Position numbers and translations under genes: made by a program | The notes under the pieces: generated by a model | Told to the model about the DNA's origin: nothing | The model's database searches: none | Seen by the model: only the letters and a program-made list of their open reading frames with translations | Shown: positions 1 through 64,000 of the stretch, piece by piece | How positions within the stretch are numbered: the first letter of the stretch is position 1 | Layout of the letters: every line of letters begins with the position of its first letter | From: a virus | DNA length: 64,000 bases | Reading direction: 5' to 3' (one strand) | Virus record (IMG/VR): IMGVR_UViG_3300043539_002606 | Coordinates: 1 to 64,000 of that record

Positions 1-171
1 GCATAGGCCATAGGCACTATGCTCTTCTAATAGATTTGCCTTTCTTTTTACAATAAGCTCAAGTTTGCGTTTACTTGGCAGCAATTCCTTTATGGCAAAA
101 TCTATTGATTTTTTTACGATAGCCTTAAGTGTCGGATCATCCTTAAATCCATATATTCTTATGCGTATCAT
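1..171 (-). CDS. Hypothetical protein, partial (runs off the left edge)
   Basis: An open frame of 57 codons begins with ATG at 169-171 and continues past the window edge without a stop. The visible N-terminus starts MIRIRIYGFKDDP and continues as a lysine-rich, probably helical segment (KRKLELIVKRKANLLEE). It lies downstream of a strong terminator at 189-217, so it must have its own promoter or be read through. I do not recognise the family. Confidence 0.55.
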   Translation of the reverse strand, partial: MIRIRIYGFKDDPTLKAIVKKSIDFAIKELLPSKRKLELIVKRKANLLEEHSAYGLC

Positions 172-188
172 AATCTATCTATGCTAAT

Positions 189-217
189 AAAAAAGGGCTG
201 AGGTTTCCCCCAGCCCC
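189..217 (-). terminator. Rho-independent terminator after the 233-1771 ATPase gene
   Basis: On the minus strand GGGCTG (211-216) pairs with CAGCCC (195-200) across a ten-base loop, followed by six T residues (189-194). It sits 16 bases past the stop codon of the ATPase gene. Confidence 0.8.
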
Positions 218-232
218 TATCAACCCATAAAA

Positions 233-1771
233 TTAGGCGTATAATTTAATCATTTCAGCTAGCGCTGCACCATCAATACTAACTCCGGCTGCACTTGCTC
301 CTGCTGCCATATTAAGACCGCGTTGAAGTTTTCGGAAGTTAGCAGTTTGTTTGCTCTTGCCTGCTTTAAGCAATGTAATAACCTCTTTGCGTTTTGCCGA
401 GCTAAGTACTAGACCGTCTGCAATTTCCATATCGTCAACGATTTTTTCCATGTGCTCATAGACTTCTTCGTCGGTTGGATCAATGTCAATCATAAACGCA
501 CGTGTACGAATAGCACCATCTGGATCGAGTTTATCCATGCTTAGGTTACTAATAAAGATAATACGACCTGTAAATTCGAAATAGCGAGGTATCAAGCCCT
601 GATCGAGAATCTCTTCATCAGTCATATCCTCGTCTGGATCAACAACGTTTTTACCCATTTTGTTCCAAACAAGTTTACGCTTTTTCTTTGTATCAGTTGC
701 TGCTTTAATAATGTTGCGGCTTTCTTGATCTTTTAGTGCATCGTCACTGTCGTCAAACAAGATAACTTTATCTTTATATTTGAATAGCAAGCTATACATA
801 CCAGCTGCTGTTGCGCTGCCTGTATTTTTGAAATAGCCAGCACCGTCTCTAAGTCCAGCCTGTTTTAGGATCTTTTCAACGCCGTGTGTTTTACCAACAC
901 CGCCGCGACCAGCAATAAAGAGAGCATTGCTTGCACCGCTAATGGTCATGCGAATAAGGTTTTCCATGTGCTCAAGCTGCTTTTCATATACAAGACGCTC
1001 TACATTGTCTTCAATTTGTTTTTCTTTTGCGCTCGGTGTATATTCCTCATCGCTGCTTCCTTTACGAACACTTACTTTAACGCAACCAAGTTTTGTAAGA
1101 ATACGCTCTTTATCGTCTTTGAATTTCTTAAGATCAGCTTTTGTACCAACAAAGGCAAACTTGTTGCCGTTCTTTGTGATTACATCTTCGCTTGCATTTG
1201 CAACAAGATAGTCAAAGATTTTTTGGCCAGCACTGCGATATGCTTTATATACAGCAAGACGACTAAACTTAGGATCAGTGAGCATGTCAACAACACCATC
1301 AAAAATGTCGTTCATATCGCTTGATGCACTCTCAACAATAAAGTTAGGCTTATATTGCAATGCGCTCTCATTAAGCTCTACTTCGTTTGGCATTGTCCAG
1401 CCATCTTTCATATTAGAGCCAGTCAATACAGCAGCCGCAATTGGCAATGTCTTTACAAGACTAACCTTTTTATCAAACTCAATAGTTTTCTTTGATTTTC
1501 CGTTAAAGACGTCAATGCTTTGCAAAGCCATCATGTTAACATTCTTGCTCGACCAGTTAAAACGAACGCTCTGATCACCAGCTTTGCTATAGAGACGAAT
1601 GCCATGGCCGCTGTGATCGCCGCTGCTAAACTTCTCAATTCCAGGATATCTGAAAAACTTTGTACCAGTCTTCTTGTTTAGATAGCTAATAATAATCTTT
1701 ATTGCTCCATCAATAGAGCTGACATCAAGCTCTTCTTTTAAATATTCACTAAATGATAATGTTGTCTGCAT
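233..1771 (-). CDS. P-loop ATPase (AAA-like), phage replication-region ATPase
   Basis: The 512-residue product carries a Walker A motif GRGGVGKT near residue 288 and a Walker B-like VILFDDSDD near 337, followed by a strand RIIFISN near 404 (sensor-1-like) and an RTRAF segment near 422 that could hold an arginine finger. This is the layout of an AAA-type ATPase. The N-terminal 270 residues match no domain I know. It is the next gene after the replicative helicase but is preceded by a late promoter (TATAAATA at 1778-1785, six bases before the ATG), so it may be made late despite its replication neighbours. A strong terminator follows. The substrate is unknown; a role in remodelling DNA or protein is inference only. 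Confidence 0.8.
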   Translation of the reverse strand: MQTTLSFSEYLKEELDVSSIDGAIKIIISYLNKKTGTKFFRYPGIEKFSSGDHSGHGIRLYSKAGDQSVRFNWSSKNVNMMALQSIDVFNGKSKKTIEFDKKVSLVKTLPIAAAVLTGSNMKDGWTMPNEVELNESALQYKPNFIVESASSDMNDIFDGVVDMLTDPKFSRLAVYKAYRSAGQKIFDYLVANASEDVITKNGNKFAFVGTKADLKKFKDDKERILTKLGCVKVSVRKGSSDEEYTPSAKEKQIEDNVERLVYEKQLEHMENLIRMTISGASNALFIAGRGGVGKTHGVEKILKQAGLRDGAGYFKNTGSATAAGMYSLLFKYKDKVILFDDSDDALKDQESRNIIKAATDTKKKRKLVWNKMGKNVVDPDEDMTDEEILDQGLIPRYFEFTGRIIFISNLSMDKLDPDGAIRTRAFMIDIDPTDEEVYEHMEKIVDDMEIADGLVLSSAKRKEVITLLKAGKSKQTANFRKLQRGLNMAAGASAAGVSIDGAALAEMIKLYA

Positions 1772-1777
1772 ATTTCT

Positions 1778-1785
1778 TATTTATA
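1778..1785 (-). promoter_or_regulatory. Late promoter for the ATPase gene
   Basis: Perfect T4 late consensus TATAAATA on the minus strand, ending six bases before the ATG at 1771, so the predicted transcript starts at or next to the start codon. Confidence 0.65.
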
Positions 1786-1793
1786 CTTTTTAT

Positions 1794-3191
1794 TTATTCA
1801 ACAGTGAAATCTTTAAAGTCATTGACCTTACGTGATTTATTAGAAAATGGGCTGCTCACAACTGGATTTGAAGTTGGGCTTGCTGCATTAATTAGATTTG
1901 CAGTAGGATCTGCAATATCATAGAGCCTCATTTTTGCTCGATCAAGACCAACTGTAAATCTCTTATTTTTGGATATATCATTATAACGATTTTTAAGTTG
2001 TTTGATCATAAGCTGACCCATACTTTCAAGCTGTTCAGTGCTTAGCAATGCAAGAAATAAGTCTGCTGTAGCTGGCAAACCAAAGCTCTCACTTGTATCT
2101 GTAAGCTCCATATCACTGCTGCTTGCGCCTTGGCGATTAACTTGTGTTGCAGTCCAGATCGGCACGTTATTTTCAACAGCAAGACCACGTAATTCTTCAG
2201 CAATTGCTTTTACGAGACTATATGTGTTAACACCACCGCTTAGACCTTTGATTCTGCTGCTTGCACAAATATTCAAATAGTCAATAAAAATTACATCGGC
2301 CTTGAAATTCTTTTTAAGAGCTAGCTCGTTAATGAGTGCTCTAAAGTGTCCAGCGTGTGCGCTCGCAGTGGGATATTCCTTAATAAGAAGTTTGCCTCTT
2401 GTCTTTTTAGCAAGATCACCTATCTTACTTGAGAAGCTGCTTTCACTTAGATTTTTTAGTTGATCAATTCGAGTATCAAGCAGATTGGCATCAATACGTT
2501 CAGCGATTCTCTCCTCTGCCATTTCCATGGTAATATAGAGAACATTCAAACCCTGCGAGAGATATGAACTTGCAAAGTGACACATAACCAAACTCTTACC
2601 AACACCAGTGCCTGCCATGAGCAGGTTAAGAGTCTTGCGACCTACTCCACCGTTTGTAATGGTATTGAGCATATCAACATCAAAAGCAATCTTATCTTCT
2701 TTTTTATGATAAAAGTCATAGCGAGCAGCAGCATTGTCAATATAATCATGACCAACGTTTGTATCAAAGCAAACACTAAGTGCACTGCTTAGTAACTCAG
2801 GGATCATGCCTTCTGTTTTATTAGATCGCTTGCCATCAATAATAGCAATGCTCTCCATTACAGCATTAAAGACTGCTCGATCTTTACACCATTTTTCGGT
2901 GTTTTCGAGCAACCATTCTCTATCTGTTTCAAGTGGAGTTGCAAAGCCAGTTAGATGTTTTGCAATCTCAGAGATATGTGGACTATTGACAATATCCGCA
3001 TTCTGGCATTCAACAGCCAGACTTGTTGCATTTGGTCTATTATTATATTTTGTGATATATGCATCAATGAGTTTAAACGTTTCCTTTGATGCTCCTTCAA
3101 AATATTCTGCCTTTAAATGTGGCAGCGCAGTTCTGCAAAATTCTTCATTTGTTACGAGATTATTAAGAATGATTTCTTCAATGCTGTGCAT
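1794..3191 (-). CDS. 41: Replicative DNA helicase, T4 gp41 / DnaB family
   Basis: This 465-residue protein is a hexameric 5'-3' helicase of the DnaB/gp41 family that unwinds DNA at the phage fork. Visible signatures are the RecA-fold Walker A GTGVGKS near residue 196, a Walker B-like strand DVIFIDYLN near 302, and the TQVNRQG segment typical of motif H3/H4 in DnaB-like enzymes. The N-terminal part (residues 1-150) resembles the helical primase-interacting domain. It follows the 3178-3459 gene with a 14-base overlap and lies downstream of uvsX. It would act with the AEP-type primase at 6039-6983, because no DnaG/gp61-type primase is visible here. Length fits gp41 (about 475 residues). Confidence 0.93.
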   Translation of the reverse strand: MHSIEEIILNNLVTNEEFCRTALPHLKAEYFEGASKETFKLIDAYITKYNNRPNATSLAVECQNADIVNSPHISEIAKHLTGFATPLETDREWLLENTEKWCKDRAVFNAVMESIAIIDGKRSNKTEGMIPELLSSALSVCFDTNVGHDYIDNAAARYDFYHKKEDKIAFDVDMLNTITNGGVGRKTLNLLMAGTGVGKSLVMCHFASSYLSQGLNVLYITMEMAEERIAERIDANLLDTRIDQLKNLSESSFSSKIGDLAKKTRGKLLIKEYPTASAHAGHFRALINELALKKNFKADVIFIDYLNICASSRIKGLSGGVNTYSLVKAIAEELRGLAVENNVPIWTATQVNRQGASSSDMELTDTSESFGLPATADLFLALLSTEQLESMGQLMIKQLKNRYNDISKNKRFTVGLDRAKMRLYDIADPTANLINAASPTSNPVVSSPFSNKSRKVNDFKDFTVE

Positions 3192-3459
3192 ATTTTTCAG
3201 TTAAAATGTTGTGTAGTATTTTGTTCATAATTATTTTAAAATCGTCATCTAGTTCTAGTTCAGATGTGCATTCATAGAGTTCATTGCCATTCTCGATTTT
3301 AAAACTATAGTGCAGTGTAGCACTATCTTCATTCTCAGTTACGCTTACGCTTGAGTAATAGTATTTAATGCCAGCATATTCACCAGTTAGTAATTCAATG
3401 CTAGTGTGCTTTTCATCATGAGTGCTTGGCACTAATTTATAATGTTTGTTTTCAATCAT
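3178..3459 (-). CDS. Hypothetical protein between uvsX and gp41
   Basis: Small protein of 93 residues when started at the ATG at 3457-3459 (MIENKHYKLVP). A longer frame from 3477 exists, but its ATG lies inside the stem of the uvsX terminator hairpin, so the shorter start is preferred. The product is mixed alpha/beta with an acidic C-terminal half (SELELDDDFK) and no recognisable domain. Its stop overlaps the start of the helicase gene, suggesting translational coupling and perhaps a replication-associated role; function unknown. Confidence 0.7.
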   Translation of the reverse strand: MIENKHYKLVPSTHDEKHTSIELLTGEYAGIKYYYSSVSVTENEDSATLHYSFKIENGNELYECTSELELDDDFKIIMNKILHNILTEKYAQH

Positions 3460-3460
3460 A

Positions 3461-3486
3461 AAAATTAGGGGAGACATTGTCTCCCC
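3461..3486 (-). terminator. Terminator after uvsX
   Basis: Perfect 8-bp stem GGGGAGAC/GTCTCCCC (3468-3486) with a 3-nt loop, followed on the minus strand by TAATTTT. It lies between the uvsX stop and the next start codon. Confidence 0.7.
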
Positions 3487-3498
3487 TTTAGGTTAAGA

Positions 3499-4536
3499 TT
3501 AATTTTCTTCTTCTTCGAAAAGGGCTACACCGCCAAGTTTATAGTTTTGTTCAATCTTGTCTTTAAAGTTAGTTTGATTAAATAGCAAATCCCAGAATTC
3601 TTTATTTTCTGTATCAGCAGCTCTTAAATTACCAGTCAATGGACTTGATGTTTCAGGATTATAAGCCATATACCAACCATTTTTTGGTTTTTGCACATAG
3701 CCAAGTTTAAGAGCTAGCTCGAGCAAGCCACTCCATTTGCTTACACCATGTTCATAGGTAACAAGCAAAGGAATTTTACTGCCTTCACGAACTGTTCGGC
3801 TCTTTTCAATCTTGATATTGAATTTGAATCCAATTAGATCTGTGCCATCCTTTTCTTGAGAACGACTAATAAACCAAATAGCATTAGCACCATAATATGC
3901 GCCTTTACCACCAGACAAAATAGTTTTGCCATACATCTTTTGCTCTTCATAGGTATGTCCAATTGCAATCATTGGAATATCTTTAAGAGTAAGATATGGT
4001 GTGATCATACGGAAAAGACCTTTAAGCGCTTTAGCGCGACTCATATCAGCAGCGCTATTCTCATTCACTGCATCATCAATTTCCTTTTTACTTGCGATAT
4101 TACCAAAGCTATCAAGAATAATAAAGACTTTTTCTTTTTTATCAATAGTTTCAAGTTGATTAACAATATCAAACTTAAGCTCTTCGATATTTTTTACTGG
4201 AATATGCAGCACTCGATTTGTATCAATGCCAAATGTTTCAAAATAGCTTTGTGGACTGCCAAACTCACTATCATAAAACATCAATACACCATCATCATTT
4301 GCTTTTAGCCATGCCGCTGCCATAAGCAAGCTTAATGTACTCTTAAAGCTTTTGCTATCACCAGCAAAAATGGTTAATCCATTTGTGATGCCTCCATCAA
4401 TCTTTCCACTTAGGCCAACATTTAGCATTGGCACGCCAACACTAATTAACTCCTTTGCTTCAAAGAATGACGAATCAGCCAACACTTCTGCCTCTTTAAC
4501 TCGGCAGTTCTTTTTTAGTTTCTCTAATAATGACAT
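3499..4536 (-). CDS. uvsX: UvsX, RecA-like recombinase
   Basis: The 345-residue product catalyses DNA strand exchange in phage recombination and recombination-dependent replication. The Walker A motif GDSKSFKS near residue 61 is the variant P-loop typical of T4 UvsX, and the Walker B strand KVFIILDSFG lies near 140. The C-terminus is acidic (LFEEEEN), as in RecA-family proteins. Its partners UvsY (25031-25477) and UvsW (23554-25038) are also in the window. It has its own early-type promoter overlapping the end of the upstream gene and ends at a hairpin terminator, so it can be transcribed as a single-gene unit. Confidence 0.93.
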   Translation of the reverse strand: MSLLEKLKKNCRVKEAEVLADSSFFEAKELISVGVPMLNVGLSGKIDGGITNGLTIFAGDSKSFKSTLSLLMAAAWLKANDDGVLMFYDSEFGSPQSYFETFGIDTNRVLHIPVKNIEELKFDIVNQLETIDKKEKVFIILDSFGNIASKKEIDDAVNENSAADMSRAKALKGLFRMITPYLTLKDIPMIAIGHTYEEQKMYGKTILSGGKGAYYGANAIWFISRSQEKDGTDLIGFKFNIKIEKSRTVREGSKIPLLVTYEHGVSKWSGLLELALKLGYVQKPKNGWYMAYNPETSSPLTGNLRAADTENKEFWDLLFNQTNFKDKIEQNYKLGGVALFEEEEN

Positions 4537-4542
4537 ATCTCT

Positions 4543-4570
4543 ATCTTATACTGTTTTTTCGTATTGTAAA
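4543..4570 (-). promoter_or_regulatory. Early-type promoter for uvsX
   Basis: Minus-strand TTTACA (4565-4570), 16-base spacer, then TAAGAT (4543-4548) six bases before the uvsX ATG. The -10 is weaker than in the other members of this promoter set, but the architecture is the same. It overlaps the 3' end of the 4546-4911 gene. Confidence 0.5.
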
Positions 4571-4911
4571 CCTAATTTTCTATTTAAAAAGTCCCTATCA
4601 GGACTTTGACCTTGCATTTGCCCTCGCGAATATTCAACTGCAAAGCTACAATAGTTAATAGTATCTTTAAAACTATCTTCAATACTCTCAAAGTTTGGAG
4701 AGTAGTTTGGATCATGTTGCATCGCTTCAATGACACTACGAATACGCAGCATTTTAGCCCAAACAATATCAAGCAGTGTGCTTACTCCATTTGGATAATA
4801 GTCAGCTTGTTGAATGCTGCTATATGGATTCTGATAATCATTTCCCTTTTTGAGTTGTAATTCTACACACTCTCGTAATACCTTTACGCTTTCTTTTTCT
4901 TCTAGTCTCAT
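4546..4911 (-). CDS. DUF1599-like protein (possible nucleotide modification associated domain 1)
   Basis: A 121-residue product starting MRLEEKESVKVLRE. The start at 4911 lies one base after the stop of the upstream thymidylate synthase-family gene (arrangement TAACATG); an upstream ATG at 4947 is possible but overlaps that gene. The layout (KKGNDYQNP near the N-terminus, a helix around LRIRSVIEAM, then ESIEDSFKDTINYCSFAVEY) resembles DUF1599, also called nucleotide modification associated domain 1. That match is from memory of the family pattern and needs a profile search. Adjacency to a dCMP-hydroxymethylase-like enzyme fits a nucleotide metabolism role. Confidence 0.6.
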   Translation of the reverse strand: MRLEEKESVKVLRECVELQLKKGNDYQNPYSSIQQADYYPNGVSTLLDIVWAKMLRIRSVIEAMQHDPNYSPNFESIEDSFKDTINYCSFAVEYSRGQMQGQSPDRDFLNRKLGLQYEKTV

Positions 4912-4912
4912 G

Positions 4913-5593
4913 TTATTTTTGTTTATAAATTTCTCCAGTTTTTGCATAGTGTTCAACAAGATAAAACTGTCTTTCGTATAGATGTAAATTACCAACTTGC
5001 CAGACTATATCTCCAGGCAAGATGCCAAGATCATCAGCTAGCGCATGTTGAACGTGACATTGCCATGCATAGTCATTGCGATAGCCAGCCCATGCATCAT
5101 TGCTTCGCATCTGCACAACTGTTTGCAAGCGACCATCGCGAATTTGATATTGTACTGTATTTGTACAAATGAAATCGCTCATGCCATCTGTATTATATTC
5201 ATAGTGCATACTTGGTCGAGTATAGATCATAACAGCGCGACGGCTATTAGGATTAGTTCTTAATTCAAGCAATACGTTTTGATATTGATTATAGTTCTTT
5301 TCGTGCCAAACCAAATAGCCATAGTTGCTGTTAATATATCCACCTTTACTTGCTACTTGTTGCCAGATCTTTGGCACATCACCCGGAATATCATCTACTC
5401 TTAGACTTTGAGAGAGATACCATGCCAGTTCGCGTGTGACATAATCTTCGTTGACTTCACCGAAAATACTTGGCTCATCAGCAATAAAACTAGCGCCCAA
5501 TATTTCGATTGTTTTGCAACCAGTCTTATCAGTTGTAAACTGTCCTGAATTATAGGCAGTTAAAAAATTATTTCTTATATCTGTTATCAACAT
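4913..5593 (-). CDS. Thymidylate synthase-family enzyme, likely dCMP hydroxymethylase
   Basis: This about 226-residue protein belongs to the thymidylate synthase/dCMP hydroxymethylase fold, which transfers a one-carbon unit from methylene-tetrahydrofolate to C5 of a pyrimidine nucleotide. Seen: the phosphate-binding SRRAVMIY, the catalytic cysteine in ICTNTVQ, the DGRL and QMRSND segments, and GNLHLY matching the family GDxHxY. At the position of the Asn that selects dUMP in thymidylate synthase the sequence reads GYRND, placing Asp there, as known for T4 dCMP hydroxymethylase (Asp179). I therefore favour dCMP as substrate. The ATG at 5593 follows the upstream stop by four bases; in-frame ATG/alternative starts extend to 5632. 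If it makes hydroxymethyl-dCMP, the genome may contain modified cytosine. Confidence 0.75.
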   Translation of the reverse strand: MLITDIRNNFLTAYNSGQFTTDKTGCKTIEILGASFIADEPSIFGEVNEDYVTRELAWYLSQSLRVDDIPGDVPKIWQQVASKGGYINSNYGYLVWHEKNYNQYQNVLLELRTNPNSRRAVMIYTRPSMHYEYNTDGMSDFICTNTVQYQIRDGRLQTVVQMRSNDAWAGYRNDYAWQCHVQHALADDLGILPGDIVWQVGNLHLYERQFYLVEHYAKTGEIYKQK

Positions 5594-5597
5594 AGAT

Positions 5598-6011
5598 TTA
5601 TACATAACGGTTAATTGTTGCACGATTATCAAGCAACATGATCATATAACGGCGATCAAATTCTTGGATCTTTTCAATTGCTGCGCACAAATTTTGTTCA
5701 TCAATTTTGCCGTGAATATATTCCAATTCAGTTTCAATAAGCCAATTGACCATAAGCTCACGATCGTTATTTAGATATTCGATAAATTCTTCAAAATCTA
5801 TACGAGTTTGATCAGTTGGCCAAATATAATCACCAGCTAAAGTTTCTGTTATATGCTTATAGAAAGTTTCACCTGCTTTAAACAAATGACATCTAATGTC
5901 ATCGTTTTCTGCGACAATGAGACAATCAATTGCATTTGACAATTCATGGCTTGTTGTTTGCATATCTTTTGTTTTTATCATATTGTTATGGAATGTATTA
6001 TAGTCTATCAT
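5598..6011 (-). CDS. Hypothetical protein upstream of the dCMP-hydroxymethylase-like gene
   Basis: A 137-residue acidic, mostly helical protein (MIDYNTFHNNMIKTKD). No domain is recognised. It ends within a few bases of the next start and follows the primase gene by 27 bases, so it is probably in the same operon. A start at the internal ATG at about 5981 is possible, preceded by TATAAT at 15 bases but without a good -35. Confidence 0.65.
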   Translation of the reverse strand: MIDYNTFHNNMIKTKDMQTTSHELSNAIDCLIVAENDDIRCHLFKAGETFYKHITETLAGDYIWPTDQTRIDFEEFIEYLNNDRELMVNWLIETELEYIHGKIDEQNLCAAIEKIQEFDRRYMIMLLDNRATINRYV

Positions 6012-6038
6012 GTTTTTTGTATTTTGTAAATCATAAAA

Positions 6039-6983
6039 TCATATTAAAACGCTTTCAATTGCCCAATTAAGAGCTCTTTGGCTTTCAGTATGCAAATCTC
6101 GGCTTTTATACCAGCCTCCAGTATCGGCGTCAAGTTGTTTAGCAATCATTTCAAGATCATATGCACTTATATCAAAGCCTCGTTTGAGGGCATTTGCGGC
6201 TGTTGAGCAGAGTATAAGATACATCTTATGATACCAACCACTCGTAGTTAGTGCTCGATATTCTGCAACTGCTTTTTTATTAACAAACGGACAATCAACA
6301 TAGCTGCTCCATTTAGCATTGCGATTTAAACGCTGACGCTGATAATCAAGCAACTTTTGTTTAATCTCATCACTTAGTTGTGCCTTAAAGCTTGTGCTCT
6401 TGAAACTATTGTCATTATACTCAACACTTGCGAGAAGTTCATCAACTTTAATAGGCTCTCCGTTAAAACTATGGAAAAAACTATATGCTTGTGGATATTG
6501 TGCAGGCACATAATACATGCGACTAAGATCTTTAGTTTGTGGATCTCCTAGTTCATTATATCTCTTATTAAGCGCATACCAAAAATGTTTGATTTCACCA
6601 GCTGCGATATCTCGATCGCATGCTAAGACTATTCTAAACTTAGCATGTTCAGCACGACTGCTTGAGCTGTTATAAACCACACACTGACAATCCTTAAAGG
6701 TATCAATAACGCTTTGAGCATCACCATTATAGTCATCAATATCGAGTGCAGCCCAACCAGCCCAGCATTCAACATTGGCATTTGCTCGTGTTGAATCTCG
6801 TTTATAAACAGCTGGACTAATTAGTGGACTGCCCTGTCGTCTTTCATCGCGTTTGGGTTTATAGCCAGGCTGAGTGTATAGATTATGCAAACATTCAACA
6901 AACTGTTCCCAGTTTTCAAACTCACCATGTCGATGAGTCTTGTTATCAAAAATTGATTTGAATATTGTAAAACCTATTTTCAT
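6039..6983 (-). CDS. Archaeo-eukaryotic-type (AEP/PriPol-like) primase
   Basis: The 314-residue protein has the motif order of the AEP primase superfamily: an acidic metal-binding ALDIDDYNGD near residue 82, SSSSRAEHAKFRIVL near 110 (motif II with conserved Ser, His-containing segment and Arg), and KDLSRMYYVP near 153 (motif III-like). Such enzymes synthesise primers from nucleotides on single-stranded DNA, and some also polymerise. The C-terminal half (220-314) has helical segments resembling a PriCT-type domain. It overlaps the upstream NTP pyrophosphatase gene by an ATGA junction. T4 uses a TOPRIM primase (gp61) instead; none is seen here, so this gene probably supplies primase activity to gp41. 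Confidence 0.75.
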   Translation of the reverse strand: MKIGFTIFKSIFDNKTHRHGEFENWEQFVECLHNLYTQPGYKPKRDERRQGSPLISPAVYKRDSTRANANVECWAGWAALDIDDYNGDAQSVIDTFKDCQCVVYNSSSSRAEHAKFRIVLACDRDIAAGEIKHFWYALNKRYNELGDPQTKDLSRMYYVPAQYPQAYSFFHSFNGEPIKVDELLASVEYNDNSFKSTSFKAQLSDEIKQKLLDYQRQRLNRNAKWSSYVDCPFVNKKAVAEYRALTTSGWYHKMYLILCSTAANALKRGFDISAYDLEMIAKQLDADTGGWYKSRDLHTESQRALNWAIESVLI

Positions 6984-7387
6984 ACAAGTTCAGAAAAACG
7001 GCCATGATTGCCGCTATGATTTGGTGGTTGCCAGCCTTCTGGCTTAATTAAGTCTGGAAGACCAAAGGCATTTGGTCGACTTGCTTTTACGCCAACCTCT
7101 TTATTCATATTTGCAGCAAGTACTTCATTCCATGCTGCATGACTATCAACACCAAAAAGATCAAGTGTGCCGATCGCGACAACACAAAGATCAATCAATG
7201 CATCAACTGTTTCTTCAGAATCACGACGCGTAATTGCTTCTTGCAATTCAGCTAGCTCTTCTGCTAGAAAGCTTACTCTAAATTTAATAAACTCATGTAG
7301 CAGCTCTGGCGAAAGAGTCGCCATTTTAGCTTTTACATTATAATGCTCATGCATCTTTTCAATATCTTCTACCCAGTTTTGTGACAT
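6980..7387 (-). CDS. MazG-like all-alpha NTP pyrophosphatase
   Basis: A 135-residue protein with the EExxE...ExxxD pattern of all-alpha NTP pyrophosphatases: FLAEELAELQEAI near residues 40-52 and EETVDALIDLCVVAIG near 57-72, which would coordinate magnesium and the nucleotide phosphates. Such enzymes hydrolyse non-canonical or signalling nucleotides to monophosphate and pyrophosphate. The C-terminal tail (PNAFGLPDLIKPEGWQPP) is typical of phage MazG-like proteins. It shares an ATGA overlap with the primase gene and follows gp43, so it belongs to the replication and nucleotide-metabolism unit. Confidence 0.8.
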   Translation of the reverse strand: MSQNWVEDIEKMHEHYNVKAKMATLSPELLHEFIKFRVSFLAEELAELQEAITRRDSEETVDALIDLCVVAIGTLDLFGVDSHAAWNEVLAANMNKEVGVKASRPNAFGLPDLIKPEGWQPPNHSGNHGRFSELV

Positions 7388-7409
7388 ATATTTTTTTAGT
7401 TATTTGTTA

Positions 7410-9932
7410 TTATGCGAAAAAGTCTTCGAGGCTTGAACGCTCCTCTGCGCTCCAGCCAATTGCATCAAGAATTAGTTGTATTGGCTCAAGAAACGCCTTT
7501 TGAAATTGCATATCAAAGTCAATATAACTTTCAATCTTAAATTCAATTGGCAGTTTACCAACAAATGCTATGCAATTTTCTCGTGTTGGATTTTGTGGTC
7601 GCAAGAATATGTATTTAATCTTTTCTCCGTTTTTAATCTTTGGCACATTTTTGCAATTCACTTCATCAAGCAACCAGTTATGCATAAGACATCCACGCAC
7701 ATGCAGCGGTGTGCCCTTTGTATAGATGGTTTTGCGATCAGCATATTTGCGAACATTAGTAACACCACGCGGCAATCCAATTTGTTCAGGAGTCATGCTT
7801 TCAAACTCACGTCTAAATTTAGCAATTGCATCTTGTGTTTGTTTTTGATTGCCGCTAATAATAACAGAGAATAGATTTTTCATAGCTTCACGACAAACCT
7901 TTGGCGTACTGCTTTTTACTGCTTCAATGCCTTTCATTTTAATTTTAGGCTTTGCATATTGTACGCCTTCACTGTTATGCACATTCAGAATATATCTTTT
8001 CTTTGCAGTCCAGATTGCGCGATCAGCAATAACTTCTCGCTTCATATTCATAGTATTTTTATATGCTTGAGTCATATCAGCGAGAGTTTTAAATGTTTTT
8101 TGAAAAAGAGGCTCAAGTGCCTTGGAACCAAACTCATCAAGAAATGCTACTGGATTTTTAGGTGAGAATTGATTAACTACGTCTTCAACATTCAAATAGA
8201 TGCTATCAGTGTCCATTGCAATAACATAGTCTTTAGACTTTGTGTTTTTCAAAAAGCTATTGAGATATGTATTGATTGCATACTCAGCTTTGTTAATAAC
8301 AAGCTGGCCAGTAAGTGTAATGCCTTCTGCAATAAGAATATCAAAATAGCGGAAATATTTGTTTGCAATAGCACCGTAAAGACTATTCATCAAAATCTTG
8401 ATACACATCTGCTCGGTATCAAGACGAGAGATTTCAGATACGAGAGCTGGAGACTTTGAGATTTCATAGTCTTGCTGTTTGCCTAACATCTCCTTTTTAA
8501 TAATCACTCGGCGATTATAAAGCTCTTCAACAATCGCTGGCAAAAAGCCTTGTTTATCTCGACGAAATGTTGCACCATTTGCGGCAACAGCAAGATTATC
8601 TTCTAAGCCATCAATTTTAGATAGAGTCAATAGCTTATCAGGACCTAATCCACTAATCACGCTATGTCGTACGAGCATTTCTGGACTCATGTTATATTGA
8701 ATAATGATATTAGGATATAGACTATTCAAGTCGAAGCTTAGCACCCAATTATACATGCCAGGTTTTGGATCCTTAACATATCCACCAGCATAGTCTTGTG
8801 CAAAGCTAGCTCTGTTATTTGGTGGTACAGCAATTTTTTTATTTGCAAGATAGCGAAAGATAATGCTATCCCAGATACCAACAGTGCCGAGCGTGTCGGC
8901 ATAGTTAACACCGCCAAAATAGGCAAGTGTAAAAACAAGATTAAGTAGACCAAGCTTTTGCTCAAAGCGTTCAATAAGTTCAACGTCAACAACGTTATAT
9001 TCAACATATGTTTGATAGTCTGTTTCATAGAGATTTTTTAGACTGCCACTATAATCAACCTTATTTTCGCCAAGCACAACTTCAGCGATATGATCAAGCT
9101 TATAACTTTCTTGTTGACCATATGTGTTGAGAGTAAATTTCTTAAAGAGCTCAAGATAGTCGAGCTGTTGTATGCCTACGATATTATAACCATATTGCTC
9201 TTGACCTTTGACAGTGACATTACGCTCTTCAATTTGTTTCCATGGACTAAGCTTAAGAACTTCTCCTTCATCAAGCAAAAGACTGCAGCGATTAACAAGA
9301 TATGGTATATCGAAAAAGTTTGTGTTCCAGCCAGTAATAACATCAGGCGTATTATCAGGATCACTCCACCAATCAATAAAGTCTTGAAGCATATCAGACT
9401 CTTTGATAAACTCGCGATATTCAATTTTCAAATGGCGAAGCTTGCTAATTGACATGTCATATTCTTTAAGACCCCAAACAATATAAACATCTTGTCGACT
9501 ACTCTTAACAGTAATTGTTAGCACACGATTGCTTGCCATGCGTGCTTCACTATAGCTTCCTTCTTCATCGCAGTCAACCTCAATATCGATATACGCAATA
9601 TCAATAAAACGCTTGACATAGTCAATCCTATCTGGAAATTGACTTTGAATAAACGCAGGAATCCAACGATCATTGCCATAGATCTTAAAACCAGAAATGC
9701 CTTCATATTGTTTTGTAAAAGCTCGGGCTTCGCTCATGCTATCAAATCGAACTGGCTCCAGAGCTTTGTCATCAAGACTGCGCCAACCACTTTTTGGATC
9801 CTTTGATTCAACATATAGACATGGCTTATATCGAAAGCTTTCATAGAGTTTTTTACCGCTCGCATCATAGCCTCGATATTTAATGCTATTCATGTGGCGA
9901 TCCACGTTTGTATAAAAACCAGTTAATGTCAT
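7410..9932 (-). CDS. 43: Family B DNA polymerase, T4 gp43
   Basis: The 840-residue replicative polymerase has both exonuclease and polymerase motifs: exo I DIEVDCDEE near residue 118, exo II GWNTNFFDIPYL near 200, exo III YNVVDVELI near 316, motif A FDLNSLYPNII near 403, motif B KILMNSLYGAIANKY near 517 and motif C AMDTDSIYL near 575, followed by KKRYI near 640. It is somewhat shorter than T4 gp43 (898). The C-terminus SSLEDFFA fits a sliding-clamp-binding tail. An early-type promoter and a hairpin terminator lie directly upstream; the -10 element ends six bases before the ATG, so its message is predicted to be leaderless. Confidence 0.97.
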   Translation of the reverse strand: MTLTGFYTNVDRHMNSIKYRGYDASGKKLYESFRYKPCLYVESKDPKSGWRSLDDKALEPVRFDSMSEARAFTKQYEGISGFKIYGNDRWIPAFIQSQFPDRIDYVKRFIDIAYIDIEVDCDEEGSYSEARMASNRVLTITVKSSRQDVYIVWGLKEYDMSISKLRHLKIEYREFIKESDMLQDFIDWWSDPDNTPDVITGWNTNFFDIPYLVNRCSLLLDEGEVLKLSPWKQIEERNVTVKGQEQYGYNIVGIQQLDYLELFKKFTLNTYGQQESYKLDHIAEVVLGENKVDYSGSLKNLYETDYQTYVEYNVVDVELIERFEQKLGLLNLVFTLAYFGGVNYADTLGTVGIWDSIIFRYLANKKIAVPPNNRASFAQDYAGGYVKDPKPGMYNWVLSFDLNSLYPNIIIQYNMSPEMLVRHSVISGLGPDKLLTLSKIDGLEDNLAVAANGATFRRDKQGFLPAIVEELYNRRVIIKKEMLGKQQDYEISKSPALVSEISRLDTEQMCIKILMNSLYGAIANKYFRYFDILIAEGITLTGQLVINKAEYAINTYLNSFLKNTKSKDYVIAMDTDSIYLNVEDVVNQFSPKNPVAFLDEFGSKALEPLFQKTFKTLADMTQAYKNTMNMKREVIADRAIWTAKKRYILNVHNSEGVQYAKPKIKMKGIEAVKSSTPKVCREAMKNLFSVIISGNQKQTQDAIAKFRREFESMTPEQIGLPRGVTNVRKYADRKTIYTKGTPLHVRGCLMHNWLLDEVNCKNVPKIKNGEKIKYIFLRPQNPTRENCIAFVGKLPIEFKIESYIDFDMQFQKAFLEPIQLILDAIGWSAEERSSLEDFFA

Positions 9933-9938
9933 GTCACT

Positions 9939-9967
9939 ATATTACCACAAATTTTATCATTTGTAAA
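9939..9967 (-). promoter_or_regulatory. Early-type promoter for gp43
   Basis: Minus-strand TTTACA (9962-9967), 17-base spacer, TAATAT (9939-9944), then six bases to the gp43 ATG at 9932. The predicted transcription start coincides with the start codon. Confidence 0.75.
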
Positions 9968-9968
9968 C

Positions 9969-9998
9969 CAAAAAAGCACTGCTTAAGCAGTGCTTTTG
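9969..9998 (-). terminator. Bidirectional terminator downstream of the 10022-10675 gene
   Basis: A perfect 20-base palindrome (9975-9994, core CTGCTTAAGCAG) flanked by A and T runs. On the minus strand it is followed by six T residues and immediately by the gp43 promoter, separating the regA unit from gp43. Confidence 0.85.
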
Positions 9999-10021
9999 TT
10001 TTAAGAATATTGGACTTAATA

Positions 10022-10675
10022 TTATTTAATAGTTTTGCCAAACAATAGTTCCTTTGCTTGCTCTAATATTGTTTTTCCACTATAATGAGATTCGTTTTTC
10101 ATTTTGGAGATTTTGGCTAAATCAACAATGGATCTTTTTAAGCCGCTCATATCGGCAGGAGACTGCAAATATAGCTTACCAATATTTTTTAGTGCAGAGG
10201 CAGCAACTGTTGCACGTGTTCTAACTCCATCTTTTTCTTTTTGCAATATTAGATTAAGAAGATCTTTGCCTGCGACTAGTGGTTTTAAGTATTTGGTAAC
10301 ATAGTTAACTGTTAAAAAGTCAGTTTTTACCCCTTTATCATTTTCTAGGCCATAGCTCTTTAATTTAGCTTTCGTAGCTGCACTTTCATTATTAATAATC
10401 TCAGTAAGAGCAGCTAATGCCTCTTTATAATTATTTTTGAAAAATGTTTTTGCGATACTATTAATTAGGGCATTGCTATCTTTTAGACACTTAAGAAGTG
10501 CATCAGCATAATATTGATTCATATCATCAACTGAGATTTCTGTTTTCATAATACCAGCTTTTGCCTTTGATGCAGACTTTAATAGATCCTCTGAATCACC
10601 AATAAATTGTTCTGTAGCATCTTGATAAGCAACGGCAATACTTTTTATTAATTTCTTATATTGATCTTTTTCCAT
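10022..10675 (-). CDS. Hypothetical late protein between regA and gp43
   Basis: A 217-residue lysine-rich, almost wholly helical protein (MEKDQYKKLIKSIAVAY). No domain recognised. It interrupts the T4-type regA-43 order, is preceded by a perfect late promoter (10683-10690, seven bases before the ATG) and is followed by a terminator, so it looks like an independent late cassette inside the replication cluster. A virion or morphogenesis role would fit the promoter, but this is inference. Confidence 0.75.
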   Translation of the reverse strand: MEKDQYKKLIKSIAVAYQDATEQFIGDSEDLLKSASKAKAGIMKTEISVDDMNQYYADALLKCLKDSNALINSIAKTFFKNNYKEALAALTEIINNESAATKAKLKSYGLENDKGVKTDFLTVNYVTKYLKPLVAGKDLLNLILQKEKDGVRTRATVAASALKNIGKLYLQSPADMSGLKRSIVDLAKISKMKNESHYSGKTILEQAKELLFGKTIK

Positions 10676-10682
10676 ATTATCT

Positions 10683-10690
10683 TATTTATA
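10683..10690 (-). promoter_or_regulatory. Late promoter for the 10022-10675 gene
   Basis: Perfect TATAAATA on the minus strand, ending seven bases before the ATG at 10675. Confidence 0.65.
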
Positions 10691-10696
10691 GTTTTT

Positions 10697-11119
10697 TTAC
10701 TTTTTAACTACTCCAATTTTATATTTGGCTTCAAGACTCCATTCACTCTTTTCGCGATATGGTACAATCTTGATGCTCTTTAGGCTGCTAACGTTATTAG
10801 CAATCTTATTGCGATCAACAATAGTGCATAGTCCCCAATCGTGCAGCAAGCTTGCAATTGCATTACGACGAGCAATGTCATCGCTACTCAATGTGCTAGG
10901 CTTGCCATCAAGCATAAAGAGCTCTTTGAAATGGCAGATATAATAACGACCTTGTTTATGCAAGATGTGACAGCTTTGCCAAAGTTTCTTTTCTTCGTTT
11001 TTACTTGCGACACCAATACGTGTTAGCGTCTCTTTAACCTTCAAGAAATCATCTGGCTCTTCAAGTGAAATCTCTAGCATCCAGCTACTATTCCATTCAT
11101 AATCTGATTGTGTTGTCAT
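10697..11119 (-). CDS. regA: RegA translational repressor
   Basis: RegA binds the start regions of early phage mRNAs and blocks their translation. The segment MLEISLEEPDDFLKVKETL and the central LWQSCHILHKQGRYYICHF, then ARRNAIASLLHDWGL, match T4 RegA closely. This protein is about 140 residues from the ATG at 11119, with roughly 13 extra residues before the T4-equivalent start; a longer frame from 11152 overlaps gp62 by 20 bases. It follows gp62 as in T4 (44-62-regA-43 order). A GATAAATA late-type element lies five bases before the chosen ATG. Because many transcripts here look leaderless, how RegA recognises its targets in this phage is an open point. Confidence 0.9.
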   Translation of the reverse strand: MTTQSDYEWNSSWMLEISLEEPDDFLKVKETLTRIGVASKNEEKKLWQSCHILHKQGRYYICHFKELFMLDGKPSTLSSDDIARRNAIASLLHDWGLCTIVDRNKIANNVSSLKSIKIVPYREKSEWSLEAKYKIGVVKK

Positions 11120-11124
11120 GTTAC

Positions 11125-11132
11125 TATTTATC
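11125..11132 (-). promoter_or_regulatory. Possible late promoter for regA
   Basis: GATAAATA on the minus strand, five bases upstream of the regA ATG and overlapping the end of gp62. One mismatch to the T4 consensus at the first base. Confidence 0.4.
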
Positions 11133-11564
11133 TTAACATTTTCCTCCAACATTCATAGCAAGTCGCAATTCTCGCAAAGCATCCTCTCCGAAGAGAGGCA
11201 ATACTTCTCGAGCTTTTTGACTGCTATAGTCATAGCGACGTTTGATTAGTTCAACATCATCGCCGTCTGGCAATGCCTTGAACCATTTACTAAAACGTTT
11301 GCGAGGCCTCAGACTATGTCGATAAAAATCATATGACATTTTTGCGGGCAAATCATGATGAATATTCATCTCATTTGCAAAGAGTATGCTGTCTTGAAAA
11401 AAGCTTAATCCGCGATTAATCATAAACGAGTTATAAGCCTTTTCATTCTCAGAGACTGTCGCTTCTGTTGGAGTAGCAGTGCTATCACACAACAAATCAT
11501 CGACCTTTGGGCCACTATTGATATTTGTTAATATATCAAAAAAGTTAATTGATTTTTTACTCAT
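11133..11564 (-). CDS. 62: Clamp loader small subunit, T4 gp62
   Basis: With gp44 this protein forms the clamp loader that places the gp45 clamp on primer-template junctions. The signature stretch is AYNSFMINRGLSFFQDSILFANEMN around residues 45-70 and RPRKRFSKWFKAL near 90-102, both characteristic of gp62. The start at 11564 (MSKKSINFF) overlaps the gp44 stop in an ATGA junction; a TTG two codons earlier is less likely. About 143 residues, shorter than T4 gp62 (187). Confidence 0.88.
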   Translation of the reverse strand: MSKKSINFFDILTNINSGPKVDDLLCDSTATPTEATVSENEKAYNSFMINRGLSFFQDSILFANEMNIHHDLPAKMSYDFYRHSLRPRKRFSKWFKALPDGDDVELIKRRYDYSSQKAREVLPLFGEDALRELRLAMNVGGKC

Positions 11565-12496
11565 TTCCAATTTACATTACCCATAAGTTCAGTGCAGCAT
11601 GCAACAAGATTAATTTCTTTATCTGCTACAAAACTAGATTTATATTGATAGTCGGCTAGAATAAGAACAGCTGCTGGTTTACTCGCAGGCTCGATCCAAC
11701 TATCCATGTTATCATAGATCTTGCGAAACACATATGTGCTATCGCCATTGCTGCTATTTGCAACCCACTCACGCATAGTCTTAAAATTTTTAGTTTTAAG
11801 GCTATCACGCAGAACTGCAAAACTATCATCACCGCTATCAGCTAGAATGTGAGCTCCGATACTACCACTTAATGCATGACGTTGACATTCACCAATCACT
11901 CGTCTCCAGTCTGGAGCATGCTTGCAAATAAGTTGGGCAAGCACAGCATCATCTGCACTTACACCTTCGCTTTGCAAGATATATTGCAGCCGTTGCATAA
12001 ACTTGCCTGCTAATGAAGCTAGTGTCTTTTTATTGACATTAAATTCAACTACAGTGCATCGACTATGCAATGGCTCAATAATACGATTTTTGAAATTACA
12101 AGTTAAGATGAAACGACAGTTATTACTAAACTCTTCCATAAATGCACGCAACGCTGGCTGAGTGCTATGAACGCCGAGATATTCGGCCTCGTCAATAATA
12201 ACAACTTTGGTGCCACCACTTAAACTAATGCTGCTTGCAAATTGTTTAATTTTGTTTCGCAGCACATCAATGCCACTCTCTTCAGAGCCGTTGATGAAAA
12301 TCCAATCACACCCCATTTCTTTGCAAAGTGCCTTCGCTAGTGTTGTTTTGCCAGTGCCTGCGCTGCCAGCAAAAATCATATTTGGTACATTGCCACTCTT
12401 AACAATCTCTTGAAAGGTTGTCTTAAGAGTTTTTGGCAGGATGCAATCTTCAATTTTTTGTGGTCTATATTTTTCTACCCAAAGTGTTTCTGTCAT
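11561..12496 (-). CDS. 44: Clamp loader large subunit, T4 gp44 (AAA+)
   Basis: ATPase subunit of the sliding clamp loader, 311 residues (T4: 319). Seen: the opening LWVEKYRPQKIEDCIL shared by RFC/gp44 proteins, Walker A GSAGTGKTT near residue 47, Walker B VVIIDEAEYL near 102, and the SRC box LHSRCTVVEF near 146 that carries the trans-acting arginine. It is followed by gp62 with an ATGA overlap and preceded by dsbA with three bases between, forming the 45-33-dsbA-44-62-regA operon. Confidence 0.95.
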   Translation of the reverse strand: MTETLWVEKYRPQKIEDCILPKTLKTTFQEIVKSGNVPNMIFAGSAGTGKTTLAKALCKEMGCDWIFINGSEESGIDVLRNKIKQFASSISLSGGTKVVIIDEAEYLGVHSTQPALRAFMEEFSNNCRFILTCNFKNRIIEPLHSRCTVVEFNVNKKTLASLAGKFMQRLQYILQSEGVSADDAVLAQLICKHAPDWRRVIGECQRHALSGSIGAHILADSGDDSFAVLRDSLKTKNFKTMREWVANSSNGDSTYVFRKIYDNMDSWIEPASKPAAVLILADYQYKSSFVADKEINLVACCTELMGNVNWK

Positions 12497-12499
12497 AAT

Positions 12500-12754
12500 T
12501 TATTGTTTCTTCAATGCGTCATATAATGATTTAATATCGCTCGTTTCTTCTTCGAAACTTGCTCCAGCTCGTTTATGATAGAGACGCGCTACCTTACGAA
12601 CCATTGGTTTTGGCAGATCAAGACTATCATGCACAGCATGAATAATTTCTTTGATCTGATCTTTAGCAGCATCGACAATATCGAGCTGCTCATCAATTTC
12701 TTTGATCGCATCATAAAATGCGACTCGATCTGTTTCAGACTTGAATTCAATCAT
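12500..12754 (-). CDS. dsbA: DsbA, double-stranded DNA binding protein
   Basis: Small (84 residues) helical DNA-binding protein. The C-terminal half VRKVARLYHKRAGASFEEETSDIKSLYDAL matches T4 DsbA in spacing and residues (LYHK, F-E-x-E-T, LYD). In T4, DsbA binds DNA near late promoters and enhances late transcription. It sits next to the probable gp33 gene, as dsbA does in T4, and between gp45 and gp44 in one operon. Confidence 0.78.
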   Translation of the reverse strand: MIEFKSETDRVAFYDAIKEIDEQLDIVDAAKDQIKEIIHAVHDSLDLPKPMVRKVARLYHKRAGASFEEETSDIKSLYDALKKQ

Positions 12755-12756
12755 GT

Positions 12757-13020
12757 TTATAGAGGAAGTTCAAGTTGTTGTTGAGCTGCGTCAGGTTGGC
12801 AATCACCATCACAAACTTCAAGCTGACGCTCGCAGTCGCAGTCGGTTGAGCATTCAGCTTCAACATCAGATTCTAGCATCTGACCGAGAAACTGCATGGT
12901 AGCATATACTTCGCCAACGAGTTGCAACTCATCTTCATGAAATGCAGCGCGCTCTCGACATGCTTCAAGAATTGCCAATACACAGAAAAATGGATTTTTA
13001 TTTGCTTCGATTAATTTCAT
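12757..13020 (-). CDS. Probable gp33-like late transcription co-activator
   Basis: An 87-residue protein with a helical N-terminus (KNPFFCVLAILEACRERAAF), a cysteine-rich acidic stretch (CSTDCDCERQLEVCDGDC, residues 58-75) and the tail QQQLELPL. The tail resembles clamp-binding peptides (Q-L-x-L-x-hydrophobic). T4 gp33 bridges RNA polymerase and the gp45 clamp through a short C-terminal hydrophobic motif, and its gene adjoins dsbA, as here. Call rests on synteny, size and tail motif; direct sequence identity to gp33 is not evident to me. The paired cysteines could bind a metal. Confidence 0.5.
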   Translation of the reverse strand: MKLIEANKNPFFCVLAILEACRERAAFHEDELQLVGEVYATMQFLGQMLESDVEAECSTDCDCERQLEVCDGDCQPDAAQQQLELPL

Positions 13021-13033
13021 AGTAAGTTATCTA

Positions 13034-13705
13034 TTACGCGTTAAATGTTGAAGTTTTTTCAAGTGCGATGTAATATTGAACGCCTGCACCAGCGTGAGTC
13101 CAATGACTAATAAAGCGTTTACTAAGCTCGACACTATAGTCACCATTTAGCAACTTAAGATTGGCAATCAAAATATGAAAGTCAAAGCTATCAGTATTGT
13201 CATTGCTAGAGTCAAGCAGCAATTCAAAACTATTTGCGCTACTATTTTTTGGATCACTAATTCGTGCAATAATCTTGCCACTATTGCCAACAATACTCAG
13301 CACGCTTTGACCAAGAACTGCAGCAGCTTTGCGTAATTGACCAAGCTGAGCATTTGAAAATGATACTGTCACATCAACGCTAGGCATAGTAATGCTCTTT
13401 TGTGGATGTGTAAGAATATTTGGATCTGCAAAACGATAGTTTGCGCTAATGCCTCCATCGCTAATCTTGACGCTCTTGTCCGAGAATTCAAGTTCAGCAT
13501 CAGTGGAGCCGATCAAGCCATATACATTCATGAATTCATTGAGATCATAGATTCCAAAGTCAACATCAAATGTTTCATTTGCAGTGGCATAGATGCTTTT
13601 TGCATCGTTAATTGTATCAAGCGGCTTATTAGCCTTGACAACAAGATTAGGGTTGATTGACGCAAAATTGCGTAGGATTTCGATTGTGTTTGTTTCTAAC
13701 TTCAT
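13034..13705 (-). CDS. 45: Sliding clamp, T4 gp45
   Basis: Trimeric processivity clamp for gp43 and mobile activator of late transcription. The 223-residue product starts MKLETNTIEILRNFASIN, closely following the T4 gp45 N-terminus, and carries the IYDLNEFMNVYGL segment, GNSGKIIARISD and FDFHILIANLKLLNGDYSVEL near the C-terminus, all in gp45 order. Length matches T4 (228). It has a strong early-type promoter whose -10 ends nine bases before the ATG, so leader length is at most a few bases. Confidence 0.95.
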   Translation of the reverse strand: MKLETNTIEILRNFASINPNLVVKANKPLDTINDAKSIYATANETFDVDFGIYDLNEFMNVYGLIGSTDAELEFSDKSVKISDGGISANYRFADPNILTHPQKSITMPSVDVTVSFSNAQLGQLRKAAAVLGQSVLSIVGNSGKIIARISDPKNSSANSFELLLDSSNDNTDSFDFHILIANLKLLNGDYSVELSKRFISHWTHAGAGVQYYIALEKTSTFNA

Positions 13706-13714
13706 AGTGTTATT

Positions 13715-13743
13715 AATATATCATAAGGCGTGATGTTTGTAAA
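13715..13743 (-). promoter_or_regulatory. Early-type promoter for gp45 operon
   Basis: Minus-strand TTTACA (13738-13743), 17-base spacer, TATATT (13715-13720), nine bases before the ATG. It directly follows the T run of the upstream terminator. Confidence 0.78.
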
Positions 13744-13785
13744 CAAAAAAATGCATCTTGTCGACCACCACAATCGACAAGATGC
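13744..13785 (-). terminator. Rho-independent terminator after the HTH gene
   Basis: A 12-bp stem GCATCTTGTCGA / TCGACAAGATGC with a nine-base loop (13753-13785), followed on the minus strand by A and seven T residues. One of the strongest terminators in the window; the gp45 promoter begins at once after it. Confidence 0.88.
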
Positions 13786-13802
13786 TATTGCTAAGCGAGC
13801 TA

Positions 13803-14072
13803 TTAGCCACGCTTAGGAGATCCCAAACGATAGCGCATAACTGTGCCACCAGATTTGGTCTTACGAGGATTGCAATAGATTGCAGCTCCTTCGTTACGAA
13901 GATTATAAATTACGCGAGCAGGATCAGCGATGCCGGCAAGCTTAGCCTCAACTGTGCTAAATTCATGGCCTTCTCCGAGAAAGCGAAGAATCGCATTGGC
14001 TTGAGTGCTATTTTTTACGAGACGAACGAATTTATCGAGTTGTTTTTGTGTCAGTTTTGTACTTGGTTTCAT
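13803..14072 (-). CDS. Winged helix-turn-helix protein
   Basis: An 89-residue basic protein with the pattern TQANAILRFLGEGHEFSTVEA...GIADPARVIYNLRNEG, which resembles the HTH_39-type winged helix found in small phage proteins (helix, short strand, recognition helix, then a wing ending in a basic tail GSPKRG). It could bind DNA and regulate transcription. It lies alone between the AAA+ ATPase gene and a strong terminator, probably read through from the promoter at 15310-15338. Confidence 0.72.
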   Translation of the reverse strand: MKPSTKLTQKQLDKFVRLVKNSTQANAILRFLGEGHEFSTVEAKLAGIADPARVIYNLRNEGAAIYCNPRKTKSGGTVMRYRLGSPKRG

Positions 14073-14122
14073 ATGTTATGTTGTTTGTTGTTTTGTGATT
14101 AGTCAATATTGTCGACTAAAGC

Positions 14123-15289
14123 TTAGAAAGGGACTTCGTCAACTGCAGTGAGGAGAGTATTATCGGCGAGACTCTGTGCATCAATTTTGCTATAGAGGTC
14201 GAGAAAGGCTTCGCGAGTATCGCTATCAAAGCGAGCAATGCACATGCGAATTGCAGTCATGCGATCGCGAAAGATAGCAAAGCTCTTAACGATGTGACAG
14301 AGGCGTCGTGTAGAGACTACTTCATCCACACCTTCGTTTTCAAAGGTTGCGCGAATAACGCTGCTCCATGATACAAGTCTATTAGCAAACTCATCGTCAT
14401 CACATTGCAAGCTAGTCATATGCTTCTTGACGATTTTGAGCTCAGTAGCAAACTCAGGATATGGCTGGTCGATGCTAGCAACAAAGCGTTCAATGAATGC
14501 TTCGTCAATGATTTGAGCTGCCACATAGCGACCATCATCGCTGCCGCGACCCTTTGTGTTGGCTGTTGCAATGACGTTAAAGCCTGGGGCCGGAGTCACG
14601 GTCTCACCTGTTTTCTTGATGAGAATTGGCTTGCCTTCGAGAACGCCTTGCAAACACATAATTTTGTTGCTGCCGCGGTCGAGCTCATCAATAAGTAGGA
14701 TGGCACCACGTTTCATCGCTTTAATGACTGGACCATGTTGGAAAACTGTCTCGCCATTGACAAGACGAAAGCCGCCGAGAAGATCATCTTCGTCTGTTTC
14801 GGGACTGATTTGCACACGCACATATTCGCGCTTGCTTTTGGCGCATGCTTGCTCAACCATAATGGTCTTGCCATTGCCGCTCATGCCGCTAATATAGAGT
14901 GGGAAAAACATGCGACTATCAACAATGCGCTTGACATTTTGATATTCTCCCCATGGAATGAAATTACTATCGACAGCAGGCACATAAATCTCATCGCTCG
15001 AGACACTCTGCACGCCACGTAGAGCCACAACTGGTGCAGCCTTTGGAGTTGGAGTTGGAACTGGAGCTTGAGTTTGAACTTGTGCGGCAACTACGCCATC
15101 GGCGAGATGCGCTAAGTTCCATGAGCCGCGACCAACTTTGTGCGTCATAAAGGTGCTATTTGCACCGTTATAGCTAAAGCCATTGGCACGTGCGTGCTCA
15201 TAGATTTGAGTTGTGCTTGCTGTGGGCCAGGCGCCAATAGCTTTGAGTGACGCGAGGGTGGATTCGATATTTCCTGATTTAGTGGACAT
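14123..15289 (-). CDS. cobS-like: CobS/MoxR-like AAA+ ATPase
   Basis: A 388-residue AAA+ protein. Residues 1-70 form an HTH-like segment; 70-95 is a proline/alanine linker; the ATPase domain has Walker A GMSGNGKT near 137, Walker B ILLIDELDR near 199, sensor 1 NVIATANTKG near 241 and FIERF near 265 as arginine-finger region. This is the MoxR/CobS group, whose members act as chaperones with VWA-domain partners. The partner is likely the VWA protein at 15718-18069. Phage homologues are often labelled CobS after the cobaltochelatase subunit, but cobalamin synthesis is not implied. It has a near-perfect early-type promoter. Confidence 0.85.
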   Translation of the reverse strand: MSTKSGNIESTLASLKAIGAWPTASTTQIYEHARANGFSYNGANSTFMTHKVGRGSWNLAHLADGVVAAQVQTQAPVPTPTPKAAPVVALRGVQSVSSDEIYVPAVDSNFIPWGEYQNVKRIVDSRMFFPLYISGMSGNGKTIMVEQACAKSKREYVRVQISPETDEDDLLGGFRLVNGETVFQHGPVIKAMKRGAILLIDELDRGSNKIMCLQGVLEGKPILIKKTGETVTPAPGFNVIATANTKGRGSDDGRYVAAQIIDEAFIERFVASIDQPYPEFATELKIVKKHMTSLQCDDDEFANRLVSWSSVIRATFENEGVDEVVSTRRLCHIVKSFAIFRDRMTAIRMCIARFDSDTREAFLDLYSKIDAQSLADNTLLTAVDEVPF

Positions 15290-15309
15290 AATATTGTGGT
15301 GTTGAGATT

Positions 15310-15338
15310 ATTATAAACTGAAATTGTGATATTGTAAA
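15310..15338 (-). promoter_or_regulatory. Early-type promoter for the CobS-like gene
   Basis: Minus-strand TTTACA (15333-15338), 17-base spacer, perfect TATAAT (15310-15315). The ATG is 20 bases downstream, leaving a leader of about 13 bases without an SD. Confidence 0.82.
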
Positions 15339-15349
15339 CAAAAAAGTGA

Positions 15350-15613
15350 TTAAGCCAGTGTTGCTTTGTAACACTCAGCGCTAACGCGCATGACAGATTC
15401 ATCTGCATCGCAGAAGCAGACTCCAGATGGGTGGCAAAGACCATCAGCGTCGATCCATTCCTTTCCAAGGATGTATTGATCGCAGCTTTTTTTGGTTAAG
15501 AGGCATATTCTGAAAAAGCCTTGTTCAAGTGATATGACGTTGCCTACTGCGCAGTCGGAGATTTTGATTGCTTTGAGGGGGGTATTAGCGTTGGTGAACT
15601 TGTACTTGATCAT
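15350..15613 (-). CDS. Hypothetical protein between CobS-like and CobT-like genes
   Basis: An 87-residue protein beginning MIKYKFTNANTPLKAIK at the ATG 15611-15613. A longer frame (start 15658) would run through the promoter, so the shorter start is chosen. It has six cysteines, several clustered (CDQ, GLCHPSGVCFCDA), and no recognised domain. Its placement between two functionally paired genes suggests a link to them, but nothing else supports that. Confidence 0.6.
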   Translation of the reverse strand: MIKYKFTNANTPLKAIKISDCAVGNVISLEQGFFRICLLTKKSCDQYILGKEWIDADGLCHPSGVCFCDADESVMRVSAECYKATLA

Positions 15614-15628
15614 ATTGGTTACAGGATC

Positions 15629-15657
15629 ATTATACCATATTTTGATGAGATTGTACA
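15629..15657 (-). promoter_or_regulatory. Early-type promoter for the 15350-15613 gene
   Basis: Minus-strand TGTACA (15652-15657), 17-base spacer, perfect TATAAT (15629-15634), 15 bases before the ATG. Confidence 0.75.
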
Positions 15658-15660
15658 CAA

Positions 15661-15681
15661 AAAAGTGAAAAAAAGTGAAAA
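15661..15681. repeat. Left arm of a 21-bp inverted repeat flanking the CobT-like gene
   Basis: The sequence around two GTG triplets set in A runs (AAAAGTG, seven A, GTGAAAA) is the exact reverse complement of 18121-18141. Low complexity reduces its weight. Confidence 0.5.
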
Positions 15682-15684
15682 TAT

Positions 15685-15714
15685 TTTAGGGCCCCCCTGG
15701 GGGGGGGTGGCCTC
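15685..15714 (-). terminator. GC-rich hairpin after the CobT-like gene
   Basis: On the minus strand GGCC-A-C-rich arm pairs with a GGGGGG-CCC arm (15689-15714), followed by TAAAATATTTTC. The first 15 bases (15685-15699) are identical to 18174-18188, so the same stem sequence is reused after gp46. Confidence 0.6.
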
Positions 15715-15717
15715 AGA

Positions 15718-18069
15718 TTAGGCAATCAAGTCCATGAACTTGCTCAGAAAGACTCGGCTTTGCTTTTTGTTAGCAGTATGCTTCGTGAACTCCTTGGCGA
15801 GCTTATTACGACCTGCGCGGCTTTCAGTATCAAGATCATTGATGCTAAAGTCATCCTCGGCTAGTTTAACTCCGGCACGAGCATCGCGCATTACGAAATA
15901 GCCGTCGAAGCCAAAGCCGCCTGGGATATAGATCACTCGCTCATTTGAAGTGCGCGAAGCTTTCATAGTCTTTTCATAGGCAGTATAACCTTCGCCCCAA
16001 GTTTTGATATTTGGAAAAGAATCGCTGCTGATATATGCATTGGAGCATTTAGCAACAAGATCTTTTTTGCCGCTAGTTGGCAAGAAGAAGCAGAGAGTGT
16101 TGCTGCCAGTGATTGCTTTAAAGTCGCGCATCAACTGACTTGCCATTGCTGCTTTATCTGTAGCTTCGCGAGCGAAAAACTTGATCTCTTTCTTATGCCA
16201 GACAAAGCTTCGTTGAGTGCTATAGCTATGGTTATGAGAATCTTTGTTATGCAGTGAATCATTGCCATTTTTAAAGACACTGAGATTGCAACCATCACCA
16301 TCGCTAATGAAAATTGTGTTCATCTTTTGCACTCCAGTTTTTGCTCTAAAGGCATTGACAAGATGTGCAGCAATGATGGTTGTTTCATAGAGAGGTGTGC
16401 CGCTCATAACTTCAAGTTGGCTGCCAAAGACATTGCTACGACCGCATGCATAGTTGAGAAAGAGCTCTTTGCTCGCAGTTTCAAAGTCGACTTTATTGAG
16501 CTCACTATTGAGAAGCTCATTGACTGTCGCCCAGCGAAAATCAATATTGTCACCAATGCGAGCTTCGCGATAGTCATAATTTTCGCTGATCGAGGTAAAG
16601 CCATAGACAACAAAAGGAACGCCAACCGCTTTGCAAAACCAAACAAGTTCAAAAGTTTGTTTGACGACATCAGAAATTACGCCCTCCATGCTTTGACTGC
16701 AATCAAGAAAGAATGCCATGCCGTGGCTTTTGCTTTGTGCTAGGCGAGATACGCTCTTGAAGATTTGGTCGTCATAGCGATAGGCATGCAGTTTGTTGAC
16801 GTTGATCTGACCAGTTGTAGCAAGAGTAGCTCTGCTATATTCAAAGGCGCTCTTTTTACGTTCGAACTCTTTGACAAAGCTTGCTACACTTGACTTGCTG
16901 CTCTTTTTGAAATCGTTCCAACGATCATTCCAGTCTGCATGAGTCATGGCATCGTTATAGCGACTCAAGCGTTTTTGACGTTCAGCACGAACTTTCTTGA
17001 TATCGTTAATGCATTTTGCAAAGTCAGATGGAATTGGAGTATTGACTGTGCTATAGTCATTGCCTTCGTGAAGCTTGTTCAATTCGCTGTCAAAGCTTTG
17101 TTGTGTCGAGCAGCTATAGTCAGCTTCTTTGGTCTGAGTTGGAACTTTGACATTTTTGCCGGCACCGGGGTTTTCAGACTTATCAGCTTGAGGCTGAGTA
17201 ATTGGCTTTTGCTCTTTTGCATCGTCTTGAGAAGCTTCAGTCGTAGACTCTGCTTCAGTGCCATCATCGACCTCGTCAGACTTCTCAGAGCTTTCAGATT
17301 TGTCGCTCTCAGATTTGTCAGATGCTGCATCGCTCTCAGAGCTTTCGCTATCATCTGCAGGCTTAGGGTGACTCAGATTTTGAGTATCGTCATCTGCTTC
17401 ATCTTCGCTTTTTTCATCGCTGCTTGGAGATGACATGTCATCTTCTTCGGACTCTTGCGGCTGGGGAATTTGAGGATTGACATTTTTGTCGCTCTCAATA
17501 AAGTCAATGATGCGGCCGCAAACTTCAAGCACATCGCTCCATGTTTGTGTAGCGTCACATGCTTCAAAGAGAGCTTGCTCTGCATCAGAAAATGTGATGC
17601 TTACTTGATCGCGCAGTTTGCCTTTGAGATTAAGGCGATCAAGAAAGCTCAGTTGAGAGAGATCTTTGCCTGCGATCTTAAAGAAGTCTTGCTCTAAGAA
17701 GTAGCTATAGCCATTGCGAAATGGACTAATAAGGCCTGGGAAATTTTCTTGCACTAGACGCTCGATGCGAATATCTTCGACAATGTTTGCAATGTCAAAT
17801 GGTGCTTTTGGATAGCGAGTCATAAACTCAGTGTGTGCTTGAACTGGAGTATGCAGCGCATGTCCAACTTCGTGGCCTACTAGCAAGTCAGCCACATTCT
17901 TATCAGAGATGTTCCAACTTGGCAGGCCGAGGATTCGGTTTTTGACATCAAAGAAGGCGGTGCTATAATTGCCTACGCGAATCATGATGTTTTCTTTAGC
18001 CAACAGGCGGGCGAGTTGCTTTTGGCTCTCGAAGTTGAAGGCTGGTTGTTTTGAGGTGGTGTTGCTCAC
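15718..18069 (-). CDS. cobT-like: CobT-like protein: HExxH metallopeptidase-like domain plus VWA domain
   Basis: A 783-residue protein. The N-terminal domain has HEVGHALHTP near residue 70 (HExxH zinc motif) followed by NIVEDIRIERL near 97, supplying a likely third ligand. Residues about 200-320 are a very acidic, Ser/Asp/Glu-rich linker. The C-terminal half is a von Willebrand A domain with the MIDAS motif DCSQSMEG (DxSxS) near 455 and FISDGDG near 589. This arrangement is that of CobT-type partners of MoxR/CobS ATPases. Translation begins at GTG 18067-18069, six bases after the -10. The domain set suggests an ATP-driven protein-remodelling or protein-cleaving system; the target is unknown. 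Confidence 0.82.
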   Translation of the reverse strand: MSNTTSKQPAFNFESQKQLARLLAKENIMIRVGNYSTAFFDVKNRILGLPSWNISDKNVADLLVGHEVGHALHTPVQAHTEFMTRYPKAPFDIANIVEDIRIERLVQENFPGLISPFRNGYSYFLEQDFFKIAGKDLSQLSFLDRLNLKGKLRDQVSITFSDAEQALFEACDATQTWSDVLEVCGRIIDFIESDKNVNPQIPQPQESEEDDMSSPSSDEKSEDEADDDTQNLSHPKPADDSESSESDAASDKSESDKSESSEKSDEVDDGTEAESTTEASQDDAKEQKPITQPQADKSENPGAGKNVKVPTQTKEADYSCSTQQSFDSELNKLHEGNDYSTVNTPIPSDFAKCINDIKKVRAERQKRLSRYNDAMTHADWNDRWNDFKKSSKSSVASFVKEFERKKSAFEYSRATLATTGQINVNKLHAYRYDDQIFKSVSRLAQSKSHGMAFFLDCSQSMEGVISDVVKQTFELVWFCKAVGVPFVVYGFTSISENYDYREARIGDNIDFRWATVNELLNSELNKVDFETASKELFLNYACGRSNVFGSQLEVMSGTPLYETTIIAAHLVNAFRAKTGVQKMNTIFISDGDGCNLSVFKNGNDSLHNKDSHNHSYSTQRSFVWHKKEIKFFAREATDKAAMASQLMRDFKAITGSNTLCFFLPTSGKKDLVAKCSNAYISSDSFPNIKTWGEGYTAYEKTMKASRTSNERVIYIPGGFGFDGYFVMRDARAGVKLAEDDFSINDLDTESRAGRNKLAKEFTKHTANKKQSRVFLSKFMDLIA

Positions 18070-18075
18070 AAGGAA

Positions 18076-18104
18076 ATAGTACCATATTTCGGGAGAAAAG
18101 TAAA
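18076..18104 (-). promoter_or_regulatory. Early-type promoter for the CobT-like gene
   Basis: Minus-strand TTTACT (18099-18104), 17-base spacer, TACTAT (18076-18081), then six bases to the GTG start. Predicted leaderless with a GTG start codon. Confidence 0.68.
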
Positions 18105-18120
18105 CAAAAAAATGATATTT

Positions 18121-18141
18121 TTTTCACTTTTTTTCACTTTT
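18121..18141. repeat. Right arm of a 21-bp inverted repeat flanking the CobT-like gene
   Basis: Exact reverse complement of 15661-15681. Lies between the CobT-like promoter and the gp46 terminators in a 172-base gene-free stretch. Confidence 0.5.
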
Positions 18142-18173
18142 TAGCCAAAGCTATGATGGGCATGGAGACAAAA

Positions 18174-18202
18174 TTTAGGGCCCCCCTGACATGGGAGGCC
18201 CC
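18174..18202 (-). terminator. Hairpin after gp46 (distal)
   Basis: On the minus strand GGGCC-T-CCC pairs with GGG-G-GGCCC around ATGTCA (18178-18202), followed by TAAATTTTG. Shares 15 bases with the terminator after the CobT-like gene. Confidence 0.6.
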
Positions 18203-18221
18203 GGTTTTTAAATAACGTGCG

Positions 18222-18235
18222 CCCCCAGGCGGGGG
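18222..18235 (-). terminator. Short GC hairpin just after gp46
   Basis: CCCCC-GCCT-GGGGG on the minus strand, seven bases past the gp46 stop. Followed by mixed sequence rather than a T run, so it may stabilise the 3' end rather than terminate. Confidence 0.4.
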
Positions 18236-18241
18236 AGTCAC

Positions 18242-19966
18242 CTACTCAGTCTCAGACTTGAGTCTCGTGAAGTTTTTCACCTTCTCAAATTCAAGCTTAC
18301 GTTCAAATTTGCCGTCCTGCATCTCGGCATTGTGCGAGATAACAAAGACTCGTGTGCTCGGATCAAGCGTCTCCATAATCTTGAATAGATTCTCAATGCC
18401 CTCACCATCCAAACTGCCATCAAATACCTCGTCAAGCATAAGCAGATTGGTATTTGCGCTATTCTTCATCTTTGAGATTTGTCTCCATGCAAAGAGCAAG
18501 CTTAAATCAATACGTGCTCTTTCGCCTTCGCTGAAACTAGCATAGCTAAAGTCATCACGATAGCGACTACGCAGGGTCTCGGTGAAATTCTCATCAAGCT
18601 CAAAGCTTACGAAAAAGTCAAGAACTTGCAAATAGTTATTGATCAGCTGATTCATGACTGGCAGATATTGGCGAATAATCTTGGTTTTAATGCCAGTGTC
18701 CTTTAGCATCTCTGCAACCACATCATTATAGTGACGGCTGTCTTGTAGATTGCTCTTAAGATCCGAGAGATTATCTCGTTGACTCTTTAGTGTTTCAAGT
18801 TCAGCTTGTGAGCTTTCAATTGCAACAGCATCAGCAATACTATCTCTGGACTTTTTACACTCAGCCAATCTCTTTTCAAGATTTCGCAAATGCAAGCTGT
18901 TTGCATGAATAGCATTTTGTAATTTGGAGAGTTCATTCATCTGCTCTGTAAGAGCTCGAGCTTTTTCTGCAGCATGTGAAATTGTTTCTGTGATGCTTGT
19001 ATCACCAGCTGCCAACTCAGTTGCTTTGTGGGTGCATGTCACAAGTGCTTTTTCTCGAGTCTCGCTAGAGATGTCCTGTGTGCAGGTAGGGCAGTGTGTA
19101 TGCTCAGAATAGAATGCGCTCTGCTCTTGCAGATCCTTGTATTTGAGTTTGATTTGGGTTTTTAGGCCTTGTAACTCTGCAATCTTTTCTCGTTGCTTAT
19201 CGAGTTTGATCTTTACATCTGGGGCATGTGCATTATAGGTTTGTAGCTTGCTTGAGTTTTCCTCTAGCACACTCGCTATTTCGGCATCAATCTCTGCAAT
19301 CTCAATCTCAAGTTTATCAGAGCTATCACCACTAATCTTTTGTAGCTTTTCAATGTGACCATGCTGCAATCGCACTCGCTCACGTAAACTCTCAAGTTGA
19401 GTCTCTGTATAGCGAAGCTGTTCTTTGAGCTTGCCTTGATTTTCTTTAAGCAGCGTATTCATTTTACTAAAGATACTAATGTCAAGCAGATCTTCAATAA
19501 CAGTACGACGCTGACCTTGGGGCAGTTGCATAAATGGTATAAAGTTACCACTGCCGAGAACAATGACCTGGTGAAAGCTCTTATGATTTAGTTTTAGGAT
19601 GTTTGTCTCAAGAATCTTTTGATAATCACGATTATGTGATTCCTGATTAAGCATCTCTCCGTCAAGCCAGATCTCAAAGATATTTGGCTTTTGACCTCGT
19701 ACTACTCGATATTGTTTGGTGCCGCAACGAAACCATATTTCAACGAGCAGACCTTTGCCGTTGATGCTATTCACAAGCTGTGTTTTGTTAATGCCTCGAT
19801 GAGGCTTGCCAAAAAGTACAAAGCTAATCGCATCAAGCAGCAAACTCTTGCCACTGCCGTTTTTTCCAACAATAAGAGTTGATCTATATCCTTCGAGATC
19901 AACTTCAATAGGAGAAGCACCAACGCTCAGGAAATTTACATATTTAATTTTTTCGAAAATGATCAT
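18242..19966 (-). CDS. 46: Recombination endonuclease subunit gp46 (SbcC/Rad50-like)
   Basis: SMC-like ATPase subunit of the gp46/gp47 nuclease that resects DNA ends for recombination and host DNA breakdown. The 574-residue protein shows Walker A GKNGSGKSLLL near residue 33, coiled-coil arms, a CPTC zinc hook near 290 at the apex, the ABC signature FSEGERARIDLSL near 478 and Walker B LLMLDEVFDG near 513. Length and layout match T4 gp46 (560). It overlaps gp47 by four bases (ATGA). Confidence 0.95.
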   Translation of the reverse strand: MIIFEKIKYVNFLSVGASPIEVDLEGYRSTLIVGKNGSGKSLLLDAISFVLFGKPHRGINKTQLVNSINGKGLLVEIWFRCGTKQYRVVRGQKPNIFEIWLDGEMLNQESHNRDYQKILETNILKLNHKSFHQVIVLGSGNFIPFMQLPQGQRRTVIEDLLDISIFSKMNTLLKENQGKLKEQLRYTETQLESLRERVRLQHGHIEKLQKISGDSSDKLEIEIAEIDAEIASVLEENSSKLQTYNAHAPDVKIKLDKQREKIAELQGLKTQIKLKYKDLQEQSAFYSEHTHCPTCTQDISSETREKALVTCTHKATELAAGDTSITETISHAAEKARALTEQMNELSKLQNAIHANSLHLRNLEKRLAECKKSRDSIADAVAIESSQAELETLKSQRDNLSDLKSNLQDSRHYNDVVAEMLKDTGIKTKIIRQYLPVMNQLINNYLQVLDFFVSFELDENFTETLRSRYRDDFSYASFSEGERARIDLSLLFAWRQISKMKNSANTNLLMLDEVFDGSLDGEGIENLFKIMETLDPSTRVFVISHNAEMQDGKFERKLEFEKVKNFTRLKSETE

Positions 19967-21048
19967 AGACTATCAAGGGCTTGGGCTTCAACATAAAGTT
20001 CTTGCAATAATGTTTTAATTCGATCTCTGTCAAGATCTGTTTCAACAGCATCTACATAGTTATTAAGCAAACTAACTGTGTCTGTTGCAACTGTAGATTC
20101 ATCGATCGTTACATTGCTTGCATTATATTCATCAAAATTTTCAACTGTCTTTACTTCAAATGGATTTGTTGCTTGTATTGCATCAACAAATTTGTCAAAG
20201 AGATAGGGATTCTTTTTGACTCTCACAACTAGCTTGACATAGGTCGATGTTAATGCACTAAAATCATATTCAGCGAGATCAGCATAGATGTTATCATCTG
20301 CATCGCTATCATCATAAACAAGCTTATTGAAAAGAGTAATGGGATTACGAATTGCAGTTAGCTCACGAGTCTCACTATCAAGAATATGAAAATATTTTGG
20401 ATCATCACAATCTGCCCATGTTAATTCATAGGGTGTGCCAAGATAGTGTATATTTCCTTTGTCACTTTTTGTATGATAGTGACCACTCAACACACTCTCA
20501 TAGCGAGAGAAAAGTTCTGCGTTCATGCCATGACTTGCAGCTGGCATGCCTTTCATCATCTCAAAGCCAGCAAGCTCTAGATGTGCACCAAGTATTGGAG
20601 CTTGGGCAGTTTGTATAAATTCAATGCTGCTAGCATAATTCTCTGGATTAATCCATGGCAGCAGTGCAATCTTTAATCCATCATAATCCAAAATTGTTGG
20701 ACTCATATGCAGCTTAATAACATCGCTATGCAACATGACAATCTCTTGCAAGCTGCAGACATCGTTTGTGCTCTTGTAATAGACATCATGGTTGCCAGGA
20801 ATAATATTCATCGTCATGCCATATTCACGAAGCTTTTCAATGAAATTGGCTTTGTTTGCAGCCAATGCTTTGATGTTCGTAAATTTGCGATGATCATAAT
20901 AATCACCTAGATGCAGGATTTCAGTGATGCCTTGTTTTTTACATTCAGGAAAAAATACTTCATCATAGAATCTCTTTTCATTGTTAATAAAGACATCGCT
21001 GCCATTTTTGATCCCGCTATGGGTATCTGTGATAATAGCTATTTTCAT
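19963..21048 (-). CDS. 47: Recombination endonuclease subunit gp47 (SbcD/Mre11-like)
   Basis: Metallophosphoesterase nuclease partner of gp46, 361 residues (T4: 339). All phosphodiesterase motifs are visible: DTHSG near residue 8, LGDYYDHR near 48-54, GNHDVYY near 85, and GHYHTKS near 192. It overlaps gp46 downstream and gp55 upstream by four bases each, so 55-47-46 forms a tightly coupled unit driven by the gp55 promoter. Confidence 0.95.
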   Translation of the reverse strand: MKIAIITDTHSGIKNGSDVFINNEKRFYDEVFFPECKKQGITEILHLGDYYDHRKFTNIKALAANKANFIEKLREYGMTMNIIPGNHDVYYKSTNDVCSLQEIVMLHSDVIKLHMSPTILDYDGLKIALLPWINPENYASSIEFIQTAQAPILGAHLELAGFEMMKGMPAASHGMNAELFSRYESVLSGHYHTKSDKGNIHYLGTPYELTWADCDDPKYFHILDSETRELTAIRNPITLFNKLVYDDSDADDNIYADLAEYDFSALTSTYVKLVVRVKKNPYLFDKFVDAIQATNPFEVKTVENFDEYNASNVTIDESTVATDTVSLLNNYVDAVETDLDRDRIKTLLQELYVEAQALDSL

Positions 21049-21689
21049 AGTGTTGCAAAGAAATCACTCAATGGACCAAGTTCTGGTGTTTTTTTAGCTG
21101 GTCGACCTCTTTTCTTTTTGGTCGGCAATGGCTCATGATCCTTAACGCTGCAAAGATCATCATTATAAAAGTCTCCATCAAGTTTATGACGAGCTCGTTC
21201 AATCATGCTCTCTCCGATCTGACCGCTGTCGTCACCAAAGTCTGCAAATGAATCAAGACTTGAACCTTCAATAAGTTTCTGCTTAATCTCGGTTTGTTTC
21301 TTTTCTTTTTCAATGCGTCTCAAAAAGGCATAATAACTGATTTGGGTAAAATAGCTAAATGCATTTGGTGTGCCAGTTCGAGTAGGAGCATCAATATTAA
21401 AGTTATTGACAACCTTAATGCAATTCTCAACTGCATCCATAACCATATCATCTCGATAGCTATAGTTCATGAAGTTGGGACTTCTTGATAAGCCATTGGC
21501 AATCTGATAAATCCCCAATGCAATATAGTCTGTAACTACTGGATCCTCAATGCCGCTTGCTCGGGCAGTTTTAACGCTTTGAACATATGAGGCCAAAGCC
21601 AAACTAAGTTCTTTATTGTTAATATAATCGGATCCTTCTTTTCTTTTACGTGTACTTTTTACTTTTTTTGGTTGATCTTCTTCAATCAT
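21045..21689 (-). CDS. 55: Late sigma factor gp55
   Basis: Sigma-like subunit that directs host RNA polymerase to NATAAATA late promoters. The match to T4 gp55 is clear around NFMNYSYRDDMVMDAVENCI (residues 80-100) and NAFSYFTQISYYAFLRRIEKE (125-145), the region-2-like core. From the ATG at 21689 it is 214 residues; a frame from 21713 would read through the promoter and is rejected. The C-terminus LGPLSDFFATL resembles the gp43 tail SSLEDFFA and is a likely gp45-binding peptide. It contains a KKKRGRPAKK stretch before the tail. It has its own early-type promoter with the -10 seven bases before the ATG. Confidence 0.92.
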   Translation of the reverse strand: MIEEDQPKKVKSTRKRKEGSDYINNKELSLALASYVQSVKTARASGIEDPVVTDYIALGIYQIANGLSRSPNFMNYSYRDDMVMDAVENCIKVVNNFNIDAPTRTGTPNAFSYFTQISYYAFLRRIEKEKKQTEIKQKLIEGSSLDSFADFGDDSGQIGESMIERARHKLDGDFYNDDLCSVKDHEPLPTKKKRGRPAKKTPELGPLSDFFATL

Positions 21690-21696
21690 GCTATCT

Positions 21697-21724
21697 AGTA
21701 TACCACAAAACAAAAGTTTGTAAA
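21697..21724 (-). promoter_or_regulatory. Early-type promoter for gp55-47-46
   Basis: Minus-strand TTTACA (21719-21724), 16-base spacer, TATACT (21697-21702), seven bases before the gp55 ATG. Confidence 0.75.
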
Positions 21725-21748
21725 CAATTATTTTTATGAATTTTTTGG

Positions 21749-21776
21749 TTTACAAACAATCAGATTCATGTATAAT
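21749..21776 (+). promoter_or_regulatory. Plus-strand early-type promoter of repeated element, copy A
   Basis: TTTACA (21749-21754), 16-base spacer, perfect TATAAT (21771-21776). It points rightward, opposite to all adjoining genes, and lies back to back with the gp55 promoter. Confidence 0.7.
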
Positions 21777-21815
21777 AGGTGCCATGCACCTTCGGCTGAA
21801 TGTAATGAAGCCGAT
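21768..21815 (+). repeat. Duplicated 48-bp element, copy A
   Basis: Identical over 48 bases to 35162-35209. Contains the -10 TATAAT, a 5-bp stem GGTGC-CAT-GCACC (21778-21790) and a 6-bp stem TCGGCT/AGCCGA (21792-21814) with an 11-base loop. It lies in the 190-base gap between glf and gp55. Could be the 5' end of a small RNA, a tiny leaderless gene, or a protein-binding site; see findings. Confidence 0.85.
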
Positions 21816-21852
21816 AGATGTTGCTGATTGTTTGCTCTTAAAATATCTATAA
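21784..21852 (+). CDS. Possible leaderless micro-ORF, element copy A
   Basis: ATG at 21784-21786 lies seven bases after a perfect TATAAT, the same spacing as real genes here. It encodes 22 residues, MHLRLNVMKPI followed by DVADCLLLKYL, then TAA. The first 11 residues equal those of copy B. Very short, so this may simply be a small RNA. Confidence 0.25.
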   Translation: MHLRLNVMKPIDVADCLLLKYL

Positions 21853-21876
21853 TGATATTATAATCTCATAAGAGCA
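21833..21876 (-). terminator. Hairpin downstream of glf
   Basis: Long imperfect stem: TGCTCTTA/TAAGAGCA outer arms with an inner AATATC/GATATT stem. It lies four bases past the glf stop. No T run follows on the minus strand, so it may be a 3' stabiliser or factor-dependent terminator. Confidence 0.45.
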
Positions 21877-21879
21877 TGA

Positions 21880-22905
21880 TTATTCTTTAATCTTTCGAAA
21901 GCCAAGTAAGGTATGTTTTACTGCCATCCACATGTCTAGATACTTATAGTTGCTTAATCTGCCTGTAAACATTACATTCTTTTCTTCGGCTTTAAGCTTT
22001 TCATATTGGGAGTATTGACGCTGTGCATCTCCCCATGGTATTGGATAATAAGGTATATCATTCTCTCTTGCCTCTTTTGGCAATTCGCTTGTAATGACAG
22101 TCAAGCCTTTATGATCTGGGTTAAAATAGCTATGATCATAGATTCTTGTATATGGCACATCAGCTCTATTTTGATTGACAATAAATGTTTCTTGTTTTGG
22201 AACAAATGCCTTATGATGAAATTCCAAACTACGATATGGCAATCGTCCATAGCAATAGTCATAATATTCATCAATTTTTCCAGTATAGACCAATAGATCT
22301 CGAGGAGCAGATTTCCATGCATCACCATCGGAGTTTATATGCACAGTTATATTCTCATGATCAAGCATGCTGGCAAACATAGCGCTATAGCCATGCTTTG
22401 GCAAGCACTGATATTTTTGATGTCGAAACCATGTTGGATTTTCATCATCTGCTGTTTGAGGTATGCGATTTGTAATGGTTTGTGGGATTTCTTCAAATGG
22501 CACACCCCATTGTTTTTCGCTATATTCCTTAAAGAAATATTCTCGAATCTCCTCTGGCTCAAGTTCTCGACCCAGTGCTGCAACTGTTGCCCGTGAATAT
22601 GGCAATGGCACAACTCCCAATCGAGTATCTCCTAATGGTCTTAATTCAAATGGAATCCATTCAGTGAATCGACTCAAAAATTCAAAAACCTCTTCATCAT
22701 CAGTATGAAAAATATGAGGACCATAGGTGTGTACTCTTACGTGACCCATTAACTGATCTGCACAATTGCCTCCAATATGATCACGTGATTCATATATTGT
22801 TACGTTCGCGCCAGCATCAGCAAAGCATCGAGCAGCTGTGCAGCCACTTAGGCCTGCTCCAACCACTACTATATTTTTATTAACATATTCCATTGTCTTT
22901 TGCAT
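21880..22905 (-). CDS. glf: UDP-galactopyranose mutase
   Basis: Flavoenzyme interconverting UDP-galactopyranose and UDP-galactofuranose. The 341-residue protein opens with the FAD-binding Rossmann motif VVVGAGLSGCTAAR, then YESRDHIGGNCAD, and carries the UGM-typical THxYGPHIFHTD segment, FKEYSEKQWG, IPYTRIYDHSYF-like active-site arginine region (RIYDHSYF) and a C-terminal GRLSNYKYLDM FAD contact. Length is slightly short of bacterial Glf (about 370). It overlaps the upstream glycosyltransferase-like gene; an internal ATG at 22893 is an alternative start. Its location between uvsW and gp55 is an accessory insertion into a core block. Confidence 0.9.
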   Translation of the reverse strand: MQKTMEYVNKNIVVVGAGLSGCTAARCFADAGANVTIYESRDHIGGNCADQLMGHVRVHTYGPHIFHTDDEEVFEFLSRFTEWIPFELRPLGDTRLGVVPLPYSRATVAALGRELEPEEIREYFFKEYSEKQWGVPFEEIPQTITNRIPQTADDENPTWFRHQKYQCLPKHGYSAMFASMLDHENITVHINSDGDAWKSAPRDLLVYTGKIDEYYDYCYGRLPYRSLEFHHKAFVPKQETFIVNQNRADVPYTRIYDHSYFNPDHKGLTVITSELPKEARENDIPYYPIPWGDAQRQYSQYEKLKAEEKNVMFTGRLSNYKYLDMWMAVKHTLLGFRKIKE

Positions 22906-23557
22906 ATCTATAGACTAATTCTTCTTGATATTTTGTATCTGTATATGTTGCAATAATTTCATCGAGATTCTCATGAAATGCCTTTGCTATTTTCTTCATA
23001 TTCTGAAGATCACCACAATAAAAATTATCAACACCAATTACTGATCTGCTTAATCTTGGATGTCTAAAGACGAACTCTCTGGTAAAAATTAATTTATTGC
23101 ATATTGACATATTTGCTTGACATATTGGTCGGGTGAAATAGTCCCAACGTGTATTAATGATTCTAAAATAATCATCTGGTATTTTCTCTAATCCGCTGTG
23201 TATGCCAGCCCACATATTTTTCCAACTTATTTTTGGTATTTTACTTTGACAAATTTGACCATCAATCGTTTGATGTAGTTTTAATTTGCTATCATCAAGA
23301 ATCGTGATATTTTTAATAATATCCTTATGCTCAATAAAATAGTGTTCAATAAGATTTGGAGTAACAATCAATTTTGCACTATTATTGACTTCGCGATAGC
23401 TGCTATCAGCTTCAGCATATTTCCAACTTTGACAATAGACGTGTAAATCAACATCGCGTTTGCTTCTTAAATTTTGTACAAATTCCTTTAGACTTGGACT
23501 AAATAAGCCATCACGAATATGTCCTCGAATATAAAGGGCTATTTTGTGTTTGTTCAT
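22880..23557 (-). CDS. Glycosyltransferase-like protein
   Basis: A 225-residue protein beginning HKIALYIRGHIRDGLF, with DLHVYCQSWKYAEADSSYREV and YFRIINTRWDYFTRP. The opening beta-strand with RGHIR, the strand LHVY and the R-x-D-x-F segment resemble uncharacterised glycosyltransferase-like proteins of phages and marine bacteria. It overlaps the uvsW stop by an ATGA junction and overlaps glf downstream, so it is translated with both. With glf next door, transfer of galactofuranose is a reasonable guess for its activity; the acceptor (DNA base, capsid, or host surface glycan) is unknown. Confidence 0.6.
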   Translation of the reverse strand: MNKHKIALYIRGHIRDGLFSPSLKEFVQNLRSKRDVDLHVYCQSWKYAEADSSYREVNNSAKLIVTPNLIEHYFIEHKDIIKNITILDDSKLKLHQTIDGQICQSKIPKISWKNMWAGIHSGLEKIPDDYFRIINTRWDYFTRPICQANMSICNKLIFTREFVFRHPRLSRSVIGVDNFYCGDLQNMKKIAKAFHENLDEIIATYTDTKYQEELVYRYAKDNGIC

Positions 23558-25038
23558 ATCTTAACTGTATATATTTTGTAATTAAAGCCTTCTTTATCAT
23601 AGATAGCAACACGCTCTGCTCCATGCTTTAGGCTGAAGTTTTTCTTTTTCTTCCATGAGAAGTTATCGCTAATATCATAGACAGTGGTAGCTTGACCATT
23701 ATCGCTCAATCGCAGGCCACGACCAATGCTTTGTAGAATTTTAATTTGGCTTTTGGTTGGTGCTGCAAAAATAATATTATGCAAATTGCGTATATTAATG
23801 CCTGTGCTAAAAGTAGCGCTGCTCGCAACAATAACTGCATTTGACTCGCTCTCTACTTCTCCACGTACTTTTTCGCGAACATCTGTATCTGTTTCACCAC
23901 TGACATAATAGATCTTACGATCTGGCTCCGCTGCAACCAATGCAGCATGCAACGGCTTGCCATGTTTTACTACATAGTTGAAAATTACAAGTGTATTGCC
24001 TTTGAGGCCTCGAGCAAGATTAACAATAAACCTATTGCGGGCAGAATGAGAAATAATCACATCAATCTCGCTAGCATAATCAAGCTTGCTTACTGCCTTT
24101 TTAACTTCATCATCATAATCAAGCACGATGCAGTGTATATTCAACTCTGCAAGTGTCTTGCTCTCCATAAGAGCCTTTGTTGTTGTGACTTTAAATATTG
24201 GCCCAAAATGTCCAACAAGCACACGCTCATTGCATTTGCTGCCATCAAGTGTGCCCGTTGTGCCAATGCGATAGCTTGCATTGGTCAGTGTATTCATAAT
24301 TGTATTGAGACTCTTTGCTTTAAACTGATGTGCTTCATCCCCAACAATCATGCCATATTTTTTGAACCAACTTTCAGGACATGTGATTGCACTCTGCCAT
24401 GTTGTGATTGTCACTCGTGTGCCAGCAACTTCTTTTTCTTTGCCGCTATAGATGCGATGCACTAGTTTTTCAGAATCAAATTCATTATCATGAGTGCTAT
24501 AGTCTGCAAAATCGCTGGCTAGCTGTTCAACAAGACTGGTCGTTGGCACAACAACTAGTGCCTTTTCAGTCTCATGATCAATATACCAACGCAGCAGCAT
24601 ATAAATGATCAAGCTCTTGCCGCTGCCAGTTGGACTCAAGACAAGTGTTCTGCCGCTTGTCAAGCTTTGTACAACTGCTTCAACCTGATAATCATGTGGT
24701 GTTATGCTATTTCCACGAGCAGATAGATTTAATTTTGAAATATAGTCAATCACCTCTTGACGAGATGGCAAAGGAGCTCGCAAGCTGTCATCATAATCAA
24801 CTGCATAGCCTCGTTCTTTTGCAAATTTTGCTAGCTCACCAATCAAGCCATAAGGCAGTGTATGCGATCTTAAATTAAACAATCTGATTTTGCCATCCCA
24901 GAGTTTATTACGATATGCAGGAATAAACTTATAGCCTTCTGCATAAAACGTAAAATGCTCACCAAGCTCCATGAGTGCACCAGTATCGGCGCTTCTCACA
25001 AAGATCTCTGCTTCATTCTTTTTACTTAGTTTAAACAC
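23554..25038 (-). CDS. uvsW: UvsW, SF2 recombination helicase
   Basis: ATP-dependent helicase that unwinds branched DNA and R-loops, moving the phage from origin- to recombination-dependent replication. Seen: N-terminal double-stranded-DNA-binding region (YKFIPAYRNKLWDGKIRLF), Walker A SPTGSGKS near residue 135, DEAH-like GDEAHQF near 233, and motif VI SIGRGLRLS near 440. I place the start at GTG 25036-25038, overlapping the last bases of uvsY, because the longer frame (to 25134) lies inside uvsY and lacks family similarity. About 494 residues, as T4 UvsW (503). Confidence 0.93.
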   Translation of the reverse strand: MFKLSKKNEAEIFVRSADTGALMELGEHFTFYAEGYKFIPAYRNKLWDGKIRLFNLRSHTLPYGLIGELAKFAKERGYAVDYDDSLRAPLPSRQEVIDYISKLNLSARGNSITPHDYQVEAVVQSLTSGRTLVLSPTGSGKSLIIYMLLRWYIDHETEKALVVVPTTSLVEQLASDFADYSTHDNEFDSEKLVHRIYSGKEKEVAGTRVTITTWQSAITCPESWFKKYGMIVGDEAHQFKAKSLNTIMNTLTNASYRIGTTGTLDGSKCNERVLVGHFGPIFKVTTTKALMESKTLAELNIHCIVLDYDDEVKKAVSKLDYASEIDVIISHSARNRFIVNLARGLKGNTLVIFNYVVKHGKPLHAALVAAEPDRKIYYVSGETDTDVREKVRGEVESESNAVIVASSATFSTGINIRNLHNIIFAAPTKSQIKILQSIGRGLRLSDNGQATTVYDISDNFSWKKKKNFSLKHGAERVAIYDKEGFNYKIYTVKI

Positions 25039-25477
25039 CTGCTTGGAATCTCTTAAAGTCAATAATGTTCTTGATTGTTTGATGTCTCCAACGCAACGTA
25101 TCAAGTATTTCTTTGCATGTATCAACATACACACCTATATATTCACATGCCATTTTGCACTCACTGATGTCAGTGTCTGTGTTATAATACATATCCATAT
25201 CACCCTTAAGTGGTTTATTCATGCCATGAAATGGATCATATATCCAGCCTCGCGCATCCATTTCATCCTTTGTCATTTTGCCATTATAATAGAGCCACTT
25301 ATCTTTTTTAAGTATGGCAAGATCAAGCTCTTTCTTTTTTAATCTCAGTTTGGCAACTGTATGGAATTCAAGATATTTGCTATGCAGCATTGCACCTCGT
25401 AAGGTTGTTTCATCAAGCGCATGCTCACTAATCTTTGAATCATTTGCCCATTGTTTTAATAGCTCTTCGACATCCAT
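25031..25477 (-). CDS. uvsY: UvsY, recombination mediator
   Basis: Loads UvsX on single-stranded DNA covered by SSB. The 148-residue protein resembles T4 UvsY (137): MDVEELLKQWANDSKI, central MLHSKYLEFHTVAKLRLKK, a KDKWLYYNGKMT segment and the C-terminal TIKNIIDFKRFQAGV, each with a clear T4 counterpart in order. It lies between the tail-tube-like gene and uvsW, the order typical of T4-like phages. Confidence 0.88.
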   Translation of the reverse strand: MDVEELLKQWANDSKISEHALDETTLRGAMLHSKYLEFHTVAKLRLKKKELDLAILKKDKWLYYNGKMTKDEMDARGWIYDPFHGMNKPLKGDMDMYYNTDTDISECKMACEYIGVYVDTCKEILDTLRWRHQTIKNIIDFKRFQAGV

Positions 25478-25485
25478 GAATTTAT

Positions 25486-25944
25486 CTATACAAGATCAAA
25501 TTCGTCATAACTGAAACTTATGTCAAAGCTAGCATAGCCTGGCTCACCACTGCTATTAAATTCAATTGAGCTCAAACTGGTTGGAAATGCATTTGCAAAT
25601 CGAAAGCCGCGACTAACATTAAAATGGCTTGTTAGAGTCTCAATAGTGATATCAGTTGTTTTAATATCTGGTCCATCCTTTGCATTATGTTTAAGCCATG
25701 AGAAGCATTCGAGATATGCTGTCATCTTTTCATCACAAAGCAGTGTACAATTAAGAGCATCATATGTCAGGCTATTTCCAGGTGTAAATCCAGGCAAATT
25801 TCGATATTTAGTCGATATGGCTTCGCTCGAAACACCAGGTAAAGTAACACTAGTTGCAAAAAATGACAACTTTGGAAATTCATTTGTTCCGCCAATTATC
25901 ACGCGAAATTGACTATTGGCTAATAGGCTATTATCAATGCTCAT
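25486..25944 (-). CDS. Tail tube-like protein (gp19-family paralogue)
   Basis: A 152-residue protein with the tail-tube pattern: N-terminal strand FRVIIGG, ATSVTLPGVSS, YRNLPG, central LNCTLLCDEKMTAYLECFSWL and C-terminal FANAFPTSLSSIEFNSS...FDISFSYDEFDL. The same order of elements appears in the main gp19 at 31113-31673. T4 has gp19 paralogues in the tail (gp54 at the tube-baseplate junction), so this may cap or start the tube. In related marine T4-like phages a gp3-type tail terminator sits here, which is the main alternative. It has a late promoter and follows the gp23 terminator. Confidence 0.7.
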   Translation of the reverse strand: MSIDNSLLANSQFRVIIGGTNEFPKLSFFATSVTLPGVSSEAISTKYRNLPGFTPGNSLTYDALNCTLLCDEKMTAYLECFSWLKHNAKDGPDIKTTDITIETLTSHFNVSRGFRFANAFPTSLSSIEFNSSGEPGYASFDISFSYDEFDLV

Positions 25945-25949
25945 GACTA

Positions 25950-25957
25950 TATTTATG
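25950..25957 (-). promoter_or_regulatory. Late promoter for the tail tube-like gene
   Basis: CATAAATA on the minus strand, ending five bases before the ATG at 25944. Confidence 0.6.
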
Positions 25958-25960
25958 CAA

Positions 25961-25990
25961 AATAAAGCAGGGGAGCCGTAGCTCCCCTGC
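25961..25990 (-). terminator. Rho-independent terminator after gp23
   Basis: Perfect 10-bp stem GCAGGGGAGC/GCTCCCCTGC with a 4-base loop (25967-25990), followed on the minus strand by TTTATTTT. A second small CGTCC/GGACG hairpin lies at 25998-26016. Confidence 0.88.
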
Positions 25991-26026
25991 TGGGTTTCGT
26001 CCTAAGGTAAATGGACGTTAAGTTAA

Positions 26027-27337
26027 TTAGAATCCGTATTGACCGGAGAAGTTAGGCTCACCGCTGTTGATGTTAGTCACGCTAAAGTTACGGAAGTAAA
26101 CGTTAGAATTTTCAGTGATTGCACCAAGAGTGTTTGTTGGACCAGAACCTGCGCTGAATGGGTTAGCAACTAGACCGTAACGAGTCTTGAAGCCAATTTT
26201 TGGCTGGAAGCTTGCTTGGTCAACTGCACGAACCATAGTAAGTGGTACATATGGGCAGTAGTAGATACCTGCGTCATAAGCATTCGAACCTTTGAAACCA
26301 ACAGTGATATAATCAGCTGTGCTATAAGGGTCGATGAATACTTTAAGACGGCCATTGATGATACCAGCAAATGTGTTGCCAGTGTCGTCAACGTTAAGGC
26401 TTGTTGACAATGCTGGAGCATAGTCAAGTACACCTGCTGCTGCAAGAGCGCTAGCTACGTTGCTTGAGCAGATAACGAAGTTACCTTTACCACGACGTGT
26501 TGCTTTAGCAATCGCGTTAGCTTCTTTTTCAATTTGGAAAAGAAGAGACTTGAATTTTTCAACAGCCCAACGACCGTCTGCATCAACTGCAAGGTCAAAG
26601 TCACCGCTGATACCACCTGTGCTAGCAGACCAGTTGATCTTGTTGATAACCTCACGGTTGATTTCAGCAAGAATTTCTGTGCTCAAGATGTTAGCAAGTT
26701 CAGTTTCAGCGTCAAGGCCGTGAACACTCTTAAGGTCTTGTGCAAGCTCCATTGAGTATTCAGCTTTAAGCTGACGAGTTTTAGCTTCAACAATGCATTT
26801 TTCGATTGTGAAACCCATTTCGCCTGAAATGTTACCTTCACCAGCAGAACGCTCAAGGCCTTGACCAGTTGGTGTACCGGATGTACCAGAGAATGCGGTG
26901 TTAGCTTCATTGAAAAGCGCTTCTGGGTTATTAGCGTTACCACCAGTTGATTGAGTTGCGTCAAGACCATCACCTTTTCCTGCTGCGTCATGGCTATTGT
27001 AACGAGACTTCATCGCAAAGATAAGACCTGTTGGTCCTGTCATTGGCTGAACGCCAGCTACGTCATAAGCGATAAGGTTAGGCATCGCGCGGCGTACAAG
27101 GCTGATGAGAACTGGATCCCAGCGATCAACACCTGCACCTTGATAGTTACCGCCTTGGGCGCTAACATCAGTTTCAGTTAGGTATTGTGCTTGTTCGCGA
27201 GCCTCACGAGCTGCTTTTTGTTGGTTTTCCAAAAGAACAGCAGTTACACTCTTACGATATGTGTCTGCGAATTTTGGTGCGTCGGCAGCCTCAAGAATAG
27301 GTGCCCATTTTTTTTCTAGTGCTTCTGATTTAAACAT
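26027..27337 (-). CDS. 23: Major capsid protein, T4 gp23
   Basis: Main head shell protein, 436 residues (T4 precursor: 521). Typical gp23 segments include LIAYDVAGVQPMTGPTGLIFAM near residues 90-110, the YSMELAQDLKSVHGLDAE segment and CYYCPY-type C-terminal region (GIYYCPYVPLTMVRA). Residues 1-55 form the N-terminal delta domain; the site QYLTE/TDVS after residue 55 fits gp21 protease cleavage. Adjacent to scaffold gp22 and followed by a strong terminator, as expected for the most abundant transcript. Confidence 0.97.
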   Translation of the reverse strand: MFKSEALEKKWAPILEAADAPKFADTYRKSVTAVLLENQQKAAREAREQAQYLTETDVSAQGGNYQGAGVDRWDPVLISLVRRAMPNLIAYDVAGVQPMTGPTGLIFAMKSRYNSHDAAGKGDGLDATQSTGGNANNPEALFNEANTAFSGTSGTPTGQGLERSAGEGNISGEMGFTIEKCIVEAKTRQLKAEYSMELAQDLKSVHGLDAETELANILSTEILAEINREVINKINWSASTGGISGDFDLAVDADGRWAVEKFKSLLFQIEKEANAIAKATRRGKGNFVICSSNVASALAAAGVLDYAPALSTSLNVDDTGNTFAGIINGRLKVFIDPYSTADYITVGFKGSNAYDAGIYYCPYVPLTMVRAVDQASFQPKIGFKTRYGLVANPFSAGSGPTNTLGAITENSNVYFRNFSVTNINSGEPNFSGQYGF

Positions 27338-27366
27338 AGTAGTTATTTTGTTTTTTAGTTTGGGAA

Positions 27367-28506
27367 TTAGTAAGTAACGCTTTTATTCATTGCGTTAAGT
27401 GCTTTTAGGTATTGTGACATCTCAGGATCAAGTTTAGTTTGTTCTAAAATTTGGCCTTCGACGATTGTTTCAATTTCAGAATCTTCGTATTCGGAAGTTT
27501 CTTCGGTTAGAGTTTTCTTTGTTTTATTCTTTGAACTCTTGTTCGTAAAATAAAACTCTTTAAGGGTTTTAACCTTATCTGCAAATGTGTTTTCACTTGT
27601 AAATTCAACGCTCTCTGCAAGCTTCTTCAAACGAAGTGCTTCAGTTTGTGTCAAATCTTCGCATGCTTCTTCAATTGCTTTTGCGCGAGATAGATCTTCT
27701 ACTTTTTCAACAAGACCGCCAAGTAGTTCAAGTGATCGACCAAGTTTGGTTTCAACCTCTTGTTTTTCCTCTTCAAGTTTTGCGAATAGGTCAAGCTTGC
27801 TAGCTGGAACTTCAACATAGCTTTCAGTGAAGAGAGTCTTCAATGAGCCCATGAAGTTTTCAGCAATCTCTGTACGAAGGCTGCTTTCAATTGCAACTTG
27901 ATTTTCTTTCATCCATTGCTGTACAGCATAGGTGAGATAGCCATCAATTTGCTCTGTAAGAGAGTCTTCAACAAATGATACTGCTTCTTCTAGACGACGA
28001 GTGTAAGATTTTTTAAGACCTTCTCTAATGGTGCGAAGTTGTGATTTAACCTCAGCTTCGAAAATAAGGGCAGCTTTGCTCTTAAATTCTTCAGTAAGAC
28101 CAGCTTCACTTTCGATTAGATTGCTAACGTTAGTAAGATCGACTTTGAAGTTTTCATATTGTTCTTCAACTTCTTCCTCATCTTCTTCCTCATCTTCGTC
28201 TTCTTCTTTAGATTCGCCTTCAGACTTCATTTCGTCCTCGTCTTCTTCTTCAGATTCTTCTTCAGATTCTTCTTCATCTTCGCCTTCAGACATGTCATAA
28301 TCACAGGAAGCTTCATCAACTTCTTCCTCATCTTCTTTGTCTTCGCCTTCAGACTTCATTTCATCTTCGTCCTCGTCTTCTTCAAGATCATCTTCGTCCT
28401 CATCGCGCGCTTCTTCCTGAGACTGATAGTCGGACTCATCAAGAGCGAGCAAATCAGAATCAACAATATCTTCGATAAGATCTTTTAGTTTTGATTTTTG
28501 TTTCAT
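27367..28506 (-). CDS. 22: Prohead scaffold (core) protein, T4 gp22
   Basis: Internal scaffold around which gp23 assembles; degraded by gp21 during maturation. The 379-residue protein has an extremely acidic segment (residues about 30-115) made of repeats containing DEDEMKSEGE, then a helical region and several L-T-E sites (GLTE, SLTE, TLTE) suited to gp21 cleavage. The T4 protein is about 269 residues; the extra length lies mainly in the acidic repeats. The position between gp21 and gp23 fixes the call. An 88-base leader without SD precedes the ATG. Confidence 0.9.
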   Translation of the reverse strand: MKQKSKLKDLIEDIVDSDLLALDESDYQSQEEARDEDEDDLEEDEDEDEMKSEGEDKEDEEEVDEASCDYDMSEGEDEEESEEESEEEDEDEMKSEGESKEEDEDEEEDEEEVEEQYENFKVDLTNVSNLIESEAGLTEEFKSKAALIFEAEVKSQLRTIREGLKKSYTRRLEEAVSFVEDSLTEQIDGYLTYAVQQWMKENQVAIESSLRTEIAENFMGSLKTLFTESYVEVPASKLDLFAKLEEEKQEVETKLGRSLELLGGLVEKVEDLSRAKAIEEACEDLTQTEALRLKKLAESVEFTSENTFADKVKTLKEFYFTNKSSKNKTKKTLTEETSEYEDSEIETIVEGQILEQTKLDPEMSQYLKALNAMNKSVTY

Positions 28507-28594
28507 CTATTTTGTTTTCGTTGTTGAGAGGAGGTTTATCCTCAGTCTCACATTTTCACCTTTCCCATACTAAATTCAAATAATCCATAATATA

Positions 28595-29248
28595 TTAAAA
28601 CTTGACTGAAATTTCAGTCAAGAAATCTTTGAAAATTTTAGCTTGCTGTTCAACAAGTTGTTTCTTATTAAGCTTTTTAATTTTTTTAACTGCTTGTTCT
28701 GCAGCAACAGCAACAATCTCGTTGCCTTTATAGAAATATTCAACGCCTTCCATGATGCCATTAACAAATGCACTTGGTGCGCTTGGATCCTGTACAATAT
28801 CAACTGTAGCAAGAATAAAGTCGTCATTAACTTTACTTGTGCCTTCAGTTTGACTAACACTGCCCATACCTCGGCTTGATACACCGAGCTGACAACCACC
28901 TTCAAGTAAACCTTTTGCGATGTTGCCCATAGGTGTGTTTAGGATAAGAGCTTTGCCATAGACATCGTTTTTATCCCAACGCAATTCAGTGATGCGGTGA
29001 CTTACTTTATCGAGATTAATTGCTGGACCTTCGGGGTGATTAAGCTCACCAACTGCACGGCCTTTTGAAACATATTCTTTTACATAACGATCAACAGCAG
29101 ACTCAAGAACCGCTTTAGGATAGATTCGTCCATTGCGATTTTTTTGCTCTGCTTGCATGAAAATACCTTCGATGATATATTTCTTATCACCCTTCTCACC
29201 TTCAGTAAGAAACTTAATATTTTCGTTATGTTCAGTAATTAACTTCAT
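28595..29248 (-). CDS. 21: Prohead protease, T4 gp21
   Basis: Serine-type maturation protease of the herpesvirus/T4 fold, 217 residues (T4: 212). Catalytic elements are ELNHP near residue 70 (His) and GVSSRG near 123 (Ser), with RNGRIYPK and HRITELRW between them, as in the family. It contains its own L-T-E sites (FLTE/GEKG near the N-terminus, FLTE near the C-terminus), fitting self-processing. A late promoter lies ten bases upstream. Confidence 0.95.
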   Translation of the reverse strand: MKLITEHNENIKFLTEGEKGDKKYIIEGIFMQAEQKNRNGRIYPKAVLESAVDRYVKEYVSKGRAVGELNHPEGPAINLDKVSHRITELRWDKNDVYGKALILNTPMGNIAKGLLEGGCQLGVSSRGMGSVSQTEGTSKVNDDFILATVDIVQDPSAPSAFVNGIMEGVEYFYKGNEIVAVAAEQAVKKIKKLNKKQLVEQQAKIFKDFLTEISVKF

Positions 29249-29258
29249 CTCTGATCTT

Positions 29259-29266
29259 TATTTATA
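29259..29266 (-). promoter_or_regulatory. Late promoter for gp21
   Basis: Perfect TATAAATA on the minus strand, ten bases before the gp21 ATG. Confidence 0.65.
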
Positions 29267-29278
29267 TAAAATCACTTT

Positions 29279-29434
29279 TCAACTTTCACTGTTGAAAACT
29301 TTATTTGCAACTTCAACTCTTTGTTGATCAATCGCAACTGCAATTTTATCCTTTAGGATTTGATCAAGACGCAAATTAGCAATCTCCATCTTATTATCCT
29401 GCACATCATGTATTAGACTCTTTACTTCGCTCAT
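29279..29434 (-). CDS. 67: Prohead core protein, gp67-like
   Basis: A short frame of 51 codons (ATG 29432-29434, stop 29279-29281) beginning MSEVKSLIHDVQDNK. The segment LDQILKDKIAVAIDQQRVEVANKVF resembles the helical part of T4 gp67, a prohead core protein encoded between gp20 and gp21, which is exactly its place here. It lacks the long acidic tail of T4 gp67. An AATAAATA late-type element lies seven bases before the ATG. Confidence 0.7.
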   Translation of the reverse strand: MSEVKSLIHDVQDNKMEIANLRLDQILKDKIAVAIDQQRVEVANKVFNSES

Positions 29435-29441
29435 AACTTTT

Positions 29442-29449
29442 TATTTATT
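29442..29449 (-). promoter_or_regulatory. Possible late promoter for the gp67-like gene
   Basis: AATAAATA on the minus strand, seven bases before the ATG at 29434. Confidence 0.4.
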
Positions 29450-29457
29450 TGTTTAAT

Positions 29458-31062
29458 TTATGCTTCTTCTGGAGGAGCTTCATCCGCCGGTTCTTCTTCA
29501 GCACCGGCATCAATTTCAGGCTCAGGAGATTCATCTGCTCCAAAATCCATGCCGCTATCACCTCCAAAGTCATCAGCCGACGGCTCTTCTTTTTTACCTC
29601 CAGCTTTTGCTTCAGCATTTTCGCTATCCATACGCTCAATATCTTCATCGCTTTGATTGAGAATATTGCTGCGTACCCATTTTTCGCTATAATATTTTCC
29701 AATATATTGTTCAATGCTGCTTAATACTTCAAGACGATCTTTAATAATCTCGAACTCTTTAATCTCACTGAAATAGTTGTCTTCAATAAAGTCAACACTA
29801 ATATTCTCGCGAATGATTTTCCATTCTTCAGGTGTGCAAACATTTTTTAGGATGCATTGTACACGCAGTGCATTAATAAAGAGCAAGCTAAATTTGCGGC
29901 GCAGTTTATTAACGAATTTCTGAAACTTAACCTCTTCACGAGTAATCTCAGAGACACGACCAATGTTATAGGCATTATCAGCATCAAGACGACCAGCTGG
30001 TACGTTAAGAGCTCTATATAGTTTTTTCTGGAAAAAGACGATATCTTCAATCTGACCCAAGTTTTCTCCACCTGGCAATGTTTGAATCTCTGTGCCTCTG
30101 CCGCCTTCGCGACGTGGCAACCAGAAATCCTCCATGATATTCATGCTCTTGCGATCTTCTCGAACTTCACCGCTGCTAGCATCATATACAAGCTTGTTTT
30201 TATATTTGCCCATGATGCCTTGCACATATTCTTCAGCTTTGCCTTTTGGCAAGTTGCCTACATCAATATAAAAGATACGACGTTCTGGTGCACGAGAGAT
30301 ACGATAGATAACCAAGCTATCCTCCATGATACGCAACTGATTCACAAGCTTAATGCACTTATGCAAATAGCTAATTGAAAACGCTCCGCTCTCATCAAGC
30401 AAGCCGCTTGGCACATAACATATGCTATCAACGTGAATTTTTAATGCATCGCTGCTAGTATGAATGTCTTCAGTATAGAGATAATATTCATCACTAACAA
30501 ACTTAACGCGAGTGCCAGTTTCTTTGTTTGTTCGAGTTGTTACCTCTTTGACTTTTTTCATTTTAAGAGGGTCAATGAGACGCATCTCTTGAACACCTTT
30601 TTCAACTTTTTCATTATCAACAACAAGGTGATAATAGAGTTTGCCGTCAACATACCAACGGCGGAAAATATCATGGCCATCAAAGTTGAAGTTTAGCATC
30701 TTAACGATGTTATCAAACTCATCGCGTAATCGATTTTTAATTTCATCAGGATAGTCAAGACTATCAAGCGTTAGTGTAACTGGTGTTTTATCGCTATCAC
30801 TAATAATTGCTGCATTAACAATATCGCTAACAGCAAGGTCACACTCAGGTTGAGCAGCTGCCATACGATATTTTAGGATAAGACCTTTTTCATCGTTGAC
30901 ATTAATGTCATCCATATTCAACACATGCCCATAATAAGCACTTGTCATGCTGCCATTGATTTCAATGGTGCCGTCAGTTGAAATTGGGGTAGAAAAGCCT
31001 TCTATTGTTTTTGACTTTCCAGCTTCTACAGCTTTACCTATTTCGAATCCAAAAATCTTCAT
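29458..31062 (-). CDS. 20: Portal vertex protein, T4 gp20
   Basis: Dodecameric portal through which DNA enters and leaves the head; 534 residues (T4: 524). Recognisable blocks are YRMAAAQPECDLAVSDIVNAA, LYYHLVVDNEKVEKGVQEMR, RISRAPERRIFYIDVGNLPK and NVPAGRLDADNAYNIGRVSEI, all conserved in gp20. The C-terminal 40 residues are very acidic. Its ATG is preceded by a stable hairpin and no SD. Confidence 0.97.
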   Translation of the reverse strand: MKIFGFEIGKAVEAGKSKTIEGFSTPISTDGTIEINGSMTSAYYGHVLNMDDINVNDEKGLILKYRMAAAQPECDLAVSDIVNAAIISDSDKTPVTLTLDSLDYPDEIKNRLRDEFDNIVKMLNFNFDGHDIFRRWYVDGKLYYHLVVDNEKVEKGVQEMRLIDPLKMKKVKEVTTRTNKETGTRVKFVSDEYYLYTEDIHTSSDALKIHVDSICYVPSGLLDESGAFSISYLHKCIKLVNQLRIMEDSLVIYRISRAPERRIFYIDVGNLPKGKAEEYVQGIMGKYKNKLVYDASSGEVREDRKSMNIMEDFWLPRREGGRGTEIQTLPGGENLGQIEDIVFFQKKLYRALNVPAGRLDADNAYNIGRVSEITREEVKFQKFVNKLRRKFSLLFINALRVQCILKNVCTPEEWKIIRENISVDFIEDNYFSEIKEFEIIKDRLEVLSSIEQYIGKYYSEKWVRSNILNQSDEDIERMDSENAEAKAGGKKEEPSADDFGGDSGMDFGADESPEPEIDAGAEEEPADEAPPEEA

Positions 31063-31073
31063 AAAGTATATAT

Positions 31074-31095
31074 GCGGGGGTTTTTCAACCCCCGC
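31074..31095 (-). terminator. Stable hairpin between gp19 and gp20
   Basis: Nine-bp stem GCGGGGGTT/AACCCCCGC capped by a GAAA-type loop on the minus strand. No T run follows, so it may mark a processing or stabilising element that separates expression of gp19 from gp20, rather than a true terminator. Confidence 0.55.
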
Positions 31096-31112
31096 AGTAG
31101 AATATCATTTAA

Positions 31113-31673
31113 TTAGTCAGTAATAACTTCGTTACCAACTCTTTCCCAGTATTGATATGCAAATTCAACTTCGAAAGTTTCAACTTCGTCAGTTTCATAG
31201 CTAAGCTCAATTGCATTAACATTAACAGGAAACGCGTCGATAAAACGATATTGAGCAATGCCAATATCTTCACTACGACCGCTCTTATCAAGCTGTACTA
31301 CTTGCAAATCACGCATATAATTCAATGGTGCACCAACTGCAGCATCAGCCGCAAAGTTACGGCTGTGAGAGTTAATGCTATTCATCCATTTTTCAAATGC
31401 GTTACGCAAATCGAAACTTGTGTCGTTATATACTGTTACTGTCCAGTTGTCTTCAAATGTACGTTCACCTGCAACCTTTAGATTACGACCACGATATGGC
31501 ACGTCAATCTTTGTGATTGTGCTAGCAGGAATGCTAGCAGCTTTAATCATAAAGCTTGCTCTACGGGTTGTGTTTGTATTTCCAGCGATACTTGGAAAGT
31601 CAACTACACACTTGAATAGGTTTGGTCTTGCTCCTCCGGCAAAATTACTTTTAAATTGAGAAATATTACTCAT
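31113..31673 (-). CDS. 19: Tail tube protein, T4 gp19
   Basis: Forms the hexameric rings of the inner tail tube. The 186-residue product (T4: 163) shows the fold pattern FKCVVDFP, FMIKAASIPASTITKIDVPYRGRNLKVAGERTFEDNWTVTVYND (key: RTFEDWTVT-type strand), RDLQVVQLDKSG, and YRFIDAFPVNVNAIELSYE...EVEFAYQYWER. It lies directly after the sheath gene, as in T4. Its late promoter overlaps the last codons of gp18, so it can be expressed more strongly than the sheath. Confidence 0.93.
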   Translation of the reverse strand: MSNISQFKSNFAGGARPNLFKCVVDFPSIAGNTNTTRRASFMIKAASIPASTITKIDVPYRGRNLKVAGERTFEDNWTVTVYNDTSFDLRNAFEKWMNSINSHSRNFAADAAVGAPLNYMRDLQVVQLDKSGRSEDIGIAQYRFIDAFPVNVNAIELSYETDEVETFEVEFAYQYWERVGNEVITD

Positions 31674-31695
31674 AGTTCTTTATTGTTTTCTTTGT

Positions 31696-31703
31696 TATTT
31701 ATA
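31696..31703 (-). promoter_or_regulatory. Late promoter for gp19
   Basis: Perfect TATAAATA on the minus strand, 22 bases before the gp19 ATG and overlapping the gp18 stop. Confidence 0.6.
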
Positions 31704-33474
31704 GTGTGCTTGTTCCAATTACTTCTTCAAACGATACACCTGTGCGAACAGCTACAAAGTTTAGAGTGATATAGTTAATGCTCTTAGATGGCTTGATAAA
31801 GATCGTACCAACAAATCGATTGTTATCAACAACTTCAGATGTGTTATTGCTTTCATCGCAAATTACTCTAAAGTCAATGATGCCTCTACGACCTTGAACT
31901 TCACGGAGATATGGCTCAACTGCATTTCTGAATGCTGCACGAGTAAATTCGTCGTTAAGTTCGAATAGCAAGAATTTACTTGCTGTAGCAATTGCCTTTT
32001 CAATTGTAATAAAGAGGCGGCGAACGTTGATGCGGTCAAACGCACCAGGTTTAGCTTGCGCTGTTTTATCACCAAAGAGAACAATGCCATTACCTGGGCT
32101 GCTAACGATTGGATTAATACGTGCAGTGTATAGATCATCGCGATCAGTCTGTTTTGGATTATAAGCAAGTTTTGTTACACCCAATAGATTGCCTCTGTTG
32201 AATCCAGCAGGACTAAACCATGGATCAGCGAGACGATCTGTTTTGGCGCAAAGACCAGCCATATGTCCGCAAGCCGGAATCCAAACAAAAGCATCACGAT
32301 AACGGTTATAGACATAAACTGGAGTGCTATCAAATACAGTATAGCTATTTGCTCCACTAAGAGCACTGAATTTAGCTTTAACTGTTTCAAGCCTATCAGT
32401 AGATGAAGTAGCTATTGAAAGTGGTGCACTAATAAAAGCTAAACAATCGCGACGAGATGATGCAAGTTCAATAAGCTTATTATCTACTTGCAATTGAGTT
32501 GCTGTTACTGCAAAATTATGAGCAAACACAAAGTTAATATCAATTGATTCAGCATTTTGAAACTCGTCAATGGATGCTAATATAGTAGATTCAGAAAATG
32601 TAGTAGAATCAACTCCACCTTCAAAAAGATATGGACCGTCAAATAATTCAATAGTGAAATAATCAACATATGATGCTGATGTTAAACCATCTTTATCAGT
32701 TGTGAAGTTTACACCCCAAACATAACTTGAATTATTATTAAGAACATCAGCCCAATAGATTGATTGACCTGAAGTATTTTTTGCTGCAGTAAAGTAAGAA
32801 AGACCTTGATATACCTCAAGAACTTCTCCAGCAGTACCAGTAATAAGACCCAATCTATCATAAACAATAATTGTTAATTCATCATTTACTACAGTCTTAT
32901 TAAGTATACCTGCTTGATCGTCGCTCCAACCAGTAGAACTTGGATTATATGTTTTTGCTGATTTAATAGCCGCTGGTATTTCGATATCAGTTGTATTTGA
33001 ATCAATAACAAATACACTAATAGAATTTCCAAGTGCACCAGGGTAACGGGAAACAAATCTTATACGAGAGGCTTGAAGCGCACTTTGACTATTTGAAAGG
33101 TCACCAATATTATTAATATTAAGAGCTGGAGAAATGCCTGTGCCATTAGCAGTTTCACCGTAGCCATAACCAGCGGTAAAATCATTTGAACTATGAGCAT
33201 TTGAGCTGCCATCGGCTGTACGAACAACACGCAATGCGTTGCTATATTTCAAATAGCTTGCTGCTGTCATGAAACTAGTTTCATAATCTCCTGCACTTGT
33301 TGGTGCTCCGAATGTTCGTGCTAGTTCAGTTTCAGAACCGATGTTAACTGGTGTGTTAACTGGTCCCCATCTAAAAAACCCTGCAAAACCACCAACGCTT
33401 GTTGCTAGTGCGGGTATGATATTTGTCAAATCTGTTTCTTTGACTTCTACTCCAGGTGATATTAAAAATCCCAT
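31699..33474 (-). CDS. 18: Tail sheath protein, T4 gp18
   Basis: Contractile sheath subunit, 591 residues (T4: 659). Opens MGFLISPGVEVKETDLTNIIPALATSVGGFAG, the standard sheath N-terminus, with the C-terminal FELNDEFTRAAFRNAVEPYLREVQG and NNRFVGTIFIKPSKSINYITLNFVAVRTG core shared by contractile sheaths. The ATG has one of the few clear SD sequences (AAGGA nine bases upstream) and lies about 63 bases from its late promoter. Confidence 0.97.
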   Translation of the reverse strand: MGFLISPGVEVKETDLTNIIPALATSVGGFAGFFRWGPVNTPVNIGSETELARTFGAPTSAGDYETSFMTAASYLKYSNALRVVRTADGSSNAHSSNDFTAGYGYGETANGTGISPALNINNIGDLSNSQSALQASRIRFVSRYPGALGNSISVFVIDSNTTDIEIPAAIKSAKTYNPSSTGWSDDQAGILNKTVVNDELTIIVYDRLGLITGTAGEVLEVYQGLSYFTAAKNTSGQSIYWADVLNNNSSYVWGVNFTTDKDGLTSASYVDYFTIELFDGPYLFEGGVDSTTFSESTILASIDEFQNAESIDINFVFAHNFAVTATQLQVDNKLIELASSRRDCLAFISAPLSIATSSTDRLETVKAKFSALSGANSYTVFDSTPVYVYNRYRDAFVWIPACGHMAGLCAKTDRLADPWFSPAGFNRGNLLGVTKLAYNPKQTDRDDLYTARINPIVSSPGNGIVLFGDKTAQAKPGAFDRINVRRLFITIEKAIATASKFLLFELNDEFTRAAFRNAVEPYLREVQGRRGIIDFRVICDESNNTSEVVDNNRFVGTIFIKPSKSINYITLNFVAVRTGVSFEEVIGTSTL

Positions 33475-33537
33475 ATTTGTTTCCTTTCAGTTGTTGTTAA
33501 TAAGTTTATTGCATACTAAGTTTATGACTCACAAACT

Positions 33538-33545
33538 TATTTATA
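33538..33545 (-). promoter_or_regulatory. Late promoter for gp18
   Basis: Perfect TATAAATA on the minus strand, 63 bases before the gp18 ATG and overlapping the gap just below the gp17 stop. Unlike most late promoters here it leaves a real 5' leader with an SD. Confidence 0.55.
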
Positions 33546-33557
33546 AATTATTCACTT

Positions 33558-35135
33558 TCAAAGAGTATGCCACTCTCTTGCATTATCTATAAGCTCATCA
33601 TATGCACTGCCCGTTGATGATGTTGTTGAAACATAACCAAATGGTGGTAGATCCTCTTCCATCTCAAGCATCTTTTCGCTATATAACAACTCGCGCAGGT
33701 CAGTATCGCTCATGCCATTAAACACGTCCGTACTCACAAACCACGAGAAGAGTACGAAATTCATAACACTATCATCATGTGCGCCTTCACTTGCAGCAAA
33801 GCTATCACCCTTTGGTACAAAGTTTGCAAGTTCAGCAATAGTATATGCATCAACAATATGCAGTTTATTAGCTTCAAGCAAGTCTTTTAAGTTACTGCAG
33901 CCAATGCGTTTAACTTTTTTGGTCATGACAACGCCAATGCCATTGCTCTTAACAGCACTTGTCGTAAACATATTTTCATATTCATAGTCATAATAAACAG
34001 CATTACACACAACCTGACCAACGTCATTGTTTTCAATAATAACAAGTGCTTGATTATATTGCGTTGCTGCCCGAACAATAAGATTTGGAAATAGCAGTGG
34101 TGAAATGGTATTGTTGCGATAGGTACAAACCTGCTTAAATGGTTTAGTTGATATATCAATTACCGAGAAGGTGCTATAATCCTGTCCACGACCTTTACTA
34201 ACATCAGCTACAAGTATATAGGCATGATCTTCTTGTGGTGCCTCATAATAAACAATATCATGCTGCATATTAATTGGACTTTGTGCTTGCAAGCCCAACA
34301 AACATGTGCTGCCTATTAGTGTATCAGCGCTGCCAACAAATTCACAAGAGAACTCCTGTCGAAACTGTGCTTCACTTGTATTTGCAATTGTCTTTGCACG
34401 CCAATCATCATCTCGACCTGGCACATCACGCCAATTAATAGTAAACGGTTTAAATTCGTTGCTATTACTAATTGCGCCTTGCCATAGTTTATAGAACATA
34501 TTGCCAACACCATTTGGTGTGCTTGTAATAATAACCTTTGTATCACTGCCAGAACTAATTACTGGATAGGTTGAGGTATAAAACTCTTCAGCTTTATGCA
34601 CAAAGGCAAACTCATCAAGAAAAATAATGTTTGCACTTATGCCTCGAATACTGCTGCTGCTTGTTGCCGCTGCAATAATCTCACTATTATGAGCAAATAC
34701 AATATTACCTTTATTGAGCACTCGCACACCTGGCTGCAAAAAGAATGGCAGATTTTCAAGCATGAGAGTAAAGCGACTCAACATCTCGCGAGCAGTTGCA
34801 CCTTTATTAGCAAGCACTGCAACCTTTTTATCTGCATTGAAAACCATATAGTGCAGCAGCCATGCAACACTAGTCACACTCTTACCGCTCTGTCTAGGTG
34901 CTAGAACAATACTAAATCGATTATCACTATAGTGTTTTACAAGATTGCTCTGATAGCCTCGCAATTCAAATGGCACAAGTCCATGATCCAGACTAATAAC
35001 CTTTACATAATTCTTGCAAAAATATTCAACATCATTTCGGCAACGAATATATTCGCTAACTTCATGCGCTGAGAAATTTTGTTGTACCCCATCTGCTTTG
35101 ATTTTGGGATTTCCATTATATGAATTATTTTGCAT
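33558..35135 (-). CDS. 17: Large terminase subunit, T4 gp17
   Basis: DNA packaging motor ATPase and nuclease, 525 residues (T4: 610). ATPase domain: Walker A APRQSGKS near residue 81 and Walker B NIIFLDEFAF near 172, then the coupling motif TSTPNG near 204. Nuclease domain: VADVSKGRGQDYS near 312 (acidic catalytic residue), VIIENNDVG near 352 and HDDSVMNFVL near 455. The gene starts 27 bases downstream (in its direction) of the reverse side of repeated element copy B, within whose -35 box its upstream region lies. Confidence 0.96.
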   Translation of the reverse strand: MQNNSYNGNPKIKADGVQQNFSAHEVSEYIRCRNDVEYFCKNYVKVISLDHGLVPFELRGYQSNLVKHYSDNRFSIVLAPRQSGKSVTSVAWLLHYMVFNADKKVAVLANKGATAREMLSRFTLMLENLPFFLQPGVRVLNKGNIVFAHNSEIIAAATSSSSIRGISANIIFLDEFAFVHKAEEFYTSTYPVISSGSDTKVIITSTPNGVGNMFYKLWQGAISNSNEFKPFTINWRDVPGRDDDWRAKTIANTSEAQFRQEFSCEFVGSADTLIGSTCLLGLQAQSPINMQHDIVYYEAPQEDHAYILVADVSKGRGQDYSTFSVIDISTKPFKQVCTYRNNTISPLLFPNLIVRAATQYNQALVIIENNDVGQVVCNAVYYDYEYENMFTTSAVKSNGIGVVMTKKVKRIGCSNLKDLLEANKLHIVDAYTIAELANFVPKGDSFAASEGAHDDSVMNFVLFSWFVSTDVFNGMSDTDLRELLYSEKMLEMEEDLPPFGYVSTTSSTGSAYDELIDNAREWHTL

Positions 35136-35142
35136 TTTTTTG

Positions 35143-35170
35143 TTTACAAACTTTCAACATTATGTATAAT
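35143..35170 (+). promoter_or_regulatory. Plus-strand early-type promoter of repeated element, copy B
   Basis: TTTACA (35143-35148), 16-base spacer, perfect TATAAT (35165-35170). It points away from gp17 and toward gp16, antisense to both flanking genes. Confidence 0.7.
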
Positions 35171-35209
35171 AGGTGCCATGCACCTTCGGCTGAATGTAAT
35201 GAAGCCGAT
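35162..35209 (+). repeat. Duplicated 48-bp element, copy B
   Basis: Identical to 21768-21815. Lies between the gp16 stop and the gp17 start. Stems GGTGC-CAT-GCACC (35172-35184) and TCGGCT/AGCCGA (35186-35208). Flanking sequence differs from copy A apart from the TTTACAAAC around the -35 box. Confidence 0.85.
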
Positions 35210-35243
35210 TGCTACATCTTATCTATGCCTGTTGATTGCTTAA
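35178..35243 (+). CDS. Possible leaderless micro-ORF, element copy B
   Basis: ATG at 35178-35180, seven bases after TATAAT; encodes 21 residues, MHLRLNVMKPI then ATSYLCLLIA, ending at TAA 35241-35243 inside the 3' end of gp16 on the other strand. May be only the start of a small RNA. Confidence 0.25.
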   Translation: MHLRLNVMKPIATSYLCLLIA

Positions 35244-35657
35244 GAATTTTTGAAGTTCAATAGTTGTACCAACAAAAATTGCATTGTTTGTTGTACTATT
35301 TGCCTCATTAGGTTTATTTCCTTTGATCAACAGCTTACGCTGCTTTTGAAGATCAAGTAGCTGCTGATTCATTTCAGCACTTTGTTTAATCATATTGCCA
35401 AGCACCTCATATGCCCGAGGATGTTCAGCATCGGTAGCAAGTGCATGTAAATTACTAATTACTTCATCACTTGTATCAAGCAATTTTTTCATGCGCACTC
35501 GAGCATATTCAAAATCATCCTGTGCATCGCTTATTAGTGCTTCATCGCTTGGCTCAGGTGTTAAAATCTTTGGAGCTGGTGGGGCTGGCATCATAATCTC
35601 AAGCTGACCAGTCAAATTTTTCATTAACTCGCTCTTATGGGATTGGTCTGGTTTCAT
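35223..35657 (-). CDS. 16: Small terminase subunit, T4 gp16
   Basis: Regulates packaging initiation by gp17. The 144-residue product follows the T4 gp16 layout: acidic DDFEYARVRMKKLLDTSDEV, then AEHPRAYEVLGNMIKQSAEMNQQLLDL (coiled-coil core) and a C-terminal NNAIFVGTTIELQKFL. It overlaps the gp15 end by 23 bases. In T4 a pac-like region lies in the 3' part of this gene; here the repeated element copy B abuts its 3' end. Confidence 0.85.
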   Translation of the reverse strand: MKPDQSHKSELMKNLTGQLEIMMPAPPAPKILTPEPSDEALISDAQDDFEYARVRMKKLLDTSDEVISNLHALATDAEHPRAYEVLGNMIKQSAEMNQQLLDLQKQRKLLIKGNKPNEANSTTNNAIFVGTTIELQKFLSNQQA

Positions 35658-36441
35658 AAGTTACTGGTATGGGTGGAAATTGTTCCTCAAAATATTCAAT
35701 CTCAAAGCCTTCATTAAGGGATGTTTGATCCTCAAAGTGTGCACGTGTTCGAGTTGACACCAAAGGATCTGCATCAGGCTCACTGTCAAAGTCAAAATAG
35801 CTAACATCAACTGCACTAATTAATCCGCCTCCTGCACTTAGATTAATTGGAGCGCTGATAAATTTAACGCGCACATCAAAGTCAAGGGTGTAGATAACAG
35901 TTCTTCTGCTATTTTCATAATCACCTTCATAGTTGTCTTCTTTATTAACCGCAGTTAGACTAACGGGTATATCTGTCAAACTATCAGGACCTTCTAGACC
36001 CTTTGCAGTAACACTATATGTTGGATTGAAATATGGCAAGATCTGTTCAACAATTTGCATTGCCTCGTCATGACCGCGACTTATAATGCTAAGACTAAAG
36101 TTTAGGATATATGGCACAGCTTGCCAGACTTTAACAACATTGTCTCCGTCTTGTTGTACAGTGCGATTCATGCGATTAAGCTTTGATTCTGTGTCAAGAT
36201 TCATGCTTGTTATTTCAAAAGCCATGCGAGGCAATTTGATACTAATAGCATCAGCTGGACCTTTAGCATTAATACGAGAAAGATAGCGTTCGATCGGTGC
36301 ATAGGTTAATGGCACACGAACTGTGCCAACACCTGCTCCATTTTCAGCAGGACGTACAATCTTTATATCATTAAAAAGTGTGCCAAAAATAGCTACAGTC
36401 TTTTTAATGGTTTTGTTATAATAATATTCGCGACTCATCAT
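35635..36441 (-). CDS. 15: Tail sheath stabiliser/terminator, T4 gp15
   Basis: Caps the tail and joins it to the neck. The 268-residue protein (T4: 272) shows the gp15 opening YYYNKTIKKTVAIFGTLFNDIKI, RVPLTYAPIERYL, and central SLSIISRGHDEAMQIVEQILPYFNPTYSVT, then VIYTLDFDV. The first ATG is at 36441 (MMSREYY). It lies between gp14 and gp16 in T4 order. Confidence 0.9.
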   Translation of the reverse strand: MMSREYYYNKTIKKTVAIFGTLFNDIKIVRPAENGAGVGTVRVPLTYAPIERYLSRINAKGPADAISIKLPRMAFEITSMNLDTESKLNRMNRTVQQDGDNVVKVWQAVPYILNFSLSIISRGHDEAMQIVEQILPYFNPTYSVTAKGLEGPDSLTDIPVSLTAVNKEDNYEGDYENSRRTVIYTLDFDVRVKFISAPINLSAGGGLISAVDVSYFDFDSEPDADPLVSTRTRAHFEDQTSLNEGFEIEYFEEQFPPIPVTYETRPIP

Positions 36442-36444
36442 GGC

Positions 36445-37365
36445 TTAACTAGGCTCCCCAAATGGATTATCTTCAGAGAAATCAATAAAGTCCTCTTCAA
36501 TTGCTGTTTGTTTAAATTTGCTATTTTGACTCATGCGATCATTGTTGAATAGCAAATCGTTATTATCACCAATGACATAGCTATCTATAACTGTTGCAAC
36601 TGCACCTGATTTTGTGCCAGTAAAGACAGTGCCAACACCAAGTTGGGTAGGCGCTCCTGTTGTAAAGGTTGGCACACCTACAATTATTTGATTTTTATTT
36701 TCGTCAAGTTTATATTTGTAGAATTTAACAAGACCGCTTGTTCCAGAGAATGTAAATGTTAGGCTTTCACCAGCAAGAAACTCACCAGTTGCCGTTGTAG
36801 AATTATATTCAAAAATATTACTATCGCTGTTATTATATTCAATGCTATCAATCTCGTGCACACCTGTGTTTATATTCTGACTTTCATATTCAAAAAGTTC
36901 ACATGTGAGTGTCCAGATCGGTGCATCCTTTAATTGTAAAAAGGGCTTTTCATTTTCCACATATTTGATTTCAAATAATTTTTTAATAGGACTAAGCGGA
37001 AAGAATATAAGATCACCTTCTGTTGGTCGATTATTATTAACACCAAACCCATAACGACCAACTCCTTGAATCCAACGACGTTTGCTAACAACAAGATTCA
37101 TCTGATCTCGTATCTCGAGGCCAAATTTACCAAGCAGCTTGCCATCACCCTCATAGCCATCAATACTTTCAACATACATTTCAATCTTAAAACTATGGAT
37201 GAAATTGCTTAGCAGATCTTCGTTTAGGATATTATCTTTTGTTACAATATGACGAGGTATATAATAGACGTCGGTGCCATAGATCTTAATGGCCTCAATG
37301 ATTAGATTTTCATAGAGTTCCTTTTCTGATCTCTGACCATTCTGGAAATATTGATTAACTGGCAT
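36445..37365 (-). CDS. 14: Neck protein, T4 gp14
   Basis: Head completion/neck protein, 306 residues (T4: 256). The N-terminal block IIEAIKIYGTDVYYIPRHIV and the later GDLIFFPLSPIKKLFEIKYVE and PIWTLTCELFEYESQNI segments are typical of gp14. A glycine/threonine-rich segment near residues 195-255 is an insertion relative to T4. Three bases separate it from gp13. Confidence 0.92.
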   Translation of the reverse strand: MPVNQYFQNGQRSEKELYENLIIEAIKIYGTDVYYIPRHIVTKDNILNEDLLSNFIHSFKIEMYVESIDGYEGDGKLLGKFGLEIRDQMNLVVSKRRWIQGVGRYGFGVNNNRPTEGDLIFFPLSPIKKLFEIKYVENEKPFLQLKDAPIWTLTCELFEYESQNINTGVHEIDSIEYNNSDSNIFEYNSTTATGEFLAGESLTFTFSGTSGLVKFYKYKLDENKNQIIVGVPTFTTGAPTQLGVGTVFTGTKSGAVATVIDSYVIGDNNDLLFNNDRMSQNSKFKQTAIEEDFIDFSEDNPFGEPS

Positions 37366-37368
37366 AAT

Positions 37369-38118
37369 TTATCCAACAAAAAAGTCAACAGGATTGCTAT
37401 AGAAAAGATCAAATCTTTCTTTAAGTTCTTTGAGATCTGTGACAGCATCATCATAGATCTGACGACCACTAATTGTCACACCGCCTGGTAATTGCATGCC
37501 TTCGAACTTGCTAAGATTCTGACCCCATTGTTTTTTAATCATTAGTGTCAGCAGCTCTTTAAGTGCCATGTCATTATAAACATCTGGATAGCCATTAGGA
37601 TCGACGCTCGTATAGCATTCAATAATAATAAAGTCACCTACTTTTGTTTTATCTCGCAATAGACCATGAAATTGAAGAGTGTCCATGTGACGAGCATAGC
37701 TTAATTGACCAGTATGACCTGTGATAATATTCTGCACAAGACTAATATATTGACTTGTCATCTCATAGTTAATAATGCCACCTGGGTTTCTCAGACCATA
37801 TACGTCATTAAGAAACATTTGATATTTAGCGCTAAACATACTCGCGCTGCTCGTATCATTAAAACTAAGTATTCGAGTGACACTTAAGATATTCTCTGGC
37901 AAATTGCTAATCTTATTGTCATCGAGATCAGATTGTGTAATCTCATGCTTAAGAAGTGTGCGTACAACTGCGTCGCTGTGATATTCTTGCCAATATTGAA
38001 TTGCTTCATCAATGCGATCCTCTAATTGATCGTCATCAATATTAATCTCCATAACTGGTGCACCAAGTGCGCGCAAACAATAGTCGGCCAGTTCTTGTCT
38101 TGTACTAGGTCTTGCCAT
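37369..38118 (-). CDS. 13: Neck protein, T4 gp13
   Basis: Head completion protein beneath the portal, 249 residues (T4: 309). Opens with STRQELADYCLRALGAPVMEINIDDDQLEDRIDEAIQYW (hallmark: LGAPV...N+D..Q..DRI..A...+), which is conserved in gp13. Forms the 13-14-15-16-17 block behind a late promoter five bases from its ATG. Confidence 0.92.
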   Translation of the reverse strand: MARPSTRQELADYCLRALGAPVMEINIDDDQLEDRIDEAIQYWQEYHSDAVVRTLLKHEITQSDLDDNKISNLPENILSVTRILSFNDTSSASMFSAKYQMFLNDVYGLRNPGGIINYEMTSQYISLVQNIITGHTGQLSYARHMDTLQFHGLLRDKTKVGDFIIIECYTSVDPNGYPDVYNDMALKELLTLMIKKQWGQNLSKFEGMQLPGGVTISGRQIYDDAVTDLKELKERFDLFYSNPVDFFVG

Positions 38119-38123
38119 AAGAC

Positions 38124-38131
38124 TATTTATA
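38124..38131 (-). promoter_or_regulatory. Late promoter for gp13 block
   Basis: Perfect TATAAATA on the minus strand, ending five bases before the gp13 ATG. Confidence 0.68.
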
Positions 38132-38147
38132 TGTTAAATAAGATCAT

Positions 38148-38744
38148 TCAATTCTTTTCTTTTTTACATATGTAGGGCAAGCTAATGACTACGCTTAGCA
38201 TTGCAGCACTATATAAAAAATTCTTGAATCGTTCTAAAGATTGTGTAATCTTTACAGCATTTGAATTTACATAAGACGTCTTGATATTTAGAATCTCATT
38301 TATGGCAGAGACTGTTGGATCAGTTAAGCTATACATTTCTTGCACAACATTTGATTTGTTAACGCTAATATCTTCAGTCAACACTTTATCAATAAAAAGA
38401 TCTATCTTAACGTCATTGTCTTTTATAAGCTGCATATATGCAAGTTCATCTGGCGTAGTAGTTTTAAAATATTCATTAAGCAGTTTATTTTTTTCTTCGC
38501 GCTGACTTAACAAGATCTTTTTTAAATCTTCTTTGCTTTGCATGCCATATGAAAATTTAATAATGTTATCAACTATGGTTAATCCATACCAGTCGAATAC
38601 CAGGCCGATATTTTCAACTGTTGCTTTTTGCTGTGTCAAATTATCATTTATGGTTTTCTCAACATGATTCACTGTCTTAACACCTTGAAAGACAAATCCA
38701 AGAATGATTATTGTTAAGCAAATAATAAAGGTTCTTGGTTTCAT
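38148..38744 (-). CDS. Two-TM membrane protein with 4HB-sensor-like extracytoplasmic domain
   Basis: A 198-residue protein with an N-terminal TM segment (FIICLTIIILGFVFQGV, residues 5-21), about 145 residues of helical extracytoplasmic sequence and a second TM near 172-190 (FLYSAAMLSVVISLPYI), ending in KKEKN. This resembles the 4-helix-bundle sensor of chemoreceptors without any HAMP or signalling domain; the resemblance is by layout and helix pattern only. It overlaps the holin gene in an ATGA junction. A lysis-timing (antiholin) function would fit this place and topology, but is inference. Confidence 0.65.
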   Translation of the reverse strand: MKPRTFIICLTIIILGFVFQGVKTVNHVEKTINDNLTQQKATVENIGLVFDWYGLTIVDNIIKFSYGMQSKEDLKKILLSQREEKNKLLNEYFKTTTPDELAYMQLIKDNDVKIDLFIDKVLTEDISVNKSNVVQEMYSLTDPTVSAINEILNIKTSYVNSNAVKITQSLERFKNFLYSAAMLSVVISLPYICKKEKN

Positions 38745-39058
38745 CTTTTGATAAATTTTTCAGGATTGTTTTGAAATTTTTTTCCAAGCTTAACGAGGCC
38801 GTTAATAATCTCTGGACTCACTACGCCGATGATACCATATGCAATAGCTTTATACAAACTAGAAATATCTGTTTGTTCAAGAATAAACCAGGCAATACCA
38901 GATGCGATTGCTGCACTAAATATTTTCTTAAGCTGTTCAAGTAAACTAAATTTAGTATCACTTGACATTAAGCGCGCTAGCATTGCAGCGGCACCAATAA
39001 GAGGAATAATCCATCCACCTTCGATAAATTGTTTTGCTAGAGCTCTAAAGTCTTCCAT
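38741..39058 (-). CDS. Putative holin
   Basis: A 105-residue membrane protein with three hydrophobic segments: WIIPLIGAAAMLARLM (15-30), IFSAAIASGIAWFILEQ (46-62) and AIAYGIIGVVSPEIINGLV (71-89), plus a basic C-terminus (KKFQNNPEKFIKR). This topology and size fit class I holins that permeabilise the inner membrane at lysis. No endolysin gene is seen in the window. A late promoter lies six bases upstream of the ATG. Confidence 0.7.
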   Translation of the reverse strand: MEDFRALAKQFIEGGWIIPLIGAAAMLARLMSSDTKFSLLEQLKKIFSAAIASGIAWFILEQTDISSLYKAIAYGIIGVVSPEIINGLVKLGKKFQNNPEKFIKR

Positions 39059-39063
39059 AAATA
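39056..39063 (+). promoter_or_regulatory. Possible plus-strand late promoter for 39093-39260
   Basis: CATAAATA on the plus strand, 29 bases before the plus-strand ATG at 39093. It lies back to back with the minus-strand holin late promoter at 39065-39072. Confidence 0.35.
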
Positions 39064-39064
39064 C

Positions 39065-39072
39065 TATTTATA
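39065..39072 (-). promoter_or_regulatory. Late promoter for the holin gene
   Basis: Perfect TATAAATA on the minus strand, ending six bases before the holin ATG at 39058. Confidence 0.68.
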
Positions 39073-39092
39073 AAAATAACAATATTAAGATT

Positions 39093-39260
39093 ATGAAACG
39101 TATATCTATCAATGACAATTACAAACAGCTATTCTGGAAACTTGGTTGCGGAACAGTTGAATATATCGAAATCTATAATGAAGATGGAGATAAACTATAT
39201 TTTAGAGCCGGCTCAGGTCGGTTTCATATGTTAAGGGGGGAGCTAGCTGATTATCAATAA
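39093..39260 (+). CDS. Probable plus-strand small protein gene
   Basis: A 55-residue frame in a roughly 195-base gap left by the minus-strand genes, starting MKRISINDNYKQLFWKLG and containing EYIEIYNEDGDKLYFRAG and a final LRGELADYQ. The composition is protein-like, with alternating hydrophobic and charged residues suggesting a small beta-rich domain. The stop overlaps the stop of the convergent gene at 39254. A plus-strand CATAAATA lies 29 bases upstream. It would be the only ordinary gene transcribed rightward in the window. Family unknown. Confidence 0.55.
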   Translation: MKRISINDNYKQLFWKLGCGTVEYIEIYNEDGDKLYFRAGSGRFHMLRGELADYQ

Positions 39261-39622
39261 GCTAGCTCAATTTTTTTCCAGGCACGGCCGCCATTCTCTG
39301 CAAAATCAGCTGGCACAACATAGTCAAGATCATAGAGAATAGTTTCAAGAATAACTGGCACAATCTGATAAAATTCAAGTGCTGGTGCGGCTCCTAATCC
39401 TGCAGTTGCATTCATAATGCCTATAACTGCATTTGTTGGAAACTCAGTACTAACAATAGTACTTACACCGGCTGTAGTTGTAATTGACAGGAAAAAAACA
39501 ATTGGATATGCAAGCGGACTATAGTCAACTGTATATGCACCCAATTGATTTAATGCAGCACGCGACTCGTTGTATGTCGCGGCTGTCAGCAATGTATCGA
39601 CGTTTTGTGTAACTTTTGGCAT
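39254..39622 (-). CDS. Hypothetical protein
   Basis: A 122-residue protein (MPKVTQNVDTLLTAATYNES), alanine- and threonine-rich with a hydrophobic central part (YPIVFFLSITTTAGVSTIV). No signal peptide or clear TM pattern, and no recognised domain. It has its own late promoter five bases upstream and lies between the fibre genes and the holin, so a virion or tail role is possible. Confidence 0.62.
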   Translation of the reverse strand: MPKVTQNVDTLLTAATYNESRAALNQLGAYTVDYSPLAYPIVFFLSITTTAGVSTIVSTEFPTNAVIGIMNATAGLGAAPALEFYQIVPVILETILYDLDYVVPADFAENGGRAWKKIELAY

Positions 39623-39627
39623 AAACC

Positions 39628-39635
39628 TATTTATG
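39628..39635 (-). promoter_or_regulatory. Late promoter for the 39254-39622 gene
   Basis: CATAAATA on the minus strand, ending five bases before the ATG at 39622 and overlapping the end of the next gene upstream. Confidence 0.55.
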
Positions 39636-40071
39636 CTGTTATATCGCTGGTCTCTTCAGTAATAATTTCAGGCTCTGGAGTTATAACCTCTTCAATCACT
39701 TGTGGCTCAACAATAATTTCAGGCTCTGGAGTTATAACCTCTTTTACGATTAAAGAAACAACTCCATCAACAATTTCAAACTCTCGACCTGCAACAGCAA
39801 TTGCTGTGACTCCTTCGCTATTTGCTCTGCTCTTAATTTCATTTAATGCTGTAGCACTATATTCATGATTAGTGAATAACGACAAGAGTTGATTGTTGTC
39901 ATATAGCTTTTGTAGAACCGCTGTCAATCTATCGTCAGGTAGACTCCAAAAAACTCGGTGAGAGTTATTGAGAGAATCTATAGCAGCATTAACAGCATTC
40001 AAAAATGTTGTTGCTGATGCTTCTATACTGGCGATGTCAATATCTATTTGTTGTTTTGTTATTAAGTTCAT
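39631..40071 (-). CDS. Hypothetical fibre-associated protein with proline/glutamate repeat
   Basis: A 146-residue protein whose first 110 residues are helical (MNLITKQQIDIDIASIEASATTF) and whose tail holds two copies of EVITPEPEII separated by VEPQVIE. The repeat is also visible in DNA (39661-39690 and 39720-39746 region). It ends three bases upstream of nothing recognisable and follows the 892-residue fibre gene by three bases, so it may be a fibre chaperone or virion protein; function unknown. Confidence 0.65.
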   Translation of the reverse strand: MNLITKQQIDIDIASIEASATTFLNAVNAAIDSLNNSHRVFWSLPDDRLTAVLQKLYDNNQLLSLFTNHEYSATALNEIKSRANSEGVTAIAVAGREFEIVDGVVSLIVKEVITPEPEIIVEPQVIEEVITPEPEIITEETSDITA

Positions 40072-40074
40072 ATT

Positions 40075-42753
40075 TTAAAATCTTAGTGAGTTCCAATTTG
40101 ATGGGGCTGATGAAGTTCCTGTTACTTTATAATGTAGGTAATCTATGAAAAGTTGAGATCTATTAGGAGCAGTATAAACGAAATGTCCACTTTGCAGACC
40201 AATCTCATTACTAGCACCAGTGGTATGTAAACCATTTCTGTTTGTCCATGTGCTAACAACGGGGTGCGTAGCTACATTATAACTAGCTTGAAATAGGACT
40301 ACATTATCCCTAGAGATAATGATTGTTATAGTAGGTCCAACCGCACGATCAATCTTATATGTTATGTTCACCCATTTAAATAACAGGTCAGTGAAATTAA
40401 CTCCAGTGTTTAAGAAGTCAACATTTGCTGATGTAGTTGTAAATGTAAATGGAGTTACAACGCCAGATTTATGAACTCCAAGAACTAAATTAGTGGGGTG
40501 TAGATAAGGATTAAATATCAAACCTCCTTGTAATGTAGTATCAGATCCTCCTGTTCCACCTTTTTGTATTGGTCCAACTTTCAAATATCCTTGAGTCGCA
40601 AAATCATTACCAGTTATAAATACACGAGATGTAAATTCATCTACTCTATTTGTTAAGCCATATGGTATAGTTGTTCTGTTTATGCCAATGTAGAATGCTT
40701 GACTATTTGCAGTTGGTCCTCTAACAAGAAAAACGCCTCGATGTGTATATAAATCATTACCTGTAAATCCAGGTGCATACACGTTACCTGAAACCCAAGT
40801 ATCACCAAAAACTGGACTTGCTGCAAACGTTGTCGCACCAGAAGCAGCAGTTATTATAAGATCTTGGTTATATTGATCATCAAAATCTAAAAATTGCTCC
40901 CATGTAGTTTGAACAAATGTAGTGTCATCAATGATTCTTTTGTTTCGGCTAGTATATCGAGAGTCTGCCGATCCTTTTATAATTATATCAGATGTAGCGA
41001 CAGCCAATTGATTTGGCAATCTATTTGCAGTTCCATTTCCAACAATACTATCAGAGAATGTCTTTACTCCAGCTATTGTTTGATCTCCAGTTGAGTATGC
41101 CAAATTGCTTGCAGTTACATTTCCACTAGCAATTATATTACCAGAGACAGTTAGTTTTTCAGTTGGTGATGTTGTGCCTATACCTACATTACCTGCAAAA
41201 TATCCATTGCCTTGATAATCAATAGTGTGAATAAGAGAACCTCCAAGAGTGTATCTTGTAAAGAATTTAGAACCTGTGCCACCAGTTCCACCAGTAGCAT
41301 CAATGTTAAACAGTGAATATCCACCTGTACCTGTATTATTTAATGCAACCGTGCCAAGTGTAAGTAGTTTATTCTCACCCCCTGAAGCAGTCCAAGTAGT
41401 GGGGTTATATCTGACAAATGATGTATTGCCGAGAGAGGTTCCTGAGTCAATAATAGAAGCCCAATCAGTACCACCTCTTTCCAAATCAAAGTTCAACGCC
41501 ACTGAAATATTGGAAGATTTTAATCTTACTTTCCTTAATGCTCCTGTACCTCTACCAAAAGTTCCAACTTCAAATACGTTGTTAATCCAGTTTAGTCCAC
41601 CGTATTCAACATTGTTCTCTTCATCTGTTGTGTTGTATAAGACGACCTGCGGAAACGTTGTACCAGTTGCAACTTCTCTTTTCGACATTCTAAACGAATT
41701 ATACGGATTTGCGAGTTTCAATGCTCCAGTGCTGTCTATTTCGATGTTTTTAGTTCCATCAGCAAATATATTACAAGCTGTTGTATTACCTACGAAGCGT
41801 GTTCTATATTGTAAGTTAGAAGTAACAGTTGCAGTATTATCTACATACAAAGTGGTTGTATTGTCACTAACCGTTGCTAAAAAACCAGCCACAGCAGTTG
41901 AAGTTCCACGATAAATTTTCCTTGCTATTACTTTCGGATCACTTGATACAGGGAGTGTTACATTGACCTGTGCATTTGCGGCAGAAGCTACTGTTATATT
42001 TGCAGAATCACCAAACTCCGTTTCGCCATCTGCTGTAACATAAGTTATATGATAGTAGTTTGTTCCAACTGGAACATTACCAGCAAGACCAGCTAGAGCT
42101 AGTGTAGGTGCTATAGGTTTTGTAACATAATCGAAATCAATACCTTGCTTTATTATACTTAATCTATTCTCTAGATCAACATTACTACTGATAACAAATT
42201 TAGCACCTGATCCTACTGCACTAAGAATAGTACTACCTACGGAATTTGTTGTAGCGTTCCAGTAATTATTTGTATCATAACCAAATCTTACTTGCTCTGT
42301 TGTGGAGATTGTGTGAAGTTTAGCTGACGGTGTTGTTGTACCGATACCAACATTACCCGCAGCAAAATTATGAATCGTTGTTGAAGCGTTACCGTAATTG
42401 ATCGTTGTGAAATATGTAGCAGCTCCTAGCGTTAATGAATTAGCTCCTTGAGTGAGAGATTGTTGGCTGTTCAAATATAAAATATAGCCGCCGCATAATA
42501 TATTACCACCAATCTTAGCTGCTCCCACTACATCTAGTGCGTAGCCAGCAGTTGGTGATGTTGTACCAATGCCTACACTATTATTGACACTATCAACAAA
42601 CAATGTATTTGTATCAACTGTTAAATTACCGCTTAAAGATAATGTATTATTAATCTGTGTCGGCACTGACAAAGTAAAGGAACCATCATTGTTGATGTTG
42701 GTTTGTGCAGCACTTGGTGCTAATACTTTTGATGTGATTTTAGTTCTTGCCAT
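40075..42753 (-). CDS. Tail fibre protein with VGIGTTSP repeats
   Basis: An 892-residue fibre protein. The N-terminus MARTKITSKVLAPSAAQTNI is followed by SGNLTVD and repeated NSVGIGTTSP-type units (near residues 60, 135 and 520), which form trimeric beta-fibre shafts. Residues about 210-310 look like a fibronectin III-like domain (NYYHITYVTADGETEFGDSANI). The last 250 residues form a beta-rich tip (QSGHFVYTAPNRSQLFIDYLHYK). There is no obvious C-terminal autochaperone endosialidase motif. Probably a receptor-binding or connector fibre. Confidence 0.82.
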   Translation of the reverse strand: MARTKITSKVLAPSAAQTNINNDGSFTLSVPTQINNTLSLSGNLTVDTNTLFVDSVNNSVGIGTTSPTAGYALDVVGAAKIGGNILCGGYILYLNSQQSLTQGANSLTLGAATYFTTINYGNASTTIHNFAAGNVGIGTTTPSAKLHTISTTEQVRFGYDTNNYWNATTNSVGSTILSAVGSGAKFVISSNVDLENRLSIIKQGIDFDYVTKPIAPTLALAGLAGNVPVGTNYYHITYVTADGETEFGDSANITVASAANAQVNVTLPVSSDPKVIARKIYRGTSTAVAGFLATVSDNTTTLYVDNTATVTSNLQYRTRFVGNTTACNIFADGTKNIEIDSTGALKLANPYNSFRMSKREVATGTTFPQVVLYNTTDEENNVEYGGLNWINNVFEVGTFGRGTGALRKVRLKSSNISVALNFDLERGGTDWASIIDSGTSLGNTSFVRYNPTTWTASGGENKLLTLGTVALNNTGTGGYSLFNIDATGGTGGTGSKFFTRYTLGGSLIHTIDYQGNGYFAGNVGIGTTSPTEKLTVSGNIIASGNVTASNLAYSTGDQTIAGVKTFSDSIVGNGTANRLPNQLAVATSDIIIKGSADSRYTSRNKRIIDDTTFVQTTWEQFLDFDDQYNQDLIITAASGATTFAASPVFGDTWVSGNVYAPGFTGNDLYTHRGVFLVRGPTANSQAFYIGINRTTIPYGLTNRVDEFTSRVFITGNDFATQGYLKVGPIQKGGTGGSDTTLQGGLIFNPYLHPTNLVLGVHKSGVVTPFTFTTTSANVDFLNTGVNFTDLLFKWVNITYKIDRAVGPTITIIISRDNVVLFQASYNVATHPVVSTWTNRNGLHTTGASNEIGLQSGHFVYTAPNRSQLFIDYLHYKVTGTSSAPSNWNSLRF

Positions 42754-42792
42754 TGTGATTTTTTGTTTGTGACATTGTTATAAATTTAAATA

Positions 42793-45297
42793 TTAAACTC
42801 TGTAAGCCAATGAGCGTATATTATGAAATGCAAATCCAGAGCTGCCAGCTCCACCGCTATTGGTAATTTGAAAAGAACATACATGGTTATTAGTAGTTAC
42901 TGAGCCAGTTGGTCCTCCAATTAGTGATGGTATGGTAGTAGAATTTAGGTAGCCACTAACTTGTCCATTATAATAAGACAACTTCCAGTCTGCTACAGTT
43001 GTCCAAGACGTGTATGCTAATTGACCGCCTTCAAATAAGTTGGTTCCATCGTGCGCCCAAAGACTTATTCCTGTAGGTGTTGCTTTAAAACCGAATCCTT
43101 TTTTATTTGGAAGCGTTACTGGTATGGCTTTATTAAATGTCTCTCCTATTACAAACCAAAACACTGACGCGCTATTACCAAATGTAATACGGCTCATTAT
43201 CATTTCCAACATAAATACTTTGTTATCGAATGAAAGTGCTGATACATCACCAGCAAGGATAAATGGACTAACTGGTTGTTGTGCGCTAGTCCAGTTATAT
43301 ATTTGGTCGGCTGTTGAATTATTAAAACCTACACCATCATTTGTAGAATTTGCTACTTGCCAAGATTTCCATTTTGGACCAAATCCTAAAAAGGATTCGT
43401 CATACAATCCTTTTGTCATTACATGAGAATCTCCTAACGCGCTTAAAGCTGGTTGTCCTACAACTGTCAATTCGCCAGAAACTTCAATGTTATTATCTAA
43501 CTTAGCACTCGTTACGCTGCCATCACTTGGTACAACCTGTCCTACTTGCACAGTATTGACTGGCGATATTACCACTGCTTTTGCTCCAGATTCGAGAGGC
43601 GATGTGAATATTATATTTCCACCGCTAACACTATAGTCAGCACCTGGCTCTTGCAATGCACCATCAATAGCAACAATTAATGCACTTGGATTAGTTAGTC
43701 CGCTTGCACCACTAATAGCATATACACTAGTTGAGCCATTGCCAGTAACTGTTGTGCGAACAGGATCAACGTAAGGAGCCGGTGGACCTTCAGGACCAAC
43801 ATCACCTTTTTCAGATGTTAATGTAACAGCAACAAACTTTAAGAATTCAACCTTGATACTAGCAGTGCTATCTTTGTTTTGAACAATAAAAAATATTCTA
43901 TCACCTGGATTTAGATCAAGAACTGTTTGAACAGCAGCAGCTGATGGTTTAGTCTGACTTACAGCGTTGGCATATATCTCACTTTCACTAATACGATTGA
44001 GATTTGGATCTAACGCTGATCCAGGAACTGTATTTTTACCTATGTAAAATCCACATGTATCATTTGAGCCTGAGTAAAAGTTGAAACTAGCAACCACATG
44101 AAAACGCCCACCGTCACCTGTATATTTCAATGAATTGGTAGTTGCATCCTTCTCAAAATTGAATAATAAACCAGTCTCCATTGTACCTGCTACAACTGCC
44201 CTACCATTTATGCTTGGTATAGTTGTTGCTGTAGCATTATTTTTTAAGTAGATTACACCAACATCATGATTACCTGCAACACCTGATCCAGGCAAGCCTT
44301 GATCGCCTGTATCGCCCTTCTCACCCTGAATTCCTTGTATGCCTTGTATGCCTTGTATGCCTTGATCACCAGTATCACCTTTGTCACCTTTTAAACCCTG
44401 TATGCCTTGAATGCCTTGATCTCCCGTATCACCTTTGTCACCTTTTAAACCCTGTATGCCTTGATCACCAGTATCACCCTTTAATCCTTGAATTCCTTGA
44501 ATTCCTTGATCACCTTTTAAACCCTGTATGCCTTGTATGCCTTGATCACCAGTATCACCCTTTAATCCTTGAATTCCTTGATCACCTTTTGATGCAGCGA
44601 GAACCCAATCAACACCAGGATAACCTGGATAATACGAAGAATACACACCAGTTGCTGTATAATAAAGAGAGCCATTATAAGTGACGAGATCTCCAGCAGC
44701 ATAGTCATACCCATTGACCCACACGCCTCTAAAATTCCAAAGTGCATCTGCACCGTCTGCGCCATTAGAACCTTGTATGCCCTGATCACCCTTTAAACCT
44801 TGTATTCCTTGTATGCCCTGATCACCCTTTAAACCTTGTATGCCTTGTATGCCCTGTATACCCTGTATGCCTTGATCACCTTTATCACCCTTCTCGCCTT
44901 TATCTCCGCGTGGTATTGTAAAGTTTATGATTGCATCATGAATACTACCAGCATTTGTTATAACGACATTTGATCCAGCGGCACCTGTTGTTACAGTGCC
45001 AATACTTATAGTAGCTGCATCACCTGTATCTCCCTTTGGTCCTTGAGCTCCAACATCTCCACGAGGTATTGTAAAATCAAAAATAGCAACACTGCTTGTG
45101 CCTCTATTGTTAACAATTACAAGACTGCCTGGTGCACCTGTTGTTACTGTGCCAACACTTATAGTAGCTGCAAGACCCTGAGGACCTTGTGTGCCAGTTT
45201 GAAATATAGGCCCAACATAATTGCCAGCTTCATGCAATGCTGGTATAATCAAATTAGGATTATTGTTAATTATAACGGGTGGTAATATTTCAGACAT
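42793..45297 (-). CDS. Collagen-like tail fibre protein with internal CBM5/12-like module
   Basis: An 834-residue fibre built on Gly-X-Y repeats. Residues 35-50 and 75-90 are short collagen stretches separated by beta units ending FTIPRGD; long GIQG/GLKGD/GDTGD repeats run from about 130 to 335, broken at about 175-230 by WNFRGVWVNGYDYAAGDLV...YYTATGV...PGVDW, which resembles a CBM5/12 chitin-binding type module. A TNF/C1q-like beta domain (RFHVVASFNFYSGSND) follows, then GLTNPSALIVAIDGALQEPGADYSV and a C-terminal tip. The collagen DNA (about 44290-44900) is a tandem repeat likely to vary in length. Confidence 0.88.
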   Translation of the reverse strand: MSEILPPVIINNNPNLIIPALHEAGNYVGPIFQTGTQGPQGLAATISVGTVTTGAPGSLVIVNNRGTSSVAIFDFTIPRGDVGAQGPKGDTGDAATISIGTVTTGAAGSNVVITNAGSIHDAIINFTIPRGDKGEKGDKGDQGIQGIQGIQGIQGLKGDQGIQGIQGLKGDQGIQGSNGADGADALWNFRGVWVNGYDYAAGDLVTYNGSLYYTATGVYSSYYPGYPGVDWVLAASKGDQGIQGLKGDTGDQGIQGIQGLKGDQGIQGIQGLKGDTGDQGIQGLKGDKGDTGDQGIQGIQGLKGDKGDTGDQGIQGIQGIQGIQGEKGDTGDQGLPGSGVAGNHDVGVIYLKNNATATTIPSINGRAVVAGTMETGLLFNFEKDATTNSLKYTGDGGRFHVVASFNFYSGSNDTCGFYIGKNTVPGSALDPNLNRISESEIYANAVSQTKPSAAAVQTVLDLNPGDRIFFIVQNKDSTASIKVEFLKFVAVTLTSEKGDVGPEGPPAPYVDPVRTTVTGNGSTSVYAISGASGLTNPSALIVAIDGALQEPGADYSVSGGNIIFTSPLESGAKAVVISPVNTVQVGQVVPSDGSVTSAKLDNNIEVSGELTVVGQPALSALGDSHVMTKGLYDESFLGFGPKWKSWQVANSTNDGVGFNNSTADQIYNWTSAQQPVSPFILAGDVSALSFDNKVFMLEMIMSRITFGNSASVFWFVIGETFNKAIPVTLPNKKGFGFKATPTGISLWAHDGTNLFEGGQLAYTSWTTVADWKLSYYNGQVSGYLNSTTIPSLIGGPTGSVTTNNHVCSFQITNSGGAGSSGFAFHNIRSLAYRV
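44290..44900 (-). repeat. Collagen-coding tandem repeats
   Basis: Many near-identical 9- and 18-base units coding Gly-Ile-Gln and Gly-Leu-Lys-Gly-Asp, interrupted around 44590-44760 by the CBM-like module. Runs such as GGCATACAAGGCATACAAGG on the coding strand recur, so copy number changes by slippage or recombination are expected. Confidence 0.85.
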
Positions 45298-45301
45298 AAT
45301 T

Positions 45302-45655
45302 TTAGTTTACAACTGGTGGTCTTGTCGCGCGCGGTGTGATTGTAACTTGTCCTTCAATAACACGTATAACATCATTGTCATTTGCGGTATAAACTTCAAT
45401 GTCAAATACATATCGTCCAGCTTTCATGCCTGAGGTCTGAGCTGGTGTTAGACTAATTCTTACGAGTCCATCTTCAGGATCGCCTTGCACCTGAACAAGA
45501 AAGTTAACTGCAAGAGTAGCATTATAATTGCGACGAATCTGACCTCGACCAGAATAATTAGTCAGATCAAGCGGCAAATTATTTAATGTCAATACAGGCA
45601 GAGTTGCATTATATGCAGAGCCTTGATCAATAATAATATCTGTATAGAAAGCCAT
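45302..45655 (-). CDS. Small beta-rich virion protein
   Basis: A 117-residue protein with the pattern LTNYSGRGQIRRNYNATLAVNF...GLVRISLTPAQTSGMKAGRYVFDIEV...VIRVIEGQVTITP. This resembles the Ig-like N-terminal domain of phage baseplate/upper-baseplate-type proteins common next to fibre genes in T4-like marine phages. It has a late promoter five bases upstream and sits directly before the collagen fibre gene. Confidence 0.7.
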   Translation of the reverse strand: MAFYTDIIIDQGSAYNATLPVLTLNNLPLDLTNYSGRGQIRRNYNATLAVNFLVQVQGDPEDGLVRISLTPAQTSGMKAGRYVFDIEVYTANDNDVIRVIEGQVTITPRATRPPVVN

Positions 45656-45660
45656 GTTTC

Positions 45661-45668
45661 TATTTATA
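45661..45668 (-). promoter_or_regulatory. Late promoter for the 45302-45655 gene
   Basis: Perfect TATAAATA on the minus strand, ending five bases before the ATG at 45655. Confidence 0.68.
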
Positions 45669-45713
45669 AGATATAAACTTCAACAGAACGTGAGCTGTTT
45701 ATATCAACATTAA

Positions 45714-46010
45714 TTATGCCCAGAAAATATTAGGCGTCGCATCGTCAGTTGGTCGCGGCTCATCTGATGTGCTTGTCCAATGAATATATTGTTCACTGCC
45801 TTCAGGAATCGGAATACCGACAAGATCGCGAAACAACACCCACCATTGACCATCACCGTTATGCTCGCCAATGACGCACAGTGCGTGTTCGTGAGATGCA
45901 AGGGTTGATTGAGGTTCACCATTCTCGTCGATTGTTGTAAAGCCGTTGTCAATACCAAATTGTACAGCTACTTCTTTGCTTGGAAATTTCAAGATGTAAT
46001 CTATAGTCAC
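45714..46010 (-). CDS. Small protein in receptor-binding cassette
   Basis: A 98-residue protein (MTIDYILKFPSKEVAVQFGI) with HALCVIGEHNGDGQWWVLFRDLVG in the middle. Such small proteins occur next to tail fibre genes in many phages and prophages, but I know no function. It overlaps the receptor-binding gene upstream by an ATGA junction and shares its higher GC content. Confidence 0.65.
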   Translation of the reverse strand: MTIDYILKFPSKEVAVQFGIDNGFTTIDENGEPQSTLASHEHALCVIGEHNGDGQWWVLFRDLVGIPIPEGSEQYIHWTSTSDEPRPTDDATPNIFWA

Positions 46011-47563
46011 GTTGTGAGTGATTGGAGCTTCGCGTTAGGGAGGCGTTTCTTAAAGTATTGGATTCGGGCGATGTGTCCGTTAAGGAACAACGAAGCCCCA
46101 TTACCTCGGCTTCCAATGCTTAATGATGTGCTAATATCTCCTTGCAAGGGATCGGCTTGCACTGTCTTAGCTAAACTGCCATTAAGGCAAATCTGCTCGC
46201 CAGACGTTAATGCGATTTTATTCAGTTCAGTTAAAGAATATGCGGCGTTAGATGATGCGTCTAATCTGCTTGCTGCACCTCCGTGTCGGTAGATACATCT
46301 ATTAAATACTCCCCCAACCCCAGTAAAACTAATACTTTGCCAAGAAACTGAAGGACTTCCCTCCGTAATCATAGCACCACTAATACCCTGCCTAACAAAA
46401 TAGCCTATTACTATCGTGTCGTCTCCAGCGTTTGCCCAACCAGCAGTCGTCACACTACACACATCCGCGCTGCGGGTGAGTGCTGTGGTGGTTGTTGGAA
46501 TGTAGCTGGTGGGGAAGGAGCCAGCTTCTAGTTGTGCAAATTGAACCGTTCCCGTAACTGTTAAAGTAAGAGTGCCTGCCGTTGGTGTAAATGTAAGTGT
46601 GGTTCTAGCGGGATACGCTCCCGTGCCAACAACAGTTGCTGTATGCACCCCAGACAAGACAACTGTTCCTGTTCCGTAGAACGAAAGAGTGCGAGCAGCG
46701 GCAGTTACCGTTACGCTTTGAGTCGATAAGTTATCTGAGTTAAGCAGTGAGTTTTGCCTCGACTCCTCGATCAACAGCCCTTTGCAAGCAAGCGTCACAG
46801 GGTCGTGGTCAAAGCGTGGAGCATAGTAGGGATTTGTTAATGTTTGAAAATGTGGCCATGCAAATGTACCAGATGATAGTTGGCAGCTGCCGACGAGCAG
46901 ACCGCGAATAGCAGTGATAGGACTTCCATAATAGTCAGTGTTTGTGAAGACCAACTTATGAGTAGTAGACGAGGGTGTTTCACCTGGCAGATAAGCAATT
47001 AGCTTATACCATCCATTAGACTCTACTATCGAGCCAGTCGCACCTTCTGTCTGTGTTGCTACTGACCAAGTAGCTGTAGAGAAAGACACCCTTGCATTGT
47101 CTTTATATACTAAATGCAAATATGCAGGAAGAGTCACTCCAGGAGATGGCTTAACCCACCAGCTAAAAACACGTCTACGTGTATATGCATCAGCAAAGGA
47201 AGATGGAAGTTCTGTTCTTGCCTGTGATGAAATATTCGTCTCGACAACCATTAAGCAAGAACTTCCGCCGTCTGGATCTAATTCGTTGCTTGCATATTTG
47301 GTAGCAAATGCGCTCGTACGAGATGCGCCTCCACTATTCAAGAAAAGATTCTCAGGAGCATATTGAATCAATCCCGCTTCATTAACTCTAGTTGCGCTTG
47401 TTCCACGGCTGAAAGTCGGGGTCGGGCCCTTTCTAGCTGTCAGCGTCTTATCAAGCGCAAAATCAAGATACAATGATAATTCATTGATATCAATATCATC
47501 ATTTTTTTCTAATGAAAAAGCTTGAGGTCGATATAACGGCTGATATAGTGGCTGAGCGATCAT
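46007..47563 (-). CDS. Putative receptor-binding tail protein (LamG-like C-terminus)
   Basis: A 518-residue protein. N-terminal SLYLDFALDKTLTARKGPTPTFSRGTSATRV and AGLIQYAPENLFLNSG are typical openings of exchangeable phage tail adhesins. A central carbohydrate-binding-like beta domain (residues 100-240) includes RRVFSWWVKPSPG. After QFAQLEAGSFPTSYIPT near 350, the C-terminal part resembles a concanavalin/LamG fold. The DNA is visibly richer in G+C than the genes on both sides, which suggests recent acquisition, together with the 98-residue neighbour. Confidence 0.78.
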   Translation of the reverse strand: MIAQPLYQPLYRPQAFSLEKNDDIDINELSLYLDFALDKTLTARKGPTPTFSRGTSATRVNEAGLIQYAPENLFLNSGGASRTSAFATKYASNELDPDGGSSCLMVVETNISSQARTELPSSFADAYTRRRVFSWWVKPSPGVTLPAYLHLVYKDNARVSFSTATWSVATQTEGATGSIVESNGWYKLIAYLPGETPSSTTHKLVFTNTDYYGSPITAIRGLLVGSCQLSSGTFAWPHFQTLTNPYYAPRFDHDPVTLACKGLLIEESRQNSLLNSDNLSTQSVTVTAAARTLSFYGTGTVVLSGVHTATVVGTGAYPARTTLTFTPTAGTLTLTVTGTVQFAQLEAGSFPTSYIPTTTTALTRSADVCSVTTAGWANAGDDTIVIGYFVRQGISGAMITEGSPSVSWQSISFTGVGGVFNRCIYRHGGAASRLDASSNAAYSLTELNKIALTSGEQICLNGSLAKTVQADPLQGDISTSLSIGSRGNGASLFLNGHIARIQYFKKRLPNAKLQSLTT

Positions 47564-47901
47564 CGATTATGAACAATAGCTGTTAGTTTAATAGCTGGAG
47601 TGGTTGTTGATCCAGTTACTCTAACAGCAAGCAATTTACTAGGTGGTGAAGTAACAATAGCACCGCCACTACTTGTTAGTGTAACATCTTCATTACTTGC
47701 ATTTTTAAATGACACAAAGGTATCAAGACTATCAATAAATCCAAGAGTAACTGTATCACTACCAAAAGTTCCAGCAGCATAGAGCACATAATTTGTACCA
47801 GCAAATGGAGCAACTAATGCATAGGTATTATTAGTCGCGATGCTTGTGATGCCAGTCGTTGGGTTATATTCGACGTAATTCGGTGATGTTGGTATTGCCA
47901 T
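47560..47901 (-). CDS. Hypothetical small virion protein
   Basis: A 113-residue beta-rich protein (MAIPTSPNYVEYNPTTGIT) with many Thr, Ser and Val and no Cys; ends AIVHNR. It overlaps the start of the adhesin gene by four bases (ATGA) and has a late promoter five bases upstream. It may join the adhesin to the fibre or baseplate; inference only. Confidence 0.65.
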   Translation of the reverse strand: MAIPTSPNYVEYNPTTGITSIATNNTYALVAPFAGTNYVLYAAGTFGSDTVTLGFIDSLDTFVSFKNASNEDVTLTSSGGAIVTSPPSKLLAVRVTGSTTTPAIKLTAIVHNR

Positions 47902-47906
47902 AATTC

Positions 47907-47914
47907 TATTTATA
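47907..47914 (-). promoter_or_regulatory. Late promoter for the 47560-47901 gene and adhesin cassette
   Basis: Perfect TATAAATA on the minus strand, ending five bases before the ATG at 47901. Confidence 0.68.
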
Positions 47915-47922
47915 TGATAATG

Positions 47923-48333
47923 TTATCTAAAGATGTCTTTAAACTGTTCTTCACTAATATCAAGAGCAGAGCATATCTCACTCATATTTTCTGCAATATA
48001 AGCATAGTCTGGAGATATTGTTGGGCTAGCATCATAACGCAACTTTTCTTCAAGAGGTAAGCTTTCAAGAATAGCTGAAAATGCTGTTGCAAGATTGCGT
48101 TCAATTAGTCGATCAACTAATTCTCGTTTTGTGAGAGAACGCAATTTCTTATCCTTTTGAATAAGAGTCGCGCCTAATTGTGATATTGCTGAATCTATAT
48201 TGTCAGCACTAACAATATTATGTTTAATCCTATCTAACAAATTAGGGGGTATTTCTCTAATTAAAAATAGTTTATTTTCAATCGTAATATTCGCTGAAAA
48301 TTTACTTGCTGAATGGTAAAAAAAATGTTTCAT
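47923..48333 (-). CDS. Hypothetical protein in the fibre cluster
   Basis: A 136-residue mainly helical protein (MKHFFYHSASKFSANITIENK) with DKKLRSLTKRELVDRLIERNLATAF and a C-terminal ICSALDISEEQFKDIFR. No domain recognised. It lies two bases after the 476-residue fibre gene, so it is probably co-translated and might be a fibre assembly factor; unproven. Confidence 0.65.
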   Translation of the reverse strand: MKHFFYHSASKFSANITIENKLFLIREIPPNLLDRIKHNIVSADNIDSAISQLGATLIQKDKKLRSLTKRELVDRLIERNLATAFSAILESLPLEEKLRYDASPTISPDYAYIAENMSEICSALDISEEQFKDIFR

Positions 48334-48335
48334 AT

Positions 48336-49766
48336 TTAAGCTGGATCGTAGTAATAGTATTGTCTTTCAATATCTGTAGGATCTGAACTCATTTGCAGAT
48401 CATAGGATGTAAAGTAGAGATTATTAACATAATTACGATAAGGAAAAACACCAATATTTGGTACAGGAGTCATTTCTGTTAATATCGTAGGAGTCGAAGT
48501 ACTAAAATAAAGAACACCATTTGATTGTGAATAAAAGTTTCCTGGTGATAAAGAATTATAGGAAGGCCAATCTTCTATCGTAATATAAGGATCAACACTT
48601 ATACCGTCAAATGGCCAATCTATAGTCCATCCTGAGTCTAACATTTTTTCAATTGTAGCTTGTATCGGTTCAGAAAAAAAACATCCACCGTTACTAAAAT
48701 TAGCTGAGGCTAAATCTAATAATCTTACGAAGCTAGCTGGATAATCCAGCATAGTATTACAATTTCCAATCGTTTCTATAATAGCATCAATTGTTGGTTT
48801 ATCTGCTGGATTTGATGTAGCAGTAATTATTGAGTTTAACGAAAATGGCAACGGATCATAACCATAATAACTATTTTGAGTTAATGGTAAAACAAAATCT
48901 CCATCAATTACTAATTCTTCTAATCCATCAGGAAATATTGTTACTTCATATCCAGTATTGCCAGGACCATATACATAATTCCAACCATCATATTGCCAAT
49001 ATGCAGGAACCACAGTTTCTGCTAAGTGCTTATTATACAAATAAGGTTTAAGTATTTCAGGACCAGTTGGGCCCGGTGGTCCTTGTATGCCCTTTAGATT
49101 AACTCCTTCTTCTGGCCAAACACCAGCACTCTTTGGACCAAATAACACATAATTAATTCTATCAAGATAATAATCACCATCTTGACTCGATTCAGGAGGA
49201 GTCTCTAATATTCCACTAATTATTGTAGTGCCATTTGTGCCATTCAAACCAGAAGCAGCAACTGTTGCTCCAGTTAATTCTGTCCATGTTCCGCTGCTAG
49301 CAGTAGAATAGCTATAGATTCGTGGTCCAACTGGACTAAATTTAACACCAGGTGTCGCTGAATTTAGTCCTTCACGAACAATAAAGAGTGTGCCATTTTT
49401 ATTTAGGACATTAGCTATTGTGCTGCTATTTGGTAATTGATTAACATAATCAACAACACCATCAATAGCAAGACCACGACCTGCTGGACCAACGACATTA
49501 CCTAGAGCCTTTGATGTATTGTCTGAATATCTTGCAACCAATACTCCTTCAGAATTTAGATCAACGTCGCGCACATTAATTAAATCAGTTGACGTCGTTA
49601 AATCAATTTCAATAATAGGATTTATTGCGTCACGATTTTTATAATAGAGTTTGTTATCTGGAATGTTAATAAAGATTTCACCAAGCAATAGATCGCTATC
49701 AACTGGTTTTTCTCCAGAAACATTGCTATGGCGTAATACAATTCGAGATGGTGTTAGACTAGGCAT
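48336..49766 (-). CDS. Tail fibre-type protein with Mtd-like N-terminus and short collagen segment
   Basis: A 476-residue protein. The start SRIVLRHSNVSGEKPVDSDLLLGEIFINIPDNKLYYKN follows the I-x-L-R-x-S...GE-I-x-I...D-x-K-L-Y pattern seen at the N-terminus of many phage adhesins. After KGIQGPPGPTGP (near residue 230) the C-terminal half contains aromatic-rich sequence (YWQYDGWNYVYGPG). A GATAAATA late-type element lies seven bases upstream. Probably a fibre or baseplate decoration. Confidence 0.72.
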   Translation of the reverse strand: MPSLTPSRIVLRHSNVSGEKPVDSDLLLGEIFINIPDNKLYYKNRDAINPIIEIDLTTSTDLINVRDVDLNSEGVLVARYSDNTSKALGNVVGPAGRGLAIDGVVDYVNQLPNSSTIANVLNKNGTLFIVREGLNSATPGVKFSPVGPRIYSYSTASSGTWTELTGATVAASGLNGTNGTTIISGILETPPESSQDGDYYLDRINYVLFGPKSAGVWPEEGVNLKGIQGPPGPTGPEILKPYLYNKHLAETVVPAYWQYDGWNYVYGPGNTGYEVTIFPDGLEELVIDGDFVLPLTQNSYYGYDPLPFSLNSIITATSNPADKPTIDAIIETIGNCNTMLDYPASFVRLLDLASANFSNGGCFFSEPIQATIEKMLDSGWTIDWPFDGISVDPYITIEDWPSYNSLSPGNFYSQSNGVLYFSTSTPTILTEMTPVPNIGVFPYRNYVNNLYFTSYDLQMSSDPTDIERQYYYYDPA

Positions 49767-49773
49767 ATGAGTT

Positions 49774-49781
49774 TATTTATC
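49774..49781 (-). promoter_or_regulatory. Late-type promoter for the 48336-49766 gene
   Basis: GATAAATA on the minus strand, seven bases before the ATG at 49766; one mismatch at the first base. Confidence 0.45.
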
Positions 49782-52700
49782 TTATAGGATATCGCGATCA
49801 ATCTTCTTAAATTGAGGAATTGTTTTTAATTGTGTAGAAACTGGGAAATATGAACGACTAACTTCTTTACCGGCAACATAAACTCTTCCAATATCTTCAC
49901 CTTCGTCCTTACATAAGATATATGTTTGATCCATCGCACCAGCTATATTGACAATATTTTTTGCATTTTCTGGAAAGATAACCTTAGCATATTTTGGTGT
50001 TGCAACTCCTAAAGATACACTTGTGCCAAGAATATAGTTAATATTAATTCCACCAACATAGAGTTCAAAGATACCACTGCTTGGAGCTGTTTCCACGATT
50101 ACAAATATTCGGGTGCGGCTTGCGTCATCAATAACGAAAAAGTCATGAACATTTGGCAGGTTAAAACTTGTCCATATTGATATATTACCCGTAGCAGCAC
50201 TACCACTATTTGCACAACCGCTTGCACGATTGCCCGCGAAATATAATACTCCGTTACTAGCTAGAGCAAATGAAACTGCACTAAAATTACATGTTTGTAT
50301 TTTAACTATTTTATTATTAGTTCCAGGAGCAGATCCACTAAAGGCTGTTATTGTTGGTAAATTTGGATTAGTCAAATTATCTTGACCAACTGCCAAACGA
50401 CCATTGCTGTTTAAGCCACAGCAATATAATCTATCAGTTAAAATGTTTTGTTCAGGCACACTATCAAGTAATCCAGCTGGCAGAGTATCAAACGTTAAAG
50501 CTTTTCTGAGTATAATGCCGTCACCTGAAGTATCAGCTCCAGTGCCTCGAGAAACACTAATGTCAACAATACCTCTTAGTCTGCTACGACGTAGGTTAGC
50601 TGCTGCAATTCCATTAGTTGCACTATTAGAAAGAAGCACATCGTCTGTTGTTTGACTAGAACCAATAAATGCAAGTCTAGCACCATTAAAACTACTGAAT
50701 AGTCTAAATTGCGTTGCACGATTTGCTCCAGCAGCATTTCCTAAAATTACATAATAGTTTGTTGTGCCATATGTTAATGTATCAAAATCTAATAGGTTAT
50801 GTGCTGCAAGATTTGAACGTTCAAAAACTGTTCCAGTTGCAGTTGGTGTTGTTGTTCCTAATACTCTAAATGTGCCAGCGATATTTGATGGTTGAGGATT
50901 AATAACAGCATCAGACTCTGCAGTTAACATTGGGGCAAAATCGCTAAGACTTAAAGAGTTAGCTCTTAGATTTCCAAATGCACCTTTACGATTTACACCT
51001 GTACACCAAACCTCGTTATCACTTTCGTTTCCTGGTTTTCCAACAATTACATAATGAGCATCATATGTTCGTACTACCTTTTTAATATACCAACTATAGT
51101 CATTAAATGCTTCGGTAGTTAAACCCGTTTGCGTTCTCCATGCACTTAGTGCATCTGGAGCTGATGTAGCAAGGCCTCCTGCTGTTATTGCATTTGGTTT
51201 AAACCAATTGAATCTCTTACGAATTTGTTCAGAGCTGCTGCTATTCAACAATGTTGTTAATTCTCCAGGTGTTTTAATCGTTTGCTTTTGTGTTTCAGTT
51301 AAAGCAAAATTATACCAAAGATTTCTACCAGGAGAATCAACAGTTGGTCCCCAAACAAGTGGGCCAGTTGCTGCTGAAGTTGATACAAGATCTCCACGAC
51401 CAAATTGACCAGTATTATTAAGACCTGTGCTTAGATAATAACCACGTGTATATGGTATAGTGCCATTGAAATAGCTAACTAAGCCTGATGTTGCAGAATT
51501 AACGTTATTGTAACTATTATCATAACCATCCTTTGTTTTTAAGGTTATATTAGAATAGCTATCGTTAGAACCCGATATACCAGTTACGCTATCAAGTAAT
51601 ACTGCATTTGCTGACCATTTTTCTTTAATTGGCAAAAACGCAGGCAGAAGCTGACTAATTTGAACAGAGCTATTATATGGATTAGTTGGGAAAAATCCGT
51701 CATAATAGCTGCTAAATTCACTAATACCACGACTTGTTGCAGCAATATCACCTCTTGCATTTGTGCCATAGCCATATACTACATCATCTTGATCAACAAA
51801 AAAGAATTGATCAGGTGTTGCAAATGTTCGTTGTAATTGTGTAACCTTTCCTAGGTTAGAACCAAATGGGCCAATACTGTTTAATGTAACATCAGCATCA
51901 ATTGAACCTGAAGAAAGTGTGCTTGTTGCAACTGTTCTCCATGCTCGGCCTGCTCCACTTTTATCAACAATACTAAACGAATTTTTAGCGTCGCTATAGC
52001 CTAAACCATCTGAAGATTCCATTAAGTCAAAGCAACTGCCTTCAACTCCACCCGATAATATTCGTGTATCAACATACTCTTTATTTACTGCATCTGTATT
52101 TGCAGCAGGAGTTGCAGTAGTTAAGCGACCACTATTATAACGCGGAATATTTGTTTTTAGTTGAAGTTGTCCACCTGTAAATTGAAAAACAGTACTATCA
52201 GCATTAAGTGCAATATGAGTTATTCCATTTTTTAATGACGCAGTATTTTTTGGAGTAGTGCCATTTGCTTCAAAAAATGATATACCATTTCCTTTTGCTA
52301 GTGAAAAACTAGAAACAGCATCAGGCAAATATTTAATAAGTTTAACAGTCGCCGGTGATCCTGTTGTTGAATTTGGTAATAGAGTCGCACTTCTTGGAAA
52401 ACCAGTTTGACCGGGAACAAGCAAATCAACTAGTTCTACAAAAACACTATTTGCATCAGTTGCAGTAATTGTTCCTCCATTTAAGATAAGCCAACCATAA
52501 AAATCTTCATCTGGTATATTTCCACCAGCTAATGAACCCGACCATTGTTGAGCTTTTGTTGTATCAACTTCAATGATCGTGCCAACAGGCATCATTTCAT
52601 TAGTATTAATTAACGCAACACTACTAGCAATTTCACTAGTTAAATCTTCAACAAGTGAAGTAGCAGATTTCCAAACAATTGCTGAAGTTCCTGTATCATA

Positions 52701-53231
52701 TGTTAATACTGATTCAACACCAGGAAAACTAGGAAATGTCCATGTATTAGCGCCAAATTTAATTTTTGAATTTTGAATTTCTAAATTAACATTGTTGGCA
52801 ATCTTAAAAATTCCACCAGCTGTTTCATAATCAAGAATTAGGGTGTTAAATGTTGAAGCAGTTGGAAAACTAAAACTAAATCCATAGTCTGATGCATTTG
52901 CTAGCAAATTAATGCCATTTGCTCCAATAAAATTTATATTGCCGTCAACAGCATATGTTGAATTGAACTGTTTAGCCGCATTATTTGTTTGAATAAGGCC
53001 ATTGGCTAGATTTAAGTTACCGCTGATTGTAACATTTGAATTAAAAATACTAGCATTGTCAAATGTTTTTACTCCAATAATTGTTTGATCATTTTGACGA
53101 TCAACATATTCATCATTAACTGCGAAATTTGTAGTTTTCAACTCAGTAACAATATCATTGAATCGATCAATCCACACTTTAAAATTATCGCTATATGCGA
53201 TAGGCTCAATACTGTATAGTATAGTACTCAT
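49782..53231 (-). CDS. Large tail fibre with collar-like domain and RCC1-like repeats
   Basis: A 1149-residue adhesin. Residues 40-80 contain fibre-shaft sequence (IIGVKTFDNASIFNSNVTISGNL). Near 215-255, MPVGTIIEVD...FYGWLILNGG resembles a phage tail-collar domain. From about 480 to the end, segments of the form L-Y-x-x-G-x-N-x-x-G recur: VVYGYGTNARGD (484), YYLSTGLNNTGQFGRGD (600), EVWCTGVNRKGAFG (743), RLYCCGLNSNGRLAVG (940), LYFAGNRASG (997), LYVGGININ (1060) and VYVAGKEVS (1117). These look like RCC1-type beta-propeller blades, possibly seven. Likely the long receptor-binding fibre of the phage. Confidence 0.8.
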   Translation of the reverse strand: MSTILYSIEPIAYSDNFKVWIDRFNDIVTELKTTNFAVNDEYVDRQNDQTIIGVKTFDNASIFNSNVTISGNLNLANGLIQTNNAAKQFNSTYAVDGNINFIGANGINLLANASDYGFSFSFPTASTFNTLILDYETAGGIFKIANNVNLEIQNSKIKFGANTWTFPSFPGVESVLTYDTGTSAIVWKSATSLVEDLTSEIASSVALINTNEMMPVGTIIEVDTTKAQQWSGSLAGGNIPDEDFYGWLILNGGTITATDANSVFVELVDLLVPGQTGFPRSATLLPNSTTGSPATVKLIKYLPDAVSSFSLAKGNGISFFEANGTTPKNTASLKNGITHIALNADSTVFQFTGGQLQLKTNIPRYNSGRLTTATPAANTDAVNKEYVDTRILSGGVEGSCFDLMESSDGLGYSDAKNSFSIVDKSGAGRAWRTVATSTLSSGSIDADVTLNSIGPFGSNLGKVTQLQRTFATPDQFFFVDQDDVVYGYGTNARGDIAATSRGISEFSSYYDGFFPTNPYNSSVQISQLLPAFLPIKEKWSANAVLLDSVTGISGSNDSYSNITLKTKDGYDNSYNNVNSATSGLVSYFNGTIPYTRGYYLSTGLNNTGQFGRGDLVSTSAATGPLVWGPTVDSPGRNLWYNFALTETQKQTIKTPGELTTLLNSSSSEQIRKRFNWFKPNAITAGGLATSAPDALSAWRTQTGLTTEAFNDYSWYIKKVVRTYDAHYVIVGKPGNESDNEVWCTGVNRKGAFGNLRANSLSLSDFAPMLTAESDAVINPQPSNIAGTFRVLGTTTPTATGTVFERSNLAAHNLLDFDTLTYGTTNYYVILGNAAGANRATQFRLFSSFNGARLAFIGSSQTTDDVLLSNSATNGIAAANLRRSRLRGIVDISVSRGTGADTSGDGIILRKALTFDTLPAGLLDSVPEQNILTDRLYCCGLNSNGRLAVGQDNLTNPNLPTITAFSGSAPGTNNKIVKIQTCNFSAVSFALASNGVLYFAGNRASGCANSGSAATGNISIWTSFNLPNVHDFFVIDDASRTRIFVIVETAPSSGIFELYVGGININYILGTSVSLGVATPKYAKVIFPENAKNIVNIAGAMDQTYILCKDEGEDIGRVYVAGKEVSRSYFPVSTQLKTIPQFKKIDRDIL

Positions 53232-53238
53232 ATATTGT

Positions 53239-53246
53239 TATTTATG
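53239..53246 (-). promoter_or_regulatory. Late promoter for the RCC1-like fibre gene
   Basis: CATAAATA on the minus strand, ending seven bases before the ATG at 53231. Confidence 0.6.
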
Positions 53247-53448
53247 CTAGCAAAGTTTGTATTTTTTTCTCTAATTCATGGACACGCATCTCAAGATTAT
53301 CAATTCTTTCTAATAGTTTTTTCTCGTGAGCAGCTCTCTTTTTACGGGCTAATGCCGCGGCATATGCTTCATTATCAACATTAATTACTGCTCCAGATCG
53401 CGGGTCTTTTGCAAGACCCGCATTACCTTGAACTTTAACTAAACTCAT
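53242..53448 (-). CDS. Small coiled-coil virion protein
   Basis: A 68-residue protein. Residues 1-30 (VKVQGNAGLAKDPRSGAVINVDNEAY) are an extended segment, and residues 30-68 form a strong heptad coiled coil (LLERIDNLEMRVHELEKKIQTLL). Similar short proteins occur beside large baseplate genes in T4-like marine phages; function unknown, possibly an assembly or trimerisation element. Four-base overlap with the 1832-residue gene. Confidence 0.72.
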   Translation of the reverse strand: MSLVKVQGNAGLAKDPRSGAVINVDNEAYAAALARKKRAAHEKKLLERIDNLEMRVHELEKKIQTLLA

Positions 53449-56400
53449 AGTGTTGCAATAGCTCTAAAGTTTCTAATTGTTGGAACGTCAATATAATCTT
53501 TTCCTCTAAATTCGATCTTAACTGCAAATTGTTTGAAATCAACTGGAGGATTAACATTGAATTTTACTTCGCTATATTTTGCACGATCGCTATTAACTGG
53601 TATAATTTTTGGCGATGCTGGTGTTAATTCAATCCAATCTGTTTCAACTGAAACGGGCAAAGCAATACTATTTGAATCAACATCAACTTTTCCACTTGTT
53701 CCAGATGCTGGCACTAAATCATAGGGAGTTGCGGTATTAATTGCTGTTTTTTCGGCATAGTAATAACGCCAAACACCGTCAACCTGTTGAATATCAATTA
53801 TGATTGCAACTACATCTTGTGTGTTATTAGCAACTAATCTCCAACCAACATCAACACCACTGAATCGAACTCCTGAATTTGGAGATTTTCTTGTGAAATA
53901 TTTGTTATCAATAGCATTGCTATTCTCATCAAAGAATTGACCATAGACTTTAACATTTGATGTTGTTGTTGGCAAATTAATATCAATAATAACATCAAGC
54001 TGATCAGCTGGGTCTGCAAGATATACTGGTTTTGAAAAATATCGGCTAGTAGCACCAGACTCTCTTATCGCATATTCTCTTGTTTCAAGACTAAGTGATT
54101 CGAGATCAATAACAGGACTAATACGATTATCTGTTGTTGTTAAACGTGTAGACAATCTAACATCAGCTGTTGTATCAGTACCAATTGCAAAATTGCTATT
54201 AACGAGATCTTCAATAGGCTCTCCAGATTCAACACTATATGTTCTAGCATTAGCACCAGTATCAAGTTCAAGAATATTGGAAATTTGTGTTTTTCCACTA
54301 AGTTCAATAAACTTCTGATTGAGATTAAATGCACCAATTCGATATTGAGGACGTTTGCCTGCAAATGTTGCGCTTCTTACAATAGTTCCAGTTGTTTGAT
54401 TAGTTTGAGTGACAGTAATTACTGGATCACTTGTATAACCAGTTCCGGGCTCAGTAATATTAAATCCAACAATAGCAGTATTAATGCTATTAAAGACTGG
54501 ACTAACAACTGCATTTCTACCACCAGCTGGAGCTGCAGTAACACTAACAGTTACTACAGCAGATGTTTCCCAACCAATGTTTTCAAAAGGTGCACCGATG
54601 ACATCATTAAACGAGGATATATCAACTCTATGTAAACCACTGCCAATAACAGGATTAACTGCCAGTGTTCCACTTGTCGCGTTAAAGTTAGCACGATTAA
54701 TCTTGAATTTAAGATCTCTGTTTTGTGATGCTGACCATGTTGTTTTATTTGCGCTAGTGAAAAATACACCAACTGCAGGCTGTTCAGAAATAATATCTCC
54801 AGCATTTGTAATATCAGGTGCACCTAAATCTGCGATATATGCTTTATAACCATATGAACCGCTAAATGCAACAACTGCATATTCAACATTTGGCTCAAGA
54901 TAGATTGGATTATCAAACTCAAATCGAGTCATAGCACTTGAATCATCGCTAACAACAATTTCACTATTTTTCAAACTCGTCTCACTGCCTGGCACAATGA
55001 AATCAGTTGGATAGCCATTAGCCACTGTCACAAGATATACCTGTACTTGAGCACTGCCAACTGGTGGTTTTTGTGCAAACGCAAGTTCTATGCTGCTTGC
55101 GAATATACCGCTATCATCTTGAATTCTGAATGTTTGGGCAATCGGATCGTTTTTGCGTACACAAATTCTATTGCGTTTAACCTCTTGACGTTTTACACGT
55201 GGAACTTGTGTTGAAATTACAGTTTCAGCACTATCAATATCAAGACCATTTGATATAAAGCGCGCTTCAGCAAAACTATCCTCTTCATCGTTAATATTGC
55301 GAGGACTGTTTGTTAAACGAAGTAATTTTTCTCCAGTTGAGAATTTAAAGTTCGCATCATTTGGTATGATAAACATAGCAACAATATTGCCATCATCATC
55401 ACTCTTCAATTCGAGCTGTGGAGTTGTGGAATATTTAGCTAAGAGTTCTGCTTGTGATTTACCTTCATCTGCTGTCAGATTATAGGTCGCAGGATCAAAT
55501 GCATCAGGCAATAGTTTTACAAATTGTGTAACATCTTTACCATCAAAAAATGCATAGAACTGAGTATTTGGTTTTACACCTGCAACATCAACGAGAACAG
55601 GTCGTGTTCTCATATATGTTGAGATCTTTACATCTTTGACATAATCACCTAAACTCTGTTCAACATCTTCAAATGCAAGATCAGTTTGTATGCCGCTTGC
55701 TACTTGGTTTTGAATAGTAATTCTCTTTTTCTTTTTGCCGAAAAGGCCGCCGAAAAGTCCACCAAATTTATTAGAAAATTTACCAATATCAACACCTGTT
55801 GCTCCATTAGCTTCTAAGAACTTAAGAGCAGCTTTTTTGTTTTTAACTTTCTTAGAAACCTTTGATGTTGTTACCCATGAATTCCATTGTGTGCCAGTAA
55901 AACCAGCTTCATTTGCAAAATCTCGCAATACACTATCAAATCCGTCATAGAGTTCAACAGTTGTTTGAGCTTGTTCTGATTTTTCAGACCAGGTATCAAC
56001 TTCTGGAGTCAGATTCATAATACCAACATCAGCGCTCTGCTCATGTGGTTGTAGATCAATAAATTGACTTGCTGATAACTGTGTCAAATAATCAACATCT
56101 GTTTCAGTATATGATAAAAATGCTTTATTATTTTTAATAGTAATTCCATTGCTTATCGCATTTGGATTAAATGGTATGCTATATCCAGTATGATATGGAT
56201 AGAGTATGCCTCGTGCACTATCGATCGAACATAGAAACTCTGGCTGAGAACTATCGCTAACATCTAGATTTCTAAAGCCATCAGTGATAAATCCATTTTT
56301 GAATTTTTCACCATCTGTTCCAAAAATACTACGATCATTTGCATCTCTTTCTAATAGAGATAGACTTGTGTAATATTCAATAGCACCAATGCGTTTTTCA

Positions 56401-58943
56401 ATATTTCCAATATCGCTCATAGTATAGCGACGATTTTCAATAAATCGTACGTCAACATCAGTTGCATTTGCAGTAAATTGTGGCACATAGAGTGCATATA
56501 TTGCCATGCCATCATCTGGAATATTTGGCAATTTTGGCTCAAGGTCAGATTGACCGTTGATAACAACCAAACTATTGTCGCTATTTACACAGATCAAGTC
56601 AAGTCTTGGCAAGTAGAAATCGATATCGGCTGTGATAGCGCTATATGGATCAAGACTCAAACGAAGTGATCCAGGAAATGTTCTGCAATCAACAGCGTCA
56701 CTTAAAGCAATATCACCATATGTTGGAATTTCATCAAGTGGCGCTTGTGTTAAAGTTGTGATATTTCCGACCTTATAGCTATTAACTGTATAATAATTGG
56801 TACCAGTTGTTATAAAGTCCCAGTGAGTTACTTCTATGTCATCTGATGTTGATGCATTGCCGATTCTTCTAACTTTAGCATTAACATAGCTATTATCGCG
56901 TTGACCATCATCGACTAAAATCCAGTTATTAGTATCAGTAACGCTAATAGCATGATATACATTATTAAGACTATAAATGTCTCCTTCGACTGCAGTTAAA
57001 CCCACTAGTTCAGTTGTTTTTAACTTTGTACCAAGACTTGATTCAATATCTCCAGTTTCAGTTACAATAACAGAAATTACAGTACCAATTGTTTGATTCG
57101 CATCAAAGATAATACTAATTGCTCCGTTACTAGCTGGAATAATATAATATCCTGATGTTATGATTTGTTCATTTTTTGCAACAATGACATTATTGCGACT
57201 TGCATCCAATGATCTTAGACTAGATGTAGGTTCAAACGTGACAACGTTATTAGCCGATGTTAGTGTTTGTGTTAAAGATAGACGACGACTGACAACTAAA
57301 TTCTTTACATCAGTAATAGCTTGATTGGAAAATTCAAAGATTGAATCATTATTGTTAATGTCATTTAGTGCTATGCCATTTAGTTTTTCAACAACAAAAT
57401 TAAATATTCCAAAATTATTAATATCAGCTCCTAATATTTCAACAACATCGCTAAAGCGCTTACCACTATTAAGAACAATACTATGAAGATATACTCGTGC
57501 GCGAATTTGACCAGTTGCTTCTTCTCCTTCTGGCTCGATGCCTAATATTTTTGTAGTACCAATAACTTGATCATAAAGATCTAAAAGATTATAGCTAATA
57601 CTATCATTTTCAAAACTAGGCAAACCGCTGCCGCTTAGACCTGCAGTATAACCAACAACATAGTTTCCATATATTGCAGTTGTTGCTGCATTATATGTTG
57701 TTCTTTGACCCTTTCTTTCAAATGTCAAATCAGTATATGTTTTTGTTGCTTTAGGAATAACTAAATTAGTAGGAGCAAGGGTCTCAACTCTTTTTCCTTT
57801 AACATAAGCAACTCCAGGAGAAAGCTTTGCTGCAAAATATTTAGATGCATCTGTTGAAGATATGCCTGTAAAATCAAGTACATCATTAGAAGAGGTATAG
57901 AGTGCGTTATAATCTGAACCAAATAATTCTTTTAGTTCAAGTTCGAAATTCTTTACAGTATAATTCCCAGATTCCTCGTAAGTTCTACGTGCAAGAGTAT
58001 CTTCAAGAGTAGCGCCACTTTGATCAATGCCGTTATATTGAATATAAATTTCGTTTGATCTAATATCAGCTAGCTTAACTGCATTTGCCGCGATGCTTAA
58101 TTCCGCTGCTGTTAAAAGTTTTAAGGTTAAAACAATTTGATAACGATCTGCACCAGATTCTAAAAAGTTACTTGTATCAAATGCATTGTCGTTTAGAGTA
58201 GAATCATCATATGATTCACCTCCATTTGAGGAAACATATCGTTCTTCAACTAAGAAATAAGCAAATCCATTGAAATTATCACTATCTGTATCGAGAGGTC
58301 TTGCTGCATATTGTCTTTGCGCAGCAACCATGCTGCCTCTTACAAAATAAATGCCAGCATCTGCTGTTAAGCCAATTGCTTTTTTATAATCAATTGGAGT
58401 TAGTGTATATGAGTCAGTAATAACATCACCATATAATAGTGTTAAAGCTTCGCTTGTTGAAATAACATTTTCAATTGGAGTGCCTTCCGTATTTTTATAA
58501 TAGATGCGATGAGTTGCACCTGGAGAACCTGGCGCAGTTGAATTTGTAACGGACTCAATAGCAGTAACAGTAGCTTTGCTAATAGCAGCAGTAGAATCAG
58601 ATGTTTGTCTTGTAATTTTAAGAAGTGTCAAATCCTCTTGAAATTGTGTAAGTAAAGATTCTGTAATTTGAGTATTATCTGTAATAGAAAATTCAATACA
58701 ACCAATAGTAGAATCGAGTGTAACTTGTCCACCAACAACCTGGCTATTAGGTTTAAATAGTCCAGATCCAAGACGATCGATTTGCGCTTGCAATATGCTC
58801 TGTGCTTGGTTAAGTTCGCGTGTTTGAACATTAACACCTGGCTTAAAAAGAACTCGTAGATAATTCTTATCAAGATGTGAGCCATCAGCATATTGAACGT
58901 TTAAATCGTCAAAATATGTGTCAGTTTTGGTAGTGATTGCCAT
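53445..58943 (-). CDS. Large baseplate/tail structural protein with DUF4815-like N-terminus
   Basis: At 1832 residues this is the largest product in the window. The opening TDTYFDDLNVQYADGSHLDKNYLRVLFKPGVNVQTRELNQAQSILQAQI matches the DUF4815-type N-terminus (key: YFDDF-x-D...F-x-P-G-x-x-V-Q-x-R-E-L-x-Q-x-Q) found in tail proteins of T4-like marine phages. Several GTGYTSDPVITVTQ and AEARFISNGL-type segments follow, and a KKVKNKKAALKF/GKKKKRI basic stretch lies near residue 1050. Placed right after gp8, it probably replaces T4 gp9/gp10-type wedge and fibre-connector proteins; exact role inferred. Confidence 0.8.
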   Translation of the reverse strand: MAITTKTDTYFDDLNVQYADGSHLDKNYLRVLFKPGVNVQTRELNQAQSILQAQIDRLGSGLFKPNSQVVGGQVTLDSTIGCIEFSITDNTQITESLLTQFQEDLTLLKITRQTSDSTAAISKATVTAIESVTNSTAPGSPGATHRIYYKNTEGTPIENVISTSEALTLLYGDVITDSYTLTPIDYKKAIGLTADAGIYFVRGSMVAAQRQYAARPLDTDSDNFNGFAYFLVEERYVSSNGGESYDDSTLNDNAFDTSNFLESGADRYQIVLTLKLLTAAELSIAANAVKLADIRSNEIYIQYNGIDQSGATLEDTLARRTYEESGNYTVKNFELELKELFGSDYNALYTSSNDVLDFTGISSTDASKYFAAKLSPGVAYVKGKRVETLAPTNLVIPKATKTYTDLTFERKGQRTTYNAATTAIYGNYVVGYTAGLSGSGLPSFENDSISYNLLDLYDQVIGTTKILGIEPEGEEATGQIRARVYLHSIVLNSGKRFSDVVEILGADINNFGIFNFVVEKLNGIALNDINNNDSIFEFSNQAITDVKNLVVSRRLSLTQTLTSANNVVTFEPTSSLRSLDASRNNVIVAKNEQIITSGYYIIPASNGAISIIFDANQTIGTVISVIVTETGDIESSLGTKLKTTELVGLTAVEGDIYSLNNVYHAISVTDTNNWILVDDGQRDNSYVNAKVRRIGNASTSDDIEVTHWDFITTGTNYYTVNSYKVGNITTLTQAPLDEIPTYGDIALSDAVDCRTFPGSLRLSLDPYSAITADIDFYLPRLDLICVNSDNSLVVINGQSDLEPKLPNIPDDGMAIYALYVPQFTANATDVDVRFIENRRYTMSDIGNIEKRIGAIEYYTSLSLLERDANDRSIFGTDGEKFKNGFITDGFRNLDVSDSSQPEFLCSIDSARGILYPYHTGYSIPFNPNAISNGITIKNNKAFLSYTETDVDYLTQLSASQFIDLQPHEQSADVGIMNLTPEVDTWSEKSEQAQTTVELYDGFDSVLRDFANEAGFTGTQWNSWVTTSKVSKKVKNKKAALKFLEANGATGVDIGKFSNKFGGLFGGLFGKKKKRITIQNQVASGIQTDLAFEDVEQSLGDYVKDVKISTYMRTRPVLVDVAGVKPNTQFYAFFDGKDVTQFVKLLPDAFDPATYNLTADEGKSQAELLAKYSTTPQLELKSDDDGNIVAMFIIPNDANFKFSTGEKLLRLTNSPRNINDEEDSFAEARFISNGLDIDSAETVISTQVPRVKRQEVKRNRICVRKNDPIAQTFRIQDDSGIFASSIELAFAQKPPVGSAQVQVYLVTVANGYPTDFIVPGSETSLKNSEIVVSDDSSAMTRFEFDNPIYLEPNVEYAVVAFSGSYGYKAYIADLGAPDITNAGDIISEQPAVGVFFTSANKTTWSASQNRDLKFKINRANFNATSGTLAVNPVIGSGLHRVDISSFNDVIGAPFENIGWETSAVVTVSVTAAPAGGRNAVVSPVFNSINTAIVGFNITEPGTGYTSDPVITVTQTNQTTGTIVRSATFAGKRPQYRIGAFNLNQKFIELSGKTQISNILELDTGANARTYSVESGEPIEDLVNSNFAIGTDTTADVRLSTRLTTTDNRISPVIDLESLSLETREYAIRESGATSRYFSKPVYLADPADQLDVIIDINLPTTTSNVKVYGQFFDENSNAIDNKYFTRKSPNSGVRFSGVDVGWRLVANNTQDVVAIIIDIQQVDGVWRYYYAEKTAINTATPYDLVPASGTSGKVDVDSNSIALPVSVETDWIELTPASPKIIPVNSDRAKYSEVKFNVNPPVDFKQFAVKIEFRGKDYIDVPTIRNFRAIATL

Positions 58944-60415
58944 TATAGTTGAATTATGATTTTGATTTCTTCGTTTTGACCTTGTTCGCGAGTAACCGCA
59001 CCTCTATTATCTATAAAGAGAATTTCACCAGTAGCTGTATTAAATAGATTGCTACTATCGTTTAGATCATATTGGTTTGAGGCGAGAGTTATATTAGAAG
59101 TTATATTAATATATGATGGAGCAACAAGAGTTAATGATGCAGTATCGTCAATATTAAATAAACCAGCTTGAATACTATTACGATAATAATAATGCCATAC
59201 ACCATCTTTAAATTCAACAGCACTAATTGTCGCAATATCGTATGTGCCTTGTTGAATTTTCCAATCAGCATCAACATCAAAACCATCAACAGTTAATCTA
59301 ACATTGGCTGGTTTTCCATTTCCAGTTGTAGAAAATGATTTATGAATACGATCATATGTTGCATCGATCATGCTGCTATTATTATTTCTCTTTGGATTTT
59401 TAATAATTGAGATTTGTCGATACGTAGTTCCACTTGGTACGAATTGTGCATTAATAGTATCAGCTCCAACACCAACATACCAACTTGGCAATGTTGTTTG
59501 AATATTATTCTCATAGCCATTACTTGGTGCAACAATTGGAACAATACGCGTTGATGTATAACCTGCTGTTGTTATTCTTGCAGTAACATTTGAAAAGAGT
59601 TTATATGTTGTACCACTGGTAATATCAGCATTTAGAGTTACTTTGACAATTTTTCCATTTACTATTTTAAGTAAAGCTGGAACGTCGGATAATGTTGTTT
59701 TAACACCATTTTTTAAACCTTTGATTTCTATTGTAACAGCAACAGAATCGGCATTTGTTAAACTAACACCTCCATTAATAACATGAAAGCCATGAATAAG
59801 TCCTTCAGATACTGCTGAAGAAATAGTTTGTTCAAAATCATATGCAACAAATGCTCCGTTATTTACTGCAGTAGCTGTTGGCGAATAACGACCCATATAA
59901 AGCCAAGTATAACCATCTTGCGAATAAGAATAAAGACCCGGAACTGCAGCAGTAGGTGAACCAATACGCCCGTAGCTATAACTTGCTACCGTTGCAGCAT
60001 GAGTTTTAGCTACGCATAAAAACACGTGATCGCCTGTTCCACCACCAACTGTGTCTAGTCGTGATATCACAAAGCATGGAAATTCACTAGAGCTAGCATA
60101 AAAACATGTAGGATCATATGGGTTATAAACTTTATAACTACGATCTGCTTGAATTATGTGTTTTGGCAACATTGTAGAAATGCTACTGCCCAATACTTTA
60201 AATAAGGCAGAAATATTATTTCTTACTTCAGTTGCGTCTCCTGGTGTGCCAGCTGGAAATGGACTAGATGGAACCGTTTGATCAGGGTTTAATTCTGACC
60301 AAGCATCTTGTTTACCAATGCTAATATAATAATTGTTATTAGCATTATTCTTAATATCATCAAATAGTCTTTTTCTAGAATTGATTCTAAATTGTTCTGT
60401 TATAATCGCTGCCAT
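58943..60415 (-). CDS. 8: Baseplate wedge protein, T4 gp8-like
   Basis: A 490-residue wedge subunit (T4 gp8: 334). The N-terminal half has the gp8 pattern: FRINSRKRLFDDI, YYISIGKQDAWSELNPDQTVPSSPFPAGTPGD, ISTMLPKHIIQADRSYKVYNPYDPTCF and DGYTWLYMGRY. The C-terminal 200 residues are extra beta-rich sequence. It sits after the gp7-position gene as in T4 (6-7-8) and has its own late promoter nine bases upstream. Confidence 0.85.
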   Translation of the reverse strand: MAAIITEQFRINSRKRLFDDIKNNANNNYYISIGKQDAWSELNPDQTVPSSPFPAGTPGDATEVRNNISALFKVLGSSISTMLPKHIIQADRSYKVYNPYDPTCFYASSSEFPCFVISRLDTVGGGTGDHVFLCVAKTHAATVASYSYGRIGSPTAAVPGLYSYSQDGYTWLYMGRYSPTATAVNNGAFVAYDFEQTISSAVSEGLIHGFHVINGGVSLTNADSVAVTIEIKGLKNGVKTTLSDVPALLKIVNGKIVKVTLNADITSGTTYKLFSNVTARITTAGYTSTRIVPIVAPSNGYENNIQTTLPSWYVGVGADTINAQFVPSGTTYRQISIIKNPKRNNNSSMIDATYDRIHKSFSTTGNGKPANVRLTVDGFDVDADWKIQQGTYDIATISAVEFKDGVWHYYYRNSIQAGLFNIDDTASLTLVAPSYINITSNITLASNQYDLNDSSNLFNTATGEILFIDNRGAVTREQGQNEEIKIIIQL

Positions 60416-60424
60416 GGTTATTTG

Positions 60425-60432
60425 TATTTATA
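60425..60432 (-). promoter_or_regulatory. Late promoter for gp8
   Basis: Perfect TATAAATA on the minus strand, nine bases before the ATG at 60415. Confidence 0.6.
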
Positions 60433-60442
60433 TTGATTTGTT

Positions 60443-61750
60443 TTAAAAAATAATTGCTCCTTCATCGCTAATAGCAGAAGCTTCATTATCGTTGTTATAG
60501 TTTTGTGATGTTCCGAGCTGATCATAACCTGAATTATAATTGCCATCAAATACAAAATATGAATTTAGACTATTGAATTGTGGGCCAGAACCTGTTATTG
60601 GTGGATTTGCAATTGCATCTGATAATGTCAAATCTCCATATTCAGCAAGACTTGCGCTATCAATTGTTTTATCATAACCGTTCCAACCTTCTCTAAAGAT
60701 TGACAGCGGTGTATTTTGATTTGTATTAGTTATGCCATATGTTGTATAAAATGCTCTAAGAGCTTCATCAAAAACATATGAGCCATTATTACTTCTAATT
60801 GGTCTTAGATTTCTAATAAAATGATAACCACCATCAGGCAGCAATGATAGGATTGTAATAAAGTCGTAGATATATGCTGCACTTTGATTTGTCGGCGTAT
60901 GCTTGCCTCTAGCAGATTCCCAGTTAATACTACGCCAACAGTTATCATCAACTATAGGATCTATTTTATCAAGATTTAAATCCAATTCAATGAAATAATA
61001 ATAATCTTCGCCGTTTTCGAAATAATAATAGTCATTATCTGGACCAGCATAAGCATTATCTCTAGATATATTTGGAGTTTCTGACCAATCAATATTCAAA
61101 CAACCAATATTTGTCCAATCATTATTATTCGCAAGCTCAAGTACAATTGTTGCAAAAAACTTTAAACCAGCTGGGTGAATGTATTTTGCATATTCTAGAC
61201 CCCATTCACTTTTATCCAATTGGGTATAAATGACATATGAATAGTTTTGCCAGCGTTGATTATCATTTAAACGATAAACGTCAGATGTCTTTGATCGGTT
61301 AATATCACTTGTTGTAAACAAAAAGTTTTTAGGATAAAACAGACTAACGATTTCATTGAAAAACAATCGAAAGAAACTAAAGATACTCTCTTCACTGCCA
61401 CGATTTGTATAATAGTTTGCAATAATCTTGTAAAGACGCACTCGGTCAATAGATTGACTTGGCGGTATATAAGAGCCAATAAGTCTTTCAATAGCATCAA
61501 GATAACGATCATCTGTCGTCATATCAATGTCATGATTTCGAGTAATATTGCTTATCTCAAAACTTGCTCCGCTTGAATTATTGTCAACTCCAGTATATTT
61601 CTTATTAAGAAATCGATAATAAGCTTCAAGCAATTTCACTAATTCACCTGCTTCATTTTCAAAATGATGCGGCAAACTGCTTAAAGCCTTTGCTGGCTCA
61701 ACAATTTCAGAATATTCGATACGCGCGTTGGCTGTTACTAATTCACTCAT
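60443..61750 (-). CDS. Baseplate wedge protein in gp7 position
   Basis: A 435-residue protein. LVKLLEAYYRFLNKKY, RLYKIIANYYTNRGSEESIFSFFRLFFNEIVSLFYPK and YIHPAGLKFFATIVLEL are blocks seen in wedge proteins that lie between gp6 and gp8 in T4-like marine phages. T4 gp7 is far longer (1032), so this is either a reduced gp7 or a functional substitute. Overlaps gp6 by four bases (ATGA). Confidence 0.7.
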   Translation of the reverse strand: MSELVTANARIEYSEIVEPAKALSSLPHHFENEAGELVKLLEAYYRFLNKKYTGVDNNSSGASFEISNITRNHDIDMTTDDRYLDAIERLIGSYIPPSQSIDRVRLYKIIANYYTNRGSEESIFSFFRLFFNEIVSLFYPKNFLFTTSDINRSKTSDVYRLNDNQRWQNYSYVIYTQLDKSEWGLEYAKYIHPAGLKFFATIVLELANNNDWTNIGCLNIDWSETPNISRDNAYAGPDNDYYYFENGEDYYYFIELDLNLDKIDPIVDDNCWRSINWESARGKHTPTNQSAAYIYDFITILSLLPDGGYHFIRNLRPIRSNNGSYVFDEALRAFYTTYGITNTNQNTPLSIFREGWNGYDKTIDSASLAEYGDLTLSDAIANPPITGSGPQFNSLNSYFVFDGNYNSGYDQLGTSQNYNNDNEASAISDEGAIIF

Positions 61751-63669
61751 CTATCTTTAGGAAATGTTTTATAATCAACACTACGACTATTACCACCTCT
61801 AGCAATTTCATCAACAAATACATTGGTTGTTGAAAGAGATTCATTGATCTGCAATAGTGTATTTCTTTTTGCTATGACGTCATTTGAAAAGCTATTAACA
61901 ATAAAGTTAAATGTTACATTGCTATCACTATAAAGAGTGTTAAGAGTCATTATGCCAGTTTCAATGTTAAAAGTTCCAACATCTGCATATTTTACTTGCT
62001 TATTATCTCTGATATAATAGCTATAGATTTTTATAATCTTTTTGTCAGATGTTTGCTCTTCATTAAAATAAAGTTCAAGATCACCTAAAACCCATGGCAC
62101 ATCGCTAACAATGTTAACAAAAACTTTGCCATCATCGGTCGCACAGCGTGCACCAAAATTCAAAGAAACGTTATTAACTCCAGTATCATTTAACGTAAAT
62201 GATTGACTAAGATAGACACGAACAAGGCTGTTTAATATGGAATTAGAACTATCTTCAATTGCTCTCACAAATTGGCTATGTCTAAAAACACTATTAAATT
62301 CATTGATGCGATTAACATTATAGCTTGTTATGACATCATCAATTCGCGATGCAATAGCTGATTGAGATAGTGACGTGATATTTGGATTATATTTTACCAA
62401 AATATCCAATACAATATTGCATGTATTAGGATCAATTATTTCTGGAAAAATACTCAATACCTTTTTAGATTGCAAATAGTCAAGTATATCTGCTTTATCA
62501 GAATCGCTAAGAGTTGTGATTACTGACGCATTCTCGACTGTTTGAATCTTATTAGCGCTAATAAAAACTTTACCATAGACTGGAGGCACATTATCTTCTC
62601 CACCCCAAACGCTTAGGCTATTGATATAACCAAATTGGGCTTTAATTAGATTGGTATAGTCATCGCTTGTAACTGCACGATTTTGGGTAGCAAAACTTGA
62701 TATTGCATTATTTTTTAGTGCAGATATACTTTCTTTTTCTTGACCACCGCTTGAACGGCCTAAAACACTTAGCGAACCTATCGTTATATTGCCAATTGTA
62801 TTTGGATTTGAAACAATCAGATTCTGATTAATAAGCGTTCTACAATTATTTGCAACTACACCATTTGTAACAATATATTCAAGTCGAATGATATCGCCTG
62901 ATTCTAGTTTTTTTCCAAAGACTCCATCACCAAAACTAATTTCATATTTTCCAAAAATGTTTTCAGTAATGAAATATACAGCAGTTTTATCAGTTACATT
63001 TGAACTGCTATTAAACTGCTGAAATAATAAATTACTCGTGAAACCAGCGGAACCTGATGATTCTACTCGCACCTTTAGTGAAGAAATATCAATGTTCTCG
63101 TCAGTTATTTCATAGGTTGCGCTTGAATCATATGCAAGAGCTGAATATGATCGTGTTACTAAACTTCCTTCATGAGCAATAACATTGGTTGCGACATAGT
63201 TATCTCCAGTTAGTGTTAATACTACATCTTCAAGTAGAGTAAAATTATAATCGCCTGAATCATTTTGAGCACGCACAGTTGAAGTTGTATTATTAACTAC
63301 ACCTCCGCTAATTGTTATTTGTTGATCTGGATCAGTAGCATTAGGATTTTTAGGTATGCTAATATTGAATGTTATTTCTGATGAACTACGACTACGCGGT
63401 ATATAACCTAATAGTTTGGCTGCTGATACAACACTGCTTCTTAATTGTGCGCTATCAATGAAACTTTCATTAACTGCCATATGAGCAAGCATCGCATTAT
63501 AGTGTGTATTATATGCAAGCACATCGATTATTGTATTAAGATTGCTGCCTTCAAAATCCCAATCCGAAAATCGACCATTTTCATCATTTTTGAAATAGTT
63601 AATAAGATTGGTTTTGATTTGATCAAAATCAAGAGTTGTAACATCGATCTGTTTGCCTAGATTTGCCAT
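61747..63669 (-). CDS. 6: Baseplate wedge protein, T4 gp6
   Basis: A 640-residue wedge protein (T4: 660) that forms the inner ring of the baseplate. The opening DFDQIKTNLINYFKNDENGRFSDWDFEGSNLNTIIDVLAYNTHYNAMLAHMAVNESFIDSAQLRSSVVS is diagnostic (key: SDWDFEGSN, LAYNTHYNA, ESFIDSAQLR). The gp6/J-like core extends through ITISGGVV and the TSDDYTNLIKAQFG segment. It overlaps gp25 by one base. Confidence 0.96.
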   Translation of the reverse strand: MANLGKQIDVTTLDFDQIKTNLINYFKNDENGRFSDWDFEGSNLNTIIDVLAYNTHYNAMLAHMAVNESFIDSAQLRSSVVSAAKLLGYIPRSRSSSEITFNISIPKNPNATDPDQQITISGGVVNNTTSTVRAQNDSGDYNFTLLEDVVLTLTGDNYVATNVIAHEGSLVTRSYSALAYDSSATYEITDENIDISSLKVRVESSGSAGFTSNLLFQQFNSSSNVTDKTAVYFITENIFGKYEISFGDGVFGKKLESGDIIRLEYIVTNGVVANNCRTLINQNLIVSNPNTIGNITIGSLSVLGRSSGGQEKESISALKNNAISSFATQNRAVTSDDYTNLIKAQFGYINSLSVWGGEDNVPPVYGKVFISANKIQTVENASVITTLSDSDKADILDYLQSKKVLSIFPEIIDPNTCNIVLDILVKYNPNITSLSQSAIASRIDDVITSYNVNRINEFNSVFRHSQFVRAIEDSSNSILNSLVRVYLSQSFTLNDTGVNNVSLNFGARCATDDGKVFVNIVSDVPWVLGDLELYFNEEQTSDKKIIKIYSYYIRDNKQVKYADVGTFNIETGIMTLNTLYSDSNVTFNFIVNSFSNDVIAKRNTLLQINESLSTTNVFVDEIARGGNSRSVDYKTFPKDR

Positions 63670-64000
63670 TATCGTATTTTGTTAAGTATAAATTTAATTT
63701 CTCCAGTTTGGGAATATTTAGTTTGAAAAAAGATGCTAATGTTATAACTATTGCCATCATAATCTGCAACGGTCTTTACATTAAAGTCTGAAACTCGAGG
63801 CTCAAAGTTTCTAATGCCATTTTCAATTTCAAGCGTAATTTGACGTTGTGTTATAATGTCAATATTTTCAAATAGCAGACTCGTCACACGTGTGCCAAAC
63901 TCTGGATTAAATGGTCGCGTACCGACTTCGGTCAAAACAATGTTTTTAACACTATTTTTAATAGCATCAATATCACTTGCTACCATAACATCACCTGTTG
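63669..64000 (-). CDS. 25: Baseplate wedge protein, T4 gp25 (partial at right edge)
   Basis: The visible part includes DAIKNSVKNIVLTEVGTRPFNPEFGTRVTSLLFENID, with the gp25-family signature RPFxPEFG. The frame remains open to the window edge (codons before the ATG at 63986 read TGDV), and T4 gp25 has about 25 residues before this block, so the true start lies beyond 64000. gp25 joins gp6 at the tube-baseplate centre and is related to sheath-nucleating proteins of other contractile systems. Confidence 0.92.
   Translation of the reverse strand, partial: TGDVMVASDIDAIKNSVKNIVLTEVGTRPFNPEFGTRVTSLLFENIDIITQRQITLEIENGIRNFEPRVSDFNVKTVADYDGNSYNISIFFQTKYSQTGEIKFILNKIR

Follow-up and report, generated by a model that had tools for sequence, protein, structure and literature searches.

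Where do the messenger RNAs of this uncultured T4-like virus of bacteria begin if its promoters end only a few bases before the start codons, and how would ribosomes recognise them? The window, a stretch of 64,000 nucleotides in full, is part of a linear virus record of 83,606 bases (83.6 kb, 38% GC), a genome that is probably incomplete. Early and late promoters both adjoin start codons, so that the mRNAs are predicted to begin at the start codon, a layout without a ribosome-docking leader that appears to set this virus apart from T4 and most T4 relatives.

The sequence-only reading had described seven minus-strand early promoters, five of them with a gap of 6, 6, 6, 7 or 9 bases between the -10 box and the start codon, and all seven sites are present with the hexamers, spacers and gaps it gave. 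Specifically, the uvsX promoter (4543-4570) consists of a -35 TTTACA (4565-4570), a 16-base spacer and a -10 TAAGAT (4543-4548) that ends 6 bases before the ATG at 4536. The promoters of the gp43 DNA polymerase (9939-9967; TTTACA-17-TAATAT-6-ATG, ATG at 9932), the gp45 sliding clamp (13715-13743; TTTACA-17-TATATT-9-ATG, ATG at 13705), the CobT-like gene (18076-18104; TTTACT-17-TACTAT-6-GTG, GTG at 18069), and the gp55 late sigma factor (21697-21724; TTTACA-16-TATACT-7-ATG, ATG at 21689) are similarly close. Short leaders follow the promoters of the CobS-like gene (15310-15338; TTTACA-17-TATAAT-20-ATG, ATG at 15289), where the leader is A/C-rich, and of gene 15350-15613 (15629-15657; TGTACA-17-TATAAT-15-ATG, ATG at 15613), both without a Shine-Dalgarno (SD) sequence. 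Indeed, no SD 4-mer lies upstream of any of the seven starts, as the same reading had held. Two more gap-6 early sites, at 78356-79096 and 80063-81058 in record coordinates, lie beyond these seven.

The early promoters have the features of sigma70-type promoters (TTGACA-like -35, spacer of 16-18, TATAAT-like -10), with weak -10 boxes in uvsX, gp43, and the CobT-like gene, each matching TATAAT at 4/6 positions. Orthologues of these three genes keep spacing and gap while the promoter bases change: the uvsX gap is kept in relative L010 (TAATAT-6-ATG), with an SD present in more distant uvsX orthologues, and the CobT-like orthologues read TTTACA...TATAAT-6-ATG in G004 and TTTACA...TATTAT-6-ATG in G003. 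For gp43, close relatives and a group at 39-46% identity show the layout again, with a gap of 6-7 nt, and the promoter-to-ATG arrangement is kept in relatives at 100-39% protein identity though the bases differ. The gp45 orthologues in G003, G004, and L017 also carry TTTACA and a TAATAT-type -10 near the ATG.

The early-gene frame of the sequence-only reading holds for these promoters but is too narrow, as gp55-type late promoters adjoin start codons too. T4-type late boxes (NATAAATA) adjoin starts in the 83.6-kb record with a commonest box-ATG gap of 5, and of the ten exact minus-strand TATAAATA copies that the window contains, nine are placed 5-22 nt upstream of gene starts. On the minus strand, as are all boxes given here, a gap of 5 is found at regA (10697-11119; GATAAATA, 11125-11132), at uvsY (25031-25477; variant TATAGATA, 25483-25490), at the tail-tube protein gene (25486-25944; CATAAATA, 25950-25957), whose orthologues in G003 and G004 read TATAAATA-5-ATG, at the gp13-like head-tail adaptor gene (37369-38118; TATAAATA, 38124-38131), and at genes 39254-39622 (CATAAATA, 39628-39635), 45302-45655 (tail-fibre assembly-like; TATAAATA, 45661-45668), and 47560-47901 (TATAAATA, 47907-47914). 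In the orthologues of 45302-45655 in phages HTVC008M and Melnitz, the box stands farther off and an SD is present. The gp20 portal gene (29458-31062) has a variant box, CATATATA (31067-31074), at 4 nt, and an ATATATA-type box is conserved at the same distance in G003. Gaps of 6 occur at genes 233-1771 (TATAAATA, 1778-1785) and 38741-39058 (TATAAATA, 39065-39072), gaps of 7 at 10022-10675 (TATAAATA, 10683-10690), 48336-49766 (GATAAATA, 49774-49781), and 49782-53231 (CATAAATA, 53239-53246), a gap of 9 at the gp8-like baseplate wedge gene (58943-60415; TATAAATA, 60425-60432), and one of 10 at the gp21 prohead protease gene (28595-29248; TATAAATA, 29259-29266). The exception is gene 31113-31673, where the box (TATAAATA, 31696-31703) lies 22 nt upstream of the ATG and is followed by an A-rich leader without an SD. 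The phage encodes homologues of all three late-transcription factors on the minus strand, namely gp55 (21045-21689; phrog_234), gp45 (13034-13705; phrog_223), and a gp33-like co-activator (12500-12754; Pfam Phage_DsbA, PF11126).

In a 38% GC genome rich in TATA-like words, such arrangements might arise by chance, and 5 of the 12 early-pattern matches in the record do lie off gene starts. However, late boxes at a gap of 4-9 precede 15/74 gene starts vs 3/3293 other ATGs (Fisher 2e-23), and the early pattern at a gap of 5-9 precedes 6/74 gene starts vs 11/3293 other ATGs (Fisher 9e-7). The scan of the full record that had been proposed as a check, for TTTACA-N16/17-TATAAT (at least 10/12 matching)-N6/7-[AG]TG against 60 dinucleotide shuffles, returns 12 matches vs 1.9 +/- 1.3 (max 6) in the shuffles; five are at gene starts, two on a duplicated small ORF, and the remaining five are probably background. 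The late pattern occurs 16 times vs 2.7 +/- 1.5, and permuted late boxes give no comparable peak. Equal frequency in shuffled or non-start sequence, which would have spoken against a leaderless reading, is thus not what is found. Together with the promoter layout conserved in orthologues and its absence from sister phages of equal GC, this leaves chance with a negligible probability, and the leaderless reading gains support from the enrichment at true starts, from the shuffles, from the permuted late boxes, and from the conserved gp43 gap.

The phage very probably makes predominantly leaderless primary mRNAs. The -10 hexamer of sigma70 promoters occupies about -12 to -7, so that a gap of 6 places +1 on the A of the ATG, and the modal early gap agrees independently with this position. 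In T4, the late box spans -13 to -6 and gp55-dependent transcription begins 6 bp past the octamer (PMC1524935, PMC2988020), so that a late gap of 5 likewise corresponds to +1 on the A. A host RNA polymerase of the sigma70 type would transcribe the early genes, using TTTACA-N16/17-TATAAT promoters in which 6 (or 7-9) bases separate the -10 from the start codon. For the late genes, RNA polymerase would work with gp55, the gp45 clamp, and the gp33-like co-activator at NATAAATA boxes, for which a distance of 5 bases to the ATG is the commonest. With either spacing, +1 would fall on the start codon's A or a few bases from it, in which case ribosomes would have to recognise a 5'-terminal AUG instead of an SD. 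The late-box gap varies from 4 to 10, so +1 cannot sit exactly at the A for every gene. A less likely reading, though one of some weight, is that the promoters are real and the mRNAs carry very short leaders of 1-6 nt and are bound as mRNAs with an ultra-short UTR rather than being strictly leaderless: gaps of 7-10 (10022-10675, gp45, gp8, gp21) would, with the standard spacing, leave leaders of some 2-5 nt, but the modes are exactly 5 (late) and 6 (early), both giving +1 = A, and at such lengths the two forms are functionally hard to tell apart.

Leaderless initiation is in line with the rarity of SD motifs, which precede 5% of the record's starts vs 19% in an upstream control window. A recognisable adjoining promoter is found at only about 23-26 of the 74 starts, and the others are operon-internal or unexplained. 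Among the 70 minus-strand genes, 27 overlap the upstream stop or start within 4 nt of it, and none of the 27 has a late box; genes inside operons, many overlapping or adjoining the preceding stop codon, likewise lack an SD, and their translation probably depends on coupling or reinitiation. Clear leaders precede gp32 (A/C-rich), the CobS-like gene, 15350-15613, 31113-31673, and gp18 (conserved AAAGGA SD), and an Rfam scan of the window gives no match. If the start codons were misassigned, with true starts downstream, the leaders would be conventional, and a further in-frame ATG/GTG does occur within 25 codons in a few genes. Conversely, 17/24 tested genes have none in the next 24 codons, an SD-like 4-mer accompanies only the uvsX alternative (GTG, codon 18; doubtful), and the alignments of the gp13 and gp21 orthologues begin at residue 1; misassignment is already largely refuted and very improbable.

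Alternatively, the T/A-rich motif could be an unstructured landing site for ribosomes of an SD-less host and no promoter, with transcription beginning farther upstream. The phage is SD-poor throughout, and SD-less bacteria, e.g. Bacteroidota, are described as having low-GC start regions (PMC3155529). Nevertheless, the motif is the precise octamer of T4-family late transcription, AT-rich heptamers made by permutation show no enrichment, the motif is absent at promoterless operon-internal starts, and the same octamer lies 12-37 nt before the same gene, gp13, in sister phages, all of which makes a pure landing site improbable.

The gp13 survey, comprising a tree and 44 distinct orthologue upstream regions (8 close and 36 more distant), locates the start-adjoining layout in the phylogeny. 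The late box lies 5 bases upstream of the ATG in 8/8 close sequences, while among distant orthologues it lies within 10 nt in 0/36 and at 12 nt or more in 27/36. An SD motif is found in 1/8 close sequences, where it lies upstream of the box, vs 26/36 distant ones, and the tree groups a single, putatively leaderless clade (100/99) plus HTVC008M. Across eight clade contigs, 0-10% of genes have an SD motif, against 43-73% in six sister contigs, HTVC008M, Melnitz, KVP40, and T4, and 27-29% in S-PM2/Syn9, all of GC similar to the clade's. No late box at 4-7 bases upstream of starts is found in T4, S-PM2, Syn9, or KVP40. By these comparisons, start-adjoining promoters are a clade-specific trait, and the best reading is that a T4-like lineage switched to largely leaderless initiation with its late promoters kept.

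The T4 late system shares the TATAAATA octamer with variable first T, gp55, gp45, and a gp33-like protein, and boxes that precede structural genes. In T4, however, the box stands 12-35 nt before the start and 62% of genes have an SD, whereas here it is mostly 5-7 nt away and 5% have an SD motif; the conventional SD-led layout, with a box at least 12 nt upstream and the SD between, is thus not the one found. The TA-led leaderless genes of bacteria, e.g. Actinobacteria and Deinococcus-Thermus (Zheng et al. 2011, PMC3160421), similarly lack an SD and have a -10-like signal some 10-12 bp ahead of the start codon, but here the carrier is a T4-like phage, whose two promoter classes (gp55-type and host sigma70-type) each keep a modal spacing of their own. 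Leaderless mRNAs are described for individual phage genes, such as lambda cI (PMC9031893; lambda phage also in PMC3160421), which shares a 5'-terminal AUG, inferred or shown there and predicted here; it is a single regulatory gene, in contrast to replication genes and much of a clade's late regulon. The Kyanoviridae Pelagibacter phage HTVC008M has eight late boxes at gap 5, of which those at 6267, 7549, 18914, 31119, and 49747 match start codons in the deposited annotation, but HTVC008M and Methylophilales phage Melnitz (Kyanoviridae) keep an SD in 53-64% of genes, and 20/24 located late boxes of Melnitz lie at 12 nt or more. Searches of the open-access literature yielded no account of T4-like phages with a leaderless organisation, an absence that is weak evidence, and in the Pelagibacter papers examined that contain the word "leaderless", it stands only in reference titles.

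As to the host, a gp43 scan of genome contigs found no relative, and searches of 12 clade contigs gave neither WhiB (an Actinobacteria marker) nor bS21. The relative G018 encodes 24 tRNAs, one of initiator type, and a tmRNA with the tag GENTLALAA. In species genomes, most matches to this tag come from Bacteroidota and read GENNFALAA, as YTN covers Phe codons too, and true GENxLALAA tags (GENKLALAA) occur in one genome of Dehalococcoidia and one of SAR202 (Chloroflexota). TATAAT-N6-ATG occurs 30 times in that SAR202 genome vs 12 for the reversed-pattern control, and 63 vs 52 and 69 vs 72 times in two Bacteroidota, a weak hint at Chloroflexota that does not amount to a host call.

For phage translation that is SD-led and regulated through leaders (gp32, gp43, and RegA control), T4-like phages are the textbook example. 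A tentative extension, which we consider possible but rather doubtful, is a lineage-wide exit from SD-led initiation: both temporal classes would have AUG at +1, internal cistrons would be translated by termination-reinitiation, T4-style leader-based translational control would be largely gone, and the initiator-type tRNA of G018 could promote initiation at 5'-terminal AUGs in a host that does not depend on the SD. As an explanation this tRNA is not specific, for an initiator-like tRNA is also present in the leadered S-PM2. With the same promoters shifted next to start codons clade-wide, the change in initiation mode could be traced through close relatives one gene at a time. A host with good leaderless translation is predicted, the sequence signature may serve host inference in uncultured phages, and a start-codon rule would improve gene calling. 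The cultured pelagiphage HTVC008M, which infects SAR11 strain HTCC1062, makes the prediction testable now through its eight gap-5 late boxes.

Seven minus-strand early promoters, with TTTACA-like -35 and TATAAT-like -10 boxes, had been proposed before uvsX, gp43, gp45, the CobS-like gene, the 15350-15613 gene, the CobT-like gene and gp55, most of them so near the start codon that leaderless mRNAs were predicted; all seven are present in the sequence, with the boxes and gaps (the bases between box and start codon) as described. At a cut-off of at least 10 of 12 box matches, TTTACA-N16/17-TATAAT-N6/7-[AG]TG occurs 12 times in the 83.6-kb record, against 1.9 +/- 1.3 after dinucleotide shuffling, and early promoters lie 5-9 bases 5' of 6/74 gene starts versus 11/3293 non-start ATGs (p = 9e-7). 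Beyond the seven, they precede the genes at 78356-79096 (TTTACA-17-TATAAT-6-ATG) and 80063-81058 (TTTACT-17-TATATT-6-ATG) of the record. Since the sigma70 -10 hexamer spans about -12 to -7, the modal early gap of 6 places +1 on the A of the ATG. The start-site statistics exclude the ORF at 23554-25134 of the window (526 aa, GTG start), whose start is uncertain and which overlaps uvsY by about 100 nt.

The window, from a T4-like phage (G+C 38%), makes up the first 64 kb of a linear record of 83,606 bases. Recognised genes include uvsX, gp43, gp45, gp55, regA, uvsY, gp13, gp20, gp21, gp8, gp18, the terminase and tail-tube proteins; the DNA polymerase has at most 47% identity to its closest annotated matches (Phage C48C1, cyanophages), and no tRNA genes are found within the 64-kb window. 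The T4-type late transcription proteins gp55, gp45 and a gp33-like DsbA-family protein are encoded, and late box positions support extending the leaderless prediction beyond early genes to T4-type late promoters. Specifically, among ten exact minus-strand TATAAATA octamers in the window, eight have a gap of 5-10 to a gene start and one a gap of 22. Across the record, NATAAATA stands at gap 4-9 before 15/74 gene starts versus 3/3293 other ATGs (p = 2e-23), and no similar peak is seen near starts when permuted AT-rich heptamers are counted. The T4 late octamer spans -13 to -6 (PMC1524935; PMC2988020), so the commonest late gap, 5, again puts +1 on the A of the ATG. This agreement of two box geometries is a strong internal check and, together with the enrichment at true starts and a Shine-Dalgarno (SD) frequency of 5%, supports the sequence-only reading.

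In a single procedure applied to all phages compared, late boxes before ORF starts have a gap of 4-7 in 13 of 18 cases in this phage, in 0/27 in the T4 segments examined, in 0/26 in S-PM2 (with two sites at gaps 2 and 3), in 0/14 in Syn9 and in 0/10 in KVP40. SD 4-mers precede 5% of its starts, versus 19% in an upstream control window, whereas they precede 62% in T4, 53% in the Pelagibacter phage HTVC008M, 64% in the Methylophilales phage Melnitz and 27-29% in the cyanophages S-PM2 and Syn9. In seven other contigs of the same clade, late boxes lie mostly 4-11 bases away and SD is at 0-10%; in six sister contigs of equal G+C, SD is at 48-73% and most boxes are far from the start. Neither leaderless genes nor T4 late promoters are new in themselves, and the open-access literature searched yielded no account of a T4-like clade in which the two together are the predominant arrangement.

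In the gp13-like neck gene, the gap is exactly 5 in all eight distinct upstream regions of relatives with at least 60% identity; at 40-60% identity, a box lies within 10 bases in 0/36 and 12-37 bases away in 27/36, with an SD motif in 26/36. On the gp13 tree, the gap-5 state forms one clade (support 100/99) plus a separate occurrence in HTVC008M, and the box of G003, a relative lying just beyond the scored clade, is diverged. Before gp21, a box stands at 4-10 bases in 10/12 close relatives versus 0/18 distant ones. Moreover, gp8, 45302-45655 and uvsX, whose promoter or box abuts the ATG in this phage, have instead a conventional SD leader in the Melnitz and/or HTVC008M orthologues. The leaderless gp43 layout has an older origin or a wider spread, being retained in relatives as low as 39% identity. 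In three relatives (L012, L017, L018), the -35 of the gp43 promoter falls in the loop of what looks like a terminator of the upstream gene, an inverted repeat such as GGGAGG...TTTACAAGCCTCCCATTTTT, so that terminator and promoter would overlap. The cultured HTVC008M (NC_020484) carries TATAAATA-N5-ATG at deposited starts (6267, 7549, 18914, 31119 and 49747) and retains SD elsewhere; it is an experimental system ready for testing abutting late boxes.

The most likely scheme from these layouts is that early genes would be transcribed by host-type RNA polymerase and late genes by RNA polymerase directed by gp55, that both would begin transcripts on the start codon or no more than a few bases from it, and that ribosomes would load onto the 5'-terminal AUG. 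In other bacteria, 70S ribosomes do most leaderless loading, and higher initiator tRNA levels promote it (PMC9031893). The relative G018 (IMGVR 3300042868_013845), 97-98% identical to this phage at gp13 and gp21, carries 24 tRNA genes and a one-piece tmRNA at 67571-75711 (7571-15711 in L266); one tRNA-Met has the C1:A72 initiator signature, which is only a lead because S-PM2 also has an initiator-like tRNA. The tmRNA has the tag GENTLALAA, similar to GENNFALAA of Bacteroidota and GENKLALAA of Chloroflexota. TATAAT-N6-ATG occurs 30 times versus 12 for a reversed-pattern control in one SAR202 genome (Chloroflexota), suggesting possible leaderless usage in that group, and does not exceed the control in two Bacteroidota genomes; tag and counts are weak host pointers.

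Of the 70 minus-strand genes, 27 lack a promoter and start at most 4 bases past, or overlapping, the preceding stop, typically as ATGA; they are likely translated by coupling or reinitiation. Leadered exceptions are gp32, the CobS-like gene, 15350-15613, 31113-31673 and gp18, so the host ribosome may still use SD for some genes. The gp32 leader (gene at 75041-75961 of the record) is A/C-rich without SD, likewise in G003, and gp18 (31699-33474 of the window) has an SD-like AAAGGA leader conserved in G003; both may be selected exceptions. Lastly, a plus-strand early promoter, TTTACA-16-TATAAT, is duplicated at 21749-21850 and 35143-35250 of the window; the same 39-nt stretch, AGGTGCCATGCACCTTCGGCTGAATG..., stands downstream of each copy, and both copies recur in the relative G001. 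The stretch can fold as two hairpins or be read as a leaderless ORF of 21-22 aa (MHLRLNVMKPI..., ATG 7 nt past the -10), and its product could be either a small RNA or a small peptide.

Follow-up and report, generated by a model that had tools for sequence, protein, structure and literature searches.

The antisense promoter and the duplicated unit

The window analysed here, 64,000 nt of the viral record IMGVR_UViG_3300043539_002606 (positions 1 to 64,000), contains a plus-strand promoter between glf (Pfam GLF, E 3.7e-57) and gp55, the gene of the late sigma factor. Overlapping this promoter is a 48-bp unit, which recurs in a second copy between the genes of the small and large terminase subunits, both likewise confirmed by profile. 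The genes flanking the two copies, A and B, all lie on the minus strand, and downstream of the units no plus-strand gene was found for tens of kb. The first-pass annotation of this DNA had reported the promoter as TTTACA-N16-TATAAT and the 48 bases from 21768 as identical to those from 35162; both statements were reproduced exactly. The features are as follows.

21045-21689, minus: gp55, late sigma factor (PHROG 234, E 1.4e-46)
21697-21724, minus: sense promoter of gp55, TTTACA-N16-TATACT, 7 nt before the ATG and divergent from promoter A (promoter search)
21748-21757, plus: -35 region GTTTACAAAC of antisense promoter A, hexamer TTTACA at 21749-21754 (sequence; kept in relatives of the lineage despite a differing spacer; 12/12 match)
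21768-21815, plus: 48-bp unit, copy A, identical to copy B (sequence comparison)
21771-21776, plus: -10 hexamer TATAAT of promoter A (sequence; family-wide conserved antisense promoter at gp55)
21777-21791, no strand assigned: start-site dyad or hairpin 1 of A, AGGTGC-CAT-GCACCT, centred on the predicted start at 21784 (pairing; compensated form GGGTGC..GCACCC in lineage L096)
21784-21852, plus: 22-codon frame MHLRLNVMKPIDVADCLLLKYL, probably not a product (sequence; not conserved outside the lineage)
21792-21814, plus: hairpin 2 of A, TCGGCT-GAATGTAATGA-AGCCGA, abutting hairpin 1 (three pairs changed on both sides; fold)
21834-21875, plus: possible downstream hairpin of RNA A, GCTCTTA..TAAGAGC, with a weak T-tract, an uncertain terminator (fold; absent from the terminator-scan list)
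35142-35151, plus: -35 region GTTTACAAAC of promoter B, hexamer at 35143-35148 (sequence, promoter search)
35162-35209, plus: 48-bp unit, copy B, flanked by the genes of the small and large terminase subunits (sequence; flanking gene profiles)
35165-35170, plus: -10 hexamer TATAAT of promoter B (sequence, promoter search)
35171-35185, no strand assigned: start-site dyad or hairpin 1, copy B (sequence, pairing)
35186-35208, plus: hairpin 2, copy B (sequence, pairing)

Promoter A agrees with TTTACA/TATAAT at 12 of 12 positions and its N16 spacer falls within the 16-18 bp required of sigma70-type hexamers; together with B it was the top-scoring of all early/middle-type promoters found in the window. 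As GTTTACAAAC is common to A and B at -35 though their spacers differ, the -35 box is part of the repeated unit. The 39 bp on the 3' side of the -10 consist of two abutting hairpins with no spacer between them. The stem previously noticed at the start does exist, with 6 bp instead of the 5 bp given for it, and the 6-bp stem-loop TCGGCT/AGCCGA lies where it had been described. A 38-bp core is present in exactly two copies in the window (none in shuffles) and a 21-bp core at only two places in the whole 83.6-kb record, while a search of the window for further copies of the 48-bp unit at up to 3 mismatches gave none, as did shuffles. Neither unit was listed by the terminator scan as an intrinsic terminator (GC stem followed by a U-run). 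T4-like phages are known to carry structured RNAs, among them the Rfam motifs wcaG and manA, which the hairpins resemble in this respect; unlike these motifs, the window gave 0 matches to Rfam covariance models at gathering threshold. Overall, we hold the anatomy and the conservation of the element with high confidence.

The upstream sequences of all coding regions of the window reveal the promoter grammar of this phage: late genes are preceded by (T)ATAAATA boxes, early/middle genes by GTTTACA-N16/17-TATAAT-like boxes, and behind both kinds the start codon usually follows 6-9 nt past the -10, so that the mRNAs of this phage seem as a rule to be leaderless or nearly so. The resemblance of copy A to leaderless genes that had been pointed out earlier is therefore genuine, and the ATG 7 nt past its -10 opens the 22-codon frame as described. 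T4 early promoters depend on the host sigma70 and likewise combine a GTTTACA-type -35 with a TATAAT -10 and AT-rich upstream sequence; unlike them, the element described here points antisense into other genes and has a self-complementary start region.

Conservation in close relatives and across the family

The exact 20-mer TATAATAGGTGCCATGCACC was found in 13 stretches of viral contigs, at positions orthologous to A and B, and 4 contigs hold both. A looser pattern added the more distant lineage L096, whose gp55 is 68% identical and in which A lies beside uvsW without glf. Conservation in relatives, on which the first-pass annotation had made its reading depend, was thus found. For the identity of the copies the same annotation had offered selection or recent copying, and both apply, as seen in the orthologous retention and in the similarity of A and B within one genome, respectively. 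As a separate observation, glf and its neighbouring gene (window 21880-23557) stand between uvsW and gp55 and are missing in L096, a gene insertion at the border of the element.

Across 7 sequences hairpins 1 and 2 covary: 98.6% of the cells are paired, and all four pairs that changed did so on both sides, never on one alone. For comparison, sliding the partners by 1-3 columns lowered the pairing to 26-50%. Stem 2 occurs as TCGGCT/AGCCGA, CCCGCT/AGCGGG and CCCACT/AGTGGG, and the loop GAATG(A/T)AATGA is near-invariant with one varying base. Judged from the alignment, this loop on a covarying stem makes an added function at the RNA level probable in this lineage.

At the gp16-gp17 junction L025, L035 and L058 carry an antisense promoter TTTACA..TACAAT without the hairpins or an obvious dyad. 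Since relatives with 67-75% identical terminase have such a hairpin-less promoter there, the B site probably held a promoter before the module arrived. In L024 an inserted open stretch, a candidate homing endonuclease by its appearance, sits about 60-300 nt ahead of the gene for the large terminase subunit. A near-identity search of annotated phages for the element returned no match. A host or prophage copy was considered and rejected: the single Brevibacillus contig that matched a 19-base pattern lacks hairpin 2 and is at chance level (about 2 matches expected, an estimate).

The promoter upstream of gp55 and directed away from it is also present in relatives with 44-68% gp55 identity and spans the Kyanoviridae, from freshwater and marine contigs to the pelagiphages HTVC008M and Mosig and to cyanophages. 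All 12 consensus bases are present in 33 of 59 sequence clusters (dinucleotide shuffles: mean 0.09, maximum 2). Cultured carriers are HTVC008M, Mosig, P-SSM4, S-H9-2, Syn1, S-B64 and C48C1, some with a weaker -10. The Sinorhizobium phage phiN3 has the promoter as well; in Melnitz-3 it is weak at best. Both in the window and in Mosig the site lies where the late structural operon (gp23, uvsY, uvsW and others) meets the gp55-gp47-gp46 replication operon. Clades that share promoter and dyad show no conservation of the RNA downstream of the promoter or of its reading frames.

Antisense promoters are common and rarely conserved. That one has been retained at a single site in T4-like phages from freshwater and the sea and also in a Sinorhizobium phage, with a start-site pairing that outlasts its letters, is strong evidence of function. 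This conserved promoter is absent from every annotation retrieved, and no description of it was found in the literature searched, in which coverage of subscription transcriptome work (e.g. on Syn9) was limited. With HTVC008M, Mosig and P-SSM4 as cultured carriers the element is directly testable.

The dyad at the predicted start site

Most members have an inverted repeat directly past the -10, centred 5-8.5 nt downstream and hence on the predicted start site. Its sequence varies widely: besides AGGTGC-CAT-GCACCT of this phage we found AATCC-TATGT-GGATT, AATC-TAT-GATT, ATTC-TATA-GAAT, ACATT-T-AATGT, AGACTA-TG-TAGTCT, AACGG-TGT-CCGTT, AGGCA-TG-TGCCT, CAGGA-ATG-TCCTG and AAACC-GTGTAGA-GGTTT. Dyads of at least 4 bp occurred in 23 of 44 distinct sequences, against a mean of 3.5 in shuffles and 2-4 at other offsets, and dyads of at least 5 bp in 16 of 44. 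After clustering, 17 of 32 representatives had at least 4 bp and 12 of 32 at least 5 bp; when the halves were swapped between sequences in 2000 trials, the means were 2.85 and 0.89 and the maxima 11 and 5, respectively. The sense promoters of gp55 at the same loci served as control and gave 3 of 35 at 4 bp or more and 0 of 35 at 5 bp or more. The dyad had been spotted by eye before it was tested, and the clusters are not entirely independent of one another; given how large the excess is, and given the internal controls, chance is unlikely.

A full-consensus promoter combined with a dyad of at least 5 bp occurs only at A and B in this record and only at the gp55 site in Mosig, and the dyad taken as a genome-wide motif showed no enrichment. 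About half of the clusters are without a perfect dyad of at least 4 bp, and some stems, rich in AT, are not predicted to be stable as RNA. Wobble pairs, counted for the choice of strand, were G.T in 6 and A.C in 3 cases and did not decide between the strands. As judged by sequence, promoter and start-site dyad together are common to a large part of the T4-like phages. Since the predicted transcript begins inside the first stem, a plus-strand RNA would include hairpin 2 but not hairpin 1.

A possible insulator of gp55 and its alternatives

Promoter, dyad, pair-preserving turnover, duplication and position are observations; the mechanism that we propose for them is tentative, and we rate it somewhat below even probability. 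According to this proposal, the element is a strong antisense promoter, limited at the step of escape, by which gp55, and here also the terminase, is insulated from late-operon readthrough. Copy A is the local form of a conserved sigma70-type promoter pointing away from gp55. Its discriminator (about -6 to -1) and its first transcribed bases (about +2 to +7, counted from the predicted start) are complementary, so that one strand of the start region could pair with itself. The consensus promoter would recruit RNA polymerase, presumably early, the self-pairing start region would slow its escape, and the promoter-bound polymerase together with its short antisense transcription would shield gp55 from transcription running on from the upstream operon. 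The unit of this lineage has gained a second hairpin in its predicted transcribed part (+9 to +31) and has been copied to a second junction, between the terminase genes.

The insulator is favoured because the site sets gp55-gp47-gp46 apart from the late structural operon, and the lack of conservation of downstream RNA and frames across clades favours a function at the promoter over one in its product. If correct, it would bear on how T4-like phages keep the late sigma gene apart from late-operon transcription. Antisense promoters that act by transcriptional interference or as polymerase roadblocks, e.g. of the lambda pR/pRE type, likewise set a strong promoter against incoming transcription; unlike these, the present one has kept its place across a virus family and carries a start-site dyad. 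More broadly, there may be a promoter class whose melted start region is selected to self-pair, with the polymerase retained as a programmable insulator and kept long-term beside the late sigma gene, which we regard as rather unlikely. The pairing proposed for such a class is that of the discriminator with the initial transcribed sequence, in the non-template strand or in the nascent hybrid.

The near-invariant loop of hairpin 2 suggests a specific RNA function in this lineage, which would be superfluous to a pure roadblock. The main rival, especially in this lineage, is a small RNA gene, a possible though doubtful reading: A and B would be two genes of a short non-coding RNA, and its hairpin-2 loop (GAAUGAAAUGA) would bind a protein or base-pair with a target. 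At two sites hairpin 2 has been kept together with the promoter boxes, the loop is invariant save one base while its stem covaries, and that base (A or T) is the same in both copies of a genome, a sign of concerted evolution or of a common partner. L160-L166, moreover, have another conserved stretch at the same place. Against this stand the wholly different downstream RNA of clades that retain promoter and dyad, the lack of a strong terminator past either copy, and a folding of the first 60 nt that is barely better than that of shuffled sequences (mean z -0.85). An additional site complementary to the loop was not found in the window; the search for complementarity to other phage sites returned the element itself and one site with 1 mismatch, as chance predicts.

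Hairpin 2 would emerge just after initiation and could instead act in cis on the antisense polymerase, as do the put sites of HK022 and the nut sites of lambda, where likewise two almost identical hairpin units each follow a phage promoter directly. The conserved loop on an exchangeable stem would suit such a site. Unlike in put and nut, hairpin 1 overlaps the predicted start and would not be in the RNA, plus-strand genes are lacking downstream for tens of kb, and hairpin 2 is not present outside the lineage; we consider this reading improbable. Quite improbable is also a hairpin in the gp55-sense readthrough mRNA, serving as processing site or weak terminator next to an incidental promoter. 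Hairpin 1 would be complete in that RNA and AUUAUA follows directly 3' of the stem, but the tract is too U-poor, many stems are without predicted RNA stability, and the full-consensus antisense boxes are left unexplained. An origin of replication for which the antisense transcript supplies the primer, comparable to T4 oriF near uvsY, would fit the AT-rich spacer between the divergent promoters and the adjoining uvsW/uvsY, but the GC skew at four-fold sites does not switch around 21.7 kb, which leaves an origin distinctly improbable.

The micro-ORF to which the first-pass annotation had drawn attention does not hold as a general product, as in most other clades the frame is absent or stops after 1-6 codons. 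A leaderless micro-peptide gene of this lineage alone (20-50 codons, hydrophobic tail) would agree with the ATG spacing of real leaderless genes, with a frame open for at least 20 codons in all lineage copies, and with B copies that retain a common stop and change length in frame; the changes that preserve the stem alter the peptide radically (R/P, P/R, P/W), and we judge such a gene very improbable. Least credible is an operator of a dimeric repressor: a start-centred dyad is the classic operator position, but half-site and spacing vary freely while pairing persists (AATC-N3-GATT vs AATC-N7-GATT; AGACTA-N2-TAGTCT; AACGG-N3-CCGTT).

Three minor observations concern the antisense region upstream of gp55 in other clades. 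In L160-L166 about 60 nt of other conserved sequence, GATCCAGAC..CAGCAG..CAGGG.ATA.TCAAGG, possibly a distinct RNA, follow a TGTACA/TACAAT antisense promoter. In L171, L173 and L184 a GAGAAC..GTTCTC stem with T-rich sequence behind it lies about 50 nt past the start and might terminate a short antisense RNA. Finally, the predicted antisense AUG or GUG is leaderless and directly followed by a stop codon (AUGUAG, GUGUAG, AUGUAA) in many clades, namely L171, L173, L184, L197, L172, L183, L188, L150 and L105 as well as P-SSM4 (L204) and Melnitz-3 (L202).
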